This document shows, piece after piece, positions 1 through 46,777 of a DNA stretch of 46,777 nucleotides. The translations under genes were made by a program, and so were the position numbers. The stretch's first letter is position 1; every line of letters begins with the position of its first letter. This stretch comes from Saccoglossus kowalevskii (taxonomy: Eukaryota > Hemichordata > Enteropneusta > Harrimaniidae). The notes under the pieces are model-generated. The model saw only the letters and a program-made list of their open reading frames with translations, was not told where the DNA came from and did not search any database. The DNA lies in assembly GCF_000003605.2 (NCBI RefSeq), contig NW_003149276.1, positions 96,789-143,565 on the forward strand, given 5' to 3'.

Positions 1-310
1 AATTTGATTTCCCTCAAAGACGTAATCTGTCACTTGATGAATAACATTTTTCATTTACACACTCTTTTTCGAGGGGGGTGCTCGGGTAAGCGCCCACCCC
101 TAAAAAATCGTGATTTTCTGAGTTGAGGCCCCTGGGCGCTAACGCGGTCGAGTACGGTAGTTATGCACGTAAGCGTCTTTTAACAATAAAAACAAACATG
201 GCTTCTCCCAGGGTTTGACTGGACCCCACAAAAACAAGTTTGCTAAATCTGTCCTAAACGTTTTTGGATGTCGGCATTCCCATGATTTATCCCTCGGAGG
301 AAAAGATGCA
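1..310. other. Non-coding lead-in, probably transposon-derived
   Basis: No exon is supported. The part from about 70 to 170 is much richer in G and C than the surroundings and has an inverted motif (GGGGTG near 76, CACCCC near 96), which looks like a fragment of an interspersed element. If the gene extends upstream, this is intron. Confidence 0.4.
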
Positions 311-460
311 TAATAATAAGGTTATTATGAGGATACTGCAAAGTATGCACTCAGACAGTACATAGTTGCACCAACCTTCACTGCGTCTCGGTCGATACTA
401 CGCTGTGCTGTCTTCATGCATACTTTGCAATATCCTTGTAATAAGCTCATAATATTATAA
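311..460. mobile_element. Palindromic MITE-like insertion before the first mini-exon
   Basis: The left arm (about 311-355, ending GCAAAGTATGCACTCAGACAG) is imperfectly complementary to the right arm (about 408-460, with CTGTCTTCATGCATACTTTG). The arms are about 45 bp around a roughly 52-bp loop. It carries no coding capacity. The right arm ends where the array-type intron tail (ATAATAAGTCTACTTATTTT) begins, so it sits within what should be the intron before mini-exon 1. Confidence 0.6.
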
Positions 461-480
461 TAAGTCTACTTATTTTGTAG

Positions 481-579
481 TAACTCCTGACGATCATACT
501 ACAGTCAATGTCGACACTAATGAAGCAACACTAAAAAGTAATCAAAAGAAGAATGTTCAAAGAGATGACACAGATGAAG
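481..579 (+). CDS. Mini-exon 1, long class, D subtype
   Basis: It has 99 bp, phase 1-1, with acceptor TATTTTGTAG and donor GTAGTA. It encodes V-TPDDHTTVNVDTNEATLK followed by the common tail SNQKKNVQRDDTDE. The following intron is 222 bp because of extra AT-rich sequence absent from the other introns. It is the first unit in the window and directly follows a palindromic insertion. Confidence 0.75.
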
Positions 580-801
580 GTAGTATTATCTTACTGTCTC
601 ATTTCACTCAATATTGAAAATACCTCCCTCTTATATAGTATTCATTTTATTTATTAATTTATTAACACATACTCACTCCCCCGAAGGAATGGCAATGGTT
701 ACAGATATTAAAAGTATACAGTATTAATACACTAAAAAGGGAGGAATAAAAACAAACTAATCTACAAAAACAGAATATTAATAAGTCTACTTATTTTGCA
801 G

Positions 802-900
802 CAACTACTAATTATCATACTACAGTCAACATCGGCACTAATGAAGCAACACTAAAAACTTACCAAAAGACAAATGTTCAAAGAGATGACACAGTTAAAG
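802..900 (+). CDS. Mini-exon 2, long class, N subtype
   Basis: It has 99 bp, phase 1-1, with acceptor TATTTTGCAG and donor AAAG|GTAACA. It starts A-TTNYHTTVNIGTNEATLK and its tail ends DDTVK instead of DDTDE. It belongs with mini-exons 4 and 5 to a subtype having TTNYH where others have TPDDH or TSDDH. Confidence 0.75.
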
Positions 901-986
901 GTAACATAATTTTACTCTCATTTCTCCCAATATTTAAAATACCTCCCTTGTATAGTATTATTATAATAAGTCTACTTATTTTGTAG

Positions 987-1064
987 TGACTTCTGATGAT
1001 CATACTACTGCAACACTAAAAAGTAACCAAAAGAAGAATGTTCAAAGAAATGACACAGATGAAG
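987..1064 (+). CDS. Mini-exon 3, short class
   Basis: It has 78 bp (26 codons), phase 1-1, with acceptor TTTTGTAG and donor GAAG|GTAATA. It reads V-TSDDHTTATLKSNQKKN and then a tail with QRNDTDE. Against the long class it lacks seven residues (21 bp) between HTT and ATLK, so the frame is kept. Confidence 0.75.
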
Positions 1065-1154
1065 GTAATATTATCTTACTATCTCATTTTACCCATTATT
1101 TGAAATACCTCTCTTTTATATAGTATTATTATAATATGTCTATTTATTTTGCAG

Positions 1155-1253
1155 CAACTACTAATTATCATACTACAGTCAACATCGGCACTAATGAAGC
1201 AACACTAAAAACTTCCAAAAAGCTGAGTCTCCACAAAGATGACACAGTTGAAG
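1155..1253 (+). CDS. Mini-exon 4, long class, N subtype, diverged tail
   Basis: It has 99 bp, phase 1-1, acceptor TTTTGCAG, donor GAAG|GTAATG. The start is A-TTNYHTTVNIGTNEATLK as in mini-exon 2. The tail is the most diverged in the array (TSKKLSLHKDDTVE), yet reading frame and length are kept, which suggests constraint on both. Confidence 0.72.
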
Positions 1254-1343
1254 GTAATGTCATATTATTTTAAATTCTGGATGAAATGAAATGTATCTCA
1301 CTCTCAATATATTAATATTATAATAAGTCTACTTATTTTGCAG

Positions 1344-1442
1344 TAACAACTAATTATCATACTACAGTCAACATCTACACTAATGAAGCAACACTAAAGA
1401 GTAATCAAACGACGAATGTTCAAAGAGATGACACAGATGAAG
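1344..1442 (+). CDS. Mini-exon 5, long class, N subtype
   Basis: It has 99 bp, phase 1-1, acceptor TTTTGCAG, donor GAAG|GTAATA. It reads V-TTNYHTTVNIYTNEATLK and then a tail with NQTTNVQRDDTDE, so it pairs an N-type head with the common D-type tail. That mosaic suggests recombination or gene conversion between units. Confidence 0.74.
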
Positions 1443-1530
1443 GTAATATTATCTTACTGTCTCATTTCACTCAATATTTAAAATACCTCTTTTGTATAGT
1501 ACTATTATAATAAGTCTACTTATTTTGTAG

Positions 1531-1608
1531 TGACTTCTGATGATTATACTACTGCAACACTAAAAAGTAACCAAAAGATGAATGTTCAAAGAGATGACAC
1601 AGATGAAG
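1531..1608 (+). CDS. Mini-exon 6, short class
   Basis: It has 78 bp, phase 1-1, acceptor TTTTGTAG, donor GAAG|GTAATA. It reads V-TSDDYTTATLKSNQKMN with the common tail. Exon and downstream intron are almost identical to unit 7, marking a recent duplication. Confidence 0.75.
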
Positions 1609-1696
1609 GTAATATTATCTTACTGTCTCATTTCACTCAATATTTAAAATACCTCTTTTGTATAGTACTATTATAATAAGTCTACTTATTTTGTAG

Positions 1697-1774
1697 TGAC
1701 TTCTGATGATTATACTACTGCAACACTAAAAAGTAACCAAAAGATGAATGTTCAAAGAGATGACACAGAAAAAG
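1697..1774 (+). CDS. Mini-exon 7, short class
   Basis: It has 78 bp, phase 1-1, acceptor TTTTGTAG, donor AAAG|GTAATA. It is nearly identical to mini-exon 6 but ends DDTEK instead of DDTDE. Its start lies exactly 166 bp from units 6 and 8. Confidence 0.75.
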
Positions 1775-1862
1775 GTAATATTATCTTACTCGCTCATTTT
1801 ACCCAATATTTAAAATACCTCCCTTGTATAGTATTATTATAATAAGTCTACTTATTTTGTAG

Positions 1863-1940
1863 TGACGTCTGATGATTATACTACTGCAACACTAAAAAGT
1901 AACCAAAAGAAGAATGTTCAAAGAGATGACACAGATGAAG
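1863..1940 (+). CDS. Mini-exon 8, short class
   Basis: It has 78 bp, phase 1-1, acceptor TTTTGTAG, donor GAAG|GTAATA. It reads V-TSDDYTTATLKSNQKKN with the common tail ending DDTDE. It is the third of three consecutive 166-bp units (6, 7, 8). Confidence 0.75.
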
Positions 1941-2028
1941 GTAATATTATCTTACTGTCTCATTTCACTCAATATTTAAAATACCTCTTTTGTATAGTAC
2001 TATTATAATAAGTCTACTTATTTTGTAG

Positions 2029-2127
2029 TGACTTCTGATGATCATACTACAGTCAATGTCGACACTAATGAAGCAACACTAAAAAGTAACCAAAAGAAGA
2101 ATGTTCAAAGAGATGACACAGATGAAG
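2029..2127 (+). CDS. Mini-exon 9, long class, D subtype
   Basis: It has 99 bp, phase 1-1, acceptor TTTTGTAG, donor GAAG|GTAATA. It reads V-TSDDHTTVNVDTNEATLK with the common tail. It is closest to mini-exon 1, although eight units apart and surrounded by short-class units. Confidence 0.75.
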
Positions 2128-2215
2128 GTAATATTATTTTACTGTCTCATTTCACTCAATATTTAAAATACCTCTCTTGTATAGTATTATTATAATAAGT
2201 CTACTTATTTTGTAG

Positions 2216-2293
2216 TAACTCCCGATGATCATACTACTGCAACACTAAAAAGTAACCAAAAGATGAATGTTCAAAGAGATGACACAGATGAAG
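2216..2293 (+). CDS. Mini-exon 10, short class
   Basis: It has 78 bp, phase 1-1, acceptor TTTTGTAG, donor GAAG|GTAATA. It starts V-TPDDHTTATLK, combining the TPDDH head of mini-exon 1 with the short-class deletion, another sign of mosaic exchange. Confidence 0.75.
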
Positions 2294-2383
2294 GTAATAT
2301 TATCTTATTTTCGTTCATTTTACCCAATATTTAAAATACCTCCCTTGTATAGTATTATTATAATAAGTCTACTTATTTTGTAG

Positions 2384-2461
2384 TGACTTCTGATGATCAT
2401 ACTACTGCAACACTAAAAAGTAACCAAAAGAAGAATGTTCAAAGAGATGACACAGATGAAG
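2384..2461 (+). CDS. Mini-exon 11, short class, last of the array
   Basis: It has 78 bp, phase 1-1, acceptor TTTTGTAG, donor GAAG|GTAATA. It reads V-TSDDHTTATLKSNQKKN with the common tail. The intron resembles array introns for about 20 bp and then diverges into unrelated sequence. The next recognised exon is the first DED half-exon at 6795, also phase 1. Confidence 0.75.
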
Positions 2462-2984
2462 GTAATATTATCTTACTATCTCCCAAGAGATGATATATGG
2501 CTCCATGGCATATTCTCCCTCATATTACACTTAATTTCCCCCACAAAACTATGCATTACATGAGGAACATGCATGTGTCACTACAAGTACTGCCACTATT
2601 TAGATATAGTCAGATATTGTCTAACCTAACACCAAGGGTGTCATGGGGAGGACTGCAATACGTAAAAATCAAGTCTTCGATTTTTAGTAGTGCACTTCGA
2701 AGCTGAGTAGTTTTTGATTCTTTTGTTTGAAGAACACAATAGGAGTTTTTGGAGTGTATGTAGGTTTGTACATTGTGTATTTCTGTTCAACTGACATGAA
2801 CCGCACATCAAATTTTGTACCTAGGTGCTCCTCTGGGGAAAATTTATAAATTTGAGTAAAAATCTGTTCATATCAATTAACTAATTTACACAATAATTAT
2901 TGCACTTCTTTCATGTTGTGAATATTAGTCACCTTTCTCTGATTTGTTCATTTCGTGATGATTTTTCTAATTTTGATGAATATT
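2462..2984. other. Intron, nothing recognised
   Basis: This begins the intron between the mini-exon array and the first DED exon. It is AT-rich unique-looking sequence with no exon-like segment having splice signals and a conserved domain. A 69-codon open frame at 2497-2706 has no features of a protein. Confidence 0.5.
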
Positions 2985-3420
2985 TGTGTCATTAGCTCTC
3001 ATCCTAGATAACAGAGCGGAGCTGTTCATATAGATGATTGTCCGCTGTCGTCCATTAACAATTGCATTTCTTCTTGAATAAACTTACAGCTCAATTGCTT
3101 TGTTACTTCGTATGTTATATTTGTTCATTTCCTGACAACATCGTCAATTCTCTAATATTTATAAATATATTTGTCATTTTAGGTAAAAATGCTATTTTCA
3201 ACTTTTTTGTTTTGTCTTGTGGGTGTGCGTTGCTTGACTTGGCTACCACAATGTTCTTGTGGGACTGAAAAGCTATTTTTTCCATCAGGTCTCTTGTTTT
3301 TATATGCAATTTTAGTTTTTGTTTCACTCTGCCCATGTTTGATATCAAACAAAATGGAAAGGTAACCCATACATTGTGCCGATTTTTATATTGCAAACCA
3401 GACTAGTAAATGTATTACAT
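2985..3420 (+). repeat. Dispersed intronic repeat R1, copy a
   Basis: It starts with ACAGAGCGGAGCTGTTCATA, has CTTCTTGAATAA and AATTGCTTTG-type motifs inside, and ends with a segment containing TTGGCTACCACAATGTTC followed by CATCAGGTCTCTTG. The same ordered modules recur at 17960 and 23740, which defines a family of roughly 315-470 bp. It has no coding capacity and looks like a non-autonomous element of unknown class. Confidence 0.6.
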
Positions 3421-3439
3421 GCATGTTAAATGATATTGA

Positions 3440-3965
3440 CTTTGAGTTGCGTATATGCCTACCACAGGGACTGTGATGTTCTGGGATAATGCTCAGACCT
3501 GATTTTTGGTTGAAATCCATGCACATGAATAACCTTATTTGCATATTAATTAGCCAATTTTACACATTTCCACTTGTTTCTTATGTACCACTAAACATAT
3601 TTCAACGAAACTTGGTACATGTATAGGACAATACTCAGACCTGATAAGTTTTTGGTTGAAATATGTACATTTTAATTACCTAATTTGGACATTAATTAGT
3701 TAATTTGAAGCATTTTTATTTGTTTCTCATCTTTCATTCTACAGGTTTCAATGAAATATGCTCTGGGATAATGCACATATCTGATTAGTTTTTGGTTGCA
3801 ACTTTGAATATTAATCACCTAATTTGCATATTAAGTAGCCAATTCAGGCATTTTCACTTATTATTCATGCACCGTTTAACATATTTCAATAACACTTGGT
3901 ACATAGATGCTCTGAGGCAATGCTCAAACCTAATGTTTTAGATGGAAATCAAGAAATTATCAATT
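3440..3965 (+). repeat. Tandem repeat family R2, copy a
   Basis: Three to four diverged units of about 140 bp are repeated. Each contains variants of TTAATTACCTAATTTGCATA, ATTTCAATGAAACTTGGTAC, a GATGCTCTGGGACAATGC-type segment and ACCTGATTAGTTTTTGGTTG. The same units occur at 21225-22060, 28090-28400 and 32550-32840. It is non-coding. Confidence 0.6.
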
Positions 3966-3971
3966 TCCATA

Positions 3972-4218
3972 TCACATCCTAGGTACAGTGGGTTGGTCCT
4001 CGAGGTGGTTCACAAAACTGGTGAATACATCTTTTAGTGCGAGTAAATCTTGGCCTCTGTTCCCAAAGACACTTGATAGCTTGTCACTAAAGTACGTTGC
4101 TTCTATAGTAATTACTGATGAATCCTTGAAATTCTTTTTTCCTGTCAATGGTTGAAAGTGCAAGTCAGCCAATATCTCGTAAGCAGTAGTGATAATGTTT
4201 GGAGCAGTGATGATTGTA
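3972..4218 (-). pseudogene. Coding-like fragment of unknown origin
   Basis: Reading from about 4218 down to the stop at 3972, the minus strand stays open for about 80 codons with balanced, protein-like composition. It includes AYEILADLHFQPLTGKK and SDKLSSVFGNRGQDLLALKD. No ATG lies at a sensible start, an in-frame stop lies just upstream, and no convincing acceptor was found, so it is more likely a piece of a mobile element or processed copy than a nested gene. I do not recognise the family. Confidence 0.3.
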
Positions 4219-4521
4219 TGTGGAAATCATGGTAATGTTTAGCCACAATCAGTTTGTTATCAGTGATAAATATGTGGGGGTAAATCGCTGTGATCTTTTA
4301 TGATATCCAAATAGATCGCTGGGAAACAACAATCTTTGATGCATCACCATGTAGCAGGGATCGCGTAAACCCTATTCTGTCTTCTGGACCCCCAATATTA
4401 GATTTATTTATTAAAGGGTTACAAATCAGATATTAGTAAAGAAAAATAACTACATAAAAAGTAAAGAAACACATAGCATAATGAAAAAGAAAATGATAAA
4501 AATTTGCATACAAGGAATGTA

Positions 4522-4794
4522 TTACTGGCTTAGTTTATGTAGGTGCTGCTGTCTTGTATTAAAATAGTTTTTTAAATATTGCGCTAAAGGAATAGACATT
4601 TTCTCGTCACTTAGTAATGATACGAATTTATTTTCATTACTAACTTTTTCAAAATTTGGTATACATTTATTAGCTACAATGTAAAGTTTTAATCTTATTT
4701 CATTGTAATGAAGACAATTTATGACAAGATGTTGTTCATCTTCAACATGGTCGTTGTCGCACATATTGCAGACTCTGTCTTTAAAATCAATCAT
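4522..4794 (-). pseudogene. LINE C-terminal zinc-knuckle-like fragment
   Basis: Ninety open codons contain RVCNMCDNDHVEDEQHLVIN followed by C, a C-x2-C-x9-H-x4-C pattern common at the C terminus of non-LTR polymerases. The rest (LCLHYNEIR-like text and a Leu-rich tail) also fits. It is the 3' end of the LINE copy, followed by about 130 bp of untranslated sequence to about 4390. Confidence 0.7.
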
Positions 4795-5302
4795 GTATGC
4801 CGCCCTGTTTCAATTTTCAGACCAAGTCTAAATTTTGTTAAGGATTTTTGCGAAGTTCTCTGTTTTTATAATAATAGTTTTCTTGTTCTATTTTGGTTTT
4901 AACAAATTGTGTAGGTTCTTAGTTTATTTTTAGAATTTGATTTTTTCCTGTTGTCATTATTTATTTCATTTTTCCACTCAGTTGTAAATTCCTCTTTTAA
5001 TTTCTCATCAATTGTTTTTAATTTTGATAATGAGATAATATTTGTTTCATTTAAAAGATAAGAATGGTTTATATTTTTTAATATCAAATCAAGTTTTTTA
5101 AACCATTTACTTTTAATAATTTTGTTGACATAGTATACTTCTCGAAGTAGAGTATTTGTGCAATATGATTGGCATAATTTATCATTTGTTTCTTAATAAA
5201 AGAGTCAAGAGGTAATTTTCCTAATTCACACTATATTGCCATGATTGGTGTATTTTTTGAGATACCAAGAATGATACAGATAGTATGTAAGCTGGACATC
5301 CT

Positions 5303-5551
5303 CTACAATTGATTTTGTAGAATTTTCTTCTCCCCAAATATCACTCCCATACACAATAACTGGTCTGATAAGTTTATCAAATAGTGACAGTAGTATGGAC
5401 ATGTCCAGATAAGACTCATAATTAAGCCAAGATAATTGAAATCTTTAACTATATTAATTTCTTTTCCTTCATAAAAGAATATTTCCTTGTTAAGGAGTCT
5501 GTTACATTTATTGAATATCATCATTTTTGTTTTATTTGTGTTGACAGACAA
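5303..5551 (-). pseudogene. LINE polymerase thumb-region fragment
   Basis: The segment SVNTNKTKMMIFNK, then YEGKEINIVKDFNYLGL, matches the stretch after the YADD box in non-LTR reverse transcriptases, where the Lys-Thr-Lys and F-x-Y-L-G motifs are usual. After the FNYLG box the frame is probably shifted, since the remaining residues look unlike the family. Confidence 0.65.
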
Positions 5552-5614
5552 CTACCATTTTGATGTGTAGGCTGTTAGTTTATCCAAACAGTTTTGTAAT
5601 ACCTTTTTGGATTT

Positions 5615-5845
5615 TTAAATAATCACAATATCATCTGCATAAAAAAGGCAATTAATGGGTGTGTTGTGTAACAGTGTAGGGTCACAATGATCATTATCAA
5701 AAATATCAGGCAGGTCATTAATAATTAAATTAAACAGACTTGGGCTAAGGTTGCATCCTTGTTTTACTCCGATATTTGAACAAACATCACCATACATATC
5801 TTTTATAATTTTGTACATATTATCGTTTACACCATTTTTCAACAA
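5615..5845 (-). pseudogene. LINE reverse transcriptase fragment with YADD
   Basis: This open 76-codon piece covers the finger/palm part of a non-LTR reverse transcriptase. It contains GVKQGCNLSPSLFNL (template-grip region), INDLPDIF, and ends at CLFYADDIVII, whose two Asp bind the catalytic metals. The frame continues upstream without an ATG for about 20 codons (FVDLKNAFDSVW). The stop after IVII is a break, not the natural end. Confidence 0.8.
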
Positions 5846-6115
5846 TTTATAAAAAAGACCTTCAAGCCAAACACTATCAAAGGCGTTTTTTAGGTCTACA
5901 AAGCAGGCCTAAATTTTATTGGATGTTTTTGATTTATTTTTATCATCCGCCTGATGGATGATCTTCTTGTCCTGATGGAAGTATTTATTGATAATAGTTT
6001 TCAGGATAAACAGATTGTCTGTTGTTCGACAGTCTTTCCTGAATCCAAATTGTTTATTCTAGAGGATATTATATTTGATTATATTATTTATTAGAGAGGG
6101 ACACCTATTTTATTA

Positions 6116-6794
6116 TAAGAAGGGGTCCCATAAATAAAAGAATCTACAGAATATATTGTTAATTTTCCTTAGTTTTCCCATCAGAACTCGCTACACTGAA
6201 ATGCTGACGTATTCTCTATGAAGTAGTATGTAGACAAAGTCGTTTTCTTTCACTTTATTTTTAGAGCAATGCATTACTGAGAGATACAAGACTTGTTATG
6301 ATTTTGAGATACTTTACTTTAATATAGTATACCCCGCCTCACCATTTGTGGGAAAAGCATCATCAAAGTTTTCTTGAATTACATTTACTCATTTACTAAA
6401 CTTTGTTTTCACGCATTATTGAGCTGCAAATTGATATTTTTTTCTCAATATAAACATTGGCATTTTTCAGTAAACTAACCATAAACAACCATAATCCTAG
6501 ACAGCATTTACCTATATGTGAACTTTTACAAAATGGCATCTGATGACGTTGTGTTAAAGAACAAGAAACAAGTTGTACAATTTCTCGCCCAATCTCACTT
6601 GCTGCTTACAATCTCTTTGCCACTTACAATGTATTTCCTTGCTTCTCGGACCGGTTCTCTTTTTAACATAATCACCTATCTTATATTTGTAATTATAAAA
6701 TATATCTTTCTCATTACAGATCCCCTAATGACCTACTAAACTTGTGTTTGTGGTACCCTAAAAATATGTGTTATTATTTATGTTTATTTTGCAG
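6116..6794. other. Intron 5' of the first DED exon, nothing recognised
   Basis: The sequence is AT-rich with no repeat I could match elsewhere in the window. An open frame at 6518-6739 is hydrophobic and low in complexity and lacks splice or start context. The stretch ends with the tract TTATTTATGTTTATTTTGCAG-like acceptor (last bases 6785-6794). Confidence 0.45.
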
Positions 6795-6899
6795 TGTCTT
6801 ATACTAACTCAACTTTTGAAGACAGAAGTACAAATAATATGATAGCATATGCAGAGTTCAACCAAATGCTCTGTGATATTTCTGATCAAATTGATGATG
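6795..6899 (+). CDS. DED-like domain 1, exon A (helix 1)
   Basis: This exon has 105 bp, phase 1-1, acceptor TTTATTTTGCAG and donor GATG|GTAAGG. It encodes about 20 residues of linker and then AEFNQMLCDISDQIDD, which lines up with helix 1 of death effector domains such as FADD (F-x2-hydrophobic-L pattern at the N terminus). The partner exon B at 8889 supplies helices 2-6. Parallel exons with LLCDISDEINDG (11400) and MIWTISTEINKG (17779) end at the same domain position and in the same phase. Assignment to the DED fold is by pattern only. Confidence 0.75.
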
Positions 6900-8888
6900 G
6901 TAAGGCATACACTTCTTAGTCCCAGCAGTCCGAAAACAAGGATTTATGGATTGATCGAGTTTTGTGTTTGTGGTCTGTGTTTCTCACATGCTTGGATCGA
7001 TTAAGTTCAAACTGTATTCAAACACAGGACATTATATTTGACATATACACATGCATTTGTTTCATAATTTGATTTGAGATGGCCTAATGGCAGCCATTTT
7101 AAGGTATCAAAGTAACACATTTCACCATTCTGGAATCAGATCTTAGTTCTACATGGACAGATTCTGTTCAAACTTGGTACATACATTGAACTTCATGAAA
7201 TTTTTAAATGAGGCGGTGAATACTGAGCTAAAATTGAGGAAATTTGAGACAAGTGCGAGTACAAGCACATTTTGGAATGCTTTAGAAGGAAAAAAAACGT
7301 CTGAGGGGCATAGTTCAAAATAATACACGCGAGAACTGTGAAATCCAAAATGGCTGGCAGTAATCAAGTAGAGCCCATGATTCATACTACCAGCTCAATT
7401 GCTTTGATCCTTGGTTCTTAAATACCATGGGTGTACTCTATCAGAGCTGTTCAGTTTGTGACATTTTTAGCTCCGCTGTCATCGCAGATGACCCAGCAGA
7501 GCTGTTGGTATGAGGGTCTCTCCGGTGTCGTCCGTCCTACGTTCCACGTTCCAAGTTTTCTTTTAAGTGACTTCTTCTTCAAAAGTACTTGACCATTCAT
7601 TACATTCATATTTGTACCAAAGGTACTGTCATATTTGTTAAATTTGTGTCAAAATATGCAAACTTCGATTTTTAGTGAATATGTTTTGTCATTTTTGGTA
7701 CAAAATATTATTTTCGACATCTAGTCCTAAAGCGTAAGTCAAGTTGCTTTCATATTTGCAGCAAGGATACGTGGGGTGGTCCTTCGTCAGATTTGTCAAA
7801 TTTGTGTCAAAATTTGCAAATTTGGAATTTTAATGAATATTTTTGTCATTTTTGGTAAAAAATGTTACTTTCGAAAACTAGTCCTAAATCGTAAGTCCAA
7901 TTGCTTTCATATTTGCAGCAAGGAACACTAGAAAAGTTCATAATTGCAACTGCAAGCAACTCAAGTGCAATGTTCTCTAATAGACTGACTATGAATATTA
8001 CAACCACAGTGTCACTTTACTGATTCTTGTTCCATGATAATGAAGACAGCGGAGCTATTTCGACCCTCAGCTCGCTTGTATTTCTCACTCTCTCTATTTT
8101 CACTGAAATATCTTCGTTAAAAAATTATCGCAATTGCATTGATACTTGGTATGTAGGGTCGATGAGATTTATAATAATTATATTTTCCATAGCAACAACC
8201 GGAGAAACTATTATGGATATATGGCAACAATCTTGTGGGAACATGAATTACCTTGCTAAATATTTAATATCGCATCACACAGAACATTATCAACTGTTGA
8301 GAGTAATACACTTCACCAAAACAGCTGAGCTACTTCACCTGTTAGCTTGAAAACTGACAATTTAATTTTTTTGATACTTATATTTACTCGTTATTTCTCT
8401 ATTCTTAGTGCATATTTTTGGTAAAAAAATAATGTTGTTGTCTAACTAATTGTCCTATTGCCTTGACACTTAAATTGTTGGTGTCTTGGGTGGGTGATGA
8501 TGACGTTCTGTTTTTTTCAATCCAATTCAAGACGGCTAACTGGCAGCCATTAACCATATCGCTATTCCAAATCATTGTACCTTGTGAGCGAGTTATGACC
8601 GAATCAAACTTATTTCTACCAATTATAAAGCATGCCTGCTCCCAACAATGCACTATAATTTAGAATTACAATATATGTACATTTTGCCATCTTAGATATT
8701 AGAGACACGCAGATGTCATGTTTATTTCAAATATTATAACACACCATACGATTATTGTACTCTTATATGTAAAAACAAATAATTGTCATTGTTCTGAACT
8801 CAGTTTTAAAACAGGTGTGATTTTTATTCACCTGTCATTTTGACTTAGTGCATATTTGTATATAATTCTATCCTTATTTATTTCATAG
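6900..8888. other. Intron splitting DED 1
   Basis: It holds an R1-like stretch at 7465-7935, described separately, and otherwise AT-rich sequence with no exon. Part of 7080-7385 resembles the R4 family (AAAATGGCTGGCAG near 7345). The 107-codon open frame at 8027-8350 has no recognisable domain and no splice context. Confidence 0.5.
7465..7935 (+). repeat. Dispersed repeat R1, copy b
   Basis: It starts near AGCTCCGCTGTCATCGCAGA and contains two tandem modules of about 170-180 bp. Each has TTTGTCAAATTTGTGTCAAA-type text, TTTTGTCATTTTTGGTA and TTGCTTTCATATTTGCAGCA. The modules are more diverged from copy a than copies f and g are. Confidence 0.5.
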
Positions 8889-9089
8889 AAACATTGAAGA
8901 CTTTGAAAGAACGGTGTGGTGATAATATACCAGCAGCTATGAAAAAAGAGGCAAAGAATGCGTATGACATATTTATATTGCTATACAAACATGGGCATAT
9001 TGGACTTGAAAAAACCAAATATTTGGAAAGTCTACTGAATGATATTGGCAGAGCAAAATTGTCGGATTTTGTGAAAAAGGTCCAAAAAG
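8889..9089 (+). CDS. DED-like domain 1, exon B (helices 2-6)
   Basis: This exon has 201 bp, phase 1-1, acceptor TTATTTCATAG and donor AAAG|GTGTGT. It starts ETLKTLKERCGDNIP and contains AYDIFILLYKHGHIGLEKTK and YLESLLNDIGRAKLSDFVKK. This follows the DED pattern of FADD and caspase-8: D-L-F-x-x-L then L-x-x-L-L-x-x-hydrophobic and a final charged helix. The usual R-x-D-L motif reads R-A-K-L here, so the Asp of the charge triad is replaced. The intron before it is 2.0 kb. The likely role, by analogy, is homotypic interaction with other DED proteins. Partner unknown. Confidence 0.78.
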
Positions 9090-9479
9090 GTGTGTGAAAA
9101 TGAGTGGCAATGTTGTACCAATTATGTCTGTCTGCTCATTCAGTCAATTGATCACTTGTGCTCGGTAAATCTTTTCATATGATGGTAATGATATGGCTGT
9201 AAGATAAATCAGTTCAAAATATCTTGCGTTTGGTATTTGCATTGAAGTTCTAATATATCACGGCAGTTTATTTTTTTAGCTGATTATCACTTGCAATATT
9301 TTGTTCAGGTTTGGTCATTTTAGAACAATGGTAACAATTAATTACGAGTATTTTTCTTTAACCTATGATTTACCTGAGCAAATTTGTGAAGAATTAACCT
9401 AAAAAAACTGTCGCTATTTAATATTGTTTTTCACTTTACTTCTGATATTGAGGCTAATTTTCAAACAGTTACTCAAAAC

Positions 9480-9790
9480 ATTGAAATTTTTTAAAGCTTT
9501 GACTGCACTGTCCTCATCAACTTTTAACTTTTCAACTTCTTCTTAAAAACAACAAGTCTGATTGCTTTGAAAAAGGTGATATTTTCAACTTCTTTATGAA
9601 AACTGCATTGATATTACACATATAGGTACCTCAGGTGAACCTTCTCTAATTTTGATGAATATTTTTTGTCATTTTGGATAAAAAGTAATATTTTGGACTT
9701 CTTGTTGAAAAGTCAGATTGCTTTGATATTATACATATAGGTTGGGTGGACCTTTGTGTAACTCGCAAACATGATTACCTTTTTGGGTCA
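9480..9790 (+). repeat. Dispersed repeat R1, copy c (fragment)
   Basis: It carries R1 modules CAACTTCTTCTTAAAAACAA, GATTGCTTTGA, ATACACATATAGGTACCTCA-like text, CTAATTTTGATGAATATTTT and GTCATTTTGGATAAAAAGT. It lacks the AGCGGAGCTGT start and the 3' segment found in complete copies. Confidence 0.5.
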
Positions 9791-10129
9791 TGATTTTGCA
9801 TATTAAAAACCTTATTTGCATATACATTTTTCTCATTTCAGCCTCTGTAAGCAAAATTTCATTTTTTCACCACATTGTTTATGTCATACTGTACCCATAA
9901 TCCTTTGCTGGAGAATCAAAATAGTGAACCACTATAAAAAAACTAAAACTTTGACCCCTCTAAAAATTATATTGCCTAATTATTTGGTTTTTCAGTATTT
10001 TATTCACCTCCAAATTGCCGACTTCACTAAAAAATTGCTGACTTATTCTTATTCGAAAATTTCGAACAAAAAAATCTATGTGAGCTTTCTAATGGGACTT
10101 TCTCCGAAGGCGTGAATCAGAGTTTCTGA

Positions 10130-10715
10130 TTAACTGAGAGATTTTTATTTTATTGCTAATGAAAGTATATTCTATGTTTCAAATAAAAACAAACACAACT
10201 GTATTGCGTAGCAGCAAATGATCATGGTTGCGAAATACGGTCACAGTGCGTTTTACAATTGTTGATTGTTACTCAGTAGTGATAATAACAGGCAAAAAAT
10301 TAATTTGTTGAATTGTGATGAAATGCAAATAAAATTCAACTCAGTTTCATAGTAAGCGAATGATTTCGGTCGCATATAAACGTTTGATGCTGTAGATATC
10401 CGCCATTTTGTTTCTCTTGCATAAGTTCACCTAATAGGTCAAATCACTAATTAACCAATCAAAAAGCTGAATGATGTCAACGTGTTCAAATTGCCATAGC
10501 TCATTTAAATATGTTAATGTTATGGAACGCAACATGGTAGAGACTTGCTGATGTTGTAGTCCGAGCTTTTGGCTTGGATTTTGATGGGAAAACAGCCTGA
10601 TTTTTATTTCAAATAAAAAAATTAGTTGTTTTCAAAAAATAAAGTGAGCGTTTGAAGAATAATTCAACATTGTTTACAGTGATAACAGCTCATTGTCGAA
10701 ATGAAGCTTATCCAT
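10130..10715 (+). repeat. Dispersed repeat R5, plus-strand copy
   Basis: About 580 bp here matches the reverse complement of 28715-29330. Shared landmarks in order are GAAAGTATATTCT, GCAAATGATCATGGT-like text, GATTGTTACTCAGTAGTGAT, TGATTTCGGTCGCATATAAA, ATATCCGCCAT, CATTTAAATATGTTAATGT, TTTTGATGGGAAAAC and CTCATTGTCGAAA. There is no long frame. It is probably a non-autonomous mobile element; termini and class are not determined. Confidence 0.6.
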
Positions 10716-11399
10716 TCACGCTAGTCACAATAAACATCGTACCAGTTTATTTTTTTTTAAATCCAATTTTATTTGTTTAATCCAAACTGCCGTTTAACGG
10801 CCCAGGGCGAATTTACAGCAGAATTTTGTCCCTCAAATAAGGGACACATTAGCTTTGGTTCCAACCGGATATATTGCACTGGGTCTGGGAGATACAAAAT
10901 GTTCCAGTTGCTAAACTTCCGTGTATCTTCTGTCCAATGGGTACCGGTACTTCGAACATTCACAAGTTTTTTCTAGGGGATGTGAGACAGCTTTCATTTT
11001 TTAAAAACTAACGAAGCACACTGTCTATCATCCACACTTTTTTCATTTGCTGATTTCTATTCTGAAAAATGTGACTGTTCGAAAATGTACCTTAATTTTG
11101 TGCTCTAAAAACATGTCAGATTTTCAACACAAATTTAAAACCGATCAAAATTTTAGAGTTTTTACGGTACATACATTTGTAATATTGACGAACAAAAAGT
11201 GATATAATAAGAAACGTGCAACCTATAATTGTGGAGCTCCTTCCTCTGGAATATTGTTTTTTGCTGGTTTCCTCCTTTAATAATATTTACTGTTTACACA
11301 AAAAATCCTTTTTAATGTACCATTTCATTTTTTGATGTTAGGATTTTACAAATAAATACTTGGGTATGTTTGTATTATATCATCTTTTCTATTTTGCAG

Positions 11400-11498
11400 G
11401 ATCGTTCATTGATCAAAGCGACATCTATCCTGAATATATGGAAGCTAGTGACAAGTTTAACAGATTGCTCTGTGATATTTCAGATGAAATAAATGATG
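11400..11498 (+). CDS. DED-like domain 2, exon A (helix 1)
   Basis: This exon has 99 bp, phase 1-1, acceptor TTCTATTTTGCAG and donor GATG|GTAAGA. It encodes GSFIDQSDIYPEYMEASD, then KFNRLLCDISDEINDG. The core differs from exon A of DED 1 by few changes (NQMLCDISDQIDDG against NRLLCDISDEINDG), so the two are recent paralogues. The partner exon lies 5.3 kb downstream at 16839. Confidence 0.75.
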
Positions 11499-12049
11499 GT
11501 AAGACATCAACTTTATATGATATTATACGCACAATAATACTAAGGATACAGAGGTATGATTATGAGGAATTGGGGTGATTTGTTTAGTGCCATTTTTATA
11601 TTTAAAAACAATTATAATAGTACTTTAATTAACCAATTCTGGCACAGCCTGAAACAGCTGGGGCCTATTGGAATTATGTGGTATTCATGGATGAATGAGG
11701 AATTGTATGACAATTTATCAGCAATGAATGGGCAGATTTAATCCAACATAAACATCACACATACTGGGTTACTCTGGGACGTTGTTTCGTTTTTAATTAA
11801 ATTCAAAAATGTTACCTCTTTTGTCGAGTGTAGAAAAAAAATAATTCATACTACACATTTCAAGACTAATGTGGTGAGGTCCAATATTGTTGGCAAATTA
11901 TATTATTGACTTTATCAAAAATTACTTTTGATATTTTATGTGTAGGCCTTCTGGATAGTTAATTTCACCATGATAACCTCAGCTGTAGCTCATGTGTGCG
12001 AATGGCAATGAGTTTGGTCTGTCTGTCAGTCATACCCAGAACAGCTACT

Positions 12050-12630
12050 AACCCTTACCAAAATCAAGTATACTGAAAGTATACCCAAGGTACGCTCTGC
12101 ATGCGTAAGTTAGGTATACTTAATGTGTACCAGAAATGAAACAACTGGTATACCTTAAGTAGTTCAGAATTGGGCACATTGATGGGTATACTTTGGGTAT
12201 ACCTCTTTGGAAGAAGTATACCTTAGGTGTATTTATTTTTATGGAAAGTATATCCTAGGTACATTTATCTCGAATAGTATACCTTTGATAAACCTCACAA
12301 AACAAACAGACAAAGAACTCAACAGGTATACTCAAATTGACTGTCCACATGCAAAGTTGGAAATAGGTACATATATGGTATACCTGAAATATACCAATTT
12401 TAAACGTTGCATGATAGCTGTGCTCAAAGGTATACCTAAAGTGTACCACTTGAACTTCAGTATTGGAAGGTACATTTTAATAAGTATATTTATCCAGAAA
12501 CAAGTTTTCAAATAAGTAGTATTTTGGTATACCTGAAGTATACTTAAATCAATTTGGTATACTTATAGTGTACCGGTACCTTTGGTATGCCAGAACAGTT
12601 TTTTATTTAGTAAGGGAATAGCTACTAATA
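12050..12630. mobile_element. GTATAC-rich element, candidate non-autonomous transposon
   Basis: More than a dozen copies of GTATAC-centred text (AGTATACC, GGTATACC, GGTATACTT and variants such as GTGTACC and GGTACA) occur on both strands within 550 bp, spaced about 20-60 bp. The stretch is bordered by an imperfect inverted pair, AGCTACTAACCCTTAC (about 12055) and GTAAGGGAATAGCTACTA (about 12608). It is non-coding. The terminal-repeat reading is inferred and approximate. Confidence 0.5.
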
Positions 12631-12699
12631 GAGTCTGTTCGTTTTAAATAACCACCATATGAACCATTCTGTCTGTATATCAAGTTAATGGATAATAGT

Positions 12700-13690
12700 C
12701 TTTTTTCAGCTCTACTGTTGACTTTGTCAAGCAGAGCTCATCATATGAGTGATTGTCCAATGACCATTGTTCGCATCAACGTTTTACTTTTTCCACTTCT
12801 TATTGAAAACAATAAGCCTGATTTGCTTTGATACTTGGTGTATATGTATCTCAGGTACACCTCACTTAGATTTTTTCATTTCATGATGATATCTTCAATT
12901 TTATAACTTTTGTGAATATTTTTTTGTGATTTTTGGTAAAAAGTGATATTTATATAGTCCAATTGCTTGATATTATACATATAGCTACCTCAGGTAGACC
13001 TCTCTCAGATTAGTTCATTTTGTGATGATATCTTCAATTTTCTAATTTTGGTGAATATTTTTTGCGATTTTTGTTATAAAGTGATATTTATATAGTCCAA
13101 TTGCATGATATTATACATATAGGTACCTCAGGTAGACCTCTCTCAGATTAGTTCATTTTGTGATGATATCTTCAATTTTCTAATTTTGATGAGTATTTTT
13201 GTCATTTTTGGTAAAAAGTGATATTTTTTGACTTCATGTTGAAAACCACAAGTCTGATTGCTTTGATATTCTACATATAGACACTTCAAATGGACCTTTT
13301 CCAGATTTGTTTATTTTGTGACGATATACTGTGGAATACTTTATTTTCGCTGGAATTAATTTTCGCTGAAAAGGCTTTTTGGACGTTTTGCTTGGAATTT
13401 ATTTTCACTGATTTTTCATGAGTTTAATGTGAAATACAGGAAAAAAAAGTATATTCGCTGGATTTTATTTTCAAGGAATCATCCCTTCAGCGAAAATAGC
13501 GAAAATAAATTCCAAGCAAAAATAAAGTATTCTACAGTACTCAATTCTCTAATTTTGATAAATATTTTTGCCATATTTGGTAAAAGTGATTTTTATATAG
13601 TGCAATTGGTTTGATATTATACATATAGGTACCTCAGGTAGACCTCTCTCAGATTAGTTCATTTTGTTGTGATATCTTCAATTCTCTCAT
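12700..13690 (+). repeat. Dispersed repeat R1, copy d, expanded tandemly
   Basis: After the R1 start (CAGCTCTACTGTTGAC, GCAGAGCTCATCAT) the inner module is repeated about five times at 120-150 bp: ATTATACATATAGGTACCTC, GTAGACCTCTCTCAGATTAG, TCATTTTGTGATGATATCTT, CTAATTTTG and GTGATATTTATATAG. The later copies are nearly identical, so the expansion is fairly recent. A MITE interrupts one module at 13326-13540. Confidence 0.6.
13326..13540. mobile_element. MITE nested in repeat R1
   Basis: The left end TACTGTGGAATACTTTATTT is matched by the complement of the right end AATAAAGTATTCTACAGTA. Complementarity extends about 35 bp inward (TTCGCTGGAATT on the left, AATTCCAAGC on the right). The interior repeats TTTTCGCTG text. 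The element splits the R1 sequence GATATCTTCAATTTTCTAAT, giving an empty-site comparison within this window. A TA target, as in Tc1/mariner relatives, fits but is not proved. Confidence 0.7.
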
Positions 13691-14169
13691 TGAGATGTGC
13701 ATTGCTAACAGCGGATCTATATCCTACAGGCTGCTTATTTGTAAGCCTGATATGCCTCAGGCAGGCATTGTAGTGAACTTTAAGCCATTTTGGTCAAAGG
13801 TTTTTTTTTGATGATGGATTAATTTTACCAATCCAATGATCAGAGTCTGAACCAGAAATTAAGTGAGGTACTGACTTTTAATTCTATACCTTCTTTTTGC
13901 AAGCAAGTTATGTTTTGTTAAGGGAATACTGCACCTAAAAATATTTTATCACCAAAAAGTGTGCAGACATACAAAAAATGTATTTGTGTTTTGATGAGTG
14001 GTTGAAATATTTAATATGAACAAGGCACTTCATTGGGTAATTTAGTAACTACTTAGCTATACCAGCTGGTGGTGGGTCTGTAGTCTTGATGGAGGTTTTT
14101 CGGATGCCTTCTCAAAAAACGCTGATCCTTTTGACTTGATTGTTGTTGTGAACTACATGTATAACACTA

Positions 14170-14720
14170 TTTGGTCATAATGACCTCATAATATGCATAA
14201 ATGTTGTATCTGTTGCACTGTAAAGGGAAAGAACAAAAACACTCATTTAGACAGATATGTGTACAGTGCTGATATTGATGGTCCACATGTATAGGATTGA
14301 CCTGTCAGATTTGTTCATTTTGTGGTGATATCTTCAATTGTCTATTTTGGCGAATAATATTATCTACTTGTTCTTGACAGGTACCAGACTAGTTGCTTTC
14401 ATACTCAGTGTGTAGATACCTTGGGTGGACCTTTGTCAGATTTGGTCATTTCGTGGTGAATATTCTTTTTTCAATTTTGGTAAAAATGCTATTTTTGACT
14501 TCTTCTTGAAATCTACTCAATTGCTTTGATACTTGGTATGTTGATACCTTTGGCAGACCTGGGTCAGATTTGGTTATTTTGTGGAGATATCTTTAATTTT
14601 CTATTTTTAGCAAATACTTTTACATTTTGGGTGAAAAAACTACCTGCTTGCTTGGTATGTTCTTACCCTTGGTTGACCTCTCTCAGATTTGTCCTTGGTG
14701 ATATCTTCAATTCACTATTT
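14170..14720 (+). repeat. R3 fragment and R1 copy e
   Basis: At 14173-14230 a short R3 piece (GGTCATAATGACCTCATAAT, ATGCATAAATGTTG) precedes R1 modules. From 14265, GTGCTGATATTGATGGTCC, TTTGTTCATTTTGTGGTGAT and TTGCTTTGATACTTGGTAT occur about three times at 140-160 bp spacing. It is non-coding. Confidence 0.5.
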
Positions 14721-15409
14721 TAAGCAAATAACAAGTATGAAGTTGATAACAATTGCCAACAATCATGTATACCACCATGGCTGTGGTATATACTAGTACT
14801 TTGTTCCGAGGAAGGCACTTTACAAAAACAGTGGAGCTGCATGATATCTCAAGAACTGCTAATCAAATTCATTACAACTGGATAGAAATAATGCTAGACT
14901 TGATAAGGTTCTGCTAGAAATAAACTAAATCTAAATCTGGAAATCTATTAGTCAAGTTACTCAGTTTGGTCATCAAGTATGTTATATATTTTTTCAACAT
15001 ATTCTTGCTTCGGGCGAATGCATTAATTTGAATATGACAAGAGGTGTATTTGATTGCTGTGTGCAAGGCACACAATGGGAGTCATTGCAGTTTATTTCAT
15101 CTGTGTAGGTATCTGTATTTTTGGATGTCTGTATATGTTTGTCTGTTCCATCAAATACCAATCATTAGGGTTTCCTAAAATCAGGCACACAGGTCATATG
15201 ACCTGGTAGCAATCTTTAGTTTTTAGAGAGCCGTTTTAGAGAAAAAGATTTTAGAGTGATCATTTCACATATTTTTTTTGCTCCTCAATGAATCATGGGG
15301 AAAGAGAGAGGTTCCCTAGTATGATCTATATATACTGAATGTAAATGCACTTATGCAGGGAAATTCTATTTGTAATTTTTGTTTTCAATTGAAAGTTCAT
15401 TCATTCTAG

Positions 15410-15790
15410 AAACAGTGATGGGGGGGGGGTCTTGTAATATGCATAATTATAATATCTCAAGCACTGTTGCAGATAGGGACATGCAACCAGTTTTATAGTA
15501 AAGGGAAGTGACACGTGATTTGTCTGAAATATGACCATATATGGTCAGGTGACCTCATTAATATGCATAACTGTCATTTCTCAAGCACTGTTGTAAATAT
15601 AAACGTACAACCATCACTCTAATGGAGGTATTGGACAACAGTAATAAAACATATCAAATGACCATATATGGTCATGTCACTTCATTAATATGCATGACTG
15701 TAATATTTCATTCGCCATTGTGTATAGGGAGATGCAAACAGTGCTATCAGGGTATACAGCAAATATGCCAAGTGTCATTGGTCAAAAGGG
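15410..15790 (+). repeat. Tandem repeat R3 with palindromic CArG-like cores
   Basis: Three diverged units of about 125 bp share TTAATATGCATAACTGT, ATTTCTCAAGCACTGTTGTA and GACATGCAACC-type text. Two carry the perfect 16-bp palindrome TGACCATATATGGTCA (15532-15547 and 15659-15674), whose core CCATATATGG matches the CC(A/T)6GG consensus of serum response factor sites. A regulatory role is not supported, since the motif belongs to a repeat. A run of ten G lies at about 15420. Confidence 0.55.
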
Positions 15791-16838
15791 CTTGAAACCT
15801 GGTCATTACTGCTATACAGCTATATTTATATTTTATGATGCTTTGTGACTATGCACAGACCTTTAATTGAAAATTCTAAATTATAAAACGCAAATCTTAC
15901 TTTAGTGCTGTTAACTAGGTAGAGCATTGTCATTACATTTCTCATTATGCACTGGGAATTTTGAAGCTACGATTTAAGTGAGACTATACCTTGTCCCTGT
16001 TCGACACACAATTAACATAAGGTCATATTTCAGAGCCCTTTACACTAAATCCACTTAATAATTTATGCGGGCCACATGCTCATGCAGCAGTTTAGTGCTG
16101 CCATCCAGGCGTGCATAATTGTGAATGATAATTGTTTTTTTATATTAGATCTAACATCTTCCTTTTTGGCATATTACTATATTTCTGAAGGCTATCACAG
16201 TAATAATACATGCATATGTTTACTTGTTGGGATAAGTTTGTAATAAATATTTATAGTAGCAAATTTCATTGGGTGAGCCTGGCTGCAAAATAATTAATTA
16301 ACAACTGGATACAACTATGGGTGTGAGCAAACCTTAACTGACACTGCAAATTGTATATTTTCAAAAATACAGTATGTATGTTACTCACTTGGTATATGGT
16401 CATGTTTGACTTATTTCCCTCTCATGAAAACATTGTCACACACTGGAGACCTGCACTTTACTTGCGTTTGGATACAAAAAATGCATACCATGTGACCATG
16501 TATTACATTGCAAATTTTGTTAATACTAGATTTGTTTATTATTCACTCTTAATTCCCGATCATACACTACAAATTCATTAAGAAACAATTCACCTGGTCA
16601 CATGAATAGTTATTTGATTGCATATATTTTACATGTAGCAATATATGTCTATGATGATTCAATTTTTGATGAAATAAAAAGTGACAGACTTGCATTCATC
16701 TTGCTGTTTTGGTCATATTATTTTATTTTAGCATGGATAACATGTTCCCTAATTGCAACAATGACTGTGTCATTGATAATGACTTGTCTATTTAATAATG
16801 TACCTCTTTTGATTGTGCTATAAATCATTTTTTCACAG

Positions 16839-17048
16839 AAAAACTTCAAAATTTGAAAAGTCGTTGCGAAACAATTATACCAGAGGGCAAAAGGGCAAAA
16901 CTGAAAAGAGTATATGACGTGTTTATGGAGTTATGCCTGAGGAAGCAAATAACACACAGTAACACACGTTATCTGGAAAAATGTCTAACAGAAATTAAGG
17001 AGGGAAGGATGCTTGAAAAAGTGCACATGTATCACAGAATGATAAAAG
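16839..17048 (+). CDS. DED-like domain 2, exon B (helices 2-6)
   Basis: This exon has 210 bp, phase 1-1, acceptor TTTTTTCACAG and donor AAAG|GTGAGT. It encodes EKLQNLKSRCETIIPEGKR, then VYDVFMELCLRKQITHSN and YLEKCLTEIKEGRMLEKVHM. Its start (LQNLKSRCETIIP) parallels LKTLKERCGDNIP of DED 1. The C-terminal motif is G-R-M-L, again without the Asp of R-x-D-L. Two basic residues (R-K) sit in the helix 3-4 loop, a position also charged in DED 3. Confidence 0.77.
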
Positions 17049-17778
17049 GTGAGTATATTTTACACTTTGTTTTGCCCTTTATACTTTATTCACTATTCAC
17101 CATAAAGCCTGCCGTCTGGTTCAACTCTGGTCATTCATGAGTATTTACGACCGAATTTCTGGAAATGTAGCTTTTACAACTAAATACATGTTCAACATGA
17201 TCACCTTCTTGCATTTCTCCCGAAGTGCATGTGCCAAATCATGCATTTGCTTGGGTCCATGCTATACGCTTTTGGATCCTCAGATATAAATGCCTGTGCA
17301 AACAGCAGCGAGAAGCAGCCACCAGTTTGAAAAATAGTGTGGGTGTGTACTGCAGTATGTTTTAATACTTATTTGAGAAACCACATCCCACTTACCTCTG
17401 GTTTTCGATTGACGACAATGTTAAAATGATAAACAAAGTCTTTAAAAGTTTGAAATTATCCTGACATTTGGTATGTAATATCTATGGTGAGAATTTATGA
17501 GAAAACTAAAATACTCTTACTATGCCACCTTTTGATTGTTCCAACATTTCTATTATATTGTAATTAGTTGTGATTAGTCACATCTCTAAATTTAGCACAT
17601 GGAATCTATAGATTGCCATAGTAATCAGTAATTTCTGTAATATTAATATTATTGAGTGAAAGGCACAAAGGCTAACTAAAGATACCTCAGTGAAGTCAAG
17701 TCTGTTCCTCTTGATATTTTACTTTAACATAATCAAAATGTTATGCTTTCGTTTGGTAACAATTTATATATTTTACAG
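17049..17778. other. Intron between DED 2 and DED 3, nothing recognised
   Basis: This 730-bp intron runs from donor AAAG|GTGAGT to acceptor TATATTTTACAG. It is AT-rich, lacks the repeat families seen elsewhere and carries no exon. Confidence 0.5.
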
Positions 17779-17877
17779 GAATCCCTGAAAGCTCAGACAA
17801 CATAATTTCTGGCTATGAAGAAGCTTACCCACAGTTTGATGAAATGATTTGGACCATTTCAACTGAAATAAACAAAG
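17779..17877 (+). CDS. DED-like domain 3, exon A (helix 1)
   Basis: This exon has 99 bp, phase 1-1, acceptor ATATATTTTACAG and donor AAAG|GTGAGC. It encodes GIPESSDNIISGYEEAYP, then QFDEMIWTISTEINKG. The F-x2-hydrophobic-hydrophobic helix 1 pattern of DED 1 and DED 2 is kept, although the Leu-Cys-Asp core is replaced by Ile-Trp-Thr. The partner exon lies 5.5 kb downstream, beyond DIRS copy A. Confidence 0.7.
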
Positions 17878-17959
17878 GTGAGCTTAACACCCATCAATAC
17901 TTTCTATTTCACTGTAGCTGGACCAAGAACACTAAATCGAGCAGTATATGATCAGTGTT

Positions 17960-18430
17960 CATGATGACAGAGCGGAGCTGTTCATATAGATGAATGTCTG
18001 TTGTTCGTCATCTATTGTCCATCAATAATTGCATTTTCAACTTCTTGAAAACTACCAGCTCAATTGCTTTGATACTTGGTTTAAGTATGTCCCTTGCGTA
18101 GACTTATGTCATACTTGTTCGTTTTGTGGTGATATCTTAAATTATCTATTTTTAACAAATATTTTTGTAATTTTGGGTAAAAAATGCTATTTTTTGAAAA
18201 CTAACCGCTCAACTGCTTGAACACAGTCTGATTGCTGTGATATTCGAGGTGCACACCATTTTTGTTTGATAGCTAGTGTTAAATTGACATGTTCTCAACA
18301 GCCAGAACCAAACTACTTTTTTGTGGGATAACTGCGATGTCTTAAGGGTGTGTGTATTGCTCGACATGGCTACCATTATGTTCTTGTAGGACCGCAGAGA
18401 TATTTAGATCACCAGGTCCCTTGTTTTACA
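17960..18430 (+). repeat. Dispersed repeat R1, copy f, near complete
   Basis: It starts GACAGAGCGGAGCTGTTCAT and has TTTTCAACTTCTTGAAAAC, CTCAATTGCTTTGATACTTG, TTCGTTTTGTGGTGATATCT, then TTGACATGTTCTCAACAGCC, GGGTGTGTGTATTGCTCGAC and CATGGCTACCATTATGTTC. It ends ATCACCAGGTCCCTTGTTTT. Copy g at 23740 has the same order throughout. Confidence 0.65.
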
Positions 18431-20039
18431 AATTGTGTACATTTATCTCAGACAAACTCATCCAATTTTTTTTTTAAATTTGGCATAAAATTTGTCATCA
18501 ACTGTGTTTACTACATCACCTACCCGAAAATCCGTGGAAATAATAAATTTCATTTATTACTTGTTAGGCTTAATTACAGATTACAGCCCCAAACAGAACA
18601 ACTAGAGAATATACACGGGTCCAAAACAAACACCCTTGGATAGTATTCTTTATAAAAAAGGCCCCGCCTAAGGGGTCACCCACAGGGCGATAATGCACCA
18701 GAGGCCCACCAGTTACCTAATTTTGTTTTGTTCCGCTGTCTGATGGTTACGTAATTTTGCTACTGCGGGATTTATCGTACAAAAAAAATTGCAGATTACA
18801 GATTTCTGATTGAGCCTCTAGAAATCTAGTGGTGATCGACTCCGACAATCAACGTCATTATGGTAAAGGCTTTCCTTATTAGGAGCCCCTGTTGGAGTCC
18901 CTGCTCAATGTAGCGGGATCAATGAGACAAGACCTTCAAAACCGTTTATCTTTGAGGTGACGGGGATATCGGTCGATAACTTGGAAACACCGGCGATGTA
19001 ACTTTCTCCCAATGTCCTGTTCGATGTTATCGAGTCAGGTAAACACCGTTCCACCGCTTTTGCTAGGGGATTGGAGTTGCCTGTCACCATGATTACCGAT
19101 GTCAGTAAACAGCATTCAATCCACCAAGACTTCATCGGTACTGACGCAGCCTGAGCTGCTTGCACGAACAAGCCTTCCCTTACCGGTACTAGTCAAGTTG
19201 AAGAGATGGCTTGGAAGGCATGGATGTTTAATCTGGCCTCAAAAGTCAACTCCCTTCTGCAGTCACAGGATATGACGAAGGAGGACCTGGGGGGATGAGA
19301 TACTACCTGTTCCTCCTCCGCCAGGGCTAGGGTCAGATGTGTCCCATCCCCCCAGTGACTGATCCTGGATTGGGTCGGTCTTGTCCCATGTCTCCTCATT
19401 GGGGCTACGCAAACCGGGTCCCTGATTTGGGTTACTCGTTCAGTGCCACAGCCTTCTCCACGGGTTCCCTGCCTCGATTCTGATACTCATGCCTTTGTTA
19501 AGGCGGGTTACTTAGATCGGGAAGGCCATGTTGCCTGGTCATTTCACCAGCACCAGAGCCTGTATGTGTATCAGGCACTGCGGGCATAATTTAAACCCAT
19601 CAAATTTGTAGAATGGGTCTTCTTTGTTAGAGCGTTAGCTCACCCTTTTAAGTTCTAACCGGCTGAGTGCTAAGCAACGAACTACGATCCTCAGGCAGTT
19701 GGACCAGTTTTGCATAGAGAGTCGCTAAATGCGATGTCCTGCAAGTATATACTGACCGCTTTGCAAGGAGTGGTTTCAGTTGAGCGAGAGGCAATACTGA
19801 GTCAGTGCGCCTACCCTACTCTAGCGGGAGACGAGTTTGATCACCTGCAGAGAGGGCCTTGGGGGCCAACTCGTTAATGGCCCACTTAGCTGATGCGGTG
19901 GTCATTAATATTATTCTTGTTGGCTAGGGCTGTTTGCCCTTTTTCTGCTGACAGTTTGCAGTAAAACCGCAGGACAGATCAGGCATACATCCCATGCTTT
20001 TTGACCAGCCAGCAAGGATCTAAAGCGCTCGTTGTCGCC

Positions 20040-20640
20040 TTCTAAGGGGCAGAAGAAGACCGGTAGCAGGAAGTGTCAGAAAAGGTCCAAGAACGTGGCC
20101 CTTGTGGTAGGAAGTTCTGGCATTTCCGGGGTCCAGGGAGCCACAAAGTCTCGTTAAAGGCTTCACCAGCTGCTTGGGCATATATGGTGGTAGGACTCTG
20201 GGTTCCTCCCTCCGGAGTCCTCGGGCTCAGCCTCCCCATCTTCGACCTCCTACGCTGGGGGCTGGAGTTCGGAGAGCTGTACATTGTAGCTCTGAACCCC
20301 TGTCCGCTCTTCCCCGTCGGATCACGCCTCAGCAGCACACCAGCTTGGCGCAGGAGAGTTTCTGACCCCTTGATGCTCGCAGTAGAGTCTTGGGGTGGGG
20401 GTGGTGTAACAAAGCGCTCTCCGGTCTCCTACCCCTCTGAAACCTCATTCCCCCTTTGGTCTGCTACCGAGGGACGAGGTCAAGGCGGGGATGACCCGGC
20501 AGGAAGTAGCCAGGCTTTTGGAGAGAAGGGCGGTACATCTTGTGAAGAACCCCATTTAAATGGTTCTATTCTCACATGCTTCTTGTTTCCAAGAGTTGGG
20601 GGGTTGGCGTCCTCAGGTGGCTGAACGGGTTTGTGGAGCG
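20040..20640 (+). pseudogene. DIRS copy A, end of gag-like ORF and start of polymerase region, degenerate
   Basis: It is nucleotide-collinear with 35190-35790 of copy B and 40710-41310 of copy C. The open 183-codon frame at 20073-20624 mixes the ancestral frames and is not a protein in itself. After it the sequence leaves the polymerase and the catalytic core is missing. Confidence 0.55.
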
Positions 20641-21224
20641 GAGCACTTGCACTTAGCGCAACCGCTCCTCCATGAGTTGGCCCTTTTCTTTTAATAATAT
20701 TATCAAGTCCAACCCCATATCATCCCGCAACCTAGTTTTTTCTGGCTATGCAGTTCGAAACAGAACAAGTGCTTGTCCGTAGTGTTGTACAGCTAGAGGG
20801 GGGGGACGTATTTCTCCATATGTTGAAGCCAGTGGAGGAGAATCACTTTTGGTGACTGGAACTGAGTGGAGCTATGGCTATGGCTAGGTCTGCTTGATAA
20901 TCACCATATGCCAAGCTTCTGACGTGCGTGCCACTGCTCACGGAGACAAGCGCATTTGCCATGGCGCTCTTTTGATCTCTGAGAGTCCCATAGACGCTTA
21001 CGCATTTCCACCCTTCAAACGAGGCACTAAGTGTTGGAGAAACTGTGACTTGAGCCCACCTGCCTTATGTTAATGGTGGCGCCCAATTGGCCAGGAAGGT
21101 CTGCTGGACCTTCTAGTCGAGTCCCCAGGGGAGTTGCCCGATCTTCCGGATCTGTTGTCCCAGCCGAACGGCACTCTCCTGTTCAGCCCCGCATTGTTCC
21201 ATCTTCATGCGTAGAGTACATCGT

Positions 21225-22100
21225 AAATACTAATTATCTGATTTCAATGAATCCTGGTACATAGATTTTCTAGGACAATGTGCAGACCTGATTAGTTTTG
21301 GGTTAAAATCAGTGCATATTAATTCCCTACTTTGCAAAATTAGCCAATTTTCACTTTTTACATTATTCCATTTCAATGAAACTTGGTACATTGATGCTCC
21401 AGAACAATGCACAGACCCGCTCAGTTTTGAATTATAATCAGATCATATTAATTACCTAATTTGCATAATAATTCATAATTTTTGGTTATAATCACATCTA
21501 AATGAAACTTCTTACATAGATGGTACGTATTTACTCTAACACAATGTGATGATCAAATTAGTTTTAGGTTTATACACATCTATAATAATTACCTAATTTG
21601 CATAATAATTTACTTTTCAGCTTTCCACTAATTTAGTTAGGATTAATCATCACATTATAATGAAACTTACATTATAATGTACATGTGCACCCTAAAACAA
21701 TATACAGACCTAAAGCTATGCATAATAATTGCTTAATTTGTATAATAATTCATTTGGTTCATTGAGGTAATCCACAGACATGATTAGTTTAATGTTGATA
21801 AACATGCATATTGATTATCTATTAATAGCCCATCTAATTCAATAAGATTTAAATTGAATTCATCGCAGAGGTGCTCTGGAATAAATTATACTAAAAACCA
21901 TGGATGAAAAATCAAATGTATTTTACATTTTGATAATTTGAATCACATTGTTTTCATGTTATGCATCTCAAATAGCAGCCAAAAATTAGTTGCCAAGCTT
22001 CTCATTTGAAAAGCAAATCTTAAATTTTGAATTAATTTTAATGTGTCTCCAATACTACTAGCACACGGGAGTTCTTTCTAAGCTTTCTTTGATTTCTTAA
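21225..22100 (+). repeat. Repeat R2, copy b, inside DIRS copy A
   Basis: About five to six units of 110-150 bp carry CCTAATTTGCATAATAATT, TTTCAATGAAACTTGGTACA, AACAATGCACAGACC and GATTAGTTTTGGGTT-type text, ending with GGGAGTTCTTTCTAAGCTTT. The same end (GGGAGTTCT, CTTTGATT) closes R2-like text at 28050 and 28380. The block replaces most of the polymerase of copy A, either by insertion or after a deletion. Confidence 0.6.
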
Positions 22101-22157
22101 GGCTCTAGCGTCAGGTAGGCGGCGTTCAGAGATAGGGGCACTGTCTTTTAGTGATGT

Positions 22158-22682
22158 ATGTGCCTCCTCCATGAACTCACTAGTTATTTGAAGACTCGGA
22201 TGGGTTTTCTTGCAAAGAATCAATCCCAACCGATCGTCGTTCCATGCCTCACTAACTTAGTGGGCTTGGAAGTCCGTCGGGAATGGATACTATGTCCTGT
22301 CCGAGCTTTGAGCTGGTACTTCGATCGCACTAAGGACAAGGTGTCTCGGGGCAGTGAGAAACGCTTGTTTGTCTGTTATGGGCGGGGCAAGCAAAGCCAC
22401 CCTGCCTCGAATATCACCATTTCACGGGGGATTGTTGATACGGTCGTGGAAGCATACAATTTTACGGCTTCTTTAACGACTCATTCGGAACGTCACCAGG
22501 TGAGGGCACACGAAGTGCACAGAGTAGCCAACACTTTGGCTTTGATGTCTGGTGCCTTGTTCGAGCATATGCTCCGAGCAGAGTTCTGGAGATCTCAGAA
22601 TGTCTTCATTAACTATTACCTGAGAGACCTCCAAACACTGGACGAAGGTCTTTACAGGTTGGGACCAGTGGTGACAGGTTAG
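22158..22682 (+). pseudogene. DIRS copy A tyrosine recombinase, C-terminal part
   Basis: The first 20 or so codons belong to another frame. The recombinase part runs from about codon 30: VRALSWYFDRTKDKVSRGSE, LFVCYGRGKQSHPASNI, HQVRAHEVHRVANTLALMSG and FWRSQNVFINYYLRDLQ. DIRS recombinases carry an H-x-x-R pair, which here reads H-E-V-H, so the second catalytic Arg is probably lost. The Trp of FW and Tyr residues in NYYL remain. It is 174 codons and lacks the N-terminal core-binding part. It would cut and join the circular DNA intermediate if active, which is unlikely. Confidence 0.75.
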
Positions 22683-23380
22683 ACAGTTTCGTTGACCCAG
22701 CCCACACCACCAGGGGATCCCATGCGCGAAAGCATTAGCGTGATGGTGTCTTCAGCCGAAACCAGCCTCCTTTTGCTTGACGCTGCTGGCTTCGGTCTGC
22801 ACTATCGAACCTCAACAATACACTGTTTTATGCATTAAAATTGTTGGGGTCCTATTTTATTGTCTACTCTCGGGCACTCAGTCGCTGGAGAGTCACCTGA
22901 GTTGTTGTATCCCAAGACAACACTCCTTCTTAGTGAGTAGTTTTAGATTTCTCTTAGTTTTTTTACCTTTTCTGCTTTTTGTGTTGAAAAATTTACATTT
23001 CAACCGCCATGGCTTCCCCACCTCTGGTGAGCGTACTACGCTGCCTAACGAGTAATTAATGAAATTTATTATTTCCACGGATTTTCTGGTTTGTACAACC
23101 CTAATATTCTCAGTCATCCTTGGCCTGATATTATTTAGACTTGGTGGAAACATCCCACATAGTGTCTTACTGATGCATGTTAGTTTATTTGGCAATCTGA
23201 TTCAAAATGTCAGATACCTAATAGAAAACTTGTATGCAAACTTTCAACTGAATCAGGCAATATATTAGTGAAGAATCTGCATGTACATAAATACAAACAA
23301 AGTGGTCACTACTTTGCCATTTTTGTTTTATTGATTACTTCATATACACATTTACTGATTGTACCATTATTATTTCACAG

Positions 23381-23593
23381 AAACAGAAACACTGACCAGT
23401 TTGAAAGATTGGTTTAGTGAGAAAATAACAGAAAGTGTCTTTAAGAAGCAGAATGCATATGATGTTTTGAAAGAGTTATACTTGAGACGAGATATAACAC
23501 TCAGTAACACAAGTGATTTAGAAAAGTTTCTAGCAAACAATGAAAAGAAAGAGTTGCTCCAAAAATGTGCAGAGTATCATAAAACAGTGAAAA
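23381..23593 (+). CDS. DED-like domain 3, exon B (helices 2-6)
   Basis: This exon has 213 bp, phase 1-1, acceptor CATTATTATTTCACAG and donor AAAA|GTGAGT. It encodes ETETLTSLKDWFSEKITES, then AYDVLKELYLRRDITLSNTS and DLEKFLANNEKKELLQKCAE. It has the same layout as the other B exons: AYD(V/I), a charged R-R-D loop and a closing K-K-E-L-L helix, the nearest of the three to canonical R-x-D-L-L. The shared TLSNTS/THSNTR loop links it most closely to DED 2. It joins the FN3 exon in phase, through an AGC codon made across the junction. Confidence 0.77.
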
Positions 23594-24356
23594 GTGAGTA
23601 TATTTCACTTGGTATTGTGGTACAGTATAGTTTAGTAAAATTATTAAATGACCCAGCTAATGTTGGTACAAAACTTAATTAATGTTAAACTCAGTTAATT
23701 TAACCCACTGCTGAAAAACAGATTTTTTTACCTCCACTGTCATTATAGTGACAGAGCAGAGCTGTTTGTCGTTTGTCAACAATTCTATTTTCAACTTCTT
23801 CTTGAAAACTACCAGTTCAATTATTTTGATACTTGTTTACCTTTGTTGGGTCTTTGCCAATTTTTTTATTTAGTGATGATATCTTCAATCAGTAATATTT
23901 TTGTAATTTTTCCCCAATTTTTTGGAAAATATCAGCCCACTTTGATATGCTATATTTAATTACCTTGGATGGCCCTTTATCAAATTTGTTCATTTCGTGT
24001 CAAATTTGGGAATCCTTTTGAACACTACTAACCAAATTGCTATGATATTTGAGGTGTAAATTATTTTTGTTTGATGAAGTTAAGTTGACATGTTCTCAAC
24101 AGCCATAACCAAACTGCGTTTTGTCTTACGGGTGTGCATTGCTTGTCTTGGCTATCACAATGTTATGCATGACATCAGAGCTATTGTCCATCAGGTCACT
24201 AGTATAAAAATGTTATGTTGCAATATGAAAATAAACAAAACCTAATCTAGAGATATATTATTGCATTGTTTCAAGTACTTTCATTCTGAATTATTGTTAG
24301 ATATCTAGATTCTCAATGAGCAAAGTTGTAGTAGTTATTATATGTTTTAATTATAG
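23594..24356. other. Intron between DED 3 and FN3
   Basis: This 763-bp intron is filled mainly by R1 copy g (23740-24205). It has donor GTGAGT and acceptor TTAATTATAG, which has a weak pyrimidine tract but fits the frame exactly. Confidence 0.55.
23740..24205 (+). repeat. Dispersed repeat R1, copy g, near complete
   Basis: It starts GTGACAGAGCAGAGCTGTTT and has TTTTCAACTTCTTCTTGAAA, ATTTTGATACTTG, AGTGATGATATCTTCAATC, GTTGACATGTTCTCAACAGC, GGGTGTGCATTGCTTGTCTT and GGCTATCACAATGTTATG. It ends CATCAGGTCACTAGTATA, with the same module order as copy f. Confidence 0.65.
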
Positions 24357-24647
24357 GCAAAACATATAAACCAGAGGGTCCCCTAGTTGTAAGTGACGTC
24401 AGTGAACACTCCTGCAGACTTAAATGGGACCACCCTAAAGATGGTGGTACAAAAAAGCAAAAATATGTCATTGAACAAAGTGAAAGTAAGACCAAAGAAT
24501 GGACAGCCAGTGATCATATATCAACTGTGGACTCATGTTATGTCGAGACTCTCAATCCAGCCACAACATATTACTTCAGAATTTGCGGAGTGAATTCATT
24601 TGGTATTAAAAGTGATTATCTTCTGTCCAATGCAATAAAAACAAAAA
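24357..24647 (+). CDS. Fibronectin type III domain exon
   Basis: This exon has 291 bp (97 codons), phase 1-1, the usual size of a one-exon FN3 domain. It begins SKTYKPEGPLVVSDVS and continues CRLKWDHPKDGG, KYVIEQSE, VETLNPATTYYFRICGVN and SFGIKS. Hallmarks are the strand B Trp, the Y-V-I-E strand C, the Leu-x-Pro-x-T-x-Y tyrosine corner and N-x-x-G near the end. FN3 domains serve as binding or spacer modules. With no signal peptide visible and DED and ankyrin neighbours, a cytoplasmic setting is more likely than extracellular. It precedes an 18.5-kb intron. Confidence 0.88.
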
Positions 24648-25480
24648 GTGAGTAAAATATTTATTTTATCTTATGATAGTTTTGATAACGCCAACAATAG
24701 AGCTCCATTCCATTCCATTCCAAGTGTAAGTGTAGCTGTAGGAAGCAGTTCCTATCCACTCTTTGTTGGCTTGTAGGTGTTATGTCAGAAGACATGCAAT
24801 GTTGCTACAAATTTCTCTACCTTGGCTTAATTATAATTTCACCCCTGTGTATCCATGCACCCGTGCATCCTTCTGCATCTTTATATTAGACACGTCTGGG
24901 CCAAATTCAGTCAAAATTCACACTTACTTCATATCATACATATGCACAATGTATTCGTTTCATGATCAAATTCAAAATGGCCAAATGGCGACTATTCTAA
25001 CGCTAAAATTTTCACAAAATCATTCATTTCTGCCATTTCGAAACTCAATCTCAGTGAGCATGGATATATGTCATTCAAACTAGGTATGTACATTCAGCAT
25101 ATTGGGTGTTTGATTCACATTGTTTTTGATTGGAATGAAAATGGGTGACTGACAGTCATTTTGTTTCTGGGTCATATATCTGACTTGCTTTGGCTAAATA
25201 AGAAATTTAAAACAAACGACATACGAATGTAAATTTAAAATTAACACACTCAATAAAAGTCAATGTCAGTAAAATTTACATTCAATTTAATTTGACTGGG
25301 GATAATTATTAGTCCCCGTTCGGACGAAGTCTGAAAACGGGGAATATTAATTTGGGTTCGTTCCATTCGCCCGTTCGTCCATCCGTACGTGCGTCCGGAG
25401 CTATATCTCGGACACCCATTGTCGGATTTCATTCAACCTTTACATGAAGACAATACATAATGTCTTACATATGCGTGTCA
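24648..25480. other. Start of the 18.5-kb intron, R4-related fragments
   Basis: After donor AAAA|GTGAGT come diverged fragments related to the R4 family (AAATGGCCAAATGGCGAC near 24975, TGACAGTCATTTTGTTTC near 25150). Around 25310-25400 is a less AT-rich stretch with CGGACGAAGTCTGAAAAC and repeated CCGTTCGTCC-type text. No exon was seen. Confidence 0.45.
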
Positions 25481-26480
25481 AGTTACTAAATGATCAGAGC
25501 AAAAATGGCCGACTGGCGGCCATTTTGGATGTAAAATTTGCTATTTCTGATACCGATTTGGATCAAATTTGGTATGATGATCATACATATTGGGTTGTAG
25601 ATGTAGGTCATTTTTTTGTGTGATTTGAACAAATATGGCCGACTGGCAGCCATCTTGTTATTCATGGTACCCATGCTACTCCATCTTGAATGCAATGAAC
25701 GTTTCTGTTTAAATTTTGTACAAAGATAGTATACCAAGAGATACAACTACACCATCATTATTTTTGTGATTTGATTCAATATGGCTGGCCGACTCCTAAT
25801 TTTCATGTAAAAGCACAAAATCGTCATTTTTACATGTCCGGACGGAGCTGTTTCTCAGAGATGACTGGGCCGATTTGGATCAAACTTGGTATGATGATCA
25901 TACATATTTGGTTATAGGAGCACGTCATACTTTTTCCGTGATTCAAACAAATATGGCCGACTGTCGGTCACTTTTTTTTTTCATAGTACCCATGCAACTT
26001 TCTCTTGAATGCAATGAACGTTTCTCTTTAAATTTTGTACAAAGATAGTATACCAAGGGATACATTTGTACCAACATTATTTTTGTGATTCGATTCAATA
26101 TAGCTGACCGACGCACAAATTTCCTGTAAAAGCGTTAAATCATCATTTTTTACATGTCCGAAGCTGTTTCTCAGAGATGACTAGGCCAATTTAGATCAAA
26201 GTTGGTATGGTGATCATACATATTGGGTTATAGTTGCATGTCACATTTTTTTCGTGATTCAAACTAATATGGCTGACTGGTGGCCATTTTGTTTTTCATG
26301 ATACCCATGCCTACTTTCCCATGAATGCAATGAACATTTCTGTTTAAATTTTGTACAAAGACAGTATACCAATAGATACATCAACATGAACATTATTTTT
26401 GTAATTTGATTCAATATGACTGCCCAACGTCCAATTCTCGTGTAAAAGCACTAAATCATATTTTTTTTACAAATCCCTTA
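25480..26480 (+). repeat. Tandem repeat R4, three units of about 318 bp
   Basis: Units start near GATTTGGATCAAATTTGGTA (25554, about 25872, about 26190) and contain GATGATCATACATATTGGGT, AATATGGCCGACTGGCGGCC, CATTTTGTTTTTCATG, TACCCATGC, GAATGCAATGAACGTTTCTG, TTTTGTACAAAGATAGTATA and GTAAAAGCACTAAATC. Units are roughly 85-90 percent alike by eye. It is non-coding. Confidence 0.65.
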
Positions 26481-27540
26481 TTAATGGTTTCAATCTAATC
26501 TTAATGACTTCGTCAGCATTAATTGATATGTCAGATCACAAAATTTTGGACGGGGACTGTGTCATTAACAATGACTTGTTTGATAGTGAAAAGCTCTGTG
26601 CTCATGAGATAAATATTAATGGTTGTGTAATAATCAAAAATTCTACAAGATTTGTTGTGATTAATTATTAGATTAATTACTTCATAACAAAACAAGATAA
26701 AGTTTAGAATGACAGTTGTGACAGTGAAATATAAAATTTTTGGTGTTTTCACATTGTTTTCCCTTTCGGATATATTTGGCCAATTTAGACGAGATTCATT
26801 GTGTTTTGTCTTATTTTTGTTATCATCATTGTAAACATTGCCACTATCAGGTTCCTCAATTGTGAATTGTTCCATCAAAATTCTTCATCATTTAAATTTT
26901 AGAATTGTTATCTGTCGAAAAAGGGCTGTTTTAACTGATAACGTTGCTGTTCTAAATTAAATGTATTATTGTCATTTTTGGTTTTTCTTTATTTCAAAGA
27001 TATTAAAGAAAATTTCTTGAACTTTAACAAACTTGGGAAAATTCCATTTGGTCAGTTAATAAAAACATGATATCTTTATTCACCTGACCACAGAGACATG
27101 CAATTTCTACATTTACTTGTCCTAACTAGAATCTGCATGTATGATATAGGTAGACTGGCCTTAAGATTATTTACCACTCTTTTTATTCGCTTCTGCATTA
27201 TCTACTACCTCTGATATTCATGGTTGTCCTGCTTTCTTGCCAGCAACTTCATGTGCCCCTCTCTAACCAGCTTCTTCAAACAAGCTTTTTCTCTTACATG
27301 CCTTTCTCTTAATTCAGGTTTTGCACTGCACAATCTACATGATGTAGATGAATCTACTTGTCATTATCCAATTGTGTCTTTTCTGAAACATCTATAAACG
27401 CACAATCTGGTAGTTGTTCCTTAATACGGTGAAGTTACCCATTTAATTGTGTTCTAAAACCCATGTCTTGCTGTTCTGGCATATAAAAAATTAACAGAAT
27501 TGTGTTGGTGTCAAGTGATTCTGACACAGCAAATTTAAAC
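26481..27540. other. Intron, nothing recognised
   Basis: The stretch is AT-rich. The 115-codon minus-strand open frame at 26531-26878 is low in complexity with no motif or splice context. A short plus-strand segment after TTTATTTCAAAG at 27000 was considered as an exon and runs into a stop without a donor. Confidence 0.4.
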
Positions 27541-27586
27541 TATCTATCTGTCTATTTGTCTGTCTGTCTATCTATCTATCTATCTA

Positions 27587-27629
<43 letters not shown>

Positions 27630-27664
27630 TATGCAAATTAGCCCCCCCCCCAAAAAAAAAAAAC
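27541..27664. repeat. CTAT/CTGT tetranucleotide microsatellite with C and A runs
   Basis: About 22 tetranucleotide units, mixed CTAT and CTGT, fill 27541-27629, the last nine or ten being pure CTGT. Then follow ATGCAAATTAG, a run of ten C and a run of about 13 A. This is expected to be polymorphic in length. Confidence 0.95.
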
Positions 27665-27689
27665 TCTAAAATTTCTACTATGCTACTAT

Positions 27690-28010
27690 GACACTAAGTG
27701 GTCTACAGTGCTGATATTGATAGTGCATGTGCCTTGGGTTGTCCTCTATCAGTTTTGTTTATTTGGTAAGGAAATTTTCAATTTCGTAATTTTGCCGAAT
27801 ATTTTAAAATGGTCATTTTTGGTCAATAATTCTATTTTCGACTTCCTCTTCAAAACCGGTAGCCTGAATGCTTTGATACTTGGTGTGTATGTACCTTGTG
27901 TTGACATCTACTAGATTTGTTCATCCCATGCCCATACCTTTAATTCTCTAATTTTGGCAAATATTTTTGTCATTTTTGGTTAAAAATGGAATTTCAACTA
28001 ACCACTAACC
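27690..28010 (+). repeat. Dispersed repeat R1, copy h (fragment)
   Basis: It carries GTGCTGATATTGATAGTGC, TATCAGTTTTGTTTATTTGG, CGACTTCCTCTTCAAAACC, TGCTTTGATACTTGGTGTGT and TTCTCTAATTTTGGCAAATA, the R1 modules in two rounds. It lacks the start and end of complete copies. Confidence 0.5.
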
Positions 28011-28039
28011 CATTTGTTCTATCAACTGTTTCTCATTCT

Positions 28040-28410
28040 CACATAGCACATGGGAGTTCTAAGTTTTCTTTGATTGGTCTATTGTGATTGAAAACATAAC
28101 CACTCAACATATTTAAATGTGATTGATTTGGGTGGAAAATTATGCAAATTGCCTAATTTAATTTACATAATTTACATTTAATAAAACTTTGTGCATAGAT
28201 GTGTTTCTAGATATATTTAGTTTTTGGTGGAAATTTATGCAAATTATCTAATTTGCATATCAGCTAGTGAAATTCAAGCTATTTGGCTGCTATTTCATAT
28301 TTCAACAAAACTTGGTATATAAATGTATGAGGAATTCAGATAATTGCAAATATCATGTTATGTTATTCTCTCAACAGGCTGGAGTTCTTTTTAAGCTCTC
28401 TTTGATTCTA
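28040..28410 (+). repeat. Repeat R2, copy c
   Basis: Two to three units with AAATTATCTAATTTGCATAT, ATTTCAACAAAACTTGGTAT and the end block GGAGTTCTTTTTAAGCTCTC. It is the same family as 3440-3965 and 21225-22100. Confidence 0.5.
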
Positions 28411-28714
28411 ATTTTATTGAATATTTCTGTTATTTTTTTAAAAAATTCCACTTTTAGCATTATGTTTTATTGTCTCATACAGCATACTGTCATATACAGC
28501 ACTAATCTTTTGTACAATAGCCGTTGAGCAACAGGACATTGGCCTATTTTTTTACTCCTATTCTGGCTTGATTGTAAAATAAGCATCAGACTCTTAATTC
28601 TTAATTAATTTGATACAAAGGCTAGATAAGGTAACGCACAATGGGAGTCTTTGCAGTTAGTGTGTCTGTATGTATGTGTGTGTGTGTGTATTGTGGGTAG
28701 CGTGAATGGGTAAA

Positions 28715-29345
28715 CTGCGTTTCGACAATGAGCTGCTAGTATCGTCAAAAGTGTTAAATTCTTCTTCAATGCTCAGCTTATCTTTCGAAAACAACTAATT
28801 TCTTGATTTAAAAAAAAATCATGCCGTTTCCCCATCAAAATCAAAGCCAAACGATCGCACTACAACAACGCTAAATCTCTTCCGTGTTTCGTTTACCATG
28901 AGGTCGCTGAACTACATTAACATATTTAAATGAGCTATGGTAATTTAATCACGTCGGCACTATCCAGCGTTTCAATTGGTTAATTAGCGACTTGAACTAT
29001 CAGGTCAAAAAACAGTTTCAAGTCACTAAAGATGTTTTAACAAACATGGCGGATATCGTATCGGATCAAGCGTTTATATGTGACCGAAATGATTCGCTTG
29101 CAGTGAAACTAAGTTGAATTTTCACAACAATTCAACGAATTTACTTTTTGTACGTTATTGTAATCACTACTGAGTAATAATCAGCAATTGTAACACTTCG
29201 AAAACAAGTAAGTTATTCACTTGTGTGAAATGCAGCATGACCGTTACCGTGATTATTTGCTACTAAGAATGCATTCGCTTTTGTTTTTACTTCTTTTAGA
29301 ATATACTTTTCGTTATAAAAAAAATAAGAAAATAAATATATATTA
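28715..29345 (-). repeat. Dispersed repeat R5, minus-strand copy
   Basis: It is the reverse complement of 10130-10715 along nearly its whole length, for example GTTTCGACAATGAGCTGCTA here against CAGCTCATTGTCGAAATG there, and ACATATTTAAATGAGCTATG. Divergence includes small insertions and deletions. The downstream border lies in an A/T-rich tract near 29345. Confidence 0.6.
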
Positions 29346-30450
29346 CATTAAATAATAGACTGAGTATTTTTTTTGTTATCATGCAAACATTTTTTTTTTA
29401 TTGACTTTTTTTATTTTTTTATTTTAATTTCCCCGATGTCTAAATTAAACATGGAATGTGCAGTCACTCTGCCAGAAGTCGAACATGCCAGTAGTCGAAC
29501 GCAATCGACTGTGTCAGACGGCTGTCTCTCAGTTGTGACCTATACCGGTGCTAACGAACTAGTCTATTCAAGAGATTGTAGTATAAGATTGTGTAAAAAT
29601 CCGAAAGTGCGCTTAGAATCGCAACAAAGTTGCAATCGAGTGTCGTACATCTCATTAGCATATCATTATCCCTTCTCGCCTTTGTTTTTTGAAAAAAATT
29701 CCCACTGTTACCGAAGTGAATGCTCTAATTAAAGCCGCACCAAGACTTCACGCATCTGAATTCGTCCATTGAAAAAATGAATTTTAATTAAAGCCGCGGC
29801 CTCAGTTATGAATTTTACGGTAGTAAATTTTCGGCTTTTCTACTACTGATATCTCAACTAGTAATCATCACATTTCAATGAAACTTGGTACCTAGATGTC
29901 ATAGACCTGGTAGTTTTTAGGGTAATATCAAAGTCTATTGAAGGCTTCTAGATTTCCTTTGGTCCGTTCGTTCGTCTGTCTGTTACCTCTCTTAACTTTG
30001 ATATGCTCTGTCCAATGCTTTTCAAAGTTGGTGCATATGTAATTCTCAATGCCATACATATGCATGCCAAGTATTTTTTTGATTCGCCAATATTTTACTG
30101 TGTTTATCTGTGATTTTCAACACTAGTAAAAATGCCGAAATTTGCCGGAAAAATCTGAGTTTTAACGACATCTTGCAAAAAAAATGCCGAAATATTCCGA
30201 AAAAAAATCTGATTTTTCACGAGAACTGGCATAACATATTGTGCATGCGCCAGTCTAACTGCTGAGGAAATCACCGTCGTTTTCGTCTGAGGATATTGTA
30301 TTCCGGGACTGTATCTTTCTTTGCACAAGGCTTATATAGATTAATTTCTATCTCGTCAGTTTCAAAGGTAAGGCTCTGTGCTTATGGTATTTATTATGAA
30401 CTTTGATTTATCCTTTTGTGTCCTGACTTTGGTGAGAAACTAGCGATCGC
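29346..30450. other. Intron with unclassified repeats
   Basis: The block 29440-29800 is less AT-rich than its surroundings and has TAATTAAAGCCGC twice (about 29728 and 29787). At 30125-30230 a unit with AAAATGCCGAAAT and AAATCTGA is duplicated at about 65-bp spacing. The 119-codon open frame at 29373-29732 begins in a poly-T tract and shows no domain. I could not classify these. Confidence 0.4.
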
Positions 30451-32029
30451 GCAGTGCTGGTCACACTTTGCCAGAAAAAACAGTTCTGCTATTATTGTAA
30501 GAACTGGTTATGAAACGTGTAAATCGAAAGTTTATCTCGTTATTTATGAGGCTTGGGAATTATGATTGGCATATAAAAACGTAAAAATTTAGAACACGCT
30601 GTCTCGTGATTTGCGAGATTATATTTTATTGTGAATCTGTTATGCACGATTGCTATTTCCGGTGTACATTGGCACTTGCTATCAGATTGAAAGGAAGTGT
30701 GAAACTTGGTTTCGTGACGACATATTAGACTAGAATTATTGAGAAAACACAAGTCAAGTTTGGCCAACCGTGACTGCTTGAAAGCAATGATGAAATTGAG
30801 AAGTACTGTGATTCAATATCAATGAATCTATCATTACTTTTAAATTACCTTTGAAGTAAATATGATACCCAAGTGCCGGAGAAATTACTACACCCGTGAC
30901 CGATACATCGTTGACCATTGAGCGTGGATGACTACCAGGACCTACCGGTGTTGAAGTTTATCGGTAAATCGAACCTCTGTCAACATAGACACATTTTCCC
31001 AATCAGCTATTTATGTCCATACTGATTAAGTCAGGGTGACAATTTCAATGTTTAGCTACCATAATTTATCTCCATTATGAGCAGGAAAATAAATGACGGA
31101 CCCCAATTGAGATGGATAGCTCTTAGCGGCAGCCATGTTGTTTTTCTTCTAATGTTTACAATGCAGTATGCACGCGCGTGAAGCTATTAATGGAGCAGTG
31201 AAACAAGATTAGGGAGAGGTAAAATTCACGTAATCCTCAATTATAATGATGTTGACTTAATAGTTTTCAAAACTACAGATATTATTTCATATAATTGTAA
31301 ATAGTTAACAATATTAACTAATATATTTCTGGCAATATATCCCATTTTAATTATCTAAATTTGTTTCACTGTATACAGTAAATCTTTATTTAAAAAATAC
31401 AACTACAATATGTTAATTAGTATGCAAATTAATATGCAAATTAGCCGCCAACCTGAGACAAATTTCTAGAATGAACACTGCAATCCAGTTCAAAGGAAAT
31501 TTGACATACACTTAGGCTACATGATCACTACATCTGCTGATTAGTTTTTTATGCAATTCTATCTGCATTTATATTAAATGTATTATTTTTTTGTATTTTT
31601 CTCAATAGTAGTTTTTTATTTCTTTAGATATCTTGGCATCCATTTGGTTCAGTTCAAGTGAAATTTTCTGCATATCCCTGGTCAGACTTTAATGACATTG
31701 AAAACACAAGTACTCTGGCTTTTTGCACATTCTTAATATTTTTTTTGCAGAATCCTGTGAATATTAATTTGACAACTTTGTAGAGTGGAAACAGACTGGT
31801 GAATTAGTTCATCCTATACTTTGGTAGAACATGTTTAAAATAATATAGTACAGTGTGAACTGCAATTTCTTTCTGGCTGGTATAAATATATTGAGTAATA
31901 TTTTTTCGTACTAAAAAGACTCAAATATCTTTTTTATTTACATTTAACAGCCAATGGGAGCACATATGCTACAACCTCTGCTTACTTTGGACTAAATGTT
32001 TTTTTGGTTTTTTTACAGGTGCAGAGGCA
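30451..32029. other. Intron, nothing recognised
   Basis: This is mostly unique-looking AT-rich sequence without exon candidates. A duplicated AATTAATATGCAAATTAG-type motif lies at about 31410-31445. Confidence 0.4.
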
Positions 32030-32560
32030 GAATTTTTTTCTCAGAAAGCAAAGCCACTGGAACTGCATGTATTACAAAACATACTACTATAAACATACGA
32101 TACTATTCCCTGCGTGTCTGACAATTGTATAAAGTTTCGCAGGTCCTCTTTTTTTACTTTGAGAAGTGCTGTCAACCAAAGCATAAATATGCGTTTCTCT
32201 GTACATAAAATTTCACATGATTTGTTAATATTAATGTATGATAATAAAAACTTTATTTGTATCATTGTCATATGAGAAGTACTCTTGTCCTTATTAGAGA
32301 TATTGAAACTAATCCAGGGCCACAAACAGACACAACACTGACTCTTGATTTGATTTAATCTGATTTGTATACTTCCTTGTCATTTTACCTGTTGTACTGG
32401 TTTGTCGCTATCTGGTTTTCTTGCTGAGAATAATGCTGACCTGGATGGAGAATGCTATAAACTTGAAAATGCCATAGAAATCACGTTTGCCAATTTATGT
32501 CCATGCAACTTTAAAATGACAACAAGCGAAGGGAGTGTCATTCATGACTTGTTAATTACC
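32030..32560 (+). mobile_element. LINE 5'-end fragment with 2A-like motif
   Basis: A 28-codon frame at 32272-32358 reads MRSTLVLIRDIETNPGP and then QTDTTLTL before a stop. D-(V/I)-E-x-N-P-G-P is the consensus of 2A ribosome-skipping peptides, known at the N terminus of ORF1 in CR1-like LINEs of sea urchins and other marine invertebrates. The following 200 bp look like decayed ORF1. Boundaries are approximate and the 3' part of the LINE is absent. Confidence 0.6.
32272..32358 (+). pseudogene. 2A-like peptide ORF, truncated
   Basis: ATG at 32272 opens MRSTLVLIRDIETNPGP. The Leu-rich stretch before D-I-E-T-N-P-G-P is also typical of 2A peptides, and family members skip the Gly-Pro peptide bond during translation. 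A TAA at 32356 ends the frame ten codons later, so the protein it once led is lost. Activity of the remnant is not implied. Confidence 0.6.
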
Positions 32561-32840
32561 TAATTTGCATAATAAATTAATTTTCAGCTTTTGATATTTC
32601 AAGTAATAGGTAATAATATTTGTGCATATTAATCACCTGATTTGCATAATTCGGATTTTCACATATATCTCAAGTACTAATCATGACATTTCAATGAAAC
32701 TTTGTACACATGTCCTCTAGGACTATGCAGATACCTTATTGGTTTTGGGGTAAATAATTGTACATATTAATTACCTAATTAGCATAATAATTCCCAATTT
32801 TTTGGTTCTGATCACATTTAAATGAAACTTGGTACATGGT
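32550..32840 (+). repeat. Repeat R2, copy d, abutting DIRS copy B
   Basis: Two units carry TTAATTACCTAATTTGCATA, GACATTTCAATGAAACTTTG, CTCTAGGACTATGCAGA and ATTTAAATGAAACTTGGTAC. It runs straight into the left end of DIRS copy B, so B probably inserted into an R2 array. Confidence 0.55.
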
Positions 32841-33734
32841 TACCAGAACGTCTGTGGAAATAATAAATTTCATTTATTACTCATTAGGCTTAATTACAGA
32901 TTACAGCCCCGAACGAAAACCATTAGGGAATATACCCGGGTCCACAAAAAACACCCTAGGGTAGCATTCCCTATAGAAAAAAGGGTGCTCATGCGCGTGA
33001 GGCCTGATCCGTTCATTCTCTCTTGTTTCCGCTACCAACGGGTGCAGATATTTTTCAGCTCCACTGCTACGCATGACAGAAGAACAGGTTGCATTTTTTT
33101 ATGACTGAGATTATCTAGGAATCTAGTGTTGGTGATCGTCTCCATTACGGTAAAGGCTTTGTATTATTAGGGGCCCCATTTTTACCTGTTTTAGTTGAAT
33201 TGCCGGCTCAGTTTATATTCATCCAGATTCCGAATTCTGGCACGGTGAATTTTCTCGTTTTTTTTCATGATCTCATTTCGTAATTTTTTTCCAGACTGCA
33301 TAATGCCTGAGTCGCAAATAAAGACGAAGAATGTCCTGACGCAACAGTCGGGACATAAGACATGCTCATCCTCCCTTAAACAAATTCCTGTTTGGGACCC
33401 GCACATGTGTTACCATTCATGTTTCGGTTGTGTCAGGGGTATTGCCTAGAGGGTCTCTGCGATCAATGGGATCCTAAAACGTGGTTGCATTGTGAGTTGA
33501 GGTGGAAGGCTGAAGGCAAGCGATTAAAAACTGGTAAAAGTCGCGATAAACGCAGCTAGCGATGAAATGTCTGATTCAATGAGTGAAAAATCTCTTCCTC
33601 CACTTGGTAATCGCGACGAGGATCGCCTCCGATCAATAACCAAGATTGTTGGAGAGTTGTCACGACTCCCTGCTCGATGTAGCGGGATCGACGATTGAGA
33701 CAAGACCTTCAAAACCGTTTATCTCTGAGATAAC

Positions 33735-34175
33735 GTGGAAACATTAGCGACAGAACTAAATTCTCCCAACGTGGAATTAGTGTCTTCATTTGATGTTACT
33801 GAGGCGGACAAACATCATTCAACCGCTTTTGCTGGGGGATCGGAGTTTCCAGTCACCACGGTTACCGATGTTGATAAACAGCGAATTCCCACTGGGGCGC
33901 TGACATCGACACCAAGTACCGAGGTGGAATCGGTACAGCCCTTAGGGACTGAACCGGTTCAATCCACCAAGACTTCATCGGTACTGACACATCCTGAGTT
34001 GCTTCCGCGATCACAGGGACAGGCCCTGTTGCCTTCCCTTACTGGTACTAGTCAAGGTGACCAGCTCTCCCATGGTGAAGAGATGGCTTGGATGCGTAAT
34101 CTGGATTCAAAAGTCAACTTCCTTATGCAGTGTCAGGGTACGACGCAGGAGGACCTGGGGGGGCAAGTCAGATAG
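33735..34175 (+). pseudogene. DIRS copy B gag-like ORF, N-terminal piece
   Basis: A 146-codon open frame (METLATELNSPNVELVSSFD at its start) rich in Ser, Thr, Pro and Gln, ending in a GEEMAWMRNLDSKVNFL helix-like part. Degenerate homologues lie at 18950-19300 and 38900-39330. In DIRS elements the first ORF is taken as the nucleic-acid-packaging protein, and no zinc finger is visible here. The frame breaks at 34175 and resumes in other frames to about 35050. Confidence 0.6.
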
Positions 34176-34439
34176 GGGGCACGGGCTGAGATACTGCCTG
34201 TCCCGCCGCCGCCAGGGCTAGGGTCAGGTATGTCCCATCCCCCAGTAATCTCTCCTGTAGAGGATCAGTGGAGGGACAACTCACATCAGTGGGAAAGGGA
34301 GTGTCCACTTCTTTTATAGAGCACTTTGTCGTCTCTCATCCCCACTTTGTTTGGACAGTCACAGGATACCCAACCAACCGGAGCCGAGCTGACCCTTACT
34401 AATATGCAGTTAAGGTTGCAGCTTGTGAACCGGGCAGTG

Positions 34440-35160
34440 ATTGCCGTGAGACTTTTGTTTTGTACGAGGCCGGTGTTAATCCCACCCCCCAGATGGGGGA
34501 GTCGCTTTTGGACCTGTTCTCATCGGCGCTCTCCTCTCCCACTGCCGGCGTGGAGACCGCGCCGGCTGGCCAACTCCCCTTGGTATCTTGTGTGGCCCAA
34601 GCTATGGAGGGGGCTCAGAGAGCGATGGAGGGGGAGGTCATGGTTTCGGGAGGTCATGTCCCATGCCTTCTGTTGGGTGAATCAATACCCCATTGCGGCT
34701 ACGCAAACCGTTGATGGGTCCCCGGTGTGGGATACTCACATGGTACCATAGCCTGCTCCACGGGTTCTCTGTTCCGATCCCGGTACCCATACCTTTTTTA
34801 AGGCGGGTAGTGCTGATCTGGAAAGCCACGTTGTGTGGATATTTGACTGGCACCAGTGCCTACAAGTGCATCGAGCTTTACGGGCGGAAATTAGGTTTTT
34901 TTTGGCATTAGAGCGTCAGCTCACCTTGCTAAGTTCTGACCGTCTGAGTGCTCAGCAACGAAGCTCGATCCTTGGGCAGATGGGCCAGTTCCTGGCTGTG
35001 CAGAGAGTCGCTATATGCGATACCTTGGCAGGAGCGGTTTCGGTTGAGTGAGAGGCAGTTCTGAGTCTGTGCGCCTATCCTACTCCAGCAGGAGATGAGT
35101 TTGATCGCCTGCGGAGAAGGCTTTGGGGGCGTGACCGGCTATTTGGTGGCCGGTTAGCAG
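34440..35160 (+). pseudogene. DIRS copy B gag-like ORF, later piece
   Basis: Fragments such as ALRAEIRFFLALERQLTLLS and SDRLSAQQRSSILGQMGQFL (34833-35051) form a helical region, with copies A and C collinear (19580-19870 and 40240-40540). The 34460-34714 frame covers the part before it. Frameshifts separate the pieces. Confidence 0.55.
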
Positions 35161-35640
35161 ATGCAGTGAACGGATCAAAGCGCACATGGTCTCTTTTGAA
35201 GGGACAGAAGAAGACTAGTAGCGGGAAGCGTCAGAAAAAGCCCAAGAAACGTGGTTTTGGTGGTGGGCATCCTGACACTTCTGGGGACCAGGGGCCGCGA
35301 AGTCTCTTTGAAGGTTTCGCCGGCTGCCTGGACATGGATGGTGGTACGACTCCGGGTCTCTCTCCCCTGAGTCATCGGGCTCAGTCTCCCCGTCTTCGTC
35401 CTCCCATACTGGAGGCTGGAGTTCAGGAAGCACTAGCTCCGTACCCCGTCCACTCCTTCCTGTGGGATCGCGCCTTATGCAGCACATACCAGCTTGGTGC
35501 AGGAAAATTTCCGATCCCTGGACGCTTTGCAGTAGTGTCGCGTGGGTATCAGATTCCTCTTCGGTCTCCTCTGACTCATCATCCTCCCTCAGGCCCTTTG
35601 CCGAGGGACTAGGTCAAGGCGGAGACGATCCGACAGGAAG
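35160..35640 (+). pseudogene. DIRS copy B gag/polymerase junction, frameshifted
   Basis: A Lys/Arg-rich stretch (KGQKKTSSGKRQKKPKKRGF) is followed by a Gly/Pro/Ser-rich linker. Two frames then divide the segment that leads into the polymerase: SRLMQHIPAWCRKISDPWTL in one and AVVSRGYQIPLRSPL in the next. The W-x-x-I-x-D-x-W and R-G-Y-x-I pattern is usual just before DIRS reverse transcriptases, so at least one frameshift lies between 35495 and 35530. Confidence 0.6.
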
Positions 35641-36089
35641 TAGCCAGCCTTCTGGGGAAAAGGGCGATACGCCTAGTGGTGAACCCCCATTTATTCCCAG
35701 GGTTTTATTCCCACATCTTTCTCATTCCCAAGAGTTCGGGGGGGGGATGTTGTCCATTCCTAGACCTCAGTCATCTGAATGGGTTTGTGGAACTTAAGCG
35801 CTTTCGAATGGAAACACCGGCTTCGGTACTTCTGTCAGTGCACTCGGGCGATTGGTTGACGTCGTTGGACTTGAGCGAAGCTTACTTCCACATTACCATT
35901 CACCACTCATGCAGCTGGTATCTCAGATTCCCATTAGAGGACAACGTTTACGAATTTACCACCCTTCCTTTTGGTCTGTGCATGGCACCGTACATCTTCA
36001 CCAGAGTGCTAAGACAGGTGACCCAGCTGCTACACCAGTCGTCAGTCTATCTGAACCCATATCTTGATGACTGGTTAGTACAAAACTGA
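35620..36089 (+). pseudogene. DIRS copy B reverse transcriptase
   Basis: The frame starts before the first Met (35676) with EVASLLGKRAIR and continues PGFYSHIFLIPKSSGGG, FLDLSHLNGFVELKRFRMET, SLDLSEAYFHITI (first catalytic Asp), LPFGLCMAPYIFTRVLRQV and YLDDWLV (the catalytic Asp pair). All three catalytic Asp are present. It copies element RNA into DNA in the family. A stop at 36087-36089 cuts the protein before RNase H, and the nine-G run near 35740 sits where a GGWRP-like motif is usual. Confidence 0.85.
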
Positions 36090-36115
36090 GATGCTTACTG
36101 GACTACAGGGTCCAC

Positions 36116-36594
36116 ATGCGGAACCTGATATTCAGGGTTCAATTGTCGGACCAAGCGATTGTTGCCCTCCTTTGGTGGAAGGATGCACAGAACTTGGAAA
36201 CGGGAATACCCCTAGATCCGACGACTCCATCGCTGACTCTCCTTACAGATGCGTCACTCCAGGGATGGGGTGGTCATCTGATGGACCTTCAGGTCCAAGG
36301 GACGTGGCCGCCCACATATTCGGACCGCCACATCAATTGGTTGGAGTTGCAGACCGTCCTACTGTCTCTGAAACATTTTCAGGAAGTCACACACCAGTCC
36401 TGCTTTGGACAGACAACACCTCAGTAGTGCCGTACATCAACAAGGAGGAGGGGATGCATTCCCCCACGTTGTCAAAGCTAGCAGAGGAGATTCCTCTTTG
36501 GTGCATGGAAAACCAGATGGAGCTCAGCACCTTCCGGGAATACGCAACAGTGCTGCAGACGCCCTCTCGAGACGTATTGGTTCCAGAACACTGA
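36116..36594 (+). pseudogene. DIRS copy B RNase H domain, frameshifted
   Basis: One frame gives LLTDASLQGWGGHL and HINWLELQTVLLSLKHF, another VLLWTDNTSVVPYINKEEG, and a third HLPGIRNSAADALSRRI. Together, in order, they are the D-A-S, E-L, T-D-N and A-D-x-L-S-R blocks of an RNase H that removes the RNA template. Frame changes fall near 36400 and 36525. It is not functional as it stands. Confidence 0.8.
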
Positions 36595-36674
36595 GTGGCA
36601 GATCACCCACTGGGTGGCGGATCGGCATTTTCGTTTCTAGGATGGGCCCCGGATAGAAGCTATAACTTAACCAT

Positions 36675-36920
36675 TTGGAACATCACCAGGTGAAGGCACA
36701 CAAAGTGCGCTGGGTAGCCAAATCATTGGCTTTGATGTCTGGGGCCTCGCTCGAGCAGGTGCTCCAAGCAGGGTTCTGGAGATATCAGAATGTCTTCATT
36801 AACTATTACCTGAGAGACCTCCAAGCGCTGAGGGAGGGTCTCTACAGGTTGGGTCCAGTGTTGACGGGTCAGACAGTGTTTGTTGACCCAGCCCGCACCA
36901 CCAAGGGGCCCTATGCATGA
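36675..36920 (+). pseudogene. DIRS copy B tyrosine recombinase, C-terminal fragment
   Basis: It starts MEHHQVKAHKVRWVAKSLAL and continues FWRYQNVFINYYLRDLQALR. The H-x-x-R pair is kept (H-K-V-R), unlike copy A. The preceding half with the first catalytic Arg region, visible in copy A as VRALSWYFDRTK, is deleted: only about 80 bp separate RNase H from this fragment. Confidence 0.78.
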
Positions 36921-37470
36921 AAGCGTTAGCGCAATAGTGTCTTTAGCCGAAACCAGCCTCCTCCTCCGGCGCTATCAAACCCCAGCAATACACTCTTGTT
37001 GATGCCTTGGAATTGTTGGGGCCCTATTTTATTGTTCAGACGGCCCGCTTTATTAAGCCTCCCCAAATTGGGGGGGGGGGTCTACTCTCGAGGCACCTGT
37101 TCCCTGAAGAGTCGCCTGAGTGTTTGTATCCTAGGACATCCTCCTTGTTAGTGAGTAGTTTTAGATTTCTCTCAGTTTTTTGACCTTTTTCTTTGTGTCG
37201 AAAAGTGTACATTTCAGCCATCAGAGCTTCCCCACCTCCGGTGAGCGTGCTACTCTGCTAACGAGTAATAAATGAAATTATTATTTCCTTGGATTTTTTG
37301 GTAGGTGATGTAGTAAACTATTAGGTTTGTACAAACCCGTTTGTTTACCTAATCATACCTACCAGAAAGTCCATGGAAACCGCCCACTTCCCCCACAAGC
37401 TTCCGGCGGCCCGTTGCTGCAGCGGTAACGTTTGTGAGAATGAACGGATCAGGCACCCTGAGGGTGACCC

Positions 37471-38164
37471 AACAGGAGGGGCCACTCTCAACCAGACTCA
37501 CTCTTTGTATGTAATTTTTTTTGATTGCTCAGTCCTGTGGATTTTCTCATTCATTGGTTCATTGAATGTTGAAATTTTCAAATTTCAGAGGGTGTCACTC
37601 ATTCCAGGCCCTTGGTGTGTGAGATTATTTTGTAGCACATCACCTTAAAATACGTTATGAAATGTAGCAAAACAAGCTTAAGAGTTGTTACCTGCCAGCT
37701 TAAGTTACAGGATGTATTATTCTACATCACAAAACTTATACTCTCTATCATCTGCCAAGCAGATAGAAATCAAATAATAATATACTTATAAACTTTTCTG
37801 CTTACAAAATATAAATTTACTCCAGCAGCTGACAAAAGCAAAGCAAAATGCATATCAATAGGAAGTGTTCAATCTAGTCTGTCATTTTCAGCATTGTCAG
37901 TGGTGCGAAATCCACTATTTTTAAACGCAACTTTTATCAAAGTTGACAGCACCTACTCACCTTGTAGTTCCAGCTTGTATGGGCATCTATGTCTATCTTA
38001 AATCAGAAACCGTTTTACTAAACAGTTTAATGTACACACATGTATACAGATGGTGGAATCAATTTGATCCCACATTAGTGGGCTTACACTACCAGTGGCC
38101 AGGGATGTGGGAAATTAAAATGCAAAAAATAGTTTCAGTTGAACGATAGATAATTAAATCTTGT
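37471..38164. other. Spacer between DIRS copies B and C
   Basis: About 690 bp of AT-rich sequence has no exon or repeat I could match. The two DIRS copies are therefore separate insertions or were split by this sequence, not a direct tandem pair. Confidence 0.5.
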
Positions 38165-38383
38165 AGTTTACTACATCACCTACCAGATAATCTGTGGAAA
38201 TAATACATTTAATTTATTACTCGTTTAGGCTTAATTACAGATCACAGCCCCAAACGGAACTACTAGAGAATATACCCGGGTCCAAAAGTAACACCCTAGG
38301 GTAGCATTCTCTAGAAAAAAGGCCTCGTTTAAGGGGTCACCAACAGGGCGATCACGCACCAGAGGCCTGCCAGTTCCAATTCT
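38165..38383 (+). repeat. DIRS copy C left terminal inverted repeat and complementary region
   Basis: The outer 56 bp pair with 42585-42639. The whole stretch pairs with 42734-42945, including a perfect 41-bp block (38343-38383 with 42734-42774) containing GCACCAGAGGCCTGCCAG. The inner TAATACATTTAATTTATTAC-type part is itself nearly palindromic. Confidence 0.8.
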
Positions 38384-38779
38384 TTTTTTGTCACTTTTCA
38401 TGTCTTTTCTTCGATTGCATCATGCTTAAATCATTAAAGAGACTAAGAATGTGCCGACTAAATTTGGCACATTAGATACCTTCACCTTGCCACTGCCAGT
38501 TTGGGACCCAAACATATGTGTTGTCATTTTGTTATAGTCCCAAACATAACTCGGGATTTTGCCTCGACGAAATTTGCGATCTGTGGCATTCTCGTTCGTG
38601 GTAGCGCTTTGAGGTGGAGGTTGAAGCTGAGGGCAAGTGATCGCAAAAAGCTGGTATGCGTCGCTCAAAAAAGGGGAATCCCCAACAAAAGCTAGCGATG
38701 TGTAAGTTTTTCATGAGTGATAAAAAAAAATCTCTCCCTTTTCCTTTGGTAGTGAGACGAGGCTTGCCTCCTAACGCGA

Positions 38780-40560
38780 CTGAGAAAAAAAAGAGTTGCC
38801 CGTGTCAGAGTCCCTGCTTAATATAGCGGGATTGGCGATCAAGACAAGACCTTCAAAACTGTTTATTTTTGAGGTGACGGGGATGTTATTCAATAAATTG
38901 GAAACACCGGCAACGGGACTTTCTCCCAATGTGGAGTTAGTTTCCCCGTTCGATGTTACCATGGCGGGCAAACACCGTTCCGTCGCTTTTGCTGGGGGAT
39001 CAGAGTTGCAAGTCACCACGGTTACCAATGTGGGTAAACAGCATATTCCCACTTGGGCAGACATCCACACTGAGTACCAAGGTTGAATCAGTATGGCCCT
39101 TAGGGACTGAACCGGTTCAATCCACCGAGACTTCATAGGTACCGAAGCAGCCTGAGTTGCTTGCACGAACACAGGAACAGGCCCCATTGCCTTCCCTTAC
39201 CGGTACTAGTCAAGGTGACCAGTTCTCCCATGGTGAAGAGATGGTTTGGAAGACATAGATGTTTAATCTGGCTTCAAAAGTCAACTCCCTTTTGCAGTTG
39301 CAGGGTATGACGAAGGAGGACCTGGGAGGCGTGGCTGAGATACTGCCTGTTCCTCCTCCTCCGCTAGGACTAGGGTCAGATGTGTCCCATCCCCCAGTGA
39401 TCCCTCTTTTAGAGGATCAGGGGGGACAACTCACATCAGTGGGAAATGAAGTGTCCACTTCTTTTATAGAAGAGGGGTCCTCTCACTGGAACAGATGACG
39501 TTACGCATCCTCTTCCGAATTCCCCACACCCCCCTCAGGCTCTGGCTGACCAGGCATCGCTTCCTGCATCTCACCAAGCCGCGCAGAGTGCCCCTACTTG
39601 TTACTCTGTGAGGGGGGCTCCAGTGTTGGTACCCCTCTGCACAGGGGTACGCAGCCCCCCCACAGGCCCCCTGGGGTTGCAGTTACCGCTTCCTCAGCAG
39701 CGGCGGGGAGGACGCCTTGTTTCTCGCCCCTTCCTTGTTTGAACAGGCACAGGCTACCCAGCCAATCGGAGCCCAGCTGACCCATGCCATTATACAGTTA
39801 AGGACGCAGCTTGCGAACCGGGCAGTGTTTGGTGCGAGACTTTGTTTTCATGCGGGCCGGTGGTGATCCCACCTCTCCAGCTGGGGGAGTTGCCTTTGGA
39901 CTTTTTTGTTTTCATCCGCGCTCCCCTTCCTACTGCTTACATGGAGTCCATGCCTGTTGGCCAACTCTCCTAGGCACCTCGTGTGACCCAAGTTGTGGAG
40001 GGAGCTCAGAGGGCCCTGAGGTGGTGACTGATACCCCTTGTTGAGACAAGGACGAAAATACTGATCCTGGATTGGGTCGTCCTTGTTCCATGTCTTTCCT
40101 TGGAGATGATACCCCATCGGGGCTACGCAAACCGTCAATGGGTCCCTGATTCGAATTACTCGTGCGCGGTGCCATAGCCTTCTTCACAGCTTCCCGTCCC
40201 GATCCCGATACTCATGCCTTTGTTAAGGCGGGTTACTGCAGGCAGAACTTAAACCCATTAACTTTGTAGAATGGGTCTCCTTAGAGCGTCAGCTCACTCT
40301 TTTAAGTTCTGACCAGCTGAGTGCTAGGCAACAAACCACGATCCTCTGGCAGTTGGACCAGTTTTGCACAGAGAGTTGTTATATGCGACATCCTGCAAGT
40401 CCATACTGCCCTCTTGGCAAGGAGCAGTTTCGGTTGAGTGAGAGGCAATACTGAGTCAGTGCGTCTACCCTACTCTAGCGGTAGACGAGTTTGATCACCT
40501 TCGGAGATGGCCTTGGGTGCACGGCTGGCTTGATGGTGGCTGTTTTGCTGATGCGGTGGT
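38780..40560 (+). pseudogene. DIRS copy C gag-like region, degenerate
   Basis: The collinear match to copy B 33680-35150 includes frames with SPNVELVSPFDVTMAGKHRS (38796-39086) and FNLASKVNSLLQLQGMTKED (39259-39498). Many stops and shifts break it. Copies A and C share variants not in B, so those two may be closer relatives. Confidence 0.55.
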
Positions 40561-41649
40561 CGTTATTGGTGGTTGTGCAGGATCAACGTATTCATTGAAG
40601 AAATCATCCTTGTTGCCCTTTTTAGGTCGACAGTTCTCACCAAAACCACAGGACAGCTCAGGCAATAAGTCCCATGCTTTTTGACCAGCCAGCGAGGATC
40701 GAAAGCGCTTGTGGTCTCCTTCTAAGGGGCAAAAGAAGACCAGTAGCGGGAAGTGTCAGTAAGGGTCCAAGAACGTGGTGGGAAGATGTTCTGGCATTTC
40801 CGGGGTCCAGGGAGCCACGAATTCTCGTTAAAGGCTTCTCTGGCTGCCTGGGCATGGATGGTTGTATGACTCTGGGTTCACCCTTCTGGAGTCCTCCAGC
40901 TCAGCCTCCCTGTCTCTGACCTCCTACGTTGAGGGCTGGAGTTCAGAGAGCTCTAGCTCCGAACCCCTGTCCGCTCATCCCTGTCGGATAACGCCTCAGC
41001 AGCACACTCCAGCTTGGCGCAGGATAGTTTCTGACCCCTGGATGCTCGCAGTAGAGTCTCGGTGTGTGTGTGTGTGGGGGGGTATCAAAGCCCTCTCCGG
41101 TCTCTTCTTCTGACACCTCATACCCCTCTGGTCTTCTCTGAGGGACGAGGTCAAGGCGACCCGGCAGGAAGTAGCCAGTCTTCTGGAGAGAAGAGCAGTT
41201 CGCCTTGCGGAGATTCCCATTTTATTTCTATATCCTCCTTGTTTCAAAGTGTTGGGGGGTGGGGGTGTGGCGTCCTGTTCTAGTCCCCCAGCAGCTGAAC
41301 GGTTTTGTGGAGCTCAATCGCTTCTGGATAGAAACGCCTATTTCCGTGTCTCTGTTAGAGCACTCGGGCGATTGGCTAGCGTCGCCTGGAAAATCTATCG
41401 ACAATTCCTGGATATCGGTTGGTTTTGTTCCCAGTTTGGTCTGCTGGGCTGAAACTCGCTTTGAGTTCAATTATGCACAACTGTTTTAGTCTTTCTGCTC
41501 GAAGAGGCCGCATGCCAAGGGGCTAACGAATTCTCCACACTGGGACTTGTCGTCGGTTCTAGCAGAATTACGACAACCCCCTTCGAGTCTATGGACCGGC
41601 AGACATGAAGTATGTCATTATAAAAACAGTTTTTTCTTTTGGGTCTGGC

Positions 41650-42250
41650 ATCAGGTAGGCGGCGTTCAGAAATAGGGGCACTGTCTTTCAGTTATGGATG
41701 TGCTTCCTTCATGAACTCACAAGTTATTGGAAGACTCGGATGGGCTTCTTGCCAAGAATCAATGCTAACTGTTTGTCGTCACTAACTTAGTGGGCTTGGA
41801 AGACCGTTAGGAATGGATTCTATGTCCTGTCCTAGCTTTGAGCTGGTACTTTGATCGAACCAAGGTGTCTCGGGCAATGAGAACAGCTTGTTATGGGCGA
41901 GGCAAGCAAAGCCACCCTGCCTCAAATATCACCATTTCACGGGGGATTGCCAATACAGTTTTGGAAGCATATAATTTTATGGCTTCTTCAGCGACCTGTT
42001 TGGAAAGTCACCAGGTGAGGGCACACGAGTAGCGAACACTTTGGCTTTGATTTCTGGTGCCTCGTTCGAGCATATGCTCCGAGCAGGGTTCTGGTGATCA
42101 CAGAATATCTTCATTAACTATAACCTGAGATACCTCCAACAAACGCTGGAGAAGGGTCTCTACAGGTTGGGACCAGTGGTGACAGGTCAGACAGTTTTCG
42201 TTGACCCAGCCCACACCATCAGGGGATCCCATGCACGAAAGCGTTAGCGC
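41650..42250 (+). pseudogene. DIRS copy C tyrosine recombinase, degenerate
   Basis: MSWYFDRTKVSRAMRTACYG with RGKQSHPASNITISRGI (41838-42032) parallels copy A. The frame stops just after HQVRAHE, where about 15 bp spanning the catalytic H-x-x-R are deleted relative to A. The rest (ISSLTITCDI-type region up to GQTVFVDPAH) survives in other frames to about 42240. Confidence 0.65.
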
Positions 42251-42584
42251 GTTGGTGTCTTCAGCCGAAACCAGCCTTATTTTGATCAACGCTGCTGGCT
42301 TCGGTCTGCACTATCCAACCTCAGCAATACACTGTTTTATGCATTAAAATTGTTGGGCCCTATTTTATTGTTCAGGTGGCAGGCTTTAGTAAGCCTCCCT
42401 AGATTTTGGGGGCCTACTCTCGGGCATCCGGTCCCTGGAGAGTCACCTGCGTGGTTGTATCCCAGGATAAGACTCCTTTTTAGTGAGTAGTTTTAGATTT
42501 CTCTCAGTTTTTTGAAAAATGTACATTTCAGTCGCCGGAGCTTCCCCACCTCTGGTGAGCGTGCTACTCTGCCTAATGAGTAAT

Positions 42585-42982
42585 AAATGAAATTTATTAT
42601 TTCCACAGATTTTCTGGTAGGTGATGTAGTAAACCATTTGTTTACCTAATCATACCTACCAAAAAATCCGTGGAAACCCACTCACCTCCCCACAAGCTTC
42701 AAGCGGCCATTGTGGACCAGCGTAACATTTTTGAGAATTGGAACTGGCAGGCCTCTGGTGCGTGATCGCCCTGTAGGTTACCCCTTAGACGAGACCTTTT
42801 TTCTAGAGAATGCTACCCTAGGGTGTTTCTTTTAGACCCGGGTATATTCTCTAGTGGTTTCCATTTGGGGCGGTAATCTGTAATTAAGCCTAACAAGTAA
42901 TAAATGAAATTTATTATTTCCACGGATTTTCTGGTAGGTATGATTAGGTAAACAAACGGCTTTGTACAAACCCTAATAGTCC
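42585..42982 (-). repeat. DIRS copy C right terminal complex
   Basis: In order: the right inverted repeat (42585-42639), a segment GTTTACCTAATCATACCTAC (42645 on) that is inverted at about 42918-42957 to form a hairpin with 40-45-bp arms, and the inverted copy of the left end (42734-42945). Copy B has the first two parts and an 18-bp complementary block only. This right end is therefore unusually complete, or includes part of a second, oppositely oriented copy. Confidence 0.7.
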
Positions 42983-43133
42983 TTAATTGTTGTGAGTGGT
43001 AGGCAAGTGATTTGATTTTGGGTGTTTCCCCCAGCAACAATAATTCTTGAAAACTAGTAACCCAAATTGTATTAGGTGGACCTATGTCTAATTTGTGCTG
43101 ACAATATCCCTTTATTTTACATACAATATAAAG
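42983..43133. other. End of the 18.5-kb intron
   Basis: Short non-repetitive sequence ends in the tract CCCTTTATTTTACAT and AATATAAAG, taken as the acceptor because it restores phase 1 from the FN3 exon. The AG is preceded by purines, so the exact junction is less certain than others. Confidence 0.45.
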
Positions 43134-44719
43134 AAACACCAACCTACAAGGATGATCTCAAGAAGATAGCAGAACAAATTCAGAAATTTAACAATGAAAA
43201 AGAGTGCATCAGTAAAAGTCTGAAAAAAACGTTATCTCATTACGAAGAATTGAAAGAAAAACTTGAGAGAACACAAATTAAGTTACAGAGTTTGAACAAT
43301 GAGAAGGATCATATCAGTAAAATACTCAATGAACCCATCGAAAAACATGATGTACATATGCAGAGCTTAAGCGTTCAACGTTTCACAGCCGAACTGAAAG
43401 AAACACAATGCACATACGAAAAAGATGTACAGATACAAAGTCTAAACAGTGAAAAGGATCGCATCAGTGCAGAACTGAAAGAAACACAAAACAAATACAA
43501 ACAATTGGAAGACGAAATCAAGAAAAAAGATAAACAGATACTTAGTTTAACAAATGAAAAGGATCACACTATTGCAAAAATGAAAGTAACTCAATTAGAT
43601 GAAAACCTTAAGAAGATAAATAAAGAAATAAACCAAATCAATGCAGGCTTCAAGGAAACACAATCCAAATACAAAGACTTGGAAGAAAATCTGAAGATGA
43701 AAGATGAAGAGATACAGAAATTGAGCAATGACAATTCTCGTATTAGTGCAGAACTGAAGGACACACAGTTCAAATACTGTGATTTACAAAACAAAGTAAA
43801 GAAGACTGAAGAAACGTTACAGAGTAAGATGATTGAAATGAATGGTATCAGTGAGAAACAATCCAAATACAATTACTTAGAAGAACACATCAAGATGAAC
43901 GATGAAAATATACACAGTTTGAACAAAGAAAAAGAGCTTATTTCTGCAGAACTAAAAGAAACACAATCCAAATACAAAGACTTAGAAGAACACATCAAGA
44001 TGAACGATGAAAATATACACAGTTTGAACAAAGAAAAGGAGCTTATTTCTGCAGAACTAAAAGAAACACAATCCAAATACAAAAACTTAGAAGAACACAT
44101 CAAGATGAACGATGAAAATATACACAGTTTGAACAAAGAAAAGGAGCTTATTTCTGCAGAACTGAAAGAAACACAATCCAAATACAATGACTTAGAAGAA
44201 CACATCAAGATGAACGATGAAAATATACACAGTTTGAACAAAGAAAAGGAGCTTATTTCTGCAGAACTGAAAGAAACACAATCTAAATACAATGACTTAG
44301 AAGAACACATCAAGATGAACGATGAAAATATACACAGTTTGAACAAAGAAAAGGAGCTTATTTCTGCAGAACTGAAAGAAACACAATCCAAATACAAAGA
44401 CTTAGAGGAAAATCTCAAGATGAAAGATGAAGAGGTACAGAAATTGAGCAATGCCAATTATCGTATCAGTGCAGAACTGAGAGATGCACAATTAAAATAC
44501 AGTGATTTAGAAAACAAAGTAAAAAAGAATGATGAAACTTTACAGAGTAAGATGATTGAAATGGATGGTATCAGTGAGAAACAATCCAAATACAATGACT
44601 TAGAAAATCACATCATGTTGAACAAAGAAAATATACATAGTTTGAATAAAGAAAAGGAGCTTATTTCTGCAGAACTGAAAGAAACACAATCCAAATCCAA
44701 AGAATTCCAGCCAAAGCAG
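43134..44719 (+). CDS. Long coiled-coil exon with 35-residue repeats
   Basis: This exon has 1586 bp, entering in phase 1 and leaving in phase 0 at donor CAG|GTAAAC. It starts TPTYKDDLKKIAEQIQKFNN and is highly charged, with Leu/Ile/Tyr at heptad positions and no Pro until near the end, so a long parallel coiled coil is predicted. Between 43876 and 44505 six tandem 105-bp units encode DLEEHIKMNDENIHSLNKEK with ELISAELKETQSKYK. Thirty-five residues equal exactly five heptads, so the register is kept. Diverged older units flank them on both sides (SLNSEKDRISAELKETQNKY near 43440). It probably drives oligomerisation or spacing between FN3 and ankyrin parts. The open frame extends upstream to 43076, but that Met lies before the likely acceptor. 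Confidence 0.88.
43876..44505 (+). repeat. Six 105-bp in-frame coiled-coil repeats
   Basis: Repeat starts (CTTAGAAGAACACATCAAGA or close variants) are at 43876, 43981, 44086, 44191, 44296 and 44401, exactly 105 bp apart. The first five differ by only a few bases. The sixth changes to LEENLKMKDEEVQKLSNANY, a variant also found upstream at 43680-43740. It is likely to vary in copy number. Confidence 0.95.
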
Positions 44720-44906
44720 GTAAACAAACTAACAACACACACTCTGCCATAACATTTTTCTTGTGGTTACAATTAAAATTCTCCATTGTGTTAACCACAG
44801 TGAGAATCATGTCAGTCAGTATGTCAGTCGGTCGGTATTTCGGTATCATGAAATTGAATATGTTGCATATTCTACATTTCACGCAGTATTATAATATTTG
44901 TTTCAG

Positions 44907-45002
44907 AATAAGACTCACCTTCACTATGCAGCAGAAAAAGGTGATAGTAAATCAGTTGGAGCTTTGTTGTTGGAAGGGGCTAAAGTAAACGCAGTTGATG
45001 AG
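44907..45002 (+). CDS. Ankyrin repeat exon 1
   Basis: This exon has 96 bp, phase 0-0, acceptor TTTGTTTCAG and donor GAG|GTACTA. It encodes NKTHLHYAAEKGDSKSVGAL and LLEGAKVNAVDE. The T-x-L-H-x-A-A-x-x-G turn and the L-L-x-x-G-A-x-V-N end are the ankyrin consensus. The usual TPLH reads THLH. Ankyrin repeats stack into a protein-binding surface. Confidence 0.9.
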
Positions 45003-46502
45003 GTACTAGTAAATTGTAGTATATATTTGTTTAATATACTAACACTAATTGCAAACACTAATACTAACTAACATTATTACTAACAGCATTTCAGGCTTAT
45101 CCACATAATAGTATAAATATATGTCCTCTGCAAAATGCTACATCCATTTTTTGCTTGCTATGATTGGTGTCAAGTCAAATAAATATTCGTGATGCAATTC
45201 CAGTCTTTGATGATGTTTTTTTACCCTCACTAAATTATAGGATCAAATACTTTCCATACTTTCCGAGAATTCCACTCTAAGATTTATTTTGCAGTTCAGG
45301 AAAGAGTTTTGCTAAAATTACTGTCCATGACTAATACAATGGTTGTTATATTTCCTATATGGTAGACTGTGATGATGTGATGAAATCATGGAAAGCTGTA
45401 TTGTTTAATCTTGGCAGTGAATGAAATGTTTATTCTTCAGCCACAATCAGAAAATTGGGATGAATTTTATGAATTGTCTATCACAGCAAAATTTGCATAA
45501 GGCAGGATCTAATGAAAACCAAAGAAAATGTTCGCGTCATTCTGTAACCATTGACTGAGTGTACTTAAATCGGTGGTCTAACTTGACTAATGCTTAATTG
45601 TCTATTGATTTATGCTGACCATGAGTTACTCGGTCGTAATGTTTTTGTTTACTGTTATTTATCAGTGTATCCAGCCAGATAACATTCTTAATATTTTATC
45701 CCACAGTATTCTATCATAGATTAAAATGTAATAATCAAGTAATGTTTTTTGTTCGTTTTCAGAACCATGACACTCCATTACATAACGCTACAAAGAACGG
45801 ACACACATCTATTGTTGATTTATTATTAATTAAAGGTGCTGACGTAAAAGCTGTCAATAAAGTGAGTATGTTGCGGGTACCGATGTAGTATATCTACCCA
45901 CATGTGCCAGTTTTGGTTGGGAAGGAAGTCTATTTTGTGACTTCATATCGAAAACAATTGTCAGACAAGTTTTTTTTTTTTTTTTTGTAGTATAACAAAT
46001 TAAAATATCGTGGGAAGTTTTTAAAAGTTGTAGGGTCCTCTGGCTGAGGTGCAGAATTACCACATTAGTGGATGACACCGTTGCTATGGATGCATATGAA
46101 CAAACATAAATAATACAATTTGCTGTCTCAAGAGGCAAAAAAAATGAAATTTAAAAACTGGCTACAGACCAACCAACCTTGTTCTTGAAAATGCCAAAAG
46201 AAAAATACATCTGCAGACCAAACAGTATTTGTGACCAGATTGACATCAGTCACATTTGACGCTAGACCACAGCAAATATTGTTAATGTTTTATTGACAAG
46301 ATTCGTCAGTAACAATCAGATTTGTGAGAGTAGTTGTTAATATTCAAAAGAAGTCTATCCCACAAATTCTGCTGTCCTGGAAAAAGTCAGACCATATCAT
46401 AAAGTAAATTACATGAACAAACTTACTATTTCTACACAATGCAGATGCTTTTCCAAATTGATTATGTAAATAATCGATGATACCGTACTTTTTGTATTGC
46501 AG
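45003..46502. other. Introns between ankyrin exons
   Basis: Two introns (45003-45762 and 45862-46502) hold AT-rich sequence with a T run of about 19 at 45969-45987. No further ankyrin exon in phase 0 was seen. The introns lack the R1-R5 families that fill the upstream introns. Confidence 0.5.
45763..45861 (+). CDS. Ankyrin repeat exon 2
   Basis: This exon has 99 bp, phase 0-0, acceptor TTCGTTTTCAG and donor AAA|GTGAGT. It encodes NHDTPLHNATKNGHTSIVDL and LLIKGADVKAVNK, one complete 33-residue ankyrin repeat with the TPLH, NGH and GAD motifs. Confidence 0.92.
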
Positions 46503-46595
46503 AATAAGAAGACTCCTCTGATGTTAGCTCTTGGGGAAAAGAAATATGATGTAGTGCAAATGTTGCTGGTACCTAGCCTCAGAGAGATGAATAAT
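46503..46595 (+). CDS. Ankyrin repeat exon 3
   Basis: This exon has 93 bp, phase 0-0, acceptor TTTTTGTATTGCAG and donor AAT|GTAAAT. It encodes NKKTPLMLALGEKKYDVVQM and LLVPSLREMNN. TPL-x-x-A and V-x-x-L-L are kept, but the end lacks the GA-x-V-N motif and it is two residues short, so it is a diverged repeat. Confidence 0.8.
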
Positions 46596-46728
46596 GTAAA
46601 TATAGTTTGTCTTAATTCAGAAATTTTGATAGACCTTTATTATTTTTGCTCATAATACACTCAAACTGATACACACTCACATGTCAAACTTCATACTAAT
46701 AATATTTTTGTTCTCTATACCCTTGTAG

Positions 46729-46777
46729 AAAAATATGTTTATACTCTTGGAGCTAGATTCTATTGTGCCTTTATTGA
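46729..46777 (+). CDS. Ankyrin repeat exon 4, cut by window end
   Basis: It follows acceptor CTATACCCTTGTAG and reads KNMFILLELDSIVPLL to the last base in phase 0. The start lacks the TPLH motif, so it may be a degenerate repeat or the start of the region after the ankyrin domain. The gene continues beyond the window. Confidence 0.6.

Follow-up and report, generated by a model that had tools for sequence, protein, structure and literature searches.

The window, that is, the whole stretch of 46,777 nucleotides analysed here (NW_003149276.1, C3952, positions 96789-143565, plus strand), is best explained as holding exons from a lineage-specific family of tandem scaffold genes with death effector domains (DEDs), of which at least one member, the upstream neighbour called gene A below, also has a Roc-COR unit; the probability that we give to this reading is roughly 0.6. 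It is built on the computed exons and their phases, the domain matches, the order of the domain exons in gene A and the expansion of DEDs in the genome searched (572,110,611 bases, 4830 contigs). The mitochondrial contig of this genome uses TGA for Trp and shows frames taken by eye to be nad1, cox2 and atp8 surrounding cox1, which is itself on the opposite strand; this is in keeping with an animal but not specific for a phylum. The scaffold has 143,565 bases, so its end is also the end of the window; the last exon is truncated there, leaving the 3' end of the series out of view, as is its 5' end, because the window is immediately preceded by a long run of N. On the plus strand, Pfam was applied to window positions 1-15002 in three frames and to 15000-29999 and 16001-31000 in one frame each, while positions 31001-46777 were covered as single ORFs and joined ankyrins only; the scan also covered gene A (C3952:1-40000, three plus-strand frames) and one frame each of loci L016 and L052.

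The exon model of the window comprises 23 plus-strand exons and 1368 codons, with zero stops or frameshifts and GT/AG at the modelled junctions (see the table). All the parts named in a preliminary description of this DNA were recovered on the plus strand, by Pfam and the exon model, close to where it had placed them, and the model agrees with its phases, each junction being in phase 1 as far as the coiled coil and in phase 0 thereafter. The three DEDs that it proposed are present, but each consists of two exons, three helix-1 exons having been overlooked, and DED3 is under the Pfam cut-off. Regarding the composite gene drawn from these parts, the exons are real and compatible in strand and phase, but their union in one gene is an interpretation rather than an observation. 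The ankyrin portion is formed by three complete repeats and one partial exon, reaching 69.6 bits with Ank_2 once joined. RNA families and tRNAs were searched for in the window and none was found.

Table. Modelled exons of the window (positions in the window) and of the upstream neighbour, gene A (positions on C3952).
Feature	Position	Strand	Phase	Evidence
Mini-exons 1-6	481-579, 802-900, 987-1064, 1155-1253, 1344-1442, 1531-1608	+	1-1	
Mini-exons 7-11	1697-1774, 1863-1940, 2029-2127, 2216-2293, 2384-2461	+	1-1	
DED1 first exon, linker and helix 1	6795..6899	+	1-1	joined DED1 57.9 bits
DED1 second exon, helices 2-6	8889..9089	+	1-1	PF01335 37.9 bits on exon ORF
DED2 first exon, linker and helix 1	11400..11498	+	1-1	joined DED2 58.4 bits
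DED2 second exon, helices 2-6	16839..17048	+	1-1	PF01335 41.8 bits on exon ORF
DED3 first exon, linker and helix 1	17779..17877	+	1-1	joined DED3 26.2 bits, under cut-off
DED3 second exon, helices 2-6, divergent	23381..23593	+	1-1	PF01335 20.7 bits
FN3 exon	24357..24647	+	1-1	PF00041 39.7 bits; donor GTGAGT
Coiled-coil exon, 529 aa	43134..44719	+	1 to 0	35-aa repeats; acceptor tacaatataaag
Ankyrin repeat 1 exon	44907..45002	+	0-0	exon model, joined-ankyrin Pfam match
Ankyrin repeat 2 exon	45763..45861	+	0-0	PF00023 33.6 bits
Ankyrin repeat 3 exon	46503..46595	+	0-0	exon model, joined-ankyrin Pfam match
Further exon start, divergent, perhaps ankyrin	46729..46777	+		truncated by scaffold end
Gene A N-terminal DED	C3952 3493-3687	+		44.3 bits
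Gene A TRADD-N-like exon	C3952 4820-5197	+		relatives 3' of DEDs in L038 (E=1e-10) and L045 (E=2.7e-7)
Gene A coiled-coil frames	C3952 near 10.0, 10.8 and 13.1 kb	+		by eye
Gene A ankyrin exons	C3952 near 13.5, 14.0, 17.0 and 22.7 kb	+	0	one repeat each
Gene A Roc	C3952 near 23.3 kb	+		16.4 bits, cut-off 27
Gene A COR-A	after Roc	+		58.8 bits
Gene A helix-1 exon	C3952 near 31.5 kb	+	phase-1 junction after COR	by eye
Gene A two post-COR DEDs	after helix-1 exon	+		38.0 and 42.7 bits (31.4 and 35.0 in long-frame scan)

The series opens with an array of 11 mini-exons, each of 78 or 99 nt (a 21-nt block is the difference), all of them multiples of three and stop-free, whose product is a repetitive hydrophilic linker of 319 amino acids; the array was also detected by TRF. 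The mini-exons were located via common splice-site words, so the conservation of their splice sites is partly built into the search. They are recent duplications, with a mean divergence of 11.3% in exons and 12.7% in introns (first exon and first, longer intron excluded), and are likely coding, a pN/pS of 0.62 across 55 pairs being weak evidence of constraint. A derivation of the first DED1 exon from the mini-exons was rejected, as both have in common a splice-acceptor word only, which is equalled in 33 of 200 shuffles. At the other end of the phase-1 series, the coiled-coil exon reaches a heptad score of z=13.8 against 500 shuffles (a simple score of our own) and carries an internal repeat of 35 residues, or 105 nt, which amounts to five heptads, so that the copy number can vary while the register is kept. 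Its acceptor is the least convincing of the 23-exon model. When a 104-aa piece of the coiled coil was searched against the genome, all 8 matches fell inside the coiled-coil exon itself, and no relatives were found outside the window at E<=0.001.

The single-exon DED matches in the window begin at positions 14-15 of the PF01335 model, that is, lacking helix 1. When the introns were searched for a helix-1 motif with a phase-1 donor after it, each of the three DED intervals yielded a plausible exon, and one implausible candidate turned up as well. Adding these exons raised the score of each DED (both values are in the table); joined DED1 and DED2 span model positions 1-81 and lie over the curated cut-off of 35.9 bits, whereas joined DED3 stays under it. 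Against an HMM made from the DEDs of this genome, DED3 scores 53.9 bits, a partly circular value, as the window DEDs are included. A helix-1 exon scan with acceptor rules, its filters fixed after the matches were known, returned three matches on the plus strand of the window and none on the minus strand, compared to two in 10 shuffled windows and none in the 70 kb upstream (both strands, runs of N included). It overlooked the helix-1 exon of gene A, seen by eye, and is specific rather than sensitive. The best PDB match of DED2 is caspase-8 (E=2.2e-4). In DEDs, an R-x-D-L motif near the C-terminal helix is part of the charge triad. Its exact form occurs in none of the three window DEDs (DED3 has KKEL) and in none of the six DEDs of the scaffold, as opposed to 17 of the 30 other DEDs fetched from the at least 67 matches in the genome. 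From the fold alone, homotypic assembly of the window DEDs is plausible.

The DED family of this genome is large, with at least 52 of its at least 67 matches at or above the cut-off, and split DEDs are common in it: 16 of the 30 fetched matches begin at model position 5 or later, and for 8 of these 16 inspection by eye gave, at most 1.5 kb upstream, a plausible helix-1 exon that ends in a phase-1 donor. Around the 30 fetched loci, within ~1.5 kb, no relatives of the window FN3 or ankyrins were detected; viral contigs were also searched for relatives of the second DED1 exon, with none confirmed. In a tree of 36 DEDs over 69 columns (the 30 fetched ones, the three of the window and the three upstream on the same scaffold), DED1-3 and the two post-COR DEDs of gene A form one group with a support of 96/81. 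The window DEDs do not cluster by themselves, an arrangement seen in 34% of 200 bootstrap trees, and the N-terminal DED of gene A falls outside the group, on a long branch whose placement is unsure.

Gene A lies upstream of the window, on the same scaffold and strand, at ~3.5-33 kb, and its modelled order is DED, TRADD-N-like, coiled coil, ankyrins, Roc, COR and two DEDs, exons which would belong to one transcript according to the model. Roc and then COR are both matched in it, Roc under its cut-off, and of its four ankyrin exons the second and third are matched by Pfam (39.8 bits), the other two having been assigned by eye. The exon after its first DED is one that we take, by eye and following the description in PMC8195603, to be TRADD-N-like; it has no match in Pfam or PDB. 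When used as a query in the window, its best match had E=0.98, the same single query having also overlooked a copy in L019 that was matched by eye. Similarity between the ankyrins of the window and those of gene A is hardly present (E=0.26). Kinase and death-domain matches are absent both from C3952:1-40000 in three plus frames and from the scanned window frames. The window yielded neither a Roc nor a COR exon with queries that detect a COR on contig C3244 at E=5e-23. In the sequence that separates gene A from the window, runs of N apart, no further family exon was detected with the DED, TRADD-N-like, FN3, ankyrin, COR and Roc queries.

Elsewhere in the genome, COR-A has 13 matches on 11 contigs, and that of gene A is the only one near a DED; C2347 has both COR-A and DEDs, but ~545 kb apart and on the other strand. 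The COR exon of C3244 is 25.6% identical to that of gene A (E=1.8e-24) and ends in phase 1, and downstream of it, beyond a retroelement-like stretch, there is an FN3-like phase 1-1 exon (fn3 16.2 bits, cut-off 25), which is remote from the FN3 of the window (E=0.28). No DED was found after this COR in the fetched stretch, and part of the stretch before it is N. Relatives of the window FN3 amount to at least 78 matches at E<=0.001 on 8 contigs, its own included, with the best 150 of 166 candidates scored, and at least 65 of them are on C3771. Of the matches scored, C3426 (56%) and C3392 (47%) carry the nearest ones, each of which contains stops; a relative on C3981 is in three pieces (45-56%), two of them with stops. 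The latter, among the nearest relatives, has a DED match with an internal stop on the same strand, ~15 kb after the FN3 in reading direction, the reverse of the order in the window, and this proximity favours the family reading. Meanwhile, the family reading is disfavoured by the absence of Roc, COR and TRADD-N-like matches from the window, by the separate position of the N-terminal DED of gene A in the tree, by the distribution of R-x-D-L between the scaffold and other DEDs, and by the weak resemblance of the two sets of ankyrins. Also against it are the reversed order and the internal stop on C3981, the restriction of a DED neighbour to one of the 13 COR-A matches, the missing DED after COR in the fetched stretch of C3244, the failure of the three window DEDs to cluster by themselves and the lack of FN3 or ankyrin relatives within ~1.5 kb of the 30 fetched DED loci.

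From FN3 to the coiled coil, 18,486 bp have to be bridged, among them two retroelement copies of ~9 kb together; joining across 24647-43134 is a putative step, whose basis is phase, splice sites and, by analogy, the domain order of the neighbour. One gene is slightly favoured here over two adjoining genes, because the coiled-coil exon requires a phase-1 exon before it, because gene A has the order DED, coiled coil and ankyrin, and because none of the family's known exon types (the same six sets of queries) was found in the gap. In addition, the FN3 exon ends in a strong phase-1 donor and is thus probably not a last exon. Two adjoining tandem members are nevertheless a credible alternative, a little short of an even chance, where the linker, DED1-3 and FN3 would form the C-terminal part of one gene, its Roc-COR hidden in the upstream N, and the coiled coil and ankyrins would start the next gene, an arrangement that fits the family reading but opposes the one-gene reading. 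The grouping of DED1-3 with the post-COR DEDs of gene A speaks for two members and against one gene, and two members are also in line with the FN3-like exon downstream of a phase-1 COR end on C3244 and with the 18.5-kb gap separating the blocks, in which six candidates for a first exon, each with an ATG and a phase-1 donor, make a hidden start possible. However, they require two unseen exons, a last one after FN3 and a first one ahead of the coiled coil, in a gap that yielded no known family exon; the FN3 of C3244 is remote and under its cut-off, and the phases suit one gene, which would happen by chance in 1 of 3 cases.

The single gene as first proposed, a scaffold of linker, DED, FN3, coiled coil and ankyrins lacking a GTPase, is unlikely. 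Its exons are compatible in phase and on a single strand, the window has no visible Roc or COR, and only one of the 13 COR-A matches is near a DED; yet gene A runs on from its ankyrin exons into Roc and COR, and the scaffold ends amid the ankyrin exons of the window gene. Much less probable still is a dead or scrambled locus, with decayed copies, retroelement insertions and no protein expression, for which the retroelement copies in the introns, the stops in the FN3 relatives of C3426, C3392 and C3981 and the divergence of DED3 can be cited, but against which stand the uninterrupted 1368 codons with their GT/AG junctions and the weak sign of constraint in the mini-exons.

Within the reading as a tandem DED scaffold family, the slightly favoured single gene would start with the mini-exon linker, continue with the three DEDs, then FN3, the coiled coil and the ankyrins, and run on into Roc-COR past the scaffold end. 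As the neighbour has Roc-COR, the coiled coil and ankyrins of the window may likewise lead into a GTPase there, a prediction made by analogy with gene A. The ankyrins would bind a target or host factor and the long coiled coil would pair molecules, whose assembly Roc-COR, if present, could switch; DEDs on flexible repetitive linkers might then nucleate a DED assembly of the caspase-8/FADD type, signalling cell death or inflammation. A tentative and on balance doubtful extension is a tandem Roco GTPase family with its own DEDs, both before the coiled coil and ankyrins and after COR, in which a GTP switch would be wired to caspase-8-type DED assembly, the window member being the one with three DEDs, FN3 and exon-repeat linkers. 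At the level of the locus, phase-1 exons (linker, DED and FN3) have been duplicated and shuffled within an expanding immune-type family.

DED signalling and Roco GTPases (LRRK2 and DAPK1, the latter with ankyrins before Roc) are both tied to cell death. Moreover, a motif of LRRK2 is reported, in the available part of the source, to interact with FADD (PMC5823876). The more interesting point is gene A with its DED-Roc-COR, next door and outside the coordinates first noted: if true, DED and Roc-COR in one gene would be a natural test of whether Roc-COR switching drives DED assembly. A literature search over titles and the starts of abstracts of the papers listed, most subscription journals being outside it, found no DED-Roco or DED-FN3-ankyrin protein, and a full-text search found no paper joining death effector domain, FN3, ankyrin repeat and invertebrate; the earlier statement that no protein with this domain order had been described is consistent with this literature.

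Compared to known systems, the closest parallels are expansions of DED with TRADD-N (NCOA6 clade), described for sponges, oysters, amphioxus and cnidarians, where the partners vary and 25-50% of the NCOA6-clade proteins have unique architectures, according to the accessible parts of PMC8195603. Together with the at least 67 DED matches counted here, these expansions in several animals support the lineage-specific DED scaffold suggested in the preliminary description. As far as the same parts go, the likeness extends to the large size of the DED family within a single genome, death-fold units at the N-terminus, changing partner domains among which are ankyrins, low-complexity linkers and, in gene A, the TRADD-N-like exon (so labelled by eye) after its DED. 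The window differs in having no TRADD-N-like exon detected and in its FN3 and long coiled coil between DED and ankyrin, a combination not met in those parts of PMC8195603. Regarding Roco proteins, the accessible text of PMC6337361 distinguishes LRR, LRR-kinase and DAPK1 types, DAPK1 being the third group, and a DED-bearing Roco was not met in it. Gene A resembles the DAPK1 type, in which a kinase precedes Roc-COR and a death domain is C-terminal, in that death-fold domains follow its Roc-COR, but DEDs replace the death domain, an extra DED is N-terminal and no kinase is matched in the stretch scanned, and the window is without a visible Roc-COR.

The window also recalls the tandem-DED adaptors caspase-8 and FADD, since it shares the DED family, several DEDs in series and the PDB match of DED2 to caspase-8, whereas it has three DEDs, no caspase domain was found and the exact R-x-D-L is lacking. 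Cnidarian NG3, which combines kinase, death domain and TIR with SH3, Roc and COR as given in the available portion of PMC5094078, differs in that a death domain, a kinase and TIR take the place of DED, coiled coil and ankyrin, but is alike in being a lineage-specific fusion of the immune type in which a death-fold domain meets Roc-COR. Within the searches made, the architecture is new, while its kind, ordinary for an invertebrate immune-type family, is a known one.

Upstream of the window and on the same strand, the model of gene A predicts a DED followed by a TRADD-N-like domain, a coiled coil, ankyrins, Roc and COR, with two further DEDs after the COR. Among the 13 COR-A matches in the genome, only that of gene A lies close to a DED. 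On another contig, C3244, an FN3-like exon is found downstream of a COR exon. The nearest relatives of the window FN3 carry stops on C3426, on C3392 and in two of the three pieces on C3981, which suggests that they are decayed copies.

The three retroelement copies in the window are related to one another and, as judged by eye, DIRS-like in appearance; the third stops about 180 bp 5' of the coiled-coil exon, and the minus-strand reverse transcriptase pieces sit between the mini-exons and DED1. In the mitochondrial contig, cox1 is on the strand opposite to the putative nad1 and cox2 frames, and no AGA or AGG codons occurred among the 447 cox1 codons counted.

Features in the window and elsewhere in the genome
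Feature	Position	Remarks
Retroelement copy 1	window 18500-23090	ends approximate
Retroelement copy 2	window 32800-37320	ends approximate; contains RVT_1
Retroelement copy 3	window 38160-42955	ends approximate; inverted terminal repeats
Reverse transcriptase element	window 4522-5908 (-)	in pieces; RVT_1 at 5615-5908
Tandem repeat	window 7628-7924	period 157 bp
Tandem repeat	window 12850-13226	period 138 bp
Tandem repeat	window 25553-26465	period 316 bp
TCTG microsatellite	window 27543-27629	
Gene A	C3952:3484-32999	loci L012-L015; modelled
FN3-like exon	C3244:20678-20968	L051; phase 1-1; 22-kb contig
Nearest FN3 relatives	C3426:18792-19061; C3392:1772-2059; C3981:160064-160642	
Mitochondrial contig	C4830	L049

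Regarding the other DED loci, long frames resembling NACHT-type NTPases, by eye only, are close to DEDs in the fetched stretches L021 and L046. In L043, near another DED, a repetitive, linker-like open frame begins at 2359, with units of about nine residues, resembling the mini-exon linker of the window in style.
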